From positions 28,942,853-29,006,852 of the forward strand of contig OX387183.1 in the NCBI GenBank assembly GCA_947561395.2: DNA of 64,000 nucleotides. The letters are read 5' to 3'. Positions 1 to 64,000 of this stretch are shown here, piece by piece. Both the position numbers and the translations under genes were made by a program. Every line of letters begins with the position of its first letter. The stretch's first letter is position 1. The notes below the pieces were generated by a model. The model saw only the letters and a program-made list of their open reading frames with translations, did no database searches and was not told the DNA's origin. The stretch comes from Buxus sempervirens. Taxonomy: Eukaryota; Streptophyta; Magnoliopsida; Buxales; Buxaceae.

Positions 1-1317
1 CAGAGTTGGCTTCTCTGTAGATCTTAGATAATCGATGAGAAATGAACATTCCACACAGATTTCGGGCCTCCTCCACAAGGTGCTGAATCCTCCAAGGGGT
101 CGGGGCTATTTCCAAAAAAGCCTCCACTATAGTACTGGAGTCGCTCTCAAAGTGGACGAGTCTGTAGTTGAGGGCAATCGCAATCTTAATGCCTTCGAGG
201 AGAGCAGCAGCTTCAGCCACAAGTGCATCAGTGTAGCCGATAAAATCAGCAAGTGCTCCATCTACATTCCCATCTGAATCCCGAACCACCACGCCAATTG
301 CCGCATTACCCGGGCATCCATTCGCAGCACCATCAACGTTGATCTTTGTCCATCCTTGCCTCGGTCTCTCCCATCTGATGAAGGCCTCAGACGTCCCTCC
401 TCTTGTAGTGCTGTTGTGATGAGCTATTTTATCCGAATCCCTCTGCAAGTCATAAAATTGAGCCGATATAAGTCTTACCTGTGGAACAATTTTTTCAAAT
501 ACTGCACGATTCCTAGCATTCCATATAAGCCAACATAAATTTGCCCAAGCAAACTCATAAAACATAGGCCGACCATTCCCCATGTTACGGAGCTTAAAAA
601 AGTAGTCAAAAACCCACTGCTTGGGGTTTTGAAACTGAGTGTTGTCTAGGAGCCTGCCTCCCATTAGACCAAACCACAGGGCCCTCACAAGTTCACATTT
701 GAAGAAGAGGTGTAAATGAGTTTCATGGTCATTGCTGCAGAGGGTACACATCTCAAGAGGGACACCAATCCTGTTGTGTAGAAGATCATTGGTTGAGTTA
801 CCTTCATTTAAAATCTTCCATAACAGAAGCCGGATTTTCTGGGCATAGGGTATGTGCCACACTTTTAACCAGTTTCTGTCCTCAGCATTTGGAGAAGGGG
901 TAGAAGAATTACAGAGCAATTTGTAGGTGGATGATACAGAGTGCATACCTGATGCAGTGCCCGACCAAACCAAGTTATCTTTAACAGCAAATTTACTGAT
1001 AGGTATCATACTTATCCTTTGGGCAATTTGTTCCGGCCGCAATTCTCTGAGTTTGTGGATTTTCCAGGTTCTAGAGTTCTGATCAATCAAGTCACACACC
1101 TTGCCTTCAGCACTTTCACTATCATCAACCATTTGTTCTGCGATATCCGGTTCAGACCAGCCCTTGTCTCGGATGTCCATTGAGGAACCATCGGCTAGCA
1201 ACCATCTCTTACCTTTATCTAAAATTTCTCTAGATCTGCAAATTTGTTTCCACAGCCAGGAGCCTTTCTTTTTCGCTTTAACCTGCAGAAAAGCAGTGTT
1301 AGCAAAGTATTTAGCTT
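1..1317 (-). pseudogene. LINE ORF2, C-terminal part: zinc-binding RT-associated domain and RNase H
   Basis: Read on the minus strand this is the 3' portion of a plant non-LTR retrotransposon ORF2. A zf-RVT-type segment lies near 700-850 with Cys/His spacing around the motif CTLCSNDHETHLH. An RNase H domain follows near 1-360: catalytic D in the motif KINVDGAANG, E in VAEAAALLEG, D in HFESDSS. RNase H removes the RNA strand during target-primed reverse transcription. The 5' part of the same ORF lies at 50254-52927; the reading frame runs on exactly if the Copia element and one AGCTT copy are removed (ILKA, then KYFANTA). The frame is still open at the left edge, so the LINE 3' end and tail lie outside the window. 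Confidence 0.9.
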
Positions 1318-1605
1318 TGTTAGTGTATCATCAAAGGAAGCCACATCACAGGCTTCACAATCTAGTCAGCAAGCTATATCAAGGCCAAACAACTCAGAGA
1401 CTTGTCCAGAGATATCTACATCACTCTAGAACATCCTATTAACAGTCTGGAAGGGTCGATGTAACTGAAAGTAGTTAGGAATATTCTGGTTGTTACTGAT
1501 GTAACAGAATTGGTTAGGAATGTTCTAGTAGTTGCTGATGTAAATATAAATGTCATTACTGTACAAGATATCAGATCAAACAGAATAGAATCATTCATTC
1601 TATCA
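1318..1605 (+). repeat. Copia 5' LTR
   Basis: It starts TGTTAGTG and ends TTCTATCA. It matches 49966-50253 with four substitutions and no indels. The flanking AGCTT and the primer site immediately after it fix both ends. Confidence 0.95.
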
Positions 1606-1620
1606 TGGTATCAGAGCTCC
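1606..1620 (+). other. Primer binding site of the Copia element (initiator tRNA-Met type)
   Basis: TGGTATCAGAGC follows the LTR directly. This is the usual plant Copia primer site, complementary to the 3' end of initiator tRNA-Met. Confidence 0.9.
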
Positions 1621-1638
1621 AGTATTGACAAAAGTCAA

Positions 1639-3664
1639 ATGGAAGCAAACCCATCACCTTCTTCTGGCTCCATAGCCAATAATCAGCCATTAAACCATCA
1701 TTCTACTTCTACATCCTCTTCCTTACTTCCCAATCTCACCCATCTTGTTACAGTCAAATTAACTCATGACAAGTATCTCCTATGGCGTGCACAGATGGTA
1801 CCATATCTACGGCGACAGCAACTTTGTTGATGGTTATACTGAACCACCTTCCCCTTTTGTTCCTGCATCTTCTTCTACTGCAGCACCTGCACCGAACCCA
1901 GCATATAGCTCCTGGTTTCAGACTGACCAGCTCATTCTCAGTGCTTTGATCTCATCATTATCAGAGAATTTGATTGCTCAAGTTGTGGGTTATCATACTT
2001 TGAGAGATGTTTGGCAAGCTATTGAAAAATTATTTACCTCTCAATCTCAGGCTCGTATTGTTCAGCTTCGCTATCAGCTTGCAACCATTAAAAAGGGTTC
2101 TCTCTATCTCTGAATACTATCTTAAAATCAAGACCATTGCTGATACCATGGCTGCTGCTGGTACACCTTTGTCTGCTCCAGAATTTTCTTCTTATTTACT
2201 AGCTGGCCTGGGCACAGACTATGATGCTTTTGTAACTTCAGTCACTACTCGTCTCGAGCCTCTATCTCCAAAAGAACTTTACAGCCATCTTCTTACACAT
2301 GAGAATCGTCTCAATCACTCACTCTCTACCACTTCAATCTCTACTGAACTGAGTTCCAATGTCTCCATTGCATCTTCCAACCGCAATTTTTCTCGTGGGC
2401 GTGGTTCTAATCGAGGATCATCACGTGGTGGTTTTCATGGACGAGGTCATTCTCGTGGTGGTTCTAATTCTTCATCCTATCAGTCTTCCTCTCAACCTTT
2501 TCAGCACAACAAACCTCAGTGTCAGATCTGTCACAAGTTTGGTCACACTGCGCTTCAATGTTATTGCCGCTTTGATCATGCATACCAACCTTCTCCTCCT
2601 CCGTCTATGGCTGTTCACTGCACTACTCGAGGTCCTCCTTCAACTGATGCCTGGTTTCCTGATACAGCAGCCACTAATCACATTACTTCTGATTTTGGAC
2701 ATCTTAATCTTGGCTCTGAAGCTTATTCTGGTTCAGAACAAATTCATGTTGGAGACGGCACTGGTCTGCCCATTGCTAATATTGGTGACTCACTTTTATT
2801 CTCATCTAATTCTCAATTTATGCTTCGAAATCTGTTGCATGTGCCTCACATTACCAAAAATTTAATTTCTGTACGTCAATTCTGCATTGATAATGGTGTT
2901 TTCTTTGAATTTCATGGTGATCATTTCTCGGTAAAGGATTCAAAGACTCGGAATCTTCTTCTTCAAGGACCCACAAGTGAAGGTCTATATGTTTTTCCCT
3001 CTTCTTCGCCGCAAGCTTCTCTCAGTGAGCGCACATCACTTCATCAGTGGCATCTTCGTTTCGGCCATCCCTGTCTATCTACTGTCAAAAAGATTCTCTC
3101 CATCAATCAGCTTCCTATTGCCTCTTCAAGTCAGCCTTTCTTTTGTTCATCTTGCTGTCAAGCTAAAGCTCATCAACTTCCTTTTCAACCTACTGGCTCA
3201 CGGTCTACAGCTCCTCTGCAGTTGTTCTTTGCTGATGTTTGGGGTCCTTCACCCACTGTTTCTCGTGAAGGATTTCGTTATTATGTTTCTTTTGTTGATG
3301 ACTTTAGCAGATTTACATGGTTTTTCCCACTTGCTTGTAAATCAGATGTTACATCTACTTTTCTTTTATTTCAAAAACAAGTTGAACTACTCTTTAGTCT
3401 CAAGATCAAATCTCTCCAAAGTGACTGGGGTGGAGAGTTTCGTCCACTTCGTCAAATTCTCACCAATCAAGGCATTCTTCATCGTTTTTCTTGCCCACAT
3501 ACACACCAACAAAATGGCGTTGTCGAACGCAAACATCGGCATATTGTTGAAATTGGCTTAGCTCTCCTAGCTCAGTCATCACTTCCTTTTTCCTTTTGGG
3601 CTGATGCCTTTCACACTGCTGCTTATCTCATCAACTTATTACCTTCTCCCTCTCTCCAAAATAA
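1639..3664 (+). pseudogene. Copia gag-protease-integrase, segment 1 of 3
   Basis: Gag begins at ATG 1639 and shifts frame near 1800 and again near 2100, so it is broken. A Gly/Arg/Ser-rich stretch near 2390-2470 precedes one CCHC knuckle near 2521-2562 (CQICHKFGHTALQC). The protease core follows at WFPDTAATNHITSD; it has DTA where most aspartic proteases have DS/TG. The integrase has the HHCC-type region (LHQWHLRFGH and CSSCCQAKAH) and a DDE core: FADVWG, LQSDWGGEF and NGVVERKH. The frame stops at 3664, where Gypsy G1 is inserted, and continues at 23515. Confidence 0.9.
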
Positions 3665-5464
3665 TGTGAGACATGGGAAAAAATAAATTTAATGACTTCC
3701 CTGATCATCACGCGGGATTCATTAAAAACAAAGAGTCGCCACCATTCAATCTAGGTGTGAATGGACACAAAAATATCAAATAAGCACAAAAGGCAAATTT
3801 AGGGTAAAAATAACCCTATTAAAAAAAAACAACCAGAGATGGGTAAGGGGATTAAGTTATGAATAGGGGAAGGTGTTAGGCACCCCTATTCATCCACACA
3901 AGGTGGTTGCCAGGTATTGTTCATGTCAAAATAAAGGAAAAAGCTTGCTATAAAAATCACAAAAAATCACAAAAAGACAAACATGTATGGTTTTTTCATA
4001 CAAATAGCCTGATTGATCCAGAACTTTCAAATATGATCATACCATTCCTAGGGTTTCATGATTAAAACAAGATTGAGATAAAATCAAATAAAACCAAAAT
4101 AAAGTGAAAACTTCAAAAATCTGGCTTCAAGTCAAATTCTAGAAATCTAGAAAAATATGATTTTTATGAAATATTTCAAAATTGAACTTGAATAGTCCAG
4201 AACATAGATAAAGCCCAAATTTCACTTTAAATAAAAACCAAAATACTCACATTAATGAAAAAACATCAAAATGGGAGAACTTAGACCGTAGGGTCTTATC
4301 TCAAAAGTGAAAAACGAATCAAAAACAACATCATGAAACCCTAGAATTTAATTTCAAGCTTCTAGATCCAGATCTATCATATTGATCATGATGAATCTAG
4401 GATCTTAGCCTAATATCCCAAAAATCACGAAAACAGCGCTGTAGGTGCAAAAGTGGTGAAAAATCCAAATTTTAGAAAAAGAGCGGATCTCATGCTATAA
4501 TCGCCATGAACTCATACGATTAATCCAGATATAAAATATAATCATGAAAACATGATCAGGATATCAAAAACAGCCATATCTCACAAATTAGAGCACATGG
4601 GGCCTATCCTATGGATCCACCTGTTCTCTTTTCCCCTAGCTTTCTCTTCACGTTTTACGACTAGAGAGACTCTTGAGGTACTTAGAGATAGGTTTGGGCA
4701 CACAAACACAATCACATGCCTTATTCTATAAAAAATAGAAAAAAACAGATTATAGGGTTCTATTCTAGGGATCCACCTGTTCCCCTTTCCCCTAGCTCTC
4801 TCTTCACGTTTTACGGCTAGAGAGACTCTTGAGGTACTTAGAGACAAGTTTAGGGATACAAAATAAAATAGATGGCCTTATTCTACAGCAATAGAGAAGA
4901 TTCTATTACTTCTAGAATTAAAAATATGAAATAAAAGGGGAAAGGGACTTACCTGGATTGAGCAAGCAGAGCAGCAGGGATTCCTTTCTTCTCTTGGAGC
5001 TCTTGTGTCTTCAAATTTTCATGGCCCTTTGCTTGAGAATCTCACCTCTATTTATAGGCAAGCACAGGGGCAAGGCTGGTCCAGAAGGATATATCCTGAT
5101 CCTCAGGATAGAGTCAAAAACAGAGATAATGCTCATCCATAGCCAACCAAGGTGGTTTCAGCGAATAAAAGACGTAATTCGCTCATTTAAAGGGATATTG
5201 GACTAAAGATAAATCTCAGAAATTGAGAGAAGAATAAAACTCGCACAAGTCTTTAGTGACCGTAAATCATTTATGGTCCAATGGTGCTCGTATTTCCAAT
5301 ACGGACGCGCCTGACTGTAGAGAGATTTCGGGTGCGACCAGCCCGTGAATGAAATACGGGCAAAGCCTACTTAGTCAATTTTTATGCATTTTTGACCCTT
5401 TTTAAGCTCTAATTACATGTTTTTATTACTTTCTCATTCTGTAGTGCAATTTGGGGTGTCTACA
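3665..5464 (-). repeat. G1 3' LTR (left copy)
   Basis: 1800 bp, TG at 3665 and CA at 5464 on the plus strand. It is nearly identical to 21722-23514; differences by eye are scattered substitutions and a few short indels. A minus-strand TATA box (CCTATAAATAG) lies at 5048-5058. The palindrome cluster at 5258-5361 is about 200 bp upstream of it. Confidence 0.93.
5258..5361. repeat. 28 bp-period palindrome cluster in the G1 3' LTR
   Basis: Four 21 bp units start at 5258, 5286, 5313 and 5341. The ideal unit is 9 bp arms around 3 bp, for example GACCGTAAA-TCA-TTTATGGTC; the core is GCCCGTA with TACGGGC. Linkers are about 7 bp. The third unit is degenerate. Confidence 0.85.
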
Positions 5465-5478
5465 ACTGCCCCCTTTTT
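5465..5478 (-). other. G1 polypurine tract
   Basis: On the minus strand AAAAAGGGGGCAGT directly precedes the 3' LTR start TGTAGACACC. This is where plus-strand DNA synthesis of a retroelement is primed. Confidence 0.85.
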
Positions 5479-5815
5479 GCTGGTAATTGGAACCAATTAC
5501 AAGCAGAGAGCAAAAGACCCACCGATTGCACTTTCTAAAATTTTTTTCTAATCAATTGCAATACGGGCAAGGATTAAATGGATGATTTTTATAAAAAGAA
5601 TTTATTTTTGGAAGATCTGCTAAAAATTCCCTCAGCTTAAGGGCCAAATCCTCCTCTCTCCTCTCACTGAGCACTCGTGGCTATGAAGTGAGATTTGAGT
5701 CAAAATTTTTAAACAAAAGTGAGTATGGTGGCAATCCTTGCAACTTACAACTAATATAGACATTGATCTTTTGAAAAATGTGGAGAAAATAACAAAATAT
5801 GCTATTTTTGGCTTC

Positions 5816-5918
5816 GCCCGTATTTGCATTACGGACAGGTTAGCCTGTATATTGATCACGGTTAAATGGGACCGTATTTCCTTCACGGTCACCTGCTGCC
5901 CGTACTGATTTGGATATT
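5816..5918. repeat. 28 bp-period palindrome cluster near the 3' end of G1
   Basis: Units start at 5816, 5843, 5870 and about 5898. The third (5870-5890) is well kept: GACCGTATT and CACGGTC arms. The others have several mismatches. It is the G1 counterpart of the G2 cluster at 46145-46208, on the upstream side of antisense gene B. Confidence 0.75.
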
Positions 5919-6140
5919 GAGTCTACAGGATATGTAGATACTTCAGGGTATGTTCCTCCTGATCATCCCATTGCTGGCATTGTGCCTTTATATATGTGGC
6001 ATGATATTCAGTCTATTTTGAGCAGGATGACCCGTAGCACAACCCGCAATATTGTGCAGCATGTCTTTGAGCACAGGCGATCTTCAAGCCGTAGTCGAGG
6101 CAGAGGACGAGGCCGTGGCCATAGGGGTGGACCTGCATAG
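5905..6140 (+). pseudogene. Antisense gene B, last-exon remnant in G1
   Basis: An open frame runs to TAG at 6138-6140 and encodes an acidic/hydrophobic stretch followed by an Arg/Ser/Gly tail (RGRGRGRGHRGGPA). The tail matches the last exon of gene B in G2 (GRGRRGGRGRGRGDDPA, stop at 41921-41923). The six upstream exons present in G2 are absent: this remnant follows the palindrome cluster almost directly, so an internal deletion is the simplest explanation. No start codon can be assigned. Confidence 0.6.
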
Positions 6141-6354
6141 ACAGTAGAGTAGGATTCCTTTATGTACATTTGTATTTGACAAAAGTGATGTAAACATTCA
6201 TATATATATAAAAGAAGTTTGATTTTCATTTATTTGTGTTCTTTTCTTCTTTCTTTTCAGCCTTTATTACATGATGAATGATAAAGCAGGGACAGGTGAA
6301 GCTTAGGGAAACAAAGAAATTAAAATTGCCCATTTTTTTGCATTTTTCGGAAGT

Positions 6355-6487
6355 AACCGTACTTAGACTACGAGCAAGCCGTGCCCGTAATATTAACACG
6401 GGCGCACTCTGCCCGTAAATGTTTCACGGTCACAGTGTGTCCGTATTCTTTATACGGGCGTGCTATGCCCGTATTCTAATTACGGAT
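6355..6487. repeat. 28 bp-period palindrome cluster upstream of G1 antisense gene A
   Basis: Five 21 bp units start at 6355, 6383, 6411, 6439 and 6467, exactly 28 bp apart. The best units are 6383-6403 (GCCCGTAAT / ACACGGGC) and 6439-6459 (GTCCGTATT / TATACGGGC). The last unit ends 23 bp before the gene A TATA box at 6511. Confidence 0.9.
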
Positions 6488-6510
6488 TTTACAGCTTTAA
6501 CGATTTTTTC

Positions 6511-6518
6511 TATATAAA
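6511..6518 (+). promoter_or_regulatory. TATA box of antisense gene A in G1
   Basis: TATATAAA lies 92-99 bp upstream of the gene A ATG (6610) and just downstream of five palindromes. G2 has a TATA box in the same place relative to gene A. Confidence 0.7.
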
Positions 6519-6609
6519 CTCATAGGGAACGTCATTGTGAAACTTTTAACAGTTTGAAAACTCCCTAAGCACGTCGTTGCTCGCTTTCCTTGGCTTCTTT
6601 GGCGCTTCC

Positions 6610-8347
6610 ATGGCTTCCCTTGCCCCGCTCTCTTCTGCCGTTGAATCTCCTCCTGCAAGACAACATGTTAGATCCAAATCTCTTAATCTCACCAGGTATA
6701 GCTTTGTAGATTCTTTCTATAATAGATGGGTTAACTCCATGACTCTTGCTGAAGAAAGTCGCTGGGATTCCATCCACTTAGGCCATATCCTACATATCCC
6801 TAAAATTCCCTTTAAGTGGGAAATCATCGAAGCTCTTATTGGGCATTGGGTTCCTGAACTAAATCTCTTCTGTTTTGATGATAAAGAGTTGACTCCTACT
6901 ATAGAAGAGATTGAAACCATCCTTGGCTTAAGATTTTCTGAAAAAGTTGTAAACCCACCCCTAAAGCCTAGCTACAAAAAGGAAGCTTCCACTTTCTTAG
7001 GTATAGGGAAGACAGGCCTAGGGGATTCTGACACACTTCTGACCTTGTCTATAACCTTTTTGACTGAAAAGCTTCTAAGGGGAGAGGATAAGGATGCCAG
7101 GTTCAATGCATTGACCCTGATAGTGGTTAATCAACTGTTTTTTCCACGGGTGACGACCAGGTTGACTTGGCTCTTATCTCGGTTATCTGCCAGGTTAGGG
7201 AAGGTGAGAGATTGGCAGAGATGTATCAAGCTCTAACTGACTACTATTTTAGGAAGAAGAAGCGCTTCCTTGCATGTGCCCCTATCCTACAGGTAAGAAA
7301 AATAACATAGAAAATTTTTTCTCTCTTTTTTCTCTTTTTTTTTTTTTCTTTTCTTCTCTTTTTTTTTTCTTTTTTTCTTTGTTTTTTCTTTCTTTCTTTT
7401 TTTCTCTTTCTTTTTTTTTTGAACTGAATCAAGATACATCCCTTTTTCTGCAGCTTTGGTTATTGGACCACTTGAGTCAGGTTGAAGAAATAACTCGCCG
7501 CTTCTTTCCACGATTGAAAGTTCCTGTTTTGATGAGCAACCAGGGCTGTCCTAACATCCATGGTGGTAAGCAAGGTTGGTTCACTTTCTTAGGTACTCTC
7601 CAGGATGATCAGGTGAGATGGCATGACACTTATCAGCCTAATTCAGAGACAGTGATCAACTTCAGAGATAGAAATTTTCTAGTCCTAGTAGGCTTGAAAT
7701 CTGCTGTACTTTATCTCCCTTTGAGAGTTCTTCGACAGTTTGGAGCAACACAGGGGATTACGATCCCATTTGGATATGAGGACTTCCTTGGACCACTTAC
7801 ACTAGCCACCATGGGGCTGAATGCTCGATTAATGAATGAGTGGTCTTATGTCCGTTTTCTGCGGGGCCCAGTCTTTTCTGAGTCTCATGTAAAGGATTAT
7901 CTCTTTTGGATCAAAGAGCAGGTGCAGAGTCATGCCCCAGTACCAGACGATCCTCCTGCAGTTCTTCCCCCTATCTATGAAGATATCTTGGAGTCTGAAA
8001 AAGCAACCCACAAACGGCTTCAAAAAATATGGGTATGAGAAGCCCAGGAACTCAGGATAAAGGGTATTGATATGGAGAGGCAACTTGAAGAGCAGACATC
8101 TCGCCGCATTGCCATGGAAAAGAAGCTTGAAGAACAAAGGCAGGCTCATTGCTTTGAAGTTCGCTCGATTCGCAGGAAATATCAGGATACTTTGACTGAC
8201 CTTAGGACTTTAAAGCTCAAGCTGTCACTTTCAGATGAGGTCATCTCCTTTCTGGGAAATCCAGGTGCACAAGGAGCTTCAGGAATCATTGCAACTCAGG
8301 CAGCTCGGATTCATGAGCGTAAGGAGCAGCTAAAGCATAGGGATTAG
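6610..8347 (+). pseudogene. Antisense gene A in G1: DUF7745-like protein, two exons
   Basis: Runs opposite to gag-pol. Exon 1 is 6610-7292, exon 2 is 7454-8347, joined in phase 0 (...PILQ then LWLLDHLSQ...). The sequence resembles the DUF7745 family of plant transposon-associated proteins: conserved stretches around FKWEIIEALIGHWVPELN, ELTPTIEEIETILGLR and LTLIVVNQLFFPR, then VLYLPLRVLRQFGATQG in exon 2. The last 90 residues (from 8072) are a charged coiled coil (MERQLEEQTSRRIAMEKKLE). It is broken by a one-base frameshift near 7150 and a TGA at 8036-8038. The G2 copy at 39700-41436 has the same layout and intron site. Family assignment is from memory of conserved motifs; the molecular function is unknown. 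Confidence 0.8.
7293..7453 (+). other. Intron of antisense gene A in G1
   Basis: 161 bp with donor CAG|GTAAGA and acceptor TTTCTGCAG. An almost pure T/C tract (about 7315-7420) fills most of it. Removing it joins the two exons in frame at the same site as in G2. The T-rich tract is on the gene A strand, which suits plant splicing. Confidence 0.85.
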
Positions 8348-9275
8348 ATTCTTTTATCATTCTTTTCTTTTTTTTTCATACCTTTATTCAAAAGTAAACT
8401 CCAATAGTGGAAAGACAAAGGTTTTAATACAAAAGTAGGTTTTCTATTATTGGCCTCAGAATTCTCAGATGCTTGTAAAAACCAAAGTTTTATGAAAAGT
8501 ACTTGATTTCTCATCACTGGCCAAAAGTATAGTTTTTTTTTTTTGAAACTAATCCAAAGCACTTAATCACATAAAATCAAAGGAATTAAAATCAAGTTGC
8601 ATAATGAAAAGGGTGGCCCAATCAATAGGGAGATACCAAATCTGTCTATCCTACGACCTTTAGAATCATCCCCTAATGGCTGTTCCTCCATGGCTAATCC
8701 TGCTAATCTGCTCACTTGCTTATGTTCATGCTGCCTTCACCTTGGACCACATGATCAACTCAATCTTTTAAAAAAAAATTTTTTTTTTACATGCCCCTAT
8801 TGCCCCTAGCGCCAATTGTGGTTTTCACTAGGGCTGGCTTCTGTATTCTGTCATCACCAATATTACTCTGATATTTGAATGAATATACTAAAATCACCGA
8901 GGGCTTAAGAATAGGACGAAACAAAGGCTAAGCTCGGTTTATGAAATAAAAAGGTATTAAAGGCTCAAAATTTTCTAAGTGTGAAAATAGGTCAACTGGA
9001 CTTACAGTCATGATGATTTTAATCCCATTTCCCTTTTTTCCTTGTATTTGGCTTTCATTTGCCATTATTTTTCTTTTCTTTATTTTTTCTCTTTTTGCCC
9101 CTATTGGCTTTGCCCCTTATTGGCTTTGCCCCAGTATAAAACTGTAAGTCCAGCTTAGGTTTATCAAATAAGACGAACAGGCTCAAATTGGCTAGACTAG
9201 TGATAAAGATTTTGGGAAATAAAGAAAGATGGCCTCAGATCATTTCCTAGTAATATTCATTCATGGAAAATATCT
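8348..9275. other. Non-coding spacer between convergent gene A and pol in G1
   Basis: No supported coding sequence. The 3' ends of gene A (plus) and pol (minus) face each other here. The stretch is T/A-rich and shares blocks with G2 38730-39690, for example GACTTACAGTCATGATG against the G2 complement. Confidence 0.7.
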
Positions 9276-10991
9276 CTATACTGCATCAGAGTTAATTGGC
9301 TCAGGAAAATCCTTCCCATCCATTTCTGTTAAGATGAGAGCACCTTCTGATAGGACCTTCTTGACAACATAAGGCCCTTCCCAATTTGGTTTGAATTTTC
9401 CACGTGGGTCTTCCAAAAAGGGTAAGATCTTCTTTAATACCAAATTTGCTTCTTGGAAAGTTCTAGGCTTTACCTTCTTATTGTAAGCCCTGGCCATTCT
9501 CTTTTGATACAATTGGCCATGAGAAAGCGCCTTCAAATGCTTTTCTTCTATTAAATTAAGTTGATCATGTCTTGACTGGATCCATTCAGCTTCTTCTAAT
9601 TCAGCTTCCATTAGCACTCTTAGTGAAGGTATTTCCACTTCCACTGGTAACACTGCTTCCATTCCATAGACTAGGGAATATGGGGTTGCCCCTGTAGAAG
9701 TCCGAATTAAGGTTCTGTAGGCATGTAGGGCAAGTGGCAACATTTCATGCCAATCTTTGAAACTCACTACCATCTTTTGAATGATCTTATTTATGTTCTT
9801 ATTTGCTGCTTCCACTACCCCATTCATCTTTGGTCTATAAGGAGCTGACTTATGATGGGTGATTTGAAACTGTTCACACATTTTCCTCATATCCTTGTTC
9901 TTAAGGTTTGAAGCATTGTCTGATATTATGGCACTTGGCAAACCATAGCGACAAATGATGTTGTGCTTTATAAACTTAAGAACGTGACTACTTGTGATGT
10001 TTGCATACGAGGCTGCTTCTACCCACTTGGTAAAATAATCGATTGCTACCAGTATAAATCTGTGTCCATTTGATGCCTTTGGAGAGATCATTCCAAGGAC
10101 GTCTATGCCCCACATAGAGAAGGGCCATGGAGATGTCATATTATGCAATGCACTTGGAGGTGCATTCTTATTATTAGCATATACTTGGCATAAATGACAC
10201 CTTTTGACATGCATATAGCAATCATGCTCCATGGTCAACCAGTAATATCCCAATCGTAGAATCTTCTTAGCAAGCATATGCCCGTTCATATGGGGTCCAC
10301 AAACTCCTCCATGTACTGTATCAATTAGCCTTTCTGATTCATTCTTGGCAACACATCTAAGTAGGATATCATTGTGTGATCTCTTGTACAACTGTCCACC
10401 ACTTAGTACGAACTGTCCTGCCAATCTCTGTATTGTTCTTTTCTCTGTAGAAGTAACATTTTCAGGCAAACTCCGATCATTTAGGAAATTCTTAATGTTT
10501 TGAAACCATGGTTCTTCTTCCTCTGGTGCCCTTTCTAGGACAAGGCAATAAGCAGGTTCATCCCTAACTTCAATTTCTAGTGGTTTAATATCAACACCTT
10601 CTGGCATACTAACCATTGAAGCCAATGTTGCTAAAGCATCGGCGAATTGGTTCTTGGCCCTTGGCATATAATTAAAAGAAATTAGAGTGAACTTGGTGCT
10701 TATTTCTTCCAAATACTGGTGATAGGGGATCAACTTGTGATCCTTAGTCTTCCATTCACCAGTTGTTTGGAAGATGATAAGACTCGAATCTCCATATACG
10801 TCAAGTTCCTCCACTTCATGATCTAAGGCTGCTTGTAACCCAATTATACATGCTTCATATTCTGCTATATTGTTTGTACATTGGAATCTCAATTTTACTG
10901 CGATTGGGATATGCGACCCATCTGGCTTGACCAAAACAGCCCCTATTCCATTTCCATTCATATTGGCGGCCCCATCAAGAACATTTGCCAT
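9276..10991 (-). pseudogene. G1 pol, second RNase H and integrase
   Basis: A 571-residue open frame. Residues 1-125 are the extra RNase H typical of Tat elements, with D6 (LDGAAN), E44/E46 (NNIAEYEA), D68 (VYGDSS) and D118 (NQFADAL). Residues 227-268 form the HHCC zinc region of integrase (H227, H234, C265, C268). The integrase core follows with D297 (GIDVLG), D358 (ISDNAS) and E394 (GVVEAANK); 35 residues separate the last two, as expected. The C-terminus (VLKKILPFLEDPRGKFKPNW) resembles the integrase C-terminal part. The frame is separated from the upstream RNase H by a frameshift near 10980. No start codon is implied; it is part of a polyprotein. Confidence 0.92.
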
Positions 10992-11830
10992 GAGCTTTCA
11001 TTTTCTTCTTCTTCTGTGAACAGTATTTCTTCATCAGGAAAATTGGTCTTCAAAGGTTGGTATTCTGGTAAAGGATGTGCAGCTAGGTGGTCAGCAATGG
11101 CTTGACCCTTAATGGCTTTCTGTGTGATATAGGTGAGGTCAAATTCAGATAGTAACAACTGCCACTTCGCTGTTTTGCCAGTTAAAGCTGGTTTTTCAAA
11201 CAAGTACTTCAACGGATCCATTCGGGATATCAATAAGGTGGAATGACTAAGGAAATAGTGTCTCAGTCTTTGGGTTGCCCATACTAAAGCACAACAAGTC
11301 TTTTCCAAAGGGGAATACTTTGCTTCATATTCTGTGAACTTCTTGCTTAGGTAGTAAATCGCCCTTTCCTTTCTGCCTGTCTCGTCGTGCTGTCCTAAAA
11401 CACATCCCATTGACATCTCCAAAACTGACAAGTATAGGATTAGTGGTCTTCCTGGGGTTGCTGGCACTAGCACAGGTGGGTTCAATAGATACTCCTTTAT
11501 TGTGTCAAAGGCTTCTTGGCAATTGTCATTCCAGACCGTCGGGTTATTCTTTCTTAGAAGTTTGAAAATTGGTTCACAGATAGCAGTGAGGTGTGCTATG
11601 AACCGGCTTATGTATTGAATCCTTCCAAGGAAACCCCGAACCTCCTTCTCCGTTCTAGGTGATGGCATTTCAATGATTGCTTTAGCTTTGGCTGGGTCAA
11701 TCTCAATTCCCTTTCTACTTACAATAAATCCCAACAATTTTCCTGATGTAGCCCCAAAGACACATTTTGCAGGGTTAAGCCTTAGACTGTATTTCCTAAG
11801 TATGTCAAATACCTTCTTCAAGTTGATCAA
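10958..11830 (-). pseudogene. G1 pol, end of RT and first RNase H
   Basis: It continues RT after an in-frame stop near 11846 (the region reads VYVDDMIDK, stop, CKEEDHLINLKKVF). It contains the RT thumb/connection (GFLGRIQYISRF) and the first RNase H (LGQHDETGRKERAIYYLSKK, YSPLEKTCCALVWA). The first catalytic Asp is not where most Gypsy elements have TDAS: here the stretch reads LYLSVLEMSMG. This fits the idea that the second RNase H does the work. Confidence 0.88.
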
Positions 11831-11848
11831 ATGGTCTTCTTCTTTACA

Positions 11849-12685
11849 TTATTTGTCTATCATATCATCCACATAGACCTCCATCTCCTTATGGATCATA
11901 TCATAGAATAAGGCTGTCATGGCCCGCTGGTAGGTTGCCCCTGCATTCTTAAGCCGAAATGGCATGACAGTGTAGTGGAAGGTACCCCAAGGTGTAATGA
12001 AGGCTGTCTTCTCTTGATCTTCCTTAGCCATCTTAATCTGATTGTACCTTGAGAAGCCGTCCATGAATGAGAACATGCTATGTACTGTAGTGTTGTCTAC
12101 TAATATGTCTATGTGTGAAAGTGGAAAATCATCATTTGGGCTTGCTTTATTCAAGTCTCTGTAGTCTACACACATTCGGACCTTTCCATCCTTCTTTGGC
12201 ACTGGTACTATATTTGCAAGCCATTCAGGGTATGTGGAGACCGCCAAAAATCCGGCTTGGAATTGCTTAACCACTTCATCTTTGACCTTCAATGTCCATT
12301 CAGGTTTCAACCTTCTTAGTTTCTGCTTAACTGGCTTAACATCTGGCAGAATTGGTAGCCTATGTACAACCATGTCCGTGTCTAATCCAGGCATATCTCG
12401 ATAGGACCATGCAAACACATCTTTGTAGTCAGCTAAGAACTGTATCATTTCATTCCGCTGTACCTCATATAGGAATACCCCAATTTTCACTATTTGTGGG
12501 TCCTCTTCGGTCCCTAGGTTTACAGATATGGTCTCTTCAATATTGGGTTTGACCCCTTTTTCATGACGCTCTAATTGATATGTGATTTCTTTTGGAGGGT
12601 CGTCTTCTTCGTCCTCGGTCTCTTCTTCAATCCCCATTAGGTCAAAGTCGAGCTCGAGGTCGAAGTCATACTCAACCCGATTCAA
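11849..12685 (-). pseudogene. G1 reverse transcriptase core
   Basis: A 278-residue frame. After an acidic linker (DFDLELDFDLMG) come RT motifs: KQKLRRLKPEW, VPVPKKDGKVRMCVDYRDLN, FSFMDGFSRYNQI, FITPWGTFHYTVMPF and the catalytic box YVDDMI near the end. One change is notable: MPFRLKNAGATYQ, where other copies have MPFGLKNAGA. It ends at a stop just after YVDDMIDK, where G2 reads on. Confidence 0.92.
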
Positions 12686-12689
12686 TTCC

Positions 12690-13303
12690 GTTTGCTTATA
12701 TGGTTCATAAATAGTTTGGACCTTTTTGAAAAATTTATCTTTTCTATAAAAAAAATGAAAAATCTTTTTGTGTTTTTTGAGAGCCTTCTAAAAAATCTTT
12801 TCCTGAAGACGAAGGCTCATTAAAACCTTCAGGAAAAGGGCCTTCCACTAATGGAGTTTTTTTTTGGAAGCCATGTCTGTTTGCCAAACAAACGCGGCTT
12901 CAAAAGTAAGAGGAGTTTCCTCCCAATTGTTCAGAATAAAAGAATCTGGGGCAGGGATATAAGCCTGCTTCTCAAGCTCAGGATCCGCATCAGAAATCAC
13001 CAGTACTGGGTGAGTTGCATCGCCTGCTTCTTCTATAGGGTTGGTCCCAGATGGAACCTATACTGCAGCCCAATCAATAAAAGGTAGCTCCTCTGCTCCT
13101 TCTTCTTTGTTGCCTTCAGTCATGGCAAAAAAGGCTCCAATGTCCTCAAAAAAGTCTTGCTCCTGCTCTGCCTGTGGTTCAGGCTCAACCACTGTTTGGG
13201 TAGGTGGAGGTGGAACATATGGTTGCAAGGTAGGGACATAAGGCTTTTGAAAAGGGTTGATATTATAGTATGGTGGTTTGGACTAATCCTGAGGAGGAGA
13301 CAG
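12690..13303 (-). pseudogene. G1 degraded linker between protease and RT
   Basis: Short open pieces match G2 34700-35330 in frame (for example FIDWAAV, NWEETPLTFEAAF, VQTIYEPY). Several stops interrupt it, including a run near 12740-12850. In intact relatives this is a variable spacer in the polyprotein. Confidence 0.7.
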
Positions 13304-13817
13304 CTAAATCACATGAGAAAGCTTTGGAAAAGTTTTCCTAATGTGAGGGAATTTCATGCCTTCCTCCTGCTTCTGTCCTTTCCAAACTCTTGTCCTGGCC
13401 CCCAATCTTGCTCTGTGGACCAGCTTCTTAGCCTTTACCGGTTCTATTCTTCCTTGCTGGTTAACCCCTAGACCTTTTCCAGGGTGGAAATTGTACTTTT
13501 CCATCATTTTCCTGACCATTTTCTCTGCACAGGTCAATTTTCCTTCTTTTTCCTGATACCCCCCAGGTATAAAATTGACAGTTTCAAATTGAAAAGAGTG
13601 AAATGTCAACTTGTCTGCAGTCATTTCCATGTTTATAAAGGGTACATCAGGGGACCATATGGGAAGAACCAAGCTCTCAGCTAGGATAGTAATCACCTTT
13701 TGCCCTCTTATATACTTAACTCTTTGGTGGAGGGTAGATGGTATAGCCCTAGCTGTATGAATCCACGGCCTTCCTAGGAGTAGGTTGAAGGCTGCAGGTA
13801 TGTCCATCACCTCAAAT
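13304..13817 (-). pseudogene. G1 protease, C-terminal half, and following linker
   Basis: It reads FEVMDIPAAFNLLLGRPWIH, the second half of a retropepsin-like fold (the LLGRPWIH motif). A G-patch-like stretch follows (KYNFHPGKGLGVNQQGRIEP). The N-terminal half with the active site is at 16553-17437. The two are separated only by the solo LTR 13823-16547; its GTGAT duplication lies inside the codons for NITFEV. Confidence 0.87.
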
Positions 13818-14943
13818 GTGATTGTGCGCACCCGATTTCGGTCGCACGACGAGGCGCACGCGTAACGACGCGTGCCTCGGGTTTTTTGTTTGGAGTCGCC
13901 ACTGCCTGATGGGGTGCAGGCAGACACCTGGGTGCCTAAGTTCTTCTACTGAGGCTTTTGGTCTGCGGCTTTGAGATTCTAAGTAGGGGCTCGGTTGCGG
14001 TCTGAAGAAGTCCGTAGACACCCCAGTCCACCCCGTCAAGTGACGGGTCCCATAAGTTTCCCTGGTTTGAGTCAACTCAGTTGGTCTCTCATTCACCCGA
14101 TTCCTATTCCAGCATGGTGTGGGTCCCTTTACTTGATTTTATCTTTTTAATTAGGATGATCTGGGTCTGGTGGGGTGGGCCCCATTGGAAGGCCCACGCT
14201 ATCCCTTGGTGGGCCAAGTGTGGCCCTTTGAGCTTTGGTTCAATTTGAATTGATTTTCTTTTGGAGTTCAAGTTGGATTAGTTAAGTGGATTTCATGCCA
14301 AAAGTGGGCCGGGATTGCTTTGTGGGCCCTTGAGTGGGCCCCACAATTGGCTGCTAAGTGATTTTGATTTTATCTTTCTTATCTGTGCCAAAATGGGCCA
14401 AGCATTGGGCTTGGGGCCCTTTACCTGGGCTTGGGCTTGAAAGCCCAAGGCTTCCTGAATTAGGGTTTGGAAACCCTAAGTTGGTCGGGTTCATGGGCTT
14501 AGTGGGCCAGATAGGCCCTACCCGTGGTCTCGGCCAAACTACATCCTACTTTAATCATGCATGGCCCAATTAGGGCTTGGGTGGGCCTCAAGTGGTCTGG
14601 CCCACTCAAATCTTTTATTATCTTAGTTAAGCAAAATGAATTGGTCGGGCTCGGTGGGCCCCGTTGGAAGGCCCACTGGAAACCAAGTTGGACCAAGGGT
14701 CCAAGTCCCATGTTGGGTTTCCGGGTGACCCGGAAACCCTATTGGTTTATCTGGTTCGGAAATGGCATTCACATTTAGCAATAATCATAGAAAAAACACA
14801 AGATGGACACTTTGTCAGAAAAGAAACTGGCTCATTGGGATTTTTCAAAAATATATCAATTTGGCATGTTTTAGGGGTAGGCGCCGACCTCAGGCACTAG
14901 GCGCAAGGTCGGCGCGGGCTCGGCGGATCAAAAACCTGTGGAG

Positions 14944-15145
14944 CATGAAAAGCGCTCGCGCGAGGTTCACACGAAGTCTTCGCGCGAGCTTCGCGCGAGC
15001 CTCGCGCGAGCTTCGCGAGAGCCTCGCGCGAGCTTCACGCGAAGTCTTCACGCGAGCTTCACGCGAGCTTCGCGCGAGCCTCGCGCGAGCTTCGCGCGAG
15101 CCTCGCGCGAGCTTCGCGCGAGCCTCGCACGAACTCGGCGGACAC
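14944..15145. repeat. CpG-rich 10 bp tandem repeat in the solo LTR
   Basis: About 20 units of the decamer (C/T)TCGCGCGAG and variants, alternating GCTTCGCGCGAG and GCCTCGCGCGAG so that the higher period is 20 bp. It is by far the most CpG-dense stretch in the window and is open in several frames on both strands (Arg/Ala/Ser-rich), which is an artefact of the repeat. Confidence 0.9.
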
Positions 15146-15874
15146 TCGATGCTCTCGGTTTTTTTTTTTTCAAACTCCATTTCCGACTGGTTTTAAGCTC
15201 TGTAACTGGTTTCTGGGGATCCTTAGAACCCCAGCAGACCTCCAAACACAGTTGGAAATTAATCTAACCTAACATGTCCTCACCACTCATCACTCAAATC
15301 CCTCTGGAAACTTACAAATCCAAAACAAAATATTAGCAGAACATGAATAAAACTTCGAAAACAAAATACTAACTAACAAAACATGATTAAGGAAGAAGGG
15401 AAAGGGGGGTTTTATCGGGATACAAGAGAGGTGCGATCACAGGGAACATGCTCCCCTTCGAATTTGAATCAAACAAGCGATGACAAACAAGATATCAGAG
15501 ATGCATGGGAAGCCTGATTTATATATATATTGAACAAAAGAAAATGGAGAGCTCACCTTGGTTCCAGGTCTTTGTAGAGTAGGCCGGAGGGTCCCTTGGA
15601 GCCAACGAGCTGCAGCCGGCGCCTCCTTCTCACTCCAAGAACAAGATTACCTTCGGGTTTGACGAGGAAGAAGAGGAAGGGAGGAAACGAGTGTGTATGG
15701 TCTTTTCTTCAAATTACCGAACCCAGAAAAATGTCCAACCGAAACTCTCCCACCAAAATTTCCCAACCACGAAATCAGCCAACCCCCAAAAAGATGCCGA
15801 ACCCCAAAAAAAAATCCCCCAACCCCCACAGTTGAAGACTCTCGCGGCTTATATAGGCAAGGGAAATGTGGTGC

Positions 15875-15938
15875 CGCTCACCTTGGCGCCCAGCTCAAGG
15901 TGAGCGCATGCCGCTCGCCACGTTTGCGCGAGCGGCAT
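15875..15938. repeat. Two palindromes upstream of the solo-LTR TATA box
   Basis: Palindrome 1 has perfect 10 bp arms CGCTCACCTT (15875-15884) and AAGGTGAGCG (15897-15906). Palindrome 2 has perfect 10 bp arms ATGCCGCTCG (15908-15917) and CGAGCGGCAT (15929-15938). Starts are 33 bp apart. The pair begins 17 bp upstream of the minus-strand TATA at 15849-15858, the same kind of placement as the G1 and G2 clusters but with another core. Confidence 0.85.
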
Positions 15939-16552
15939 AATTATTACAAAACAATAAATGCCGCCGCTCGTTTGTCTTAAAAATATGAAAATTAGGATAT
16001 GGTCCCTGGGATATTTAGGTTTAATATTATTTTATTCAGATATTTTCAGATACTATCAGATTGGTCCCTGGGATATTTTGAATGTTTGGATATTTACGGA
16101 TTTGATCCTTGAGATATTTTCCTACGCAACTCGCCACGTGTGCAGCTTTTTGCCACGTGCGCAGATTGCCGGTTTTGCTGTTCGAGAATTTCGTCAGCTC
16201 ATATTTTCTTCACCCGGGCTCCGATCTGGGCAAACTCAGTGGCGTTAGAATCGTATCGGAGCCCTCTATCCCATGACCTAGAGGTAAGCACCTGGATTGG
16301 GTTTTAGCAGAAAGTCAACTTTTGGCTCCGCGCAAGTTTGACCGCCCGCAGAACCTTCATCTGGACCCCGATTCCTGCAAACTCAGTTGCGTTGGAACCG
16401 TGTCGAGATTCTCTATCCAATGATATAAAGCAAGGTGGCCAAATATCACTTGATCAAAAAGTCAAATTTTTGTCCCCTTGGGGTTTGACTTTCTGCTAGG
16501 GTTTTCATTTTCAGCAATTCCAGGGGTGCAAAAATAAGGTGCTTACAGTGAT

Positions 16553-17437
16553 GTTAAAAATATACGGTCCAATTGTAACCGGTAGTTCAACCTCCCCTAG
16601 GGAGTGTGTTTTAGAGCTATTAAAGGCTCTTATGATTCTTCCATTCTGTTTGATTTTATTTTGCTCCAGACCGAGCTTAACAAAGGTTATCAATGGACAG
16701 ACATTCAGAGCCGACCCATTATCAATCAAGACCCGAGCTATCATGCAACCCTTACTGAGCATGGCTATGTGCAAAGGATCAACATGATAGTACCCTGATG
16801 GGCTGATTTTAGTCTCAGAAAAGGTTATAACATTGTGCGATAATATCTGCCCAACCATCCGGCCTAGTTGGTCTGGTTCAATATTTTTAGGCACATGGGC
16901 CCCCTGAAGTACCTTCAACAAAGATTCCCTATGTTTTTCAGAATTCAACAATAAACCCAGTATTGAGATCTGGGCAGGGACCTTGTTCAACTGCTCAACA
17001 ACATTAAACTCACTCTTTTTTATGATCTTAATAAGTTCAGCAGCCTCACTATCAACTACCTGAGGGGCATCTTCCCCTATCTTGGCCTTTCCTTTATTTT
17101 TCTCTTCTTCCTTCTTTTCTTTTCCCACTTCTTTCTGTTTTTCTTCCTCCCCCATACCTTTTCCTGACCTTGTCATGAGGTTCACTTCTTTCTTGCCTTC
17201 AGCTGCAGGGAATGTAGTGGTAAATGTTTCACTGTAGTTCCATGGTACAGCCGATTCAAAATAAGCAGGCTTAGGGACGTTTACCACTAATGGGGGAAGT
17301 TTGGACTTGGCTGTGGAAATCTGAGAACGGGGAACATTAACAACCAATGGTGGAAGTTGTTTTGGTTGAGGGGTTGCAGAAGTGACGGATGCACTAAGAG
17401 GGTCACAGTTTATGACCAATGGTGGTTTGGACTGCAA
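16553..17437 (-). pseudogene. G1 protease, N-terminal half, with upstream linker
   Basis: An open frame of about 295 residues up to the insertion. A Lys/Glu-rich stretch (EEKQKEVGKEKKEEEKNKG) separates Pro-rich repeats with PPLVVNVP from the protease. The retropepsin active site reads VLIDNGSALNVCP, with DNG in place of DTG/DSG. The frame ends at PYIFNI, where the solo LTR is inserted, and resumes at 13817. Confidence 0.87.
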
Positions 17438-17439
17438 TT

Positions 17440-18063
17440 GATGACCAAAGGTGGTTTTGTAATGTTCATTTAGGCCATGAGAGATGAGACCCGGTCCAAA
17501 GAAGAGCTAATGTTCTTTGCAGCACTATCATTCCCCTTTGAAATTACATTTACTTCTTTGTCCTCATTTCTTCTGTCAAAATACACTTTGACCGTTGTCC
17601 CTATAGGAGCAATTAATTGAGATGGGTCAAAAGTTATTTTGTCAGAGGAGATGACCCCTATGACATTAGAGGGGCCTGCCCCATGATGCTGGGGCAGCGG
17701 GTTTTGTCCAATATCAGTTCTTGGAGGATTGGGAGCCCCTGTATTGAAATACAGGGTATTCTGGTCTAATAAATCCTGAATAGCATGTTTCAGAGGCCAA
17801 CACTTGTCAATAGGGTGCCCAGGTGCACCCATATGGAAATCACAAGTGGTGGAGGGGTCATAATTTCACCCCTTAGATGCATTCGGATTGGGCTCTCTTA
17901 AGGTGATGTACCCTGTCTGCAGTAAAGTGGGCAACAACTGAGAAGGAGTCATGGGAATAGGGGTAAAAACCCTATTTCTCCTTGCTGCGAAGTAGGCATC
18001 CTTTTCCTCTTTAGTAAAAACCCTTTTTTGGTCTGAGGGTGCTGCTGGAACATTAACCCTCAT
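17440..18063 (-). pseudogene. G1 gag C-terminal region
   Basis: Two adjacent open pieces (18063-17866 and 17832-17470) separated by a stop. The first contains FTKEEKDAYFAARRNRVFTP; the second contains the Tat-type motif HMGAPGHPIDKCWPLKHAIQ, a His/Cys cluster in the position of a nucleocapsid knuckle. G2 has the same order in a single frame (32525-33718). Confidence 0.85.
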
Positions 18064-18167
18064 GGGGCCTGGGTAGATGGAACAGATGGAGTAGGAAAAT
18101 GAGCAGGTATATTGATTTGTATGGGCTTGTTAGGACCAGATGGTGGCTGTACCATGTTCACCTCTCC

Positions 18168-19187
18168 TTATTTCTTGTTCCCATTCTTCTTAATCCCGCT
18201 TCCTTTTTTCAAATTAGGGTCCTGCTGACTAACCATGGCAGAGTGGTCAATTATCTTACCTGACCTAATCCCATCTTCAATGCGGTCAGCCACTTGGACT
18301 AAGGAAGCAAAATTCGTGGTGGTCTGACCCACCAAATGGCTGTAGAATGGTTGATCCAAGGTACTGATGAATGTAGAAATCATCTCCTGTTCTAGCATAG
18401 GTGGCCTAACTTGAGAGGCAGTCTCCCTCCATCTCTTGGCATACTGCCTTACAGTCTCATCCCTTCCTTTGCTCATTCTCATTACGTCGTACTTGTTTGG
18501 CACGATTTCTGAATTGAACCGGTATTGAGCCAGAAAGGCATCTGCTAGGTCTTTCCATCTTCTAATCTTTCCATGGTCCAAAGTGGTGAACCACCTTAAA
18601 GCGGTTCCAGTCAGGCTCCTTTGGAAGAGCTGAATCAGAACACCTTCATCTCGACCAAATTGGCATAAAGCACCACAGTACAACTTTAGATGGCTCATGG
18701 GGTAGCCCGTGCCATCATACTTGTCTAGGTCTGGGCATTTGAACTTAGCCGGCAGGTTAACATTGGGGTATAGGCATAAGTCCTCAAAATTGGTGCCCCC
18801 AAAGTTGCTTACCCCTTTAACTTCTCTAAGTTCATCTTGGATCATTTCTAGTTTATGCAGGAACTTCCTTTCAACTTCTTCCCTTATTTTTTCCTTTTCC
18901 TTAGCTTTATCTGACTCAACTGTCTCATCCTTAATCTGTATAGGTTCGGGTGTGGGTTCATAGACGGGTTCAGAAATTGGTTGAACTGGAGGTGGAATAT
19001 TGATTTGGGGTGTAGGTGCAGGGTTGGATGTGGATGCTTGATTTTGGTCCTGCACTTATTGGGCCTGCAGTTGTTGGGCCTGCACGGACAGTATGTTTTC
19101 TAACATTCGGGTTAGTCCTGCTACTTACTCTTGGAGCAGGGCAACATCTGGATGAGGAGCATCAGCTTCATTCTCAATGGGATTCAT
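18168..19187 (-). pseudogene. G1 gag
   Basis: The homologous start to G2 gag is ATG at 19187 (MNPIENEADAP), followed by stops near 19130 and 19060. From 19055 a 295-residue frame holds an acidic N-terminal helix (KAKEKEKIREEVERKFLHKL) and the Retrotrans_gag core (FKCPDLDKYDGTGYPMSHLK, LFQRSLTGTALRWFTTLD, YAKRWRETASQVRPPM). Gag packages the genomic RNA. Confidence 0.9.
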
Positions 19188-19394
19188 GGCGCGATCTCTT
19201 GATCTGGTTACAGGAGCTATGATTGCAAGTGTACTTGGTACCTGGCAAAAATAAACAGAATATATTAATGCCCATTTAATCTCCTTCACCTACCTAGGAA
19301 TGCCTATGGGCTAGCTGGGTGAACACGAGTTTGGATTTGTTTTTTATTTGCTTTTCTTTTTTTTTTTTTTTTAGAATTGTTAGAATATTCTAGG

Positions 19395-20215
19395 GCTTCC
19401 AACAGGTCCCATAAGAGAAAAAGATCTAAAATTCAAAGGCTTTCAGAGACCCAGGAGTATTTTTGGAAAAAGTCTGAAATTCAAAGGCTTTCAGAGGCCT
19501 AGGAGTATTTTTGGAAAAAGTCTGAAATTCAAAGGCTTTCAGAGGCCCAGGAGTATTTTTAGAAAAAATCTGAAATTCAAAGGCTTTCAGAGGCCCAAAA
19601 GGTTAAAATCTAAAATTCAAAGGCTTTCAGAGGCCCAGGGTTGTTTTGCAAAAGGCCTGAAATTCAAAGGCTTTCAGAGGCCCAAGGATATTTTTGAGAA
19701 AGATCTGAAATTCAAAGGCTTTCAGAGGCCCAAAGGTTAAAGTCTGAAATTCAAAGGCTTTCAGAGGCCCAAAAGGTTAAAGTCTAAAATTCAAAGGCTT
19801 TCAGAGGCCCAACAGGTTAAATTCTGAAATTCAAAGGCTTTCAGAGGCCCAAAGGTTAAAGTCTGAAATTCAAAGGCTTTCAGAGGCCCAAAAGGTTAAA
19901 ATCTAAAATTCAAAGGCTTTCAGAGGCCCAAGGATTTTTGGAAAAAGTCTAAAATTCAAAGGCTTTTAGAGGCCCACAAGGTTCAAATCTGAAATTCAAA
20001 GGCTTTCAGAGGCCCAAGGATTTTTTTGGAAAAAGTCTGAAATTCAAAGGCTTTCAGAGGCCCAGGGATGTTTTGGAAAAAGTCTGAAATTCAAAGGCTT
20101 TCAGAGGCCTAGGATATTTTTGAAAAAGATCTGAAATTCAAAGGCTTTCAGAGGCCTAGGATATTTTTGAAAAAGATCTGAAATTCAAAGGCTTTCAGAG
20201 GCCCAAAGATTATTT
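19395..20215 (-). repeat. G1 leader tandem hairpin array
   Basis: About 18 units of 38-50 bp. On the element sense strand each unit has the arm CTGAAA, the loop GCCTTTGAA and the arm TTTCAG, preceded by GGGCC. One unit near 19943-19975 has CTAAAA paired with TTTTAG, a compensated change. Several have CTGAAA opposite TTTTAG, which would be a G-U pair in RNA. It lies between the 5' LTR and gag. Confidence 0.88.
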
Positions 20216-20334
20216 ATTTATTTACACCTTTTTTTTGAAGCATTTTATTCAAACTCATCTCCCTTTCATCATTTAAAGGTTAAAGGAACCGGATTTAGTT
20301 GAGAAAAACTGATTATGATTGAATTCTCCGCAGA

Positions 20335-20467
20335 GACCATATACACAGTACAGTCCGGCTGTGCCCGTATTTAAATTACGAGCAAGCCGGGACCGTATGG
20401 TTAATACGGGCGCGTCTAGACCGTATAGTTACTACGGGCGAGCCCAGCCCGTATGTAAACTACGGTT
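20335..20467. repeat. 28 bp-period palindrome cluster in the G1 leader
   Basis: Five 21 bp units start at 20335, 20363, 20391, 20419 and 20447, exactly 28 bp apart. Good examples are 20391-20411 (GACCGTATG / AATACGGGC) and 20419-20439 (GACCGTATA / ACTACGGGC). Confidence 0.9.
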
Positions 20468-20469
20468 TT

Positions 20470-21702
20470 ACGGAGCTGCTTTATGTTTCTTCAGTTTTTT
20501 CATGGTTTGATCACTTTGATTGCTCATCCAAACATACGGTTCACCCATGCTAGGCCTCTAAGCTATTCCAAAGTGGACCTTGACATATTTGCAAAAATAC
20601 ATGCTTAGGAGGGCACATGTTCCCTCCAAATAGACACCATACTCATACTTTGGTATCCTTTTGTTGCCTCTTGTACAAACATTGGGTAGGATTGATTCTA
20701 AACAGAGTTAGAGACTCTTCCAATGGGCTACACCATGTCTAAGAACTATGCATATTTGGGGCCAATTTTGTCCCCAAACCAATGGGCACCACGACACCCC
20801 TATAACATGAAAACAATGCAAAAATTAAGGTTACCTTGTTACCTTGTTTACCTTCAATATGGCATCCACATTATGCCCTGGTTTGTAAGCCATGCAAACG
20901 GCCTTCCCTCAATTACAAACCCATATTCCCATGTAATTGTGTACTTTAGCCAAAAACGTGTATCTCCACCTTCAAGAGTAGGGGTTTTGGGTTTTGGCTT
21001 AATGACAACTTAGAACTCAAGCCTAGTGATGACCAGAATCCCAGATCCACATTATCATCACATCATTGGCCCAAAGTTCTAAGGTGAATGTTTTTACTTT
21101 CGCTTTCCGAAGTAACGACCTCAGTGCGCCAAGCTACACACATTCGGGTTCAACTTCCTATAGGTTATAGGTAGGTTGTGTAAAAAAATAAAATGTGCAC
21201 AGTGCATTGTAAAAATAGGGTGCGTTCACAACGTCCCAACCCTTACCACTCTTTTCGCAGCCATGCATAAACAAACCAAGGCATATAGGGAGCATATTAA
21301 AGCAAGTAAACGTAAGTAAACAAGCAACCTTATAGCACCTAAACATGCTCACAAAAATCATCCAAATCATGCCAACATGTGCTCATATTATATATCCAAA
21401 ATACATCATAGAAAACATGCTGGAAATTAAAACATGCATATTAAAATACAGCAAGGAATAAGCATGGTTTATCAAAGTAAGCCTCCCCTACGCATGTTTC
21501 TAGAAACAATCCTATAAATCAAAATTAAGCATGTTTCTTCCCCCATGAACTCTTAAGCAATAAATCAAATTTAAAACATAACCCACATGCTTAAGAACAC
21601 AAAACAGCAAGCAAAACAAAGACATGCTAAAAACACCAAATAGCAAGCAAATCCAAAACATAAAAAACATGAACAAACACCAAAAGGCTCAAATCCACAA
21701 CT
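20470..21702 (-). other. G1 5' leader, non-coding
   Basis: No credible coding sequence. The block 20890-21275 is similar to the complement of G2 28010-28400, including TTTCGCTTTCCGAAGTAACG near 21100. The rest is A-rich and poorly conserved. As the leader of the genomic RNA it should include packaging signals; which part is unknown. Confidence 0.75.
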
Positions 21703-21719
21703 CCCCATTGGAGTCGCCA
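21703..21719 (-). other. G1 primer binding site
   Basis: On the minus strand TGGCGACTCCAATGGGG begins two bases after the 5' LTR end. The TGGCGACTC type is common in Tat/Ogre-like elements and is usually ascribed to a tRNA-Arg primer. Confidence 0.8.
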
Positions 21720-21721
21720 GT

Positions 21722-23514
21722 TGTGAGACATGGGGAAAATCAATTGAATGACTTCCCTGATCATCATGCGGGATTCATTAAAAACAAAGAGTCGCCACCA
21801 TTCAATCTAGGTGTGAATGGACACCAAAATATCAAATAAGCACAAAAGGCAAATTTAGGGTAAAAATAACCCTATTAAAAAAAACCAGAGATGGGTAAGG
21901 GGATTAAGTTATGAACAGGGGAAGGTGTTAGGCACCCCTATTCATCCACATAAGGTGGTTGCCAGGTATTGTTCATGTCAAAATAAAGGAAAAAGCTTGC
22001 TATAAAAATCACAAAAAATCACAAAAAGACAAACATGTATGGTTTTTTCATACGAATAGCCTGATTGATCTAGAACTTTCAAATATGATCATACCATTCC
22101 TAGGGTTTCATGATTAAAACAAGATTGAGATAAAATCAAATAAAACCAAAACAAAGTGAAAACTTCAAAAATCTGGCTTCAAGTCAAATTCTAGAAATCT
22201 AGAAAAATATGATTTTTATGAAATATTTCAAAATTGAACTTGAATAGTCCAGAACATAGATAAAGCCCAAATTTCACTTTAAATAAAAACCAAAATACTC
22301 ACATTAATGAAAAAACATCAAAAGGGGAGAACTTAGACCGTAGGGTCTTATCTCAAAAGTGAAAAACGAATCAAAAACAACATCATGAAACCCTAGAATT
22401 TACTTTCAGGCTTCTAGATCCAGATCTATCATATTGATCATGATGAATCTAGGATCTTAGCCTAATATCCCAAAAATCACGAAAACAGTGCTGTAGGTGC
22501 AAAAGTGGTGAAAAATCCAAATTTTAGAAAAAGAGCGGATCTCATGCTATAATCACCATGAACTCATAAGATTAATCCAGATATAAAATATAATCATGAA
22601 AACATGATCAGGATATCAAAAACAGCCATATCTCACAAATTAGAGCACATGGGGCTTATCCTACGGATCCACCTGTTCTCTTTTCCCCTAGCTCTCTCTT
22701 CACGTTTTACGGCTAGAGAGACTCTTAAGGTACTTAGAGATAGGTTTGGGTACACAAACACAATCACAGGCCTTATTCTATAAAAAATAGAAAAAAGCAG
22801 ATTATGGGGTTCTATTCTAGGGATCCACCTGTTCCCCTTTCCCCTAGCTCTCTCTTCACGTTTTACGGCTAGAGAGACTCTTGAGGTACTTAGAGACAAG
22901 TTTAGGGATACAAAATAAAATAGATGGCCTTATTCTACAGCAATAGAGAAGATTCTATTACTTCTAGAATTAAAAATATGAAATAAAAGGGGAAAGGGAC
23001 TTACCTGGATTGAGCAAGCAGAGCAGCAGGGATTCCTTTCTTCTTTTGGAGCTCTTGAGTCTTCAAATTTTCGTGGCCCTTTGCTTGAGAATCTCACCTC
23101 TATTTATTGGCAAGCACAGGGGCAAGGCTGGTCCAGAAGGATATATCCTGATCCTCAGGATAGAGTCAAAAACAGAGATAATGCCCATCCATAGCCAACC
23201 AAGGTGGCTTCAGCGAATAAAAGATGTAATTCACTCATTTAAAGGGATATTGGACTAAAGATAAAGCTCGGAAATCGAGAGAAGAATATAATCGCATGAG
23301 TCTTTAGTGACCGTAAATCATTTACGGTCCAATGGTGCCCGTATTTCCAATACGGGTGCGCCTGACCGTAGAGAGATTTCGGGCGCGACCGGCCCGTGAA
23401 TGAAATACGGGTAAAGCCTGCTTAGTTAATTTTTATGCATTTTGACCCTTTTTAAGCTCTAATTACATGTTTTTATTAATTTCTCATTTTGTAGTTCAAT
23501 TTGGGGTGTCTACA
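21722..23514 (-). repeat. G1 5' LTR (right copy)
   Basis: 1793 bp, matching 3665-5464. It includes a palindrome cluster at 23309-23412 (units at 23309, 23337, 23364 and 23392). The TATA region at 23099-23109 reads CCAATAAATAG on the minus strand, one change from the other LTR. Confidence 0.93.
23309..23412. repeat. 28 bp-period palindrome cluster in the G1 5' LTR
   Basis: Four 21 bp units. The first (GACCGTAAA-TCA-TTTACGGTC) is a perfect 9-3-9 palindrome; the second has arms GCCCGTATT and AATACGGGT. The arms are better preserved than in the left LTR. Confidence 0.88.
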
Positions 23515-24823
23515 AATAAAAGTCCTTTTGAACTGTTATTTCACAAACAACCTGATTATAGCTTCCTTAAAGTTTTTGGTTCAGCCTGCTAGCCTTTACT
23601 TCGGCCCTACAACAATCACAAGATGGCTTATAGATCTCTCCAATGTGTTTTCATTGGTTACAGTCCTTCCCATAAAGGCTATAAGTGCTTGCATGTACCT
23701 ACTAGTCGGATTTACATCTCACGTAATGTCATTTTCAATGAATCCTTTTTTCCTTTCTCTACTTCTACAGCATCTACACCATCCTCAAGTCAGTCCACCT
23801 TACCTCTTTCTTTGCTTCCTTCACCATCACTGCTTGGTCCTCCTCCTCTATTTTCTAATCATCACAACACACAATCTAACTCCACTTCATCCTTTTCATC
23901 CACTCAATCTCATGATGTCACTACTTCCCCTGCATCTTCACCTGCCCTTCCTACTTCTTCACCTGCCCGTGTCACTACTTCCCCTGCATCTTCACTTGCC
24001 CCTCCTACTTCTTTACCTGCTCCTCCCCATCCTTTTTCTCCTATTGTTATCCGTTCTAAAACCAATACGTTCTGTCCCAAAATTCAAACTGATGGCATCA
24101 TCCCTTGGCCACCTCCAAAAGCACTTCTTTCCTCTCTATCTATTCCAGAGGAGCCTTCTTCTTATACTGTTGCTGCTCGTTATCCAGAATGGCATGAAGC
24201 AAGGCACCATGAATTCAAGGCACTACTTCAGAATCATACATGGACATTAGTTCCTTCCAACAATGTTAGTAATATTGTTGGTTGCCGATGGGTTTTTCGT
24301 ACTAAACGACATTCTGATGGCACTCTTGAACGTCACAAGGCCAGGCTAGTGGCTAAGGGCTATCATCAACAAGAAGGTATTGACTATATTGAGACATTCA
24401 GTCCTGTAGTTAAGCCTACTACAATTCGTCTCATCCTTGCAATTGCTGTTACACATGGCTGGTCTCTCCGGCAACTAGATGTTCAAAATGCCTTCTTACA
24501 TGGAGATCTATCTGAGACGGTTTATATGCAGCAGCCACCAGGGTTTGTTCATCTAGAATTTCCTACTCATGTGTGCAAATTGAACAAAGCCATTTATGGC
24601 CTCAAGCAAGCTCCACGGGCTTGGTTTTCTCGCCTAAGCTCAAAGTTACATGCTTTTGGTTTTGTCTCCTCCAAATCTGATCCTTCTCTGTTCATTTTTC
24701 ACACTTCTTCTCTCACCATTCACTTGCTTGTCTATGTTGATGACATTATTGTCACTGCTTCTCGTTCCTATGCCATTTCTCATCTCATTTCTTTTCTCTA
24801 TTCTGATTTTCCCATTAAAGACC
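23515..24823 (+). pseudogene. Copia integrase C-terminus and reverse transcriptase, segment 2 of 3
   Basis: It resumes in frame after G1 (NKSPFELLF). A TAG at 23590-23592 interrupts the integrase tail. A Ser/Pro/Thr-rich spacer (about 23760-24050) precedes RT: HKARLVAKGYHQQEGIDYIE, QLDVQNAFLHGDL, YGLKQAPRAWF and the catalytic box YVDDII near 24735. The frame is cut at 24823, after DFPIKDL, by Gypsy G2. Confidence 0.93.
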
Positions 24824-24913
24824 TGTAGACACCCCAAATTTCACAAACAATCATAAAAAATCATCATCTCCTTGAAAGCCAGCACAAAATTTGGAGAAAA
24901 TGAAATTTTACCT

Positions 24914-25055
24914 GTATCCGGCAACTCAGGCCGGATACAAGTACATTCCTTCATATCCGGTCTCAAGTGCCGGATACAAGGTGCCTTTAGTGTATCCGGT
25001 ATCATATACCGGATACATTAAATCCCTAGTGTATCCGGCCTGAGATGCTGGATAC
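24914..25055. repeat. 39 bp-period palindrome cluster in the G2 5' LTR
   Basis: Four 25 bp units start at 24914, 24953, 24992 and 25031, exactly 39 bp apart with 14 bp linkers. Unit 1 has arms GTATCCGGC and GCCGGATAC around 7 bp; unit 3 has GTATCCGGT and ACCGGATAC, a compensated change. Units 2 and 4 have one or two mismatches. Confidence 0.93.
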
Positions 25056-25209
25056 ATTAGTTTTGCTCAAAATTAGGGTTTTCTGAGAGAAATCACTCTT
25101 TACCATCATGTCCCTCATTAAATGAGGGGAAATCTCGGAAAAAGCCCTAGGGTTAAGGTTGGGGGGTTCTAGACATTAAGTTGTGTCTACCAACAACCCT
25201 AGCCTTTGC

Positions 25210-25219
25210 CTATAAATAG
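25210..25219 (+). promoter_or_regulatory. TATA box of the G2 5' LTR
   Basis: CTATAAATAG, about 155 bp downstream of the palindrome cluster. The same spot in the 3' LTR reads CTATAAAAAG (from 47178). Confidence 0.7.
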
Positions 25220-27123
25220 GAGGCTCCTCCTTAAGCAAATGGCCAAGTTTTTTGAGATTGAAGAGCTCCAAGTGAAGAAGGGAACCGCTGCCGGATTGCT
25301 TCCAGAACCCTAGGTAAGCCTCAACCCTCATTTATTTTCTGTATTTACTTTCATAGATCTAGATCTCTTCTTCTACCTTTCTGTAGAATAAAGCCTTGAT
25401 TGTGTGTGATAATCCTTCCCCGGCTCAAAGTATCTCGAGACTCCTCCTAGCCGTAAAACATGGAGGTGGGATCTAGGAGAAACGAGACTGGGGATTGACT
25501 ATAGTGCTAGAACCTATGTAGCATAAAGCCTTGTGATTGATTGTAAACCGTTCCCATTCAAAGTACCCTTGATTATCTTGAAGAACCGTGTTTAACGTGG
25601 AGAGAGAACAAAGGGAAACGATAATGGAACGGAACCTTAGGCTGTTCTAGAACCTTATTTTGTTGAATCTATATGCATGCTATATTGTTGTATTGATCTT
25701 GCATGGTTTTTCACTCTTGCACACATATTGCACTATTTTGGCAGGATAGGCTCATATTTGGGGATTTGTTACATTCATTGTGATAAATCTCTAATAAATT
25801 GCCTCAATCAATTCTAGAATGTTTTCAAATGATTTCTAAAGGTTTTTTGTTCATCTTGCACGAATTGCACATACTTTGTCACATTTTTGTATTGGTTTCA
25901 CTCGAATTAGGGTTTACTTGACAGCAACTGTACCCTAACTTCGGACACTCATAACTTCATAATCCGGATGAATTTTGGAGTGATTCCAGAACCATGGAAA
26001 AGGTGAGGCTGTCTAGTTTATATCTACCAAATTTCATTGATTTCTATCAAGCAGATTTTTGACACCTCTCTGTCGAAGTTGATTGGTCAGTTCAGGTTTA
26101 AATACAGAACTTGTCACTTCGACGGAGCGCCATGTGTTCATTTTAAATCCCATTTGAGTGATTTTTGTTTCTGGGCACTCCTTTATGAGTCTACGTTTAA
26201 ATCCAATTGGTTTCATATTTTTTTGATTTAAATTGTGTCGTGGAGAGCAGATTTACTCAGAACTGCTCAACAGCACTTTTCTGGGTCAATCTGTGATCCT
26301 CGGGGCCTGTTCGGGAAGTCACCCAAGGCACGTCCGAATGAGTTTTTGTATGAGGCTAGTTTCTTTTGAAAGATGGCCCTACAGACTTCATTGACACCAA
26401 ATTTCACGGATTTCTATGAAGTGGATTTTTCTATGTGATTTTCCGAAGATGCCCACTTGTCACTTTTAGTCATCCCCAGCAGCAGCTTTAAAGGAGCATA
26501 ACTCCTAGGTTTTCAACTGGATCAACTTGAAATTTTGCATGAATCTCTTATTTACCCTAATCTTTCAAATAGATTTGGTTTGATTCAATTTAAAATTGAT
26601 TTTGAATAATTTCAAGACAAATGGTATTGCTTTTTACCAAACTTCCCGGATTTGATTCAACTCGGTTTCATGCAACCTTTATTTTGATTTCCATCTTTTT
26701 GTGATATTCCAGAAGTGATATTGACATAAGAGAAGATCTAAAATCCATTTGGATCTTCATGTGAATATATCATACACTTGTTCCTTTTTCAAGGCTTTTT
26801 CATGATTTTTTAGCAAGCTTCCTATTTTCTTTTTAGCATAAACAAACACTTGGCAACCACCTTGTGTGGGTGAATGGGGGTGCCTAAAACCTTCCCCCAT
26901 TCATAATCTAATCCTCTTACCCATCTTTGGATTTGATTTTCAAGTAGGGTTATTTTTACCCTAGAATTTGTCTTTTAACCCTTTTTGCATATTTTTGATG
27001 ATTTTGGTGTCCATTCTCACCTCCAAATTATGAATGGTGGCGACTCCCACTCTTTTACGTCGAGCCCCGTGTGTTGACGGAGGGATGATCATCTCCGGGT
27101 GATTTTTTCCCATGTCTCACAAC

Positions 27124-27142
27124 TGGCGACTCTGCTGGGGAC
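27124..27142 (+). other. G2 primer binding site
   Basis: TGGCGACTCTGCTGGGGAC starts two bases after the LTR end. It is the same primer class as in G1. Confidence 0.85.
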
Positions 27143-28632
27143 TTGTGGATTTAAGCCATTTTGTGTATATTCATGCTTTTTACTTACTTTTGAATGCTTG
27201 TTATTTTGTTTATTTTGCTTGTGTATGTTGAATCTTAAATCTAATTTGTATGATTAGAAAGTTCACGTGGATAAAGGCATGGGCATGTTGCTTGATTTTT
27301 GCTTAAAGGAAAAACCCATATTGTTATATGACTTTGCTATATTATGTGATTAGCATATGTTATTTTGGGGTCTCAATGCCATGAGCTAAAAAAAAATATA
27401 TACAATATTTGAAATCTGGATTTTGGGTTTCTCTTGGGTATTCAAGCATGTTTCCCATGAATAAAGCTCTTTTCGTGCTTAATGTTTGTTTTATGCCATG
27501 CCTTTTATTTGGGGTATAGGGGGACTTAATTTGAGCATGAAAATCAAGAGCATGAAATCTGGAATTTTAGTGCACATTGTGGATTTTTTTTAGCATGTTC
27601 ATCAATATACCATGTCAAGTAGTTGCTAAATTTTTAGGCATTAATTTGGGGTATAAGGGATGCACTTTTGAGCATAAAAATTCTGGAAATTTCAGTGTAT
27701 ATTTGGGGGTTTTCAAGCATGTTTAAATGATCAACACCTTTCTTGTATCATGTCAAGTAGTGCTAAATTTCTAGGCTCCAATTTGGGTAGAAATGGTACA
27801 CTTTGAGCATGAAAAAGAGCATAAAAACCTGGAATTTTAGGGAATGCTTTTGGGTTTCAAGCATGCTTCCATGGTTTAATTGTCGTTTGTACAAATAACA
27901 TGTTTTGTATACCACTTTTTGGGCATGTAATATTTTTGTGCATATTTAGTTGCTTTGGTTTTCTTGCTTGCTTGTATTTCGCTTCATTATTTTTTGTCAT
28001 ATGTACCTTGGCTTGAAATTGAATGCATGGCTACGAAAAAGAGCGGCAAGGGGCTGGGACGTTGTGAATGTTACCACAATTTTAAAATTTCACTTGAGCA
28101 CTTGAAACAATTTGCACAGCCTACCCATTACCTATTAGGAAGTTGAACCATGAATGTGTGTTGCTTGGCGCATCGAGGTCGTTACTTCGGAAAGCGAAAG
28201 TGAAAACATTTACCTTAGAATTTGGGTCAATGATGTGATGACAATAGGATCTGTGATTCGATTCCGGGCATCACTAGACTTGAGTTCTAAGTTGTCAATT
28301 AAGCCAAAACCCAAAAACCATACGTTTGAAGGTGGAGAAACACGTTTTCAGCTAAAAGCACACAATTGCGTTTGGGGAATTGGGTGTAAATGTGGGAAGG
28401 CCGTTTGCATGTTTTACAGGCCAAGGTATAATGTGAATACCATATTGAATGAAGGTAATACAAGGTGGCAAGGTAAAGCCATGTTCTTTTCATAAATTTG
28501 GGGATTTTTACAAGTATGATGTCCAAGCCCAATTTGGGGCAAGTTTTGAAAGTCAAGTTAAGATGAACACCAAGTGGGAATGAAAAAAACCAAATCTGGT
28601 GAAAAAAATGAGTCAAAATGGCCATTTCGGCA
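27143..28632 (+). other. G2 5' leader, proximal part, non-coding
   Basis: No coding sequence seen. It contains a degenerate repeat of a stretch mentioning GAGCATGAAA and TTTCAAGCATG, about 120-140 bp apart, between 27420 and 27870. The block 28010-28400 is conserved with the G1 leader. Confidence 0.75.
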
Positions 28633-28774
28633 ATAACCGGCAACTCAGGCCGGTTAAGAATAATCTTGTGCGTATCCGGCATATAATACCAGATACAAAG
28701 GACTATGCGTGTATCCGGTCATAATGGCCGGATACATTAAGACATATCCTTATCCGGCCATTAATACCGGATAC
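28633..28774. repeat. 39 bp-period palindrome cluster in the G2 leader
   Basis: Four 25 bp units start at 28633, 28672, 28711 and 28750, exactly 39 bp apart. Unit 3 has arms GTATCCGGT and GCCGGATAC; unit 1 is drifted (ATAACCGGC / GCCGGTTAA) but keeps pairing across its core. Confidence 0.92.
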
Positions 28775-29049
28775 ATGCAGAAACTAAATAAATGGATTTT
28801 TTCAGCCCGAATTTTCAGAATAAAAATGCCTAAACATTGTAGATAATCCTTAGGCACCCCAAAGAAAATATAAAAATGTTTCAAAAAAAATATATAAAAA
28901 AAATAAAAAAAATGTATATTCTTTTAGGATTAAACCTAAGGTTGAAACTCAAAGAACAAGCTAAGGTGTCATATTTTTTGATATCAATTCAATTCAAACA
29001 TGTGTCAATCAAGCTTTAGAACTTGAAAATGGAAAATACAGCAAATTTC

Positions 29050-29945
29050 AAAAATGAAACCCTTGGTTGGTCTCCTTTTTACCAATCAAGTACAAAAAAA
29101 ATGGGACCTTCGGAAGCCCTAAAATATTCCATCAAAACCCTTGATTGGTCTCCTTTTTACCAATCAAGTCCAAAAAAAAGTGGGACCTCTGGAAGCCCTA
29201 AAATATTCCATGAACCCTTGGTTGGTCTCCTTTTTACCAATCAAATCAAAAAAATGGGACCTTGGAAGCCCTAAAATATTCCATCAAAACCCTTGGTTGG
29301 TCTCCTTTTTACCAATCAAGTCCAAAAAAAAGTGGGACCTCTGGAAGCCCTAAAATATTCCATGAACCCTTGGTTGGTCTCCTTTTTACCAATCAAATCA
29401 AAAAATTGGACTTTTGGAAGCCCTAAAATATTCCATCAAAACCCTTGGTTGGTCTCCTTTTTACCAATCAAGTACAAAAAAAGGTGGGACCTCTGGAAGC
29501 CCTAAAATATTCCATGAACCCTTGGTTGGTCTCCTTTTTACCAATCAAATCAAAAAATGGGACATTTGGAAGCCCTAAAATATTCCATCAAAACCCTTGG
29601 TTGGTCTCCTTTTTACCAATCAAGTCCAAAAAAAAGTGGGACCTCTGGAAGCCCTAAAATATTCCATGAACCCTTGGTTGGTCTTCTTTTTACCAATCAA
29701 ATCAAAAAATTGTGGGACCTCTAGAAGCCCTAAAATATTCCATAAAAATCCTTGGTTGGTATTCTTTTTACCAATCAAGTCCAAAAAAAGGTGGGACCTT
29801 TGGAAGCCCTAAAATATTCCATGAACCCTTGGTTGGTCTTCTTTTTATCAATTAAGTCAAAAAAAGTGGGACCTCTGGAAGCCCTAAAATATTCCATGAA
29901 CCCTTAGTTGGTCTTCTTTTTACCAATCAAATCAAAAAATTGTAG
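29050..29945 (+). repeat. G2 leader array 1, about 76 bp hairpin repeat
   Basis: About 12 monomers in a 152 bp dimer pattern (repeat phases at 29141, 29293, 29445, 29597). Each monomer has two potential stems. One is TTGGT / ACCAA around CTCCTTTTT; at 29146 this extends to a perfect 10 bp stem (CTTGATTGGT / ACCAATCAAG). The other is TGGAA / TTCCA around GCCCTAAAATA. Confidence 0.9.
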
Positions 29946-31255
29946 GCCATTTGAAAGCCTCTGAATTTCAAACATCAATATCCTTTGGGCCGTCTATAAG
30001 CCTCTGAATTATAGACACATATCCTCTGGGCCGTCTATAAGCCTCTGAATTATAGACATATATCCTTTAGGCCATTTGAAAGCCTCTGAATTTCAAACAT
30101 CAATATCCTTTGGGCCGTCTATAAGCCTCTGAATTATAGACACATATCCTCTCGGCCGTCTATAAGCCTCTGAATTATAGACATATATCCTTTGGGCCAT
30201 TTAAAAGCCTCTGAATTTTAGACACAACCTTTTTGGGCCATCTAAAAGCCTCTGAATTTTAGACACATATCCTTTGGGCCGTCTATAAGCCTCTGAATTA
30301 TAGACATATATCCTTTGGGCTATCTAAAAGCCTCTGAATTTTAGACACAACCTTTTTGGCCATCTAAAAACCTCTGAATTTTAGATACATATCCTTTGGG
30401 CCGTCTATAAGCCTTTGAATTATAGACACAATCCTTTGGGCCGTCTAAAAGCCTCTGAATTTTAGACACAACTTTTTTGGGCCGTCTATAAGCCTCTGAA
30501 TTATAGACACATATCCTCTGGGCTGTCTACAAGCCTCTGAATTATAGACATATATCCTTTAGGCCATTTGAAAGCCTCTGAATTTCAAACATCAATATCC
30601 TTTGGGCCGTCTATAAGCCTCTGAATTATAGACACATATCCTCTGGGCCGTCTATAAGCCTCTGAATTATAGACATATATCCTTTGGGCCATCTAAAAGC
30701 CTCTGAATTTTAGACACAACCTTTTTGGGCCATCTAAAAGCCTCTGAATTTTAGACACAACCTTTTTGGGCCATCTAAAAGCCTCTGAATTTTAGACACA
30801 ACCTTTTTGGGCCATCTAAAAGCCTCTGAATTTTAGACATATATCCTTTGGGCCGTCTATAAGCCTATGAATTATAGACATATATCCTTTGGGCCATCTA
30901 AAAGCCTCTGAATTTTAGATACAACCTTTTTGGGCCATATAAAAACCTATGAATTTTAGACACATATCCTTTGGGCCGTCTATAAGCCTCTGAATTATAG
31001 ACACAATCCTTTGGGCCGTCTAAAAGCCTCTGAATTTTAGACACAACTTTTTTGGGCCGTCTATAACCCTCTGAATTATAGACACGTATCCTTTGGGCCG
31101 TCTAAAAGCCTCTGAATTATAGACACAATCCTTTGGGCCGTCTAAAAGCCTCTGAATTTTAGACACAACTTTTTTGGGCAGTCTATAAGCCTCTGAATTA
31201 TAGACACGTATCCTTTGGGCCGTCTAAAAGCCTCTGAAGTTTAGACATTTCTCAT
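29945..31255 (+). repeat. G2 leader array 2, about 41 bp hairpin repeat with covarying stems
   Basis: About 32 units. The loop GCCTCTGAA is nearly constant. Stems occur in three matched versions: GTCTATAA with TTATAGAC, GTCTAAAA with TTTTAGAC, and TTTGAAA with TTTCAAA. Each is usually preceded by GGGCC. A few units are unmatched, for example GTCTACAA opposite TTATAGAC near 30530. The loop resembles the G1 loop GCCTTTGAA. Confidence 0.92.
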
Positions 31256-31492
31256 TCTTTGGGACCTTTGGAAGCCCTAAAATATTCCAACAATCAAAAA
31301 AACAAAACAAAAAATGGAAAAATATAGAAAAAAAACAAATAAATCCGGACTTGTGTTCACCTAACCCATTTATCTACATTTATAGGTGTGTGACTCAGAT
31401 TAAATGGGAGCTGACATGTTTCTTTGCTTTTCCTTATCTAGGTATACTTATTTGCAATCATTGCTCCCGTGACCAGATCCAAAGCCAGAGCT

Positions 31493-32520
31493 ATGAACAC
31501 TGCAGAGAACCAAGCCCAAGCCACCGTACCCGCTCAAGACTTTGCTCAGCTGCAGGAGCGAGTGGTTGGTCTGGCCAAGATGCTGGGAGACCTACTGGCG
31601 GCTCAGGCCCAACAGGCCCAGGCCCAAAACCAAGCATCGACTTCCCATCAAGCACCACCACCTTAGGCCTACATTCCGCCTCCGGCTCAACCCATGCTTG
31701 AGCCCATTTCTGAACCAGTCCCTGAACCCATTCTGATAAGGGAAAATACAGCAGAATCCGAGAAAGAACTGGAGAAGGAAAAAGCCAAGGAAGAAATTGA
31801 AAGGAAAATGCTGCTCAGGATAGAAAGGATCCAGGAAGAACTGAAAGAGGTGAAAGGGGGAAATAGATATGGAGGCACCACTTTCGAGGATATGTGCATG
31901 TATCCTGACGTATGTCTACCGGCCAAGTTCAAGTGCCCGGACATCGACAAGTTCGACGGCATAGGCTGCCCTATGAGTCATTTGAAACTATACTGCGGGG
32001 CTTTGTGCCAATTTGGTCGGGATGATGGCATACTGATTCAACTCTTCCAGAGGAGTTTGACAGGATAGGCCTTGAGGTGGTTTGCCACAGTTGATCATGG
32101 GAAGATTAGAGGAGGTGGAAGGACTTGGCCGACGCGTTCCTAGACCAATATAAATTCAACTCTGAGATCGCGCCGGACCGGTACGACATGATGAGGATGA
32201 GCAAGGGGAAGGAAGAACCGATACGGCAGTATGCCAAAAGGTGGAGAGAGGCCGCTTCCCAGGTCAGGCCACCTATGCAAGAACCGGAGATGATCTCCAC
32301 ATTCATGGGCACACTGGGGCAGCCCTTCTACAACCATCTGGTGGGTCAGATCACCACCAACTTTGCAGCCCTGGTGCAAGTGGCGGACCGGATCGAGGAA
32401 GGGTCCGGTCAGGAAGGCTTATTGACTACTCTACTCTGATTGGGCAGTCTGATTCCTCGGCCTCCATGGCCCAGAAGAAAGGAACCAGGTTCAAGAAGAA
32501 CGGGGCTCGAAAAGAAGGGG
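31493..32520 (+). pseudogene. G2 gag
   Basis: The start is ATG 31493 (MNTAENQAQA), chosen because G1 has an ATG at the same place. Gag core: KFKCPDIDKFDGIGCPMSHL, LFQRSLTG, FNSEIAPDRYDMMRM, YAKRWREAASQVRPPM. It is broken by TAG at about 31663 and 32066-32068 and by a one-base insertion near 32113 and another shift near 32400. Confidence 0.9.
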
Positions 32521-32524
32521 GGAG

Positions 32525-33718
32525 GTGAACCTGGTCCAGGCTCCTCCAGCCAAGAAGCCACTGCATGTGAACATCTCGGCACCCCAACAGGCCCAGCAGT
32601 CTTATCAGATCCCGCTGAATGTCAATTTCACCCCCTCTATACCAGCAAACCCAAGGAGGGCTTTTACCAGGGAGGAAAGAGAGGCCTGGTTAGCAAATAG
32701 AAAAAACCGGGTTTTCACTCCTCTCCCAATATCTCTTTCCCAACTGCTGCCAACTTTGCTGAAGGGTGAATACTTGACTCTGAAAGAGCCTAACCCTAAT
32801 GCCACCAGGGGGAGAAATTTTGACACATCGGTCACCTATGACTTCCACATGGGTGCACCGGGGCATTCTACAAATGCCTGCTGGGTCTTGAAGCATGCGG
32901 TCCAGGACTTGTTGGACCAAAAGGCCCTGGTGTTTAACACTACTGCACCAGCCCCGTCTGGGAATGATATCGGGCAGAACCCTCTACCTTACCACAATGG
33001 GGCAGGCCCATCCAACTCCATCATTGTCATATCCACCACCAGAAGGGCCTTTGACCCATCACAACTCATAGCTCCCATAGGGACCACGATCCAGGTCCGA
33101 TTTTTCCCAGAGGGGGAAGAAGAGGAGATCAACATGGTCTCCCAAAAAAATAATCCAGCTGCTGAGGACATAAGTTCCTCTTTAAACCGGGTCTCTTCTC
33201 TGATGGCCCAGATGAATATTGCAAGGCCCCCATTGGTCGTCAATTGCAGTCCACCCACTTATTCCCCATCCAAGCCGTCTAAGGCTCCACTGGTCATCAA
33301 CCTTGACCCCACCAATGCTTCCATCACTTCTTCTGTCCCCACAAAATCCAAACTTCAGCCCTTGGTTGTAAATGTGCAACCAGCCCAGACTATCCCTAAA
33401 CCGGCCCATAAATCCCGGTCCAAACTCCAACCACTAGTGGTCAACATCCCCAAATTAGCCTACTCTGAGGCCGCTGTACCATGGAATTACAGCGAGGGAA
33501 CCACGGCTACGGTTCCAAAGGTTAGGAACCAGAACCAGGAGGAGGTGAACCTCATGACGAGGTCAGGGAAATGTGCAAGGGGTGAAGAGAAGGAGAAGGA
33601 GACAAAAGCAGAAAAAGAAAAAATAGAAAAAGAAAATGAAAAAAGAAAACAAAAAGGAAAAAACAAAGTGGGAGAAGACACCCCCAGGGTGCAGAAAATG
33701 AGGCAGCCGACCTCATAA
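32525..33718 (+). pseudogene. G2 gag C-terminal region and linker
   Basis: A 397-residue frame. It contains FTREEREAWLANRKNRVFTP and the His/Cys motif FHMGAPGHSTNACWVLKHAV, then repeats of the type PLVVN-(C/V/I) and a Lys/Glu-rich stretch (EKEKETKAEKEKIEKENEK). A frameshift near 33690 separates it from the protease. Confidence 0.88.
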
Positions 33719-33747
33719 AAATAATCAAGAAAAGTGAATTCAATCTT

Positions 33748-34365
33748 GTGGATCAGCTAAACAAGGTCCCGGCCCAGATCTCAATACTGGGCCTTTTGCT
33801 GAATTCGGAAAAGCACAGGGATGCGTTGTTAAGGGTGCTACAGAGTGCACATGTGTCCCAGACAATTGATCCAGACCAGCTAGGCAAAATGGTTGGTCAA
33901 ATCTTGTCACATAACATGATAAGTTTTTCTGAGGGTGAGATCAGCCCAAGTGGGTGCCACCACGTTGACCCTTTGCACATCACTGTGCTTTGTAAGGGTA
34001 GCATGGTAGCACGGGTTTTGATTGACAACGGGTTGGCGTTAAATGTCTGCCCGTTGATCACTTTTGTCAAGCTAGGTCTGGACCAGTCAAGGATCAAACA
34101 GAATGGGCGGATAGTGAGGGTTTTTGATAGCTCCAAGACCCACTCCCTAGGGAAGATTGAAATGCCGGTCACAATTGGGCCGAATATCTTCAACATCACA
34201 TTTGAGGTGATGGATATACCCGCAGCATTCAATCTGCTCCTAGGAAGGCCGTTGATACATTCGGCTAGGGCAATACCATCCACGCTCCACCAAATGGTGA
34301 AATATGTAAAGGGGCAAAGGGTGATAATAGTCTTAGCCGAAAACTTGGTGCCGCCCATCGTGTAA
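33748..34365 (+). pseudogene. G2 protease
   Basis: Retropepsin-like. The active site reads VLIDNGLALNVCP, with DNG in both elements. The flap/second half reads ITFEVMDIPAAFNLLLGRP. Here it is uninterrupted, and it gives the reference for the split G1 copy. A stop follows PPIV at 34363-34365, and homology continues downstream. Confidence 0.9.
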
Positions 34366-34408
34366 CCTGATGTACCCTTAATCAATGTAGACTTGACTGT
34401 CGACAAGA

Positions 34409-36922
34409 TTGCATTCCACTCATTTCAATTTGAGGCGGTTAATTTCATACCTGGGGAGTGTGAGAAAAAGAAAGAAAAAAGGGACTATTGCTGAAAGAAT
34501 GGTCAAGAAAGTGATGGAAAAATACCACTTTCACCCGGGGAAAGGCCTGGGAATAAGTTTGCAGCGAATGGTAGAGCCAGTCAAGGCCCAGAAATTGGTT
34601 CCTAAAGCAGGGTTGGGCTTCAAGCCCAGAGGCTGGAGAAGACAGAAGTATGAGGAAGGAGAGAGAAGAAGCAGAAGAAATTTCCCTCATTTAAGGGAAA
34701 ATTTTCCTAAACCCTCCTATATAATCCAACTGTCTCATCCCATGGACCAGTCCAAGCCTCCATACCACAACCTCAACCCATTCCAGAAACCCTATATTCC
34801 GACCCTGCAACACTATAAACCGTATCCAATATTGGAAGCAGCAGATGGGCCTGGGCCACAGCCCAAGCAGCAGGTGGACTTTTCTGAAGATGTTGGGGCT
34901 TTCTTCGCCATGACAGAAGGCGAAAAGACTGGTGGTGACATGGACCTGCCGTTCATTGATTGGGCCGCAGTGAAGATTCCAGACGAGGTCATATCTGGAC
35001 TGAGCCCCGTAGCAGAAAAGGGCAGTACCCACCCGGTGATGATGGCATCGGATTATGGGCCTGAGGAGCGGGCTTGCACAATTTTCCTTGCTCCTGAGAA
35101 ACATTTTTTAAATAATTGGGAGGAAACTTCCCTTACTTTTGAAGCAGCGTTTGTTCGGCAAACTGACGCAGCTTCCAAAAAAAAAACTCCAATAGTGGAT
35201 CGCCATTCCCCTGAAGGTTCTAATGGGCCATCGTCTTCAGGGGGATTAGGTTTAGAAGGCCCACAAAAAACCCAAAAAGATTTTTCTATTTTTTCTAGGA
35301 AATTTAATATTTTCAAAAAGGTCCAAACCACTTATGAACCGTATAACCAAACCAAATTGGACCAGGCTGAATATGACTTCGACCTTGAGCTCGACTTTGA
35401 TCTCATGGGGGTCGAAGAAGAGACCGAGGTCGAAGGAGAAGACCTTCCAAAAGAAATTAAATATCAATTGGAGCGTCATGAAAAGGGGGTCCAACCTAAT
35501 ATTGAGGAGACCATATCCATAAACCTTGGGACCGAAGATGACCCAAAAATTGTGAAAATCGGGTCATACTTGTCTGATGTGCAGAAAAATGAAATGTCAC
35601 GGTTTTTGGCGGACTACAAGGATGTGTTTGCTTGGTCGTATCGGGACATGCCGGGGTTGGACGCAGACATGGTGGTGCATAAGTTGCCAATTTTTCCAGG
35701 GGTTAAGCCAATCAAGCAGAAGCTGAGAAGATTGAAGCCTGAGTGGACTTTAAAGGTCAAGGACGAAGTGGTCAAACAGTTCCAAGCCGGATTTCTGGCA
35801 GTCTCTATGTACCCTGAGTGGCTCGCGAACATAGTGCCGGTACCCAAGAAGAACGGAAAAGTCAGAATGTGCGTGGACTATAGAGACTTGAACAAGGCTA
35901 GCCCAAAGGACGATTTTCCGCTTCCACACATCGACATTCTGGTCGATAATACTGCGGTACATAGCCTATTCTCCTTCATGGATGGATTCTCTAGATATAA
36001 TCAGATCAAGATGGCTAAGGAAGATCAGGAGAAAACATCATTTATCACACCTTGGGGCACATTCCACTACACGGTCATGCCGTTCGGACTCAAGAATGCC
36101 GGGGCAACATATCAGCGGGCCGTGACAGCACTATTCCATGACATGATCCACAAGGAGATGGAGGTCTATGTGGACGATATGATTGCCAAATCATGCAAGG
36201 AGGAGGACCACTTGATCAATCTGAAGAAGGTGTTTGATCGGCTCAGAAAATACAGTCTACGGCTTAACCCGGCAAAGTGCGTCTTTGGGACTACATCAGG
36301 AAAGTTGCTCGGGTTTATAGTGAGCCGAAGAGGAATTGAAATTGACCCGGCTAAAGCCAAGGCCATAATTGAAATGCCAGCACCCAGAACCGAGAAGGAG
36401 GTTCGTGGTTTTCTCGGGAGGATTCAGTATATAAGCCGGTTCATAGCACAGCTCACTGCTATCTGTGAACCAATTTTCAAGCTTCTGAGGAAGGATAACC
36501 CGACGGTCTGGAATGAGGATTGCCAGCAGGCCTTTGATACGATCAAGGAATATTTACTGAACCCGCCTGTGCTAGTGCCACCAACTCCGGGAAGACCGCT
36601 GATCCTGTACTTGTCAGTGTTGGAAACGTCGATGGGATGTGTCTTGGGGCAGCATGATGAGACCGGCAGAAAAGAAAGGGCCATTTACTATATGAGTAAA
36701 AAATTCACAGAATATGAAGCCAAGTACTCACCATTGGAAAAGACTTGCTGTGCTCTAGTGTGGGCAACTCAGAGGCTAAGGCATTACTTCCTTAGTCACT
36801 CCACACTATTGATATCCCGGATGGACCCGATGAAGTATTTATTTGAGAAACCGGCACTGACTGGCAGAACGGCAAAATGGCAACTGCTACTGTCCGAGTT
36901 TGACCTCACGTACATCACTTAG
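34409..36922 (+). pseudogene. G2 reverse transcriptase and first RNase H
   Basis: An 837-residue open frame, the longest in the window. The N-terminal third is a linker with a G-patch-like stretch (YHFHPGKGLGISLQRMVEP) and an acidic run (DFDLELDFDLMG). RT motifs are all present: VRMCVDYRDLN, FSFMDGFSRYNQI, MPFGLKNAGATYQ, YVDDMIAK. The first RNase H has LYLSVLETSMG where TDAS is usual, so its first catalytic Asp is missing, as in G1. The frame ends at a TAG (36920-36922) where G1 has CAG (YITQKAIKGQ). Confidence 0.93.
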
Positions 36923-38729
36923 AAGGCGATCAAGGGTCAAGCCATAGCTGATCACCTGGCTGCACATCCTCTGCCAGAATATCAACCCTTGAAGGCCAAC
37001 TTCTAGATGAGGCAATTCTGTACACTGAAGAGGAGGAAAGTGAGAGTTCTTGGCAGATGTTCTTCGATGGGGCCGCCAACATGAATGGGAATGGAATAGG
37101 GGCAGTCTTGGTCAAACCAGATGGTTCACACATCCCGATTGCAGTAAAGCTGAGATTTCAGTGCACCAATAACATAGCAGAATATGAAGCATGCATAATT
37201 GGATTGCAAGCAGCCATAGATCATGGAGTAGAGGAACTTGACGTATACGGGGATTCGAGTCTTATCATCTTCCAAACAACTGGTGAGTGGAAAACCAAGG
37301 ATCACAAATTGATCCCCTATCACCAGTATTTGGAAGAAATAAGCACAAATTTCACTCGAATTTCCTTCAACTATATGCCAAGGGCCAAAATCAATTTGCG
37401 GATGCTCTAGCAACATTGGCTTCAATGGTTAGCATACCAGAAGGGGTAGACATTAGACCACTGGAAATTGAGGTTAGAGATGAACCGGCTTACTGTCTCG
37501 TTCTAGAGGGGGCACCAGAAGAAGAAACACCATGGTTTCAAGATATCAAAAATTTCTTGAACAATCGGAGTCTGCCAGAAAATGCCACTGCTACTGAGAA
37601 GAGGACAATACAGAGATTGGCTGGTCAATTTCTGCTAAGTGGTGGACATGTGTACAAGAGGTCACATAATGACATTCTGCTAAGATGTGTAGCCAAGGCT
37701 GAATCGGAAAGGCTGATCGAGACCGTACATGGAGGAGTTTGTGGGCCCCATATGAGTGGGCACATGCTGGCAAAAAAGTTCCTGAGGCTGGGCTACTACT
37801 GGACGACCATCGAGCATGATTGCTGTGTACATGTCAGGAGGTGCCACCAATGTCAGATATATGCAGATAATAAGCATGCACCCCCAGGTGAGTTGCACAA
37901 CATGACATCACCGTGGCCCTTCTCTATGTGAGGCATAGATGTTATTGGCATGATCTCCCCTAAGGCATCGAACGGACACAGATTCATCCTGGTGGCGATT
38001 GACTACTTCACTAAGTGGGTAGAAGCAGATTCATATGCAAACATCACAAGCAACCATGTTATTAAATTTTTGAAGCACAATATTATTTGTCGCTATGGAC
38101 TGCCAAGTGCCATAGTATCAGACAACGCTTCAAATATTAAGAATAGGGACATGAAGAAAATGTGTGAGCAGTTTCAGATCACCCACCACAAGTCAGTTCC
38201 ATACAGGCCGAAGATGAATGGGGCAGTAGAAGCAGCAAATAAAAATATAAAGAAAATCATTCAGAAGATGGTAGTGAGTTACAAGGACTGGCATGAAATG
38301 CTACCACTTGCTCTACATGCTTATAGAACCTCGATCCGGACTTCAACTGGGGCAACCCCGTACTCACTAGTCTATGGGATGGAAGCAGTCTTGCCCGTGG
38401 AAGTAGAGATCCCATCACTCAGAGTGCTCATGGAAGCCGAACTGGAAGAAGTCGAATGGGTGCAGTCAAGACATGATCAACTTAACCTGATAGAAGAAAA
38501 GCGGTTGAAAGCGCTTTGCCATGGACAGTTGTACCAGAAGAGAATGGCCCGGGCTTACAATAAGAGAGTGAGGCCCAGAACTTTCCAAGAAGGAAACTTG
38601 GTGCTAAAGAAAATCTTGCCATTTTTGGAAGATCCTCATGGTAAGTTCAAGCCCAATTGGGAAGGGCCGTATGTTGTCAAGAAGGTCCTGTCAGGGGGTG
38701 CACTCATCTTAGCAGAAAAGGATGGGTAA
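36923..38729 (+). pseudogene. G2 second RNase H and integrase
   Basis: The second RNase H (37057-37440) has FFDGAAN, NNIAEYEA, VYGDSS and, after a frameshift near 37390, NQFADAL. The integrase has the HHCC region (VHGGVCGPHMSGH ... VRRCHQC), then TGA at 37929-37931 in place of TGG (FSM, stop, GIDVIG), then the catalytic core: GIDVIG, VSDNAS, GAVEAANK. The C-terminus reads VLKKILPFLEDPHGKFKPNW and ends at TAA 38727-38729. Confidence 0.92.
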
Positions 38730-39690
38730 GATTTTCCTGAGCCTATTAACTCTGATGCAGTAAAAAGGTATTTTCCTTGAGTGAATAGTTCTAGGACATG
38801 ATCCGAGGCCATTTTTCTTTATTTCCTTCAAAAATTCAAATCCCTAGTCTAGCCAAGTTGAGCCGGTTCGTTTCTTTGATAAACCCAAACCGGACTTACA
38901 GTCAAATTGGGGCGAAATCAATTGGGGCAAAAATAAGGAAAAAAGAAAAAGAGAGGAAAAGCAATGAAAATTGGCAAATGAAAGCCAAGTGTGAAAAAGA
39001 TGCAAAGAATGCAATTTGGGGAAAAATGGGTAAATTCATCATGACTGTGAGTCCGGTTGACCTATTTCCACACTTGAAAATTTTTGGACCTTTAATACCC
39101 TTTCTTTCATAAACTGAGCCTAGCCTTTATTTCGTCCTATTTTTAAGCCCTCGGTGATCTTAGTTTGTTCATTCAAATATCAGAGTAAGATGGATGATGA
39201 CGGAAGGCAGAAGCCGGCCCTAGCGAAAACCGTAACTTGCGCTAGGGGCAATATTGGCAAAAAAATGATAAAAAGAAAAATCAGAGGTTAAGTTGATCAT
39301 GGAAATCGGAGCTTGAAGTAAAGTTGGCATGAACAGAATGAGGACAATTTTGGCATTTGGGGATGACTCTAAAGGTCCTAAGATGGACGGTTCTGATCCC
39401 TCATCATTTTTTGGACTACCCTTTTCATTATTTAACCTGGTTCTAATTCCTTTAATTATAGGTGATTAAGTGCATGGACCAAATTTCAAAAAACAAAAAA
39501 AAATATAAAAAGGAAAAATTATACTTTGGCCAGTGATGATAAATCAAATACTTTTCATAAAACCTTTGTTTTTACAAGCATATGAGAATTCTGAGGCCAA
39601 TAATATAAAAATTTTATTTTGAATTAAATCCTTTGTCTTTCCACTATTGGAGTTTGCTTTTGTACAAAGGTAGGAAAAAAAATGAAAAAA
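38730..39690. other. Spacer between convergent pol and gene A in G2
   Basis: No coding sequence supported. It is the counterpart of G1 8348-9275, with shared blocks such as the stretch near 39047-39090 and GCGCTAGGGGCAATATTGGC-like sequence near 39240. Confidence 0.7.
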
Positions 39691-39699
39691 TGTGTGCAG

Positions 39700-41436
39700 G
39701 AAATAAAGCCAGTCTCTGTTTCCTAGCCGCTCCTCAAGCTCCCGAATCCGAGCTGCCTGAGCTGCAATGACTCCTAAGCCCCCTCTGCAGCGGGATCACT
39801 CAAGAAGAAAATGACCTCATCTGAAAGGGCCTGCCTGATCCGCATACTCCTAAGGCTGGCCAAAGTATCCTGGTCCTTCTGTCGTATCATACGGACCTCA
39901 AAGCGACGGGCCTGCCTCTGCTCCTCCAGCTTCTCTTCCATGGCAGTACGGCGTGAGATCTGCTCCTCAAGCTGTCTCTCCAGATAAATGCCCTGTATCC
40001 TGAGCTCCTGGGCCTCCCGTACCCATATCTGCTGAAGCCGCTTATGAGAAGCCCGCTCAGACTCTAGAATATCCTCATAAGTGGGAGCCAAGACTGTAGG
40101 AGGATCTTCGGGTACTGGTGCCTGACTCTGTATCTGCTCCTTGATCCAGAAGAGATAATCCTTCACATGGGCTTCTGAGAAGACTGGGCCACGCATGAAG
40201 CGAACATAGGACCACTCGCTCATCAACCAGGCATTCAGCTTCATGGTATCTGGAGAAAGGGGCCCAAGATGATCCTCATATCCACTTGGGATGATAATCC
40301 CCTGGGTCGCTCGGAACTGACGAAGGACCCGCAGAGGAAGATACAGCACTACATACCTCAGGCCAGCTAGGATCAGAAAGTTGCGGTCACGGAAGCTAAT
40401 CACTGTCTGCATTGGGCTGGTAAGTACCAGGCCATCTCACCTGGTCATCCTGAAGTGAGCCCCAGAAAGTAAACCAGCCCTGTTTGTCCCCTGGAATATC
40501 TGGACATCCCCGATTGCTCATCAAGATGGGGACTTTCAGGCTCGGGAAGAAATGTCAATTGATTTCTTCAATCTGACTCAGATGATCGAGTAGCCAAAGC
40601 TGCAAAGGAAGAGAGATATATCAGCACATTGTAAAAAGAAAAAAAAAAGCAAAAAAGCAAGAAAAAAGCAAAAAAGAAAGCAAAAAAGCAAAAAAGAAAG
40701 CAAAAAAAGCAAAAAAAAGAAAAAATATTTTTACCTGCAGGATCGGAGCACATGCTAGGAAGCGTTTCGACTTCCTATTATAGCAATCAGTCAAGGCCTA
40801 ATACATCCCAGCCAAAACCATAGGGGCCAACCTCTCCCTAACCTGGCATATCACTAAAATCAAGGCCAAGTCCACCTCGTCATCATCCCGTGGGAAAAGC
40901 AACTGGTTGACCACTATCAGGGTCAAGGCATTGAACCGGGCCTCCTTGTTCTCCCCTCTCAAAAGCCTCTCATTCAAAAAAGCCTTAGATAGGGTCAATA
41001 GGGTGTCAGAATCCCCCAAGTCCTTCTTCCCTAGGCCCAAAAATGTAGAAGCTTCCTTCTTGTAACTGGGCCTAAGAGGCGGGTTCACCACCTTCTCATC
41101 ATACCTCAAGCCCAGAATGGTCTCCACCTCCTCAATGGTTGGGGTCATCTCATGGTTCCCAAAACGGAACAAGTTGAGGTCGGGAACCCAATGACCAATC
41201 ATGGCCTCTATAATCTCCCACTTGAAGGGAACCTTGGGAATGAGCAGGGTGTGGCCAAGATTTGTAGAATCCCATCTCCTCTCCTCATCTATGGTCATAG
41301 AGTTAACCCATCTTGTGTAAAAAGAATCCACAGGGTTGTACCTAGTGAGATTCGGGGGTTTTGATCTAAAAGGCTGTTTTGCAGGGGAGGCGGTGTGGAC
41401 AGACAATAATGGGGCAGAAGATGATCCGGATTCCAT
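39700..41436 (-). pseudogene. Antisense gene A in G2: DUF7745-like protein, two exons
   Basis: Runs opposite to pol. Exon 1 is 41436-40735 (start MESGSSSAPLL), exon 2 is 40599 to about 39700. Conserved stretches: FKWEIIEAMIGHWVPDLN, EMTPTIEEVETILGLRY, FNALTLIVVNQLLFPRDDDE, and in exon 2 VLYLPLRVLRQFRATQG. The C-terminus is a coiled coil (LERQLEEQISRRTAMEEKLE). Exon 2 has a TGA where G1 has CGC/CGA-type Arg (near 40557), a one-base loss near 40415 and another near 39775, after which G1-like sequence (GVIAAQAARIRELEERL) continues in the next frame. Protein function is unknown; the coiled coil suggests dimers. Confidence 0.82.
40600..40734 (-). other. Intron of antisense gene A in G2
   Basis: 135 bp, donor CTGCAG|GTAAAA and acceptor TCCTTTGCAG. 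The exon junction reads ATCCTGCAG then CTTTGGCTA, the same position and phase as in G1. The gene-strand tract is T-rich (the plus strand is AAAAAAGC repeats at 40635-40725). Confidence 0.87.
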
Positions 41437-41544
41437 TGGAGTTGATGGGAGCAAGCTAGAACTCAAGAGGAGGAAGAAAAAGGCGAAAAAGGGGGTTTCT
41501 AAACTCAAAAACTCGTAAAAAATGTGCAAATCCCGATGCTGGTT

Positions 41545-41555
41545 GCTTTTATAGA
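41545..41555 (-). promoter_or_regulatory. TATA box of antisense gene A in G2
   Basis: TCTATAAAAGC on the minus strand, about 110 bp upstream of the ATG and 10 bp downstream of the palindrome cluster. Confidence 0.75.
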
Positions 41556-41565
41556 AGTTTTTTAA

Positions 41566-41707
41566 GTATCCGGCATATCAGGCCGGATACACAGCTTTCT
41601 CTTCTTATCCGGCATTCTTTGCCAGATACAAATAAACCTTAGCGTATCCGGCATATTATGCCGGATACAAAGGAAACTTAATGTATCCGGCCTGATATGC
41701 CAGATAC
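41566..41707. repeat. 39 bp-period palindrome cluster upstream of G2 antisense gene A
   Basis: Four 25 bp units start at 41566, 41605, 41644 and 41683, exactly 39 bp apart. Units 1 and 3 have perfect 9 bp arms GTATCCGGC and GCCGGATAC. Confidence 0.93.
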
Positions 41708-41920
41708 AAAGAAAAACATCAAAAAAAAGAGCAAGGGATAAAAAATCCGAATTTTTTACCTGTTTCACCTGTGTACAATTCATAATTGCATAAAATTGGA
41801 GACAAAAGATGTGCAAGACAATAGAAAATGAATAAAAAGTTTTTTTATATATATATGCAAGTTTTTGTACAAGGATGATGGTATAAATACATAAAAAGGG
41901 AAAATCTTAATCTGCTACTC

Positions 41921-44586
41921 CTATGCAGGATCATCCCCGCGTCCTCGGCCGCGTCCACCTCTACGGCCTCTCCCCCAAAGCGATCAGCCCCTAGAGTAAG
42001 CAAGAAGACGCTCGGCTACATGGCGTGGATGCCGACCCACCACCTGCTGGAGCTGATACTCCAAGCAATACTCCTCGATGTCTGGGGGCAGAGCAGGAGC
42101 AGAATCTGGGGAGGAAGCCTCTGGCTCAGCAGCAACCGGCCCAACTGGGCCCTCATCTATAGCCGGCTCTACTCCCGCAGCTCCAAAAGGCCCAACATCA
42201 GCAGCAGAAGGACCAGGAGCAGAAGTAGCTGGGTACATAGAAAAATCAGAAAATCAAGATATAAGGATAAGGAGGAACCAAAGAAGGAGAAATTAAAAGA
42301 GAGCATACCGGGAATGTCTGCAGCAGGAATAGGAGGATCCGGCTCATCAAGACCAGCCACTGGGGCATCCTCAAGATCAGCAGCCTGAGCTGGGGACGTA
42401 TTAGGAACAAAGAAGGCATGCTCATGGACTGGGCCCTGCACAAGTCAAAAAGCTATATCAGAATAACAAAAGCAAGGAAATGAGAGAAATGAAAATATGA
42501 GAAGACCAGATACCTATCTAGCCCAGAGCTCAGCAACTAGGGCCTCCAGCTCCCTGATCCGGGCATCCCTCTGGGCCACGACCGCGTCGTGCTCAGCGAT
42601 CAGATCATCGATCGCGGCCCGCTGGCTCTCGAACCGGTCCCGGATGATGTTGAGCTCGTGTACCTGCCAACAAGGACGGAATTGGGGTCTGAAATGCATA
42701 AAGGCAGAAAAGCAGATAAAAACAGGAGGACCACAAGACTCACCGTGTCCTCGTGGATCCGGATACAGATACAGATCCCGCCTATCTCCGTCACCCCGGC
42801 ACGAGTGGGTCGATCCATCAAGCATCCGATGGAGACTCTCTGGATCCACTCGTCGTAATCCCCGTCTACTGTGAGCCCCTCCGCATCCATGAAATGATCA
42901 AACTGATCCACCTCAAAGCCGGGGAGGAGTGTATCGGGCCCCACAAGAGGAGGAGGAACGGGGATGCGAAGTGTGCCCGTGTGCTGGAAGTACAGGCGCT
43001 CTCCTAAGTACATCACCCTACCAAGCCTCCCAAGGAAGCACTGGTATGGCTGACGTCGGAGATCTCTCTCGAAGGCATCCTGTACTGCCATCTCACGGGC
43101 AACTCCAACATCCACATCGTCAGGATGGGATAAAATGAGCTGCAAAGAAGAAAAGTGGTCAGATACAGTCAAGAGGCAGGAAGAAAAGTAAAAGGAAAAG
43201 GGTAGAAGATTTACATCAGATCGGCGAGCACGGTCCAAGTGCACCCGAGCAGTGCGAGGCTGACTCCTATCAGCATCTCGAACCTGGGCCGACCACCGCA
43301 AAGCCACAGGGAAATCCGCAACCTCAGGAACCGGAGAGGGGCGGAAGAAGGTCATGTAGGTGTACATAAACACCTGACAAAAGGAAAATCAGACAGAAAT
43401 AAAGAGGGATAAAGCCTAAAGAATTAAATCAGACAGATAAATCCAATACCTACAGAATCTGCCAGAAGAACTGGCAGTTGACCCCATCGCCTCTCGGGGA
43501 TGCCAGGCCTCGAACCACTCGGCATAACCCGGCCAGGATGGTCCCATAAATGAGTCAACCCCAAGCCAGCTGGCGGGTCTGACGAAGATCTCTCAAGGCA
43601 TCTAGGAAGAGGGGGTTGACACTAGTGGTATCCTCCGGGAAGAAGCAGCTCCCAAGCATCGCAAGAATACATGCCGGAAGATAGGCACAAAGGCTGCGTC
43701 CTCCACGGAGACGGTCTCGTGCCTCCCCTCAAAATGTCGAGCCAGGCTCTCCCGCAGCCAACTAATAGAGAGACGGCCACTCCGCCCATCCCAAGCAGCA
43801 TGGGGAAGATCCGGGTACCCCAGAAGAAAACCAATATCCTCGGCAGAAGGCCGATCCAAGACGATGGTCCGCCCCGTCAATGGAATACCGGTGATCATCA
43901 CAAAATCGGAGGGGCGGATCCCTAGCTCCATGTCTGGAAGGTGGAAAGACTGAGTCTCCGGGAAGTATCTATCATGGCAAAAATAAGTGGACGATCAGCT
44001 CTGAAGGAGGGAATGCTGATAAAGTGATCCAAGTGGCACCTCCCAAACTCACGCCTGAGTGCCGGAGACAGTGACTGAGCCAACTCGCTGAATCTACCCC
44101 AGCTGCCTCGTAAGTGGGAGGAATGATAGGGAAGCGGCACATCTGCCCTGATGCATATGGAGGGGTGGCTATCCAAGCCACTGAGAAGCTCTGTATCATG
44201 AACAGATGCCCTCAGCTCCTCAGAGACCCTTGACAGAGCTACAGCAGTACCATCTTGAGCCGCACCTCTGGCTCTGCCTCGGCCTCTGCCACGACCTCTC
44301 TCGCCCTCAAGGGCCTGATCCTGAACTCTGCCTCGCCCTTGGCCTCGACCTCGAGCAGGTGCAACCACGGGCTAAATTTCAAGAGAAAGGTGCGAAGATT
44401 GGTGTAGGAGGAGAATGAAAAAAGGAAGAGAATAATTTGAAAGCCTACCTCAGCAGAGCTCTCCCGAGAGACATCTAGTGGCTCCGACAAGGTGGCGCTG
44501 GAACTCGCCTCTGTCCGAGCCCGCGAAGTGGAGGGCTGATCAGCTGGGTCAACCTCCTCTCTAATGCGGGAACGACTCGTAGCCAT
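41921..44586 (-). pseudogene. Antisense gene B in G2: plant-mobile-domain-like protein, seven exons
   Basis: Exons on the minus strand: 44586-44449, 44371-43450, 43373-43215, 43139-42744, 42663-42514, 42435-42309, 42238-41921. All six introns are GT-AG and 70-80 bp long. Exon 2 starts with an RG-rich stretch (GRGQGRGR, RGRGRGRARG), then a domain like the aminotransferase-like plant mobile domain: LIFAMIDRYFPETQSFHLPD, GIPLTGRTIVLDRPS, FRHVFLRCLGA and LRDLRQTRQLAWG. Exon 5 is a coiled coil (RDARIRELEALVAELWAR). The C-terminus is RG-rich (GRGRRGGRGRGRG). Damage: frameshifts near 43985 and 43640, stops near 43550, at the exon 2 end (TAG), in exon 5 (TAG at the donor) and exon 7 (TGA). Exon borders are my inference from splice sites and frame. 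Confidence 0.78.
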
Positions 44587-44674
44587 CTATACAGGGAAGT
44601 GTTTTATAAATTTCAATTCAAATCTATCTGGAATCCTACTTTGCTCAGTTCAAATTGATCAAAAATTTCACTTT

Positions 44675-44685
44675 GCTTTTATAGG
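44675..44685 (-). promoter_or_regulatory. Possible TATA box of antisense gene B in G2
   Basis: CCTATAAAAGC on the minus strand, about 90-100 bp upstream of the ATG at 44586. An alternative upstream start near 46130 is possible (see the next entry). Confidence 0.5.
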
Positions 44686-44689
44686 TTCT

Positions 44690-46140
44690 AACTCTGGTTC
44701 CTCAGGAATCTTGTATGATTTTTTCAGGAATTGTGTTTTAGTTCAAAGTCTTTTAGAAAATATTCCTATATTATTCTAAAACATTTTGTTTACAAAGCCT
44801 AATATCTGATAATTTACTGCAGGATAGCTACATCGGTGCAAAAGAAAAGGGTCTGAGCTAAATCCCAAAGGTCCATCCAGGAAAAGCCCTAGCAGTTAAA
44901 GCCCCTCATTGGTCAAGAGCATGCTAGGGTCCGATCGGAAAAGAACTAGATCACAACATGCTAAGACACTGTCAAAGATATCATGTTCTAAAAATAGCAG
45001 CTCAATAACAGCATGCAATCAACTCCAGAACACAAGTGGAAAACTTGCTTTGAAAATATCAAAGGGATAAAGCCAAAGGTGGTCAAAAACAAGTCATGGG
45101 GGAGTCATGTCAGGTGGAGCATGGTTGAGAACAAATCATATCATTCGGAGCATGTTAAAATCATTCAATATGAGATAAGCAGTTCAGACCATCACCGGCA
45201 GGCAATCTAAAGTTAGTGTTAAAAGATCGCAAGAGTTGGCAGCCAAAGCAAATTGTAGAAAAAAAGCACAGCATGGTATTTGAAAGTAATCAATTCAGTC
45301 AGAATTCCTCATCAGCAGCGATTACAATCAAGGCAAGTAAGGGTCATGGCATCACAGAAAAAAAATTGAAGCATTGCAATTCATCGTGATTTGTCCAAGG
45401 CAATTGCAAGATTTGATGACCAACACCAAGTTCAAACTTTGCAAACAAACATGCCACTCAAGGACAATTCCGGCAAGGACATTGGGGAAATTGGCAATCA
45501 ACTACAGTTAACTACAACTAAGGGAGATCATTGCATGGCAAGATTGCTTGGATATAGCAGTGAAGCATATTGCATGGAAAGAACAACAATAAATGGCATC
45601 AAAATTCCGACAGCAATCAGGCCAAATTCATCCAAGAGGTCAATTACAAATGAACAATCCAAGTGTGTTCACTGACCCTGCTTACATGGAGAAAATAATC
45701 GATCAAATGCAAATTAACAAAGTGGCCATTTAGTGCTTAAGCTAAACAGGAGCATGATTCGATTGAAAATGCCAAGCTACCACTGTTTGATTAACAAGGA
45801 AGTAAAAGAAGAACCTGGTTGCAGGTAAGAGGAATCGGATGGATTGCTGGAACTTAGATGGAACCACCGGAAATCAAGTGAGGAATAGCCGGAACTTGGA
45901 CGAAAGTGTCGAGCAGAATCGAGCAAAAACCCGAAAATGGCGAGCTAGGGCTTGGTCGCAGCAACCAGGTTAGGTCGCCGGCGTCAACAGGAGCCGCCGG
46001 AGCTCAGGGAATCGTCGGAGATCGCCGGAAAAGAAGGAAGAGCCGTCGGGTGAAGGAGAAGAAGAAGATGTCCGGTCTAAGTAATCGGAGAAGAAGGAAA
46101 GGAATGGGAAAAGTCGCGGTCGCGCGCGACTTAATAAAGC
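44690..46140 (-). other. Upstream region of antisense gene B in G2, possible leader exon and intron
   Basis: No coding sequence seen. The part 45818-46130 is richer in G+C than its surroundings. On the minus strand it ends with AACCAG|GTTCTT, a possible donor; CTGTATAG directly before the ATG at 44586 is a possible acceptor. This would give a 5' UTR exon just downstream of the palindromes at 46145-46208 and an intron of about 1.2 kb. The rest is A-rich leader-like sequence. Confidence 0.4.
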
Positions 46141-46144
46141 AGGC

Positions 46145-46208
46145 GTATCCGGTCAATCAGACCGGATACAAACAAGGCTATTTGTATCCAGTATGCTACA
46201 CCGGATAC
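46145..46208. repeat. 39 bp-period palindrome pair near the gene B 5' end in G2
   Basis: Two 25 bp units at 46145-46169 and 46184-46208, 39 bp apart. Unit 1 has perfect arms GTATCCGGT and ACCGGATAC. Unit 2 has arms GTATCCAGT and ACCGGATAC-like sequence with mismatches. Confidence 0.9.
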
Positions 46209-46222
46209 AAAAGAAAAACAGG

Positions 46223-46257
<35 letters not shown>

Positions 46258-46380
46258 AAAAATAGAAAAAAGGGAAAAGAAAAGAGAAAAAAGAGAAAAA
46301 AGAGGAAAAAGAGAAAAAAAAAAAAAGAAAAGAAAAAAAAAGAAAGGAAAAAAGAGTAAGAAAAAAAAAAGAGAAAGAGC
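46206..46380. repeat. Purine tract, about 175 bp
   Basis: Almost only A and G on the plus strand, with runs of GAAAAA and GGAAAA. It starts at the edge of the last palindrome. It is open on both strands (Lys-rich or Phe-rich), which is compositional. Confidence 0.85.
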
Positions 46381-46778
46381 AAAATTGTGCTACAAACTTC
46401 TACAATTTTCTCACAAAATCCTATTTTTGTCTAATCCACCTCACAGCCACAAGAGCTCAGTGGAAGTTGGGACAACCTTGGGAAATGTGTTGGTCAAAAG
46501 AATGATATCCACTCAATTTTCAACTTGGTTTAATAAAAAAATTAGTTTTCAAAAAAATCCCTATTTTTGGGCTTAAAATCCACTTCACAGCCACAAGTGC
46601 TCGGTGGAATTTAGGAACTCTTGGAGAGATGCCCCCCTTAAAGTTAGGGCTTTTTGGCAAACCTTCACCCAAAAATTGGTTTTTTATACAAAATTGAATT
46701 AAATCAAGCAAATCATGCTTAAGAGAGTGCAATTTCAGCTTGTCTAATCTTTGCAGCTCACTGCTTCGCAGCTCCCGC
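46381..46778 (+). other. G2 3' untranslated region
   Basis: No coding sequence seen. Two related stretches near 46410-46480 and 46550-46620 share CACTTCACAGCCACAAG-type sequence, an imperfect duplication about 140 bp apart. Confidence 0.6.
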
Positions 46779-46791
46779 AAAGAGGGGCAGT
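46779..46791 (+). other. G2 polypurine tract
   Basis: AAAGAGGGGCAGT immediately precedes the 3' LTR start. G1 has AAAAAGGGGGCAGT at the same place. Confidence 0.85.
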
Positions 46792-49089
46792 TGTAGACAC
46801 CCCAAATTTCACAAACAATCATCAAAAATCATCATCTCCTTGAAAGCCAGCACAAAATTTGGAGAAAATGAAATTTTACCTGTATCCGGCAACTCAAGCC
46901 GGATACAAGTACATTCCTTCGTATCCGGTCTCAAGTGCCGGATACAAGGTGCCTTTAGTGTATCCGGTATCATATACCGGATACATTAAATCCCTAGTGT
47001 ATCCGGCCTGAGATGCCGGATACATTAGTTTTGCTCAAAATTAGGGTTTTCGAAGAGAAATCACTATTTACCATCATGTCCCTCATTAAATGAGGGGAAA
47101 TCTCAGAAAAAGACATAGGGTTAAGGTTGGGGGGTTCTAGACATTAAGTTGTGTCTACCAACAACCCTAGCCTTTGCCTATAAAAAGGAGGCTCCTCCTT
47201 AAGCAAATGGCCAAGTTTTTGGAGATTGAAGAACTCCGAGTGAAGAAGGGAACCGCTGCCGAATTGCTTCCAGAACCCCAGGTAAGCCTCAACCCTCCTT
47301 TATTTTCTGTATTTACTTTCATAGATCTAGATCTCTTCTTCTACCTTTCTGTAGAATAAAGCCTTAATTGTGTGTGATAATCCTTCCCCGGCTCAAAGTA
47401 TCTCGAGACTCCCCCTAGCCGTAAAACGTGGAGGCGGGATCTAGGAGAAACGAGCTGGGGATTAACCCTAGTGCTAGAAACTATGTAGCATAAAGCCTTG
47501 TGATTGATTGTAAACCGTTCCCATTCAAAGTACCCTTGATTATCTTGAAGAACCGTGTTTAACATGGAGAGAGAACAAAGGGAAACGATAATGGAACGGA
47601 ACCTTAGGCTGTTCTAGAACCTTATTTTTGTTGAATCTATATGCATGCTATATTGTTATATTGATCTTGCATGGTTTTTCACTCTTGCACACATATTGCA
47701 CTATTTTGGTGGGATAGGCTCATATTTGGGGATTTGTTACATTCATTGTGATAAATCTCTAATAAATTGCCTCAATCAATTCTAGAATGTTTTCAAATGA
47801 TTTCTAAAGGTTTTTTGTTCATCTTGTACGAATTGCACATACTTTGTCACATTTTTGTATTGGTTTCACTCGAATTAGGGTTTACTTGACAGCAACTGTA
47901 CCCTAACTTCGGACATTCATAACTTCATCATCCGGATGAATTTTGGAGTGATTCTAAAACCATGGGAAAGGTGAGGCTGTCTAGTTTATACCCACCAAAG
48001 TTCATTGATTTCTATCATGCAGATTTTTGACACCTCTCTGACGAAGTTGATTGGTCAGTTCAGGTTTAAATACAGAACTTGTCACTTCGACGGAGCGCCA
48101 TGTGTTCGTTTTAAATCCCATTTGAGTGATTTTTGTTTCTGGGCACTCCTTTATGAGTCTACTTTTAAATCCAATTGGTTTCATATTTTTTTGATTTAAA
48201 TTGTGTCGTGGAGAGCAGATTTACTCAGAACTGTTCAACAGCACTTTTCTGGGTCAATCTGTGATCCTCGGGGCCTATTCGGGAAGTCACCCAAGGCACG
48301 TCCGAATGAGTTTTTGTATGAGGATAGTTTCTTTTGAAAGATGGCCCTACATACTTCATTGACACCAAATTTCACGGATTTCTATGAAGTGGATTTTTCT
48401 ATGTGATTTTCTGAAGATGCCCACTTGTCACTTTTAGTCATCCCCAGCAGCAGCTTTAAAGGAGCATAACTCCTAGGTTTTCAACCGGATCAACTTGAAA
48501 TTTTGCATGAATCTCTTATTTACCCTAATCTTTCAAATGGATTTGGTTTGATTCAATTTAAAATTGATTTTGAATAATTTCAAGACAAATGGTATTGCTT
48601 TTTACCAAACTTCCCGGATTTGATTCAACTCGGTTTCATGCAACCTTTAGTTTGATTTCCATCTTTTTGTGATATTCCAGAAGTGATATTGACATAAGAG
48701 AAGATCTAAAATCCATTTGGATCTTCATGTGAATATATCATACACTTGTTCCTTTTTCAAGGCTTTTTCATGATTTTTTAGCAAGCTTCTTATTTTCTTT
48801 TTAGCATGAACAAACACTTGGCAACCACCTTGTGTGGGTGAATGGGGGTGCCTAACACCTTCCCCCATTCATAATCTAATCCCCTTACCCATCTCTGGAT
48901 TTGATTTTCAAGTAGGGTTATTTTTACCCTAGAATTTGTCTTTTAACCCTTTTTGCATATTTTTGATGATTTTGGTGTCCATTCTCACCTCCAAATTATG
49001 AATGGTGGCGACTCCCACTCTTTTACGTCGAGCCCCGTGTGTTGACGGAGGGATGATCATCTCCGGGTGATTTTTTTCCATGTCTCACA
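46792..49089 (+). repeat. G2 3' LTR
   Basis: 2298 bp, the same length as the 5' LTR. It carries the palindrome cluster at 46882-47023 and is followed by the AGACC duplication. Confidence 0.95.
46882..47023. repeat. 39 bp-period palindrome cluster in the G2 3' LTR
   Basis: Units start at 46882, 46921, 46960 and 46999. Unit 4 is a perfect 9 bp-arm palindrome here (GTATCCGGC / GCCGGATAC), whereas the 5' LTR copy has one mismatch. Confidence 0.93.
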
Positions 49090-49965
49090 AGACCTCGGTC
49101 CTCTTCATTATTTTCTTGGCCTGGAAATTTCTCCTCTACCTGATGGTCTTCATCTTTCTCAACAAAGGTATATATCTGATCTCCTTACTCGATCCAACAT
49201 GCAAGATGCCAAGCCTGTTTCATCTCCTATGGCTGTTAACTCTTGATTGTCTGCCCTCGATGGCAATTCGTTTTCTGATATCACACTTTATCGAAGCATT
49301 GTTGGAAGTCTGCAGTATCTCTCCTTCACTCGACCAGATATTACCTTCTCTGTCAATAAGGTTTCTCAGTTTATGCATGCTCCTCGTCTTCCACATTGGC
49401 AAGTTGTCAAAAAAATTCTTCGGTATCTCAAGCATACTATTGCCTTTGGTCTCTCTATCCGGGCCTCTCATTCTCCTACTTTGCAAGCCTTTTCCGATTC
49501 TGATTGGGCATGTTGCCCTGATGATCACCGCTCTATAGGTGGATTTTGTATTTTTTATGGCAACAATCTTATTACGTGGGGTTCTCAAAAACAGAAAACT
49601 GTTGCCCGGTCTAGTACCGAAGCTGAATATAAAGCTATAGCAAACACTACTGCAGAACTTCTTTGGGTTCAATCTCTTCTCCGTGAACTTGGTGTATTTT
49701 TACCTCATGCTCCACTTCGTTGGTGTGACAACCTTGGGGCTACGTATTTGTCTGCCAATCCTGTGCTTCATTCTCGTACCAAGCACATGGATATTGATTT
49801 TCACTTTGTCCGAGACTGTGTTGCTGCTAAATCTCTTACTGTTGCTTTTCTTTCTAGCAAAGATCAGTTGGCAAATTTCTTTACCAAGCCCATTGTCTAT
49901 TCCCGCTTTATTGCTCTTCGTTCGAGCCTCACTCTTGCTCCTGCACCATTTGGCTCGCAGGGGGA
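49090..49965 (+). pseudogene. Copia RT end and RNase H, segment 3 of 3
   Basis: It resumes after G2 (KDLGPLHYFLGLEIS). A TGA at 49244-49246 interrupts it. RT tail: YRSIVGSLQYLSFTRPD. RNase H: AFSDSDWACC, RSSTEAEYKAIA and WCDNLGATYLS carry the acidic residues; the end reads LANFFTKP. The polypurine tract CGCAGGGGGA (about 49957-49965) precedes the 3' LTR. Confidence 0.93.
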
Positions 49966-50253
49966 TGTTCGTGTATCATCAAAGGAAGCCACATCACAGG
50001 CTTCACAATCTAGTCAGCAAGCTATATCAAGGCCAAACAACTCAGAGACTTGTCTAGAGATATCTACATCACTCTAGAACATCCTATTAACAGTCTGGAA
50101 GGGTTGATGTAACTGAAAGTAGTTAGGAATATTCTGGTTGTTACTGATGTAACAGAATTGGTTAGGAATGTTCTAGTAGTTGCTGATGTAAATATAAATG
50201 TCATTACTGTACAAGATATCAGATCAAACAGAATAGACTCATTCATTCTATCA
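49966..50253 (+). repeat. Copia 3' LTR
   Basis: 288 bp, TGTTCGTG start and TTCTATCA end, followed by AGCTT (50254-50258). Four substitutions relative to 1318-1605. Confidence 0.95.
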
Positions 50254-52927
50254 AGCTTTAAGAATCTTAGTCCAAATTTTTTCCTCGCCTTTGGCTAGAC
50301 TCCAAGAAATTTTTGATAGCAAAGCATTGTTGAATTTTTTACTGTCCTTGATGTTTAACCCACCACACCTCAAAGGGAGGCACACTTTTTCCCAGCATAT
50401 TGAATGAAATGTCTTTGCCTTTCCATGTTTATGCCAGAAAAACTTCCGAGCCTCTATCAATTTCATTCGCAACCTTGCAAGGCATCTTAACCGCATTCAT
50501 CACATACTGACTTGAACTGAGTAAAACAAAGTTGATAATAGTAATTCCCCCAGCCTGAGTTAGCCACTTTGCTTTCCATCCAGCTAATCTTCTATTGATC
50601 TTCTCCATCAAGTCCCTAAAATGGTTAGCTTTTGGCGCATTCAAGAATATAGGCAGACCCAAATATTTGCCGGGCTTTTTTGCTGGTTTAATCCCAAAAT
50701 TCCTGCCAATCCTTCCCTTAGCCTGTCCCTTAATGCTGGGGCTGATGTAGAGTTCAGATTTGGCAAGGTTCATCTTGTGACCTGCCATCTCACAGAATCC
50801 GTTAACAATAGCCATGATGTGATTAACAGTTGAATCAGCAATTCTACCAAATAGCAGTAAATCATCTACATAAAGCAAATGACTTACCGGTTCAGCCAAC
50901 CTAGAGGCCCTAATGTCATGAATCAAATTCTGATGTTCCGCTCTAACCAATGCAGAAGAGAGCACTTGTTGGGTTATTATGAAAATGTAAGGGGACAGAG
51001 AGTCGCCCTGTCTTATCCCACGAGAAGGTCTAATTAACCCACAAAGGCTGACCATTAATCATGATAGTATAGGTGACCGAGGTGATACAGTACATCATCA
51101 GCTTGAAACAATTAAAATTAAAACCGAAGGAAAGCAAGGTCTTTTCAATAAATTCCCATTGAATTCTATCATAAGCCTTGGCTATGTCAAGCTTAGCGGC
51201 GAAGAGACCCTGGCTGCTATTTTTATGCTTTTTTCTTTTAATGGTTTGAAACAACTCTTGAGCAGCCAGGATATTCTCCTGGATTTTCCTGCCAGGGACA
51301 AAGGCTCCCTGGTGTGGGTAAATCATCTTACCAATCAGAGGTCTCAATCTGTTAACAAGGATTCTAGAAATGATCTTATAACAGAAGTTGCATAGACTGA
51401 TGGGTCTATATTCTCCAAGTTTTTTGGGACTTTCACATTTAGGTATTAGCACAATATAAGTGTGGTTTAGTTTTTCATCAAAATAGCCATTAAGAAAAAA
51501 AAATTTTACAACCATACTTACCTCTTCCTTAATAGTGTCCCAATATATTTGGTAGAATACGCCTTGGAAACCATCCGGGCTTGGGCTTTTGAGTGTACCA
51601 AGTTTCATGATAGCAGCCCAGATTTCCTCATCAGAGACAGGTCTAGAGAGACTTTCATCTCACTTTCACTAATAACAAGCGAGATATGTGAAAGCATCGA
51701 ATACTCTCTCTTTGTTATCCGTCTTGAAAACATCACTGAAATAGTCTATTATCATGCTTTCAACTTCTGCTGGTTCGGTGACCTCCTCATTGTATTCATT
51801 TTTGATAGACACAATTTTGTTGGAATGTCTTCTACTGATTGTAGATAGGTGGAAGAATTTGGTGTTCAAATCCCCCTCCTTCAGCCACTTTATCCTTGAC
51901 TTCTACATCCAAAATTTCTCTTGTGCGTGAAGAGCCTTGATGTAATCTCTGTTCACTTCTCTTTCTCTATTCTCCAGAGTCTGATCATCGCAGTTCTCAA
52001 AGCAGTTTTTGAATATACTTCAGCTCACTGTAAAGCACTTTGACTCTCTTATTAACATCCCCAACAATATCCTTGTTCCAGCATGATAGATTGTTCTTGA
52101 GGTGCTTCAATTTTCCACTAAGACTACCCCTGCTTGTCATCCAGCTGCCTTCAATAATCTTTTTGGCAATTGGGCTCATCTATCCAAAATTTTTCGAATC
52201 GGAAAACCTTTCTCCTATTGGTCATGTCATTATTAAGGTTTAGGCATAGTGGGGCATGGTTGGACCCAACAATGGGGTCTTGCCACAGCACACAATTGGG
52301 GAATAGCAAAGACCATTCGGTGCTGGCAAGAACCCTGTCAATTCTTTCTCTAATCTAGCTAGTCCCCATCCTACCGTTAGACCAGGAGAATTTCATCCCT
52401 TTGCAGGGGAGGTCAAATAAAAAACAGTCATTAATAAAATCATAAAACAGGCTAGCTTTTTTAGAGTGAACCGGATTACCTCCGCGCTTCTCATAACTGT
52501 ACCTGACGACATTAAAATCCCCAATTGCACACCACGGCGTGGTCGATTCCTGAGCCACTCTTCTCAAGGTGGTCCATTGCTCAGCTTGCATGCGGACACA
52601 AGAGTTGGCGTGGACGAAAGATAGATTGAAATTCTCACCGCCCGTCCCTCTGATATTAGTATTGATGCACCAACTCATAACCTCGTCAATTGAAACAGTG
52701 CAGGAATTGTCCCACAGCACCCAATAACCCTCAGCTCTATCATTCGCCGGACTCCACCAGCAATTGGGGAAGCCCATGCCTCTACTATACCTTTCCGACT
52801 TTCGGCCGTCCATCAGAGTCTCAGACAAAAACAGAACATTGGGTCAATTCATGCACACAACATTGCACAAATGGAGCCTTGCCGGGGGTCGACCTAGTCC
52901 CCGGCAGTTCCACGCAACAATTTTCAT
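50254..52927 (-). pseudogene. LINE ORF2, endonuclease and reverse transcriptase part
   Basis: The start is ATG 52927 (MKIVAWNCRGLGRP), the standard first residues of plant LINE endonucleases. Endonuclease motifs: AIGDFNVVR, KFSWSNGR, RIDRVLAS, GSNHAPL. RT (51608-50429): SPSPDGFQGVFY, EYRPISLCNFCYKIISRIL, KLDIAKAYDRIQWEF, RQGDSLSPYIFI and the catalytic box YVDDLLLF. Frameshifts and stops occur (for example after VVCMN near 52850, after NGRMGTS at 52355, and between 51055 and 51030). It continues at 1317 beyond the Copia element. Confidence 0.92.
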
Positions 52928-54303
52928 TCTAGAGAAGCCGGCCGATTGAGGCCGGAGGAAGAAGGAGAGGGAGAAGAATGAGCAGTGTCACTAAACGAGC
53001 AAATTTCAAAAATCTGAGGGGAGAATTTTCTTTTTTTAGACGGGCCTTGGGCCCCCTCTTCCACAACTAACCTGAGCTGGTCCCTGCTGGAGCAAATCCT
53101 GGGTTGACTTATAAATGTGCTTCTGGGCTTAGGACGACCCACCAACCTAGCTTTGGGCCTCTTGGAGTTGTTCAAAGCCGGGCCTATCTCATGAAGCGTC
53201 AAGTGCGGTGAAAGGCTGAGCAAAATGCTTGGAACGTTCTTACTCTCGTGGGCCCCAAATTTGAAGAAGCTTGAAACAAGCATATTTGGTCCCTTCCACG
53301 TGGGCCTAGCAGGAGAAACCGGCAAGTTACCGTTGCAGCTATCGGTCGCACATGGCTCGAGACCAGCAAAGTCGGCTCTGTCACTCCAACAGGCAGATGT
53401 GTCCATGTCAGTCGCCTAATGAAACTCTAGCTGAGTACGTGACCGAGTCGAGGTCTCCTCTGTCACCTCCAGACTCGATCGACTACTCGGAGGTTGACTT
53501 GGCACCTGACTCGCATGCTTTTGACTCGGCCTAAAGGGGCTCTTTGTAAGGGGGTTCCGTCTCCTTCTCATTGGGATGGCAAGCTCCCCATTGTACTTCC
53601 TGCAAACACTATCATCTAGACCAGAAGACTTAGCAACAAAGGGGTTAGGACAGCATTAGATGGAGTGACCGATAATGCCACAAGAGAAACAAAAAGATGG
53701 AAGGTTTTCAAATCTGAAATCTAACCAAATATTAACACCCTGCTTAACTTCAAACAAAATACCAGACGGAATCGGTTTATCAATGGGGAGCCGGATTTTA
53801 GCTGAAACTTCCGTCGTTTGGAGGTCGTCCTCATCTATCTCCGTCTCCAACCTGGAGCCGAACAAACCAACCAAGTCTCTGATGATCTTGTCATCATGAA
53901 ACTTTTTAGGCAAACCAAGGATTTTCGTTCAAAGAGTGATATGGCTGAAGATGAACGAAGCCGCCATCTCTTCATCTTGAACCTCATCCATAAGAGTCAT
54001 AGAAGAATTGATGACCCAAGGCTGGGCCTGCAGCACTTTGTCTCTCTCGACTTTTGATGAGAAACCCAAAATAAAGCGCCTAGGGGTGACCTTAAGGCAT
54101 TTGCAGATCCTGATGTCTTTCCTAAGTCAACTGCAGGCATTTTTGAAAGAGTTGGTTTGGGCATCCTCATCACACAGCTGGCACACAATGAGGTTGTTCC
54201 AATTTTCCTCAACACGCCTTCTGTCTTCATCAGCAGGTCTAAAGAACTTATCTGGCCTTGGAGGAATGAAAAGCTTTTGCAAGTTAGTTGTGAGGTCATC
54301 CAT
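52924..54303 (-). pseudogene. LINE ORF1, DUF4283-like with CCHC knuckle
   Basis: A likely start is ATG 54303 (MDDLTTNLQKLF). An N-terminal DUF4283-like part (NNLIVCQLCDEDAQTNSF; DEVQDEEMA) is followed by SGILFEVKQGVNIWLDFRF and a knuckle (FCFSCGIIGHSI). The C-terminal half is Ser/Pro/Lys-rich. ORF1 ends with TGA at 52926-52924, overlapping the ORF2 ATG as ATGA. ORF1 proteins bind the LINE RNA. Several frames are shifted and a TAA/TAG interrupts after FKNACS. Confidence 0.82.
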
Positions 54304-54520
54304 GAGATAGGGCAACAAAGGGCACGAGAAGAAACCTATACCACAGAAGCCAATCCCAAAAAAGAAAACTCAAGACCGAACCGACAACCAGCAGAGGACC
54401 AAGCTTCAGGCGAGGGAAGAGGGGGCCTCAAGATCGATTAGAGCATAGTCATGAGGGGAACAGCGAAGGGAGAAGGGATCCTTCAGAGCAGCTTTTTGCG
54501 CCTTCAAACGATGCCTATCC
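54304..54520 (-). mobile_element. Probable LINE 5' UTR
   Basis: No coding sequence. It lies between LINE ORF1 and the resistance-gene fragment. The exact 5' end is uncertain, since LINE 5' ends have no defined motif and the target duplication cannot be matched with the 3' end outside the window. Confidence 0.45.
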
Positions 54521-54524
54521 TTCA

Positions 54525-54902
54525 GAACTCGTTTGCGGCCATACCTCACTAAGCTGGAGATTCTCTACTGTCAAAGTGCAACATAATTGGAGGACGAGAA
54601 AGACGAGGTTTTTCAGCTTCAAGTCCTTACAAAGCTTTTACATTGGCTACCCGCCAAAGGTGGGTTCTCTTTCCAACTTGCTTCAACGTGTTACTTCCCT
54701 GCAAAGTATAAAAATACATGAATGTGATGGGTTGGCAACTTTACCCGAGTGGCCATGACATCTCTGCCAAAGGAGATGAATGCCTCACGAGACTCAAGAA
54801 TCTGACAATTATGGGATGTCTCAACTTATCTAAATGATGCCAGCCTGGGATAAGCGAGGATTGGGTCGACATAGCTCACTTCCCAAATAGTCACATTGAA
54901 TA
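54525..54902 (+). pseudogene. CC-NBS-LRR resistance gene, C-terminal LRR remnant
   Basis: Reading frames patch together as leucine-rich repeats: LTKLEILYC, then FKSLQSFYIGYPPKVGSLSN, SLQSIKIHECDGLATLPEW, TSLPKEM, RLKNLTIMGCLNLS and the typical CNL ending CQPGISEDWVDIAHFPN, with a stop near 54900. This last pattern (C...G-EDW-I-H-P) is characteristic of the end of plant CNL proteins. At least two frameshifts and two stops break it. The upstream NBS part is missing, being replaced by the LINE. Confidence 0.78.
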
Positions 54903-55097
54903 GAAAGCCATTCAAATGCTTTCACAAAGCTCCGTGACTTCAAATTCCTACCGATATCTTTCTCTTCTTCTTTAGATCCGTTGTTTCCTTCCGCTTTTCT
55001 ATTCTTTAAATATTGGAAATAAATTCCATCAGTATTTGTCTACTTGTATTGATATTTGCATGCAATACTTGGCAATCTGAAGGTCCCTAATTTCTTG
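54903..55097. other. Non-coding, after the resistance-gene remnant
   Basis: I see no coding sequence or repeat here. It may be the old 3' UTR of the resistance gene. Confidence 0.5.
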
Positions 55098-56412
55098 GGG
55101 AAATTAACTTTTTTTTGTGGTGTTTTATCAAAATATTTAAGATTTAGTCAATAAAGTTGAGTTTTAATTTTTACTGCACTTTTATCAAAATAAATAATTT
55201 TTAATGCCATTTCACTATTACAAATCAACTATTCTAAGAATGCCCTTACATTACTCATCCAAATAAGTCACTCATCCAACATACAAGTCATTTTATTGAC
55301 TTGTACAATCTAATTTATTGACTCATACAAGTCATTTTATTGCTTGTACAAGTCTAAAATGGCTTGTACAAGTCCCGGAAGTAAGTTGTATAAGGGTATT
55401 TTTGGAAGAATTTATTTGTAACAGTGAAAGGTAGAACTGTAAATCTAGCCTGGACCGCCCAAAGCCCGTCTAACCCAACTCGAATAAGAGCCCGAAGTGA
55501 GCATTGAGTTTGGGTTTGGGTTTGGGTTGGGTTTCATTTCGAGCCCGAAGTTGAGTTTGGGTTGGGCTTGGGTTCAAGCTATACAATCTGAAAAGCCCGA
55601 AGTTAATGTTGACTTTATGTATATGCTCTCATATAGATATATGTATAAAACTCCACCAAATATATATATGTATAAGTGAATATTTATTTGTATATATAGC
55701 ATTGTTTTTTTTTCCTTTTATATTGTCATTGAATTTATGCAATCAACTATTCAACATAAATTATTAATATGTGATAATAAATTTATGAATTTTTGTCAAA
55801 TAAATAATTTTATACTCACATACATACATGTATATATATTTGTTACAATGAATGTGATATTCGAGGAGCATATACTCTACAAGAAAGATTGTGCAAATTC
55901 ACAAATGTAGTGAGCTAATATTATATTTTAAATTTTTTAAAGTAATAAATTAATTAAGTGTATTTTTCCCAAATTTAAGGGACAAATCAAGAGGAATTTG
56001 TAATATTTGCATTTATAACAAACAAACATAAAAGCATGTTGATAGATGAATTAATGAATGATATTTCAACATTTTTGTAATTATAACAAAAATTGTAAAA
56101 AAAATTCAAAATCTTACATTTTGTTTGGGCCAATCTGAACCTAGCTCGAACTCAAACAATAATGTTTGGATTGGGTCTGGGTTTAGTGAGTTTTTGTTAG
56201 GGTGGATTAACGACGAGTTTAGGCTAGTAAATCCTAGATTGGGTTGAGCTCGAACTCTCGTAACCCGACCCAACCCACCCTACTTACATCTCTAGTGAAA
56301 TGACACTAAAAATTAATTATTTTGATAAAGGCATAGTAAAAATTAAAACTTAAAACTTTACTGACTAAATATTAAATATGTTGATAAAACCTCACTAAAA
56401 ATTAATTTTCCC
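55098..56412. mobile_element. Mutator-like MITE with about 125 bp terminal inverted repeats
   Basis: The left arm 55098-55222 and the right arm about 56290-56412 are inverted copies: both read GGGRAAATTAA, then TTTTATCAA, TTTAGTCA, TTTTAATTTTTACT and CATTTCACTA in order. The flanks TAATTTCTT (55088-55096) and TAATTTTTG (56413-56421) may be a worn 9 bp duplication. No transposase is encoded. Removing the nested hAT element leaves about 450 bp. Confidence 0.72.
55432..56294. mobile_element. hAT-like MITE nested in the Mutator-like MITE
   Basis: 863 bp. The ends are TAGAACTGTAAAT and its inverted counterpart (complement TAGAGATGTAAGT). The 8 bp flanks are GTGAAAGG (55424-55431) and GTGAAATG (56295-56302), 7 of 8 identical; 8 bp is the hAT duplication length. 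Subterminal GGGTTGGG / CCCAACCC blocks are typical of such elements. No transposase is seen. Confidence 0.75.
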
Positions 56413-57850
56413 TAATTTTTGGCTGTTTGTTTTCCTAGATCGTGGAATATCATTTTCCAGCTCAAATGGAGGGAAAATTTCATGAATTTTTTACTCATTT
56501 CATATTTCAAGACGTCACCATTTTATAAAGAAATAAGTAGCAATTGCAAATGACGGTAATAATCTCTCTTTCTCTCCCTCTCTTTTACTCACAAATACAG
56601 TACATTAGAATGTGATTAGAAAGATCCAAATTCAAAATAAAGGCACATATGATGATAATAGTAATAACATCAAGATTGATTAGGAAACCAAAAATTATCA
56701 CTTCTATGGTTACATAAACAAGAAAAAATGAGGTGGAAAAAAAATAAAAAAGGAAACCATTCATCGTGTGTTTTATGTTTTCCTTTTTCTTTTTCTTTTT
56801 TAACCTTTTTATTGATTATTATAACCCATTAGGAGAGCAATTAGAGTGGAATTTCCTTTCTTCCTTTTTTTCTTTTTTAACCTTTAAAATTTTGTTCATG
56901 ATAAGCGCCAACTCATGGAAAAGTACAAGTTGGATAATTTTTAGTCCTTCTAATAGGCTGAGAAATATTAAGTTGTCAAATTTCAATATGCAAGGTCAAA
57001 TTAATGTTTATTATTATTTAGTAAGACTCCCAACATATAAATGCATTGATCTATACCATGTTGCACTTTTACTGTGTTTGCCATAAACTTTTCTGTGGCC
57101 ATCCATCAATTTTGTGTACTTTCATTCTTTTCTAAGTGGTTTATTAGCATAATACCTAAGTTTCGTCTGAACCATATAGCTGATTTTTTATAGAATTTTT
57201 TCAATCTGAATCATAAAATTAATTCTTTTATTGTTTATTTTTTATGGAGGTTTAAGGCCGTTTTCTAATTATTCAGTTGTTTACAACACTGGACATACTG
57301 GTTTTAGGAAGTTAATACCATGTGATCGGTTTATCAGTAAGTAGTTGATCAATTCAAAAAGTTTAAAGTGAAAATCAGATTTATGTTTTCTAAAAAGTTA
57401 CTGCCATTTATATTATTATATAGATAAAAAAAAATCATGCTTATAGTATAGATATCTAGATGTATATGAGAAACAATCTCTTTTACTTAAATTGGTTTTT
57501 AATTTAGATAGGTATCTTCGGTCTTTTGTAACAGGTAATGTCAATGTTCTCATCAAATTGATGTTTATATGGATGGGTCAGACTAGGCAAAAAGGATGTG
57601 TGTACCTAACCCCTGATGCTGGGCAAACACATGAATGATGATGACGATAAACCAATATATAACCCCTGATACACCGAAATATGTGTTAAGACTTGAAAAA
57701 CGAGGTTACGAAAGTAGTTGACAAGATAATTCAGGAAGAGGGTATGCTCTTTTCTTAGATTTTGTGCAACTATTTGATATTTTCAAACCTAGTGTAATAG
57801 TTCTCCAATTTATATGCTTAGTGTAATTGAGGATTGTGGTTCAAAACTCT
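56413..57850. other. AT-rich intergenic sequence
   Basis: No coding sequence, RNA gene or clear repeat found. Confidence 0.6.
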
Positions 57851-57878
57851 TAACCTGGTGGTTTAATAGCAATCCACT

Positions 57879-58384
57879 TTATAAAAAGCCAAAAGGAAAT
57901 GAAATTTGACTGAGTTTGGCATAAAACTCATCAAAGGGTTCATCCTCTCCTATCTTCAATTCTTCAAACCTAGTGGTGAGCATCTGAAGCTTAGAATTCC
58001 TCACGAGGACAGTTCCCTCATGAGTGGTTTCCGGAATTTCCCAAATTTCTTTACTGGTCTGACAAGTAGACACCCATTTGAACTCATCAGTAGATATTGC
58101 ACTAAAGAGTGCATTGATACCTTTACTATTGTGGTTGACTTCAATCAACTCTTCCTTGGTGTATTGGCTTGGGTCTTTGGGTTTAGTCTCACCATCTATA
58201 GTAACATGGTGGAGACCATCCTCTCTTAACACTTCCCCATACCCTCTCATCAATAGCCTTAAGATAGGCTCTCATACGAACTTTCCAATATGCATAATTA
58301 CCACCATCAAAGAAGGGTGGGGTAGTAGAAGACTTGTCCATGACTAACAGAGTCAAGGACCTGGTTACCCGCTCCGATACCAAT
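57879..58384 (-). pseudogene. Copia gag remnant (UBN2/DUF4219 type)
   Basis: Two frames on the minus strand: FFDGGNYAYWKVRMRAYLKA near 58310, and after a shift FSAISTDEFKWVSTC, KEIWEIPETTHEGT, LKIGEDEPFDEFYAKL. This is the N-terminal part of a Copia gag. It is cut at about 57880; nothing further of the element follows. The primer-site region TTGGTATCGGAGCGGG lies at 58370-58386. Confidence 0.85.
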
Positions 58385-59470
58385 TGAAAAACAGGGTTTT
58401 GACTCTAACAATACCTAGAGCGGGTGAATAGGTGTAACATAGCGGAATAAAATTTTCTATCAATTAAAGACAAGTCCTTAATTAATAGGCATGAACAAAT
58501 CCTCAAGATAATTCCAGAAAATCAAATAACTAATCAAAAGTAATTAACAAGCCACCCAAATTGCAAGCAAATAATTAAAGCATGTAAAGTAAGACAAAAC
58601 AAGCAATTTGGTGACGAAGGGAAAATTCTATGAAAACTCTCACTAGAGAAAAACCCTCCGGGCTATGCAGGAGCCACCTAAAAGATCCAATATGAAAGGA
58701 AAACTTACAACCTGTAGTTCAGATGACTCAACATCCCTATGCTAGACTCTGCAACTCACAGACTTGAAAGTATCTAAGAAACTCCTCAGATTTGCTCCAC
58801 AGCAACACTTCAGAACTCTGAAGATCTTCTCATACGATCACCCAAACGAACTCGTCTGGTATCCGTAGGAACTCCCACGATCAATCACCCCAACCCGGAA
58901 CTCCAAGATAGAGGAAGGAAGAAGAAAAGAAAGATTTTATGGCTCAAAAGATGAAAACCTAGAAGAAGGGTTTTCAGAAGAGAAAATGGTATTTGGGGCT
59001 TCTAAAACGTGGTACTCTTAGGTTTAGAAGGTCCCTAATCCTATTTAAAGGTTCTCCAAAAAGTTTGAAGTCAATCCAAATTGAAACGAGTAATGTAATT
59101 TTTCGTAACTTTTCGGAAATTTTGCTGTTTAAACATTCGAACGCTCAGAGAACGCGAGGACAACGCCACCCTTTAAAAATTGAACATTCGAACAGCTAGA
59201 GAACGTTGGTCGAACGCGAGCCTCGGTTTTCTCTGCAGAACATGAACGTTCGAACGGCCAAAGAACGTTGGTCAAACGCCACTAGCCAGAAATTGAACGT
59301 TCGAACGGCCAGAGAACGTTGATCAAACGTTGGGTATAACTTCTTCAATTTGATTCCGATTTTGACACCGTTTGAACCATGTCTTCTTGGACTCAAACTA
59401 AACATTATAAACACACTTAAACACACTTTTTGGCACTGAATTAAGCCAAACTAAAATATTAAACCTAACA
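58385..59470 (-). repeat. 5' LTR of the Copia gag remnant
   Basis: On the minus strand it runs from TGTTAGGTTT (59470) to TTTTTCA (58385) and is followed by the primer-site region. Length is 1086 bp. It contains the stretch ACCTAGAGCGGG-like and GGTGAATAGGTG near 58420, seen in many plant Copia LTRs. The boundary is inferred from TG...CA and the primer site, as no second LTR is in the window. Confidence 0.7.
59132..59335. repeat. Four GAACGTTCGAACG repeats in the Copia LTR
   Basis: Core copies start at 59132, 59183, 59245 and 59296 (spacing 51, 62, 51 bp). Each has the palindrome CGTTCGAACG or a one-base variant, then AGAGAACGTTGGTC-like sequence. They sit in the upstream (U3) part of the LTR. 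Confidence 0.8.
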
Positions 59471-62400
59471 CAACTCATTAAGTGATTTCCTTTGGGATTA
59501 GCTAGTCTTAACACATCTGTCATGGTACACAGTTTGTGCATCTGTAATGTTTACTTTTTTATTATTATATATAGTATTAGTCTCTGATTAAAAAAAAACT
59601 CATTTAAGTGTAGACCTCCATCAAATTTTGAAATTTCTGCCACAACTTTTTCAAATTTTAGTTTTGAAGATTTGGTAGGACTTGCCTAATGAACCCTACA
59701 ATAATTCTTATGTGTTCGTTTACCATATGTTTTTGTAACTATATATGGTTTCTTTATACGCTATTGATGTATGCCACCTCCAAAAATAAACAAGATACGA
59801 GAAATTTTCTTAATATCTGTACAGAAGTTATTAACTCTAAATCGTAGGTCATTACACTAAAAACTCCTTTTAAAGGCAAACAAATAACAATAATGTGGAA
59901 AAACCAGTTGCTTTTAAATTTTCCTTTTCTTCTCCTACATCATTTTCTCATGCATTGGTTAATATATCACAGGTTTAAACTTTTATGTAGCCATTGTTTT
60001 GATGAATTGTTGACATGTTGAGGTCCCAGATGGTTCTGTCGGTGGATCAAAATTGGTGAAGGTTTTAAGGGATCAATTCCACCGGACGTAACCTTTTTTA
60101 TGGTATAAGTTTTTCTATTTGTTTGATTCTCAGATAGCCTTCTCGTTTTGGATGATCAGATACGTAAATACTCCTTATATTTACTTTTAGAATATGACCA
60201 TGTGTTGGTTTGCTTTAATTAATTACACTCGAGGAAATATTTTGAGGAAAGCTCTAAGTAATTCATTTAAAAGATGATTGGAAGTCAGTGATATGAAGTC
60301 ACAATAACAGATCTATAATTATTCAATTTTTCAGTTACGACTATGGTTAGAGAAAGAAAAACCAATTTCTTCCACATGTGCAGACTTAGATTCTACATGT
60401 CTTGGTTATATGGTTGAATAATTTTTTATAAAGTTGCAAAAAATCAAGAAAATCTTGGATCACATCATTAATTAGGTACAGGTTATCCATGTGAGAACAA
60501 CAATTATGGTAGAACTTAATACATTATTTTCCTTCTACTGCTTAAATTTTCTTGTCTCTTCTCATAGATAGCATATATATACTGGATGGGCTTGGTAGAT
60601 TTTTATCCTTGCACTGCAAATGACTTAACAGTATGATGCGAAATTTTAGTACCTTCAAGATGTATCACATTATGAACTTCCTTTCTTCTTTGTTGTTCTA
60701 TCAGTTCAAATTTGATGACTACTTTGATATACTACTTCAGGAGAAGTGAAGAATATGAATCAAGAAGAGTGAGACTGCAGTTAACAGGGATCAAAGACTA
60801 TATAGCCTTCTGATTTCTTTGTTTTGCTTTCGGAAGTTTGGATGATGAGATCTAATGAGAGAGGTCAAACAGCATCTAGAAATGTATCTTCTAAAGTTGG
60901 TCACATTTCAAAATAACAAAAAACTGGAAGTGCTTAATGCAATGACTCAGGAAGAATATCCATCTTTTTCTCAAAGCTATCTTATGACAACTTTGCACTA
61001 TTGATGCTCTGAGATTTCTTGGTTTATATCCATTCATGTTGTCTGTTGGAATCTTGAATTCCTTCATTATTGGCTGTTGTTTGCCTTTTTTTTTTTTTTT
61101 GTTTCCTTAAACCATTGATTTCTCTTGAGTTGCTTTAGTGTTCTTCAAATAGCCAAATTTCTAGGTTGTATCTTTCTAGTTCTTAGAGATATGAATATAA
61201 CAAAGAGGAGGTTTCATCTGAGTGTGAATGTGAATTCTATTTAGTGCTGTTTTCACTGTGATTGGGATGTAATGTACTGAAATCTTTTCAAATTTTTGTA
61301 CAAAATAATTCATACTTCTGGAGTAAATCAAAACTTGCTTTTCATAGTTTAATTTTCCCATGCAAGTTTATTTGTTAAGGATATGAGATGGAGGCTATAT
61401 AGCTCGTTTCCTAATGATTGTAAATCTATGCTATCTTGAGTTGTTTATGAGGCCAAAGTAGCTAGTGAGGTTTTGGGGGAGGAACTCAGTTGCAAAACCT
61501 AGTCTTTACTTGGCTAATTTACATAGCCTTTGAACTGTCCTTCAATTTACAGTAGAAAAAATGAGTCCATTCAATTGTTTTGCAGCATTCTGTTTCTTTA
61601 GTATTGAGTGAGGCTATGGAATGCCATGTTCGCTGTTATACATGCATTAAACTGGGCTTCAACCTTTCGTTACATGCTACAAGTAAATAGTACAGCTATT
61701 AAGCTCACATTCCATAAGTCATGAGTTCTTATAGAACTTCTCGAACAATTCTCTACTTTATTTCTTTTAAATGGTAATATGTGTGTTTTGAGCCATAAAT
61801 ATCAATATCGATGCACAAATAATGACATAAATCATCAATTCATATGTAAATCATGAGAACTGTGAAATGTCTGAAAGTTAGAGAAATCTGAAGGTATGTG
61901 AAATATAACTTATATGAATTATGTAAGCCATTAGGCATTAGTATTAATGAGCCAATTGGGTTGTGTAGTCCATTTAATATGTGGGCCATATTCTGTTCGT
62001 ACTGTGCATCCTTAAAACACATGATCCAGCAGGCAATGGTCTTTGTGCCGTGGCAGCAGTGAAGTGGTTGTCCTCCCATGGATCCCATATCGATTAGGAA
62101 TTAAACCCTCAGGTGTTATATATTAGATTGTGCATAATGAATTCATGATATTTGCATGACCTAGATACCTTTCTATGTAAGCCTTTGTATAAAGAGGACT
62201 TCTGGGCCACATATAAACAATGAGGATATATGCATATGATCTAGTCTCTATCAGTGATTATGTACCTTGGCCAAGGGATGATGCTACTGAACACATTTTT
62301 CAGGACATCTCGAATGTTAAAGATTACTTTAACGTGAGCCATTGGCCAACAAGCCAATCTATATGCTAGCTATCATCTAGGAAAGAGCACCTAATTTCCA

Positions 62401-63110
62401 TACTCTTTTAGCTCTACAGTAGCCCAGACAATATTTTTATTCTAGACATTTTCACTAGAATCTTTAAGTTCAGTTTGCATGATTGATTACATGCTTTTAA
62501 AATTCCATTACAAAATGTTTTACAGAAAAAATGTTATGTTTTTCAAAGAAAGAGAAGGATCTAGAAAGAGTTTAGAAGAGCAGTTGCTCAAGAAAGAGTG
62601 TTAACCCGAGTCCTATGTAACGATCATCTATTTGTTTGCGATAGTTTGAAATTATTAAGCACTCATTGTTAGTTTATCTGGTTTCTTTTGACTTGGGGTA
62701 GTTCGTTTAATTTTACTACACTTATCCGTATGTTATGGGCTGCTCTGCAGATAACATTTATTTAAGTCACAACAAAACTCATTTTAGGATCCAAAAGGAT
62801 TCCTGGCCATAGGACTCCTAAGATGTTCCTTATGAATTAAATGAGGAAGCAGAACATACAACCATGGAATTTACAGCCTATAGGCTAGTATAGCTCATGA
62901 CTTCCAAATACAAAAGGTTCACGTAAAATGAAATGAGCATGAAATAAATGAACATACAGGAATATGCAATAAATGCATCCTTGAAGATGAAAAATGGATA
63001 ATATAGCTCACTAAAAAGCTTAGAAATTAACATATGTTCGATTCAGCATGTTAAGGTTTGAAACCCTTTTGGAAGAAGAAAGAATTCTCCACAATCCACT
63101 CTGTCGTGGT
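59471..63110. other. Intergenic sequence, no gene recognised
   Basis: AT-rich. No open frame with family resemblance, no RNA gene and no clear inverted or direct repeat found on reading. A pure T run is at about 61088-61101. Worn transposon or UTR sequence could be hidden here. Confidence 0.55.
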
Positions 63111-63285
63111 GTGAGATTTTTCATTATATTTATAAATATGTTTACAACCTTTACAATAGCAATATCTACAAACATAGAAAGCAAAGCAAGCTATATACAG
63201 AAACTAGCTAATACGAGAATGATATGAATTATTCTTTCTGTTTTTAGCACAATCATCATGGAGTGAGTGTGGGATTTCACTAACA
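63111..63285 (-). repeat. Short 3' LTR of a Copia element entering from the right
   Basis: On the minus strand it starts TGTTAGTGAAATCCC (63285), right after the polypurine tract GCAGGGGGA, and probably ends at CTCACA (63111), giving 175 bp. A TATA-like CTGTATATAGC lies within. The lower boundary is tentative because the partner LTR is outside the window. Confidence 0.65.
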
Positions 63286-63289
63286 TCCC

Positions 63290-64000
63290 CCTGCAAGCGA
63301 ATCATAGAAGTATCGATGGTGAGCTTGGAACGAAGGAAAGAGAACTGAGATCAAGAGAGACTCTTTGTAAAAATATCTGCAAGCTGAAGATGAGAAGGAA
63401 CAAACTGAAGCTCAAGCTTGCTAGCAGAAACAAGTTCACGTACAAAGTGATAATCCAAAGCAATGTGCTTGGATCGTGGTCTCGTGACCGGATTAGAAGC
63501 CATGAAAATTGCACTCTTATTGTCACAGAGAATAAGAGGAGCGTGAGGTAATGTGACATGAAGATCATGCAAGAGATGAGTCATCCAAGAAACTTCTGCA
63601 GCAGTATTGGCCAAGGCACGATACTCACTAGAACCGGCAACCGTTGGTTGTTTCTTGGCACACCATGAAATTAAGTTTTGTCCAAGAAATACAGCAAACC
63701 CAGAAGTAGAGCGACTGGTATCGGGGCAACCAACCCAATTAGCATCAGTGTAAGCTAATAAATCTTGAGAAGAGGTCGCAGAGAGAGACAAACCATAAGT
63801 TACAGTACCCTTAACATAACGCAATATGCGTTTGACAGCTCGAAAATGATTAGTGGGAGAATGCATATGCTGACAAACCGAATTAACACTGTGAGAGAGA
63901 TCCGGTCTAGTGATGGTTCAATATTGGAGAGCACCAACTAGACTACGAAAGAAGGTAGGATCTGAATATGGAGAACCAGTGGTGGAGAGTTGTTGACCAA
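63290..64000 (-). pseudogene. Copia RT end and RNase H (right-edge element)
   Basis: It reads on the minus strand from the window edge: SLVGALQY, a stop near 63918, then TITRPDLSHSV and the RNase H: AYTDANWVGCPDTSRSTSG, ILCDNKSAIF, HLQLADIFTKSLS. The usual SS-TEA-EYRAL motif reads TVAGSSEYRALANT, so three residues including a Glu are missing in frame. It belongs to a different Copia family from the one at 1318-50253. Confidence 0.88.

Follow-up and report, generated by a model that had tools for sequence, protein, structure and literature searches.

Clustered CCG-N11-CGG half-site pairs fall into discrete classes in Tat/Ogre-like Ty3 elements of Buxus sempervirens and may be operators of an element-encoded regulator

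The window, i.e. the whole 64,000-nucleotide stretch of Buxus sempervirens DNA analysed here (contig OX387183.1, positions 28,942,853 to 29,006,852), contains two related LTR retrotransposons, G1 and G2, each with clusters of short inverted repeats in the U3 of both LTRs, in the leader, at the promoter of gene A and on the gene B side. The features of G1 are as follows.

3665..23514, minus strand: G1, a Tat/Ogre-like Ty3 element nested in a Copia element, TSD AATAA
5258..5361, minus strand: U3 cluster of the 3′ LTR, four units, steps 28, 27 and 28 bp
5816..5918, minus strand: B-side cluster, adjoining the PPT, three units by scan, steps 28 and 27 bp
5919..6140, plus strand: 3′ remnant of gene B, with an RG-rich tail
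6355..6487, plus strand: gene A promoter cluster, five units, 28 bp throughout, TATA box 25 bp downstream
6577..8038, plus strand: gene A, DUF7745/PMD-like and antisense to gag-pol, ORFs 6577-7236 and 7274-8038
20335..20467, minus strand: leader cluster, four clear units at 28 bp and one decayed unit
23309..23412, minus strand: U3 cluster of the 5′ LTR, four units

The LTRs of G1 (3665-5464 and 21722-23514) are ∼97.1% identical, and a Pfam scan found Retrotrans_gag, RVT_1, RT_RNaseH, RVT_3 and rve, hence two RNase H domains. G1 thus has the LTRs, 5-bp TSD, gag, RT, two RNase H domains and integrase of a Tat/Ogre-type Ty3 element, and a PMD-related antisense ORF lies between pol and the 3′ LTR, as in Tat elements. 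The second ORF of its gene A ends at a stop codon at 8036-8038, earlier than its G2 counterpart, and ∼4 kb, including most of gene B, has been deleted from this copy. In most of the fetched relatives ∼4.5 kb separates the B-side from the A-side cluster, which is the location of gene B, and the B-side cluster has four units with steps of 28, 27 and 28 bp. The second element has the following features.

24824..49089, plus strand: G2, a G1-related element, TSD AGACC, LTR identity ∼97.5%, with TATCCGG-N9-CCGGATA clusters
24911..25057, plus strand: U3 cluster of the 5′ LTR, four units, period 39 bp
28635..28776, plus strand: leader cluster, four units, period 39 bp
39777..41529, minus strand: gene A, ORFs 41529-40801 and 40412-39777, with a long predicted helix in the second ORF
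41566..41707, minus strand: gene A promoter cluster, four units, period 39 bp, TATAAA 16 bp away
41920..44586, minus strand: gene B, split frame, weak PMD match at 43605-43994, RG-rich tail
46147..46209, plus strand: B-side cluster, just two units, 39 bp apart
46880..47024, plus strand: U3 cluster of the 3′ LTR, four units, period 39 bp

By coordinates, among the first 100 places listed, the five-place layout recurs in at least five G2-type copies on C1; three of these five have all five places and two are without an exact B-side site.

All five G1 clusters proposed by a sequence-only reading of this DNA are present. With up to two mismatches, CCGTA-N7-TACGG occurs 21 times inside G1; 40 first-order Markov shuffles gave 1.8 on average and never more than 5. 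The same reading had described the unit as a palindrome with 9 bp arms and an exact 28 bp period. The arms were overstated, because the inner bases, rich in A and T, pair at or only slightly above the rate expected under independence; what is conserved is a pair of half-sites, GMCCGTA-N7-TACGGKC, with arms of only ∼7 bp (GMCCGTA). In G1 the exact period holds at the gene A promoter and is broken in U3 (28, 27, 28) and in the three-unit B-side cluster (28, 27). Both U3 and the B-side cluster show 28, 27, 28 in relatives, and a 27-bp step is found in the gene A cluster too for the CCGTA elements L033, L039, L041, L043 and L044.

When all spacers from 0 to 30 were compared in the 64-kb window, CCG-N11-CGG occurred 28 times and every other spacer gave 0-14 occurrences. 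The ten G1 and G2 clusters, which make up 1.5 kb of the 64 kb, hold 27 of these 28. The idea that position is kept between G1 and G2 while sequence and spacing have switched is right for position and for letters, whereas the half-site geometry is common to both elements. A class-wise switch of spacing is not supported, as CCG-N11-CGG stays the same throughout and elements with AACCGYA half-sites alone have steps of 28, 41, 39, 38 and 23 bp. Given these several steps, a candidate rule in which the period was the class trait, with 28 and 39 bp one helical turn apart, was dropped.

Exact patterns were then counted in the 676-Mb genome, with each pattern read backwards as control; these counts are of related copies and not of independent events. 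TATCCGG-N9-CCGGATA has 28,399 sites (control 5), while the same pair at N10 spacing has 14 (control 2). Units of TATCCGA, GCCCGTA and AACCGCA number 8,452 (control 2), 11,266 (control 0) and 3,706 (control 2), respectively. Other letters at position +3 are nearly absent (TATCCGT 4, control 2; TATCCGC 2, control 0), thus the letters are discrete. Moreover, mixed G/A units make up 4,387 of 41,238 in the TATCC frame, compared with 15,795 expected under independent halves, i.e. the two half-sites of one unit tend to match in class.

Five half-site classes, GMCCGTA, GNCCGCA, AACCGYA, TATCCGG and TATCCGA, were distinguished in the genome, all with CCG-N11-CGG; labels were assigned by hand from printed units, and the CCGCA class is one element (L045) at one place only. 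The same core is found in U3 and at the gene A promoter for four of the five classes, and G1 and G2 each have one core at all five places. Likewise, element L079 has CCGA/TCGG units in U3 that match its own gene A promoter, and element L049 has AACCGYA units in U3 and on the B side that match its own. Stretches fetched at guessed distances contained no cluster in two of four cases (L093 and L095). At 35 of 43 loci a TATA or TATA-like motif adjoins the gene A array, 24-25, 16 or 17-18 bp away according to class, and the remaining eight gave a different distance or no match.

The classes track gene A clades: over 43 rows, five classes need four changes, which is the minimum. Of 5,751 PF24924 candidates, 118 matches were scored and 24 loci chosen among these; the clusterless L029-L032 were excluded, and 12 of 20 fetched G1-family copies were kept out of the gene A tree. 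A core that varied freely among elements with nearly identical gene A would have spoken against a site-reader pair, and none of the sampled loci showed this, apart from partial exceptions with mixed half-sites in L050, L073, L075-L077, L084 and L085. As for the suggested co-divergence of the site and an element-encoded reader, discrete classes do follow gene A clades and the letters do change at several places; that the reader is a protein, and one coded by the element, we infer.

It had also been proposed that a core changing with gene A or B and not with RT would support a reader-site pair. Of 33 loci at which RT was fetched, 18 gave a usable match; with the broken L046 dropped, the other 17 together with G1 and G2 made 19 rows, on which the classes need three changes on the RT tree and three on the gene A tree. 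In the single hint of discordance, two TATCCGA rows were split on RT (L079 with TATCCGG, 95/90); with five rows the AU test over the 19 elements gave a p of 0.32, so a change with gene A but not with RT is not supported. The gene A tree has longer stems between classes than the RT tree; because most tips are decayed copies and many dS values are saturated, we do not claim that gene A changed faster where classes switched.

In Pfam, the first ORF of gene A matches DUF7745 above the cut-off (E 5e-9 in G1, 7.6e-12 in G2) and PMD below it. This first exon is conserved, also across classes, with dN/dS of ∼0.05-0.12 and dS often saturated; it has no sequence match in PDB, and its structure model is of low confidence. 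The second ORF contains a predicted helix of 93 residues, with pLDDT ≥90 over approximately residues 141-190, and gave no significant fold match. The PMD-like match of gene B (E 0.003) is below the Pfam cut-off. Amino acid identity between the G1 family and G2 is 35-63% by segment in gene B and 65-78% in gene A, i.e. gene B diverges more. No protein homologues scored in the database searched, and an IMG/VR scan with the G2 RT gave no matches.

We suggest that the clusters are operator arrays, in which each unit would be an inverted half-site pair bound by a dimeric, sequence-specific regulator. Through the arrays in U3, in the leader, next to gene B and beside the TATA box of the gene A promoter, the regulator would control its own family's transcription units in trans. 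It would most likely be one of the element's two PMD/DUF7745-like antisense products, that of gene A, which has a long helical tail, or that of gene B, which diverges faster, and its effect would most likely be that of an activator or anti-silencer, as for VANDAL VANC proteins. Families would have split into discrete specificity classes through changed CCG-flanking letters in the arrays. In its general form, a dimeric and probably element-encoded regulator that activates or de-silences its own family, this is the reading we favour, by a modest amount. We are more reserved, and put it somewhat below even chances, about a family-private code in which a dimeric PMD-family antisense product reads promoter CCG-N11-CGG, the flanks set specificity, and protein and arrays switch class to give new families. 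Several findings count against the operator reading: RT agrees with the classes no less closely than gene A, exon 1 of gene A shows strong conservation between classes, the two gene A exons gave neither a PDB sequence match (exon 1) nor a significant fold match (exon 2), with a low-confidence model for exon 1, mixed units occur in the TATCC frame, in L050 and some TATCCGA elements, and a few CCGTA and TATCCGA columns pair somewhat above independence.

Alternatively, the arrays may be enhancers for host transcription factors, the classes being families adapted to different host factors. Placement in U3 and beside TATA boxes fits any activator, host dimers typically have inverted half-sites too and each half-site contains a CpG. 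However, one exact geometry in five classes, with letters changing at several element places, is unexpected for unrelated host factors, and we consider this explanation unlikely. We know of no host factor with CCG-N11-CGG spacing. One class could be read by a host factor.

If the reader is element-encoded, it might instead be an autorepressor, i.e. a latency switch. Gene A's own TATA box is abutted by arrays, as under negative autoregulation, but the TE-encoded array readers described, VANC, lift silencing according to passages of PMC5735166 and PMC10398659, and repression seems improbable to us.

We give still less credit to units working as RNA or cruciform hairpins in packaging, dimerisation or insulation. 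The units are palindromic, hairpin arrays occur elsewhere in the same leaders, and some columns pair above independence: of 84 CCGTA units, 43 pair at −4 (29.9 expected), 67 at +4 (58.7), 37 at +5 (30.5) and 47 at +6 (38.0), and of 51 TATCCGA units, 31 pair at +4 (25.4). Most other non-half-site columns, however, pair at or below independence while half-site letters are kept (AACCGYA +6: 0 of 40, expected 14.8), and the leader hairpin array behaves the other way round, its loop being constant and its stems showing compensatory changes. Hairpins are thus unlikely, as unit centres mostly pair no more than by chance. The units compared here had been selected for CCG/CGG, one mismatch being allowed, which makes the conservation of these six letters circular in this set, while the genome counts are independent of the selection. 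Functionless tandem repeats homogenised by slippage and gene conversion have the least to recommend them. Tandem arrays without known function are common in plant Tat elements (passages of PMC11963269), but N11 is strict, placement is the same in unlike classes, and duplication of whole units is inadequate because spacers and unit centres vary between units while half-sites stay constant.

Sites of fungal Zn2Cys6 proteins are CGG triplets at fixed spacing. The constant triplet pair with fixed spacing is alike here, whereas it is the flanks that vary and not the spacing, and no Zn2Cys6-type domain was reported in Pfam scans of the given ORFs. VANDALs are DNA transposons. In Arabidopsis, passages of PMC5735166 and PMC10398659 describe for VANDAL and VANC dense, class-specific short non-coding motifs that differ between related families and change together, and class-specific motif arrays in TE non-coding regions are found here too. 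In those passages the VANDAL motifs (YAGTATTAY; AGTTGTCC, AGTTGTAC) are arrayed in single orientation, whereas those in Buxus are inverted pairs of fixed geometry, with a PMD/DUF7745-like candidate reader. Among Tat elements, the TRP28 ORFs of Retand are antisense between pol and the 3′ LTR, with tandem arrays nearby and a proposed regulatory DNA-binding role (passages of PMC11963269). The arrangement is the same here, with DUF7745/PMD instead of TRP28, and PMD is known in plant Gypsy elements from part of PMC9289625. The passages of the Tat antisense-ORF literature name no conserved palindromic operator, class switching or joint U3, leader and antisense-promoter arrays; in titles, abstract openings and some passages we recognised no description of palindromic operators in Tat elements. 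The Arabidopsis PMD proteins MAIN and MAIL1 are tied to transcription, TE silencing and the promoter DOWN motif in passages of PMC7156037; these are host genes, for which direct DNA binding is not shown in those passages.

If the operator reading is true, a function would be assigned to the antisense PMD-type genes retained by plant Ty3 elements, and VANC-like co-divergence of site and reader would have arisen in LTR retrotransposons too. Five specificity classes in one genome would then serve for studying protein-DNA recognition and its switching. Under the family-private code, PMD/DUF7745 would be a new sequence-specific DNA-binding family and the system a retroelement counterpart of VANC. 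Even without the protein, ∼50,000 exact operator copies (four patterns, one genome) make up a large pool of potential regulatory sites.

The window is plant DNA from a 676-Mb genome (contig C3), in which a Copia element encloses two Ty3 elements, G1 and G2, which we take to be Ogre-like from structure and primer site:

1318-1615 and 49966-50263, LTR pieces of the enclosing Copia element
23514 to 3665, minus strand, G1, target duplication AATAA, LTR identity ~97.1%
24824-49089, plus strand, G2, duplication AGACC, LTR identity ~97.5%

G1 has gag, RT, two RNase H and integrase domains. In both elements, gene A lies between pol and the 3′ LTR, antisense to gag-pol; for its first ORF, the DUF7745 match passes the Pfam cut-off and the PMD match falls short of it. 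Gene B is present in G2 and matches PMD weakly (E 0.003); only its tail is left in G1, where the clusters on the gene B side (B-side) and gene A side are 0.4 kb apart, versus ~4.5 kb in most fetched copies of the G1 family, which have gene B there. G1 also contains a solo-LTR-like insertion between pol and gag (13823-16547; flanking repeat GTGAT in our reading), within which an 11-bp palindromic tandem, TCGCGCGAGC, occupies 14956-15132. A 75-bp leader stretch (G1 21071-21145, G2 28152-28226) is 91% alike in the two elements, exceeding the 82-88% of their pol segments, and appears to be a conserved leader signal.

The sequence-only reading placed clusters of palindromic units in both LTRs, the leader, the gene A promoter and the gene B side of G1, and, with some corrections, all five were found there. 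Allowing ≤2 mismatches, 21 units were found for G1 (mean 1.8, maximum 5 in 40 shuffles) and 18 for G2 (shuffle mean 0.4, maximum 3). The gene A promoter cluster of the G1 family has five units, with steps of 28, 28, 28, 28 in 19 of 20 fetched copies and 28, 28, 28, 27 in the other. In most of these copies, U3 and B-side each have a four-unit cluster, stepped at 28, 27, 28 except for one at 27, 27, 28; neither of these clusters was found within fetched stretches L010 and L019, L022 has just one of the pair, and in L016 one of the pair is reduced to two units.

The letters differ between the elements as proposed (flank GMCCGTA in G1 versus TATCCGG in G2), but half-site spacing has not switched, the unit being CCG-N11-CGG in both. 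This arrangement occurs 28 times in the window, 27 of them inside the ten G1 and G2 clusters, whereas every other spacer from 0 to 30 occurs at most 14 times. Across the genome, exact TATCCGG-N9-CCGGATA, which has the same spacing, gave 28,399 sites, and one extra base between halves gave 14.

Among 5,751 candidates, 118 DUF7745 matches were scored and 24 promoters fetched, with clusters in 20 and none in 4. These four, L029-L032, are other DUF7745 genes with a single open frame of ~446-498 aa. The 20 clustered promoters and 13 relatives of one of them fall into five half-site classes, GMCCGTA, AACCGYA, TATCCGG, TATCCGA and GNCCGCA, the last represented by one element, L045. Exact sites were counted for GCCCGTA (11,266), AACCGCA (3,706), TATCCGG (28,399) and TATCCGA (8,452), with 0 to 5 sites in reversed-pattern controls. 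The remaining two letters at +3 of the TATCCG frame yielded 4 and 2 sites, thus classes are discrete in this frame. Mixed units with one G half and one A half numbered 4,387 of 41,238, against 15,795 expected under independent halves, a difference to which family structure contributes. In L010 (1687-1781) and L022 (5261-6685), 39-bp arrays adjoin stretches related to the G1 solo-LTR-like insertion; both unit ends have changed together (GATCCGG..CCGGATC, TAGCCGG..CCGGCTA), possibly as further half-site variants outside the five classes.

On a tree of 43 gene A exon-1 sequences, every class with more than one row occupies one side of a branch, giving 4 changes for 5 classes (support 94/94 for TATCCGA; other classes starred). 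On the RT tree of 19 elements, TATCCGA is not resolved as a clade, but a tree that keeps the class together is not rejected (AU p 0.32). The core, proposed as a marker that might change with gene A or B and not with RT, requires three class changes on the gene A tree and three on the RT tree for these 19 elements. Thus, classes follow the descent of elements, with gene A and the whole element fitting equally well. The proposal that site and element-encoded reader diverge together is supported in part: the classes track element descent, and the reader step is one we infer. Halves of the CCGTA and CCGCA types are mixed in L050, a basal member of the CCGTA clade; it and L045, which is CCGCA, are possible intermediates of a class switch. 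As several TATCCGA elements also retain a CCGG half, switches may proceed via mixed units.

The class switch extends to several places within one element. G1 and G2 each have one core at five places, the element of L049 has AACCGYA units in both U3 and B-side, and the U3 of L079's element has four CCGA/TCGG units at 39 bp, with TAT flanks in three; no cluster was found in L093 and L095, stretches fetched at guessed distances. Among the first 100 matches listed, coordinates on contig C1 reveal five more G2-type copies with cluster distances like those of G2 for U3, leader, gene A promoter and U3, and three of them have an exact B-side site. A TATA-type motif follows the last gene A promoter unit at a class-typical distance in 35 of 43 loci: 24-25 bp for CCGTA and CCGCA, 16 bp for the TATCC classes and 17-18 bp for AACCGYA (TATA-like only). 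The other eight have a different distance or no match, some through a missed decayed last unit or a spurious unit counted.

The clusters are unlikely to act mainly as hairpins, given that beyond the half-sites pairing in most columns is no higher than expected from column composition, most strikingly AACCGYA +6 (0 of 40 paired, 14.8 expected); columns above expectation were CCGTA -4, +4, +5 and +6 and TATCCGA +4. G1 and G2 themselves provide the contrast, since both leaders hold separate tandem arrays of RNA-hairpin-like units, at 29954-31247 in G2 (28 counted) and 19417-20205 in G1 (18 counted), whose stems compensate around a constant loop, AGCCTCTGAAT in G2 and AGCCTTTGAAT in G1 (G2 stem pairs CTATA/TATAG, CTAAA/TTTAG and TTGAA/TTCAA). 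These arrays are possibly a multimeric packaging or Gag-binding signal.

Genes A and B, whose products would be putative DNA binders, are candidates for the reader. Exon 1 of gene A is under purifying selection (dN/dS ~0.05-0.12, dS often saturated), and a model of the gene's second ORF, made from a two-row alignment, predicts a 93-residue helix that would suit dimerisation, with high confidence mid-helix. Between the G1 family and G2, gene B is the more divergent of the two genes, with 35-63% identity by segment versus 65-78% in gene A. The gene A stop of the G1 copy (8036-8038) lies inside the stretch predicted to form the long helix in G2; as most of gene B is deleted too, this copy could probably be driven only in trans. 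Arabidopsis PMD proteins are tied to transcription and a promoter motif, with binding unproven (PMC7156037), and in VANDAL transposons an element protein reads motif arrays specific to its class and removes silencing (PMC5735166, PMC10398659). From these accounts, VANDAL would be the closest working model for G1/G2-type arrays, which are likewise class-specific. The most likely mechanism is that a family-private dimer acts in trans, reading operators at promoters of its own family; we infer that this reader is probably encoded by the element and would probably act by activation or anti-silencing.
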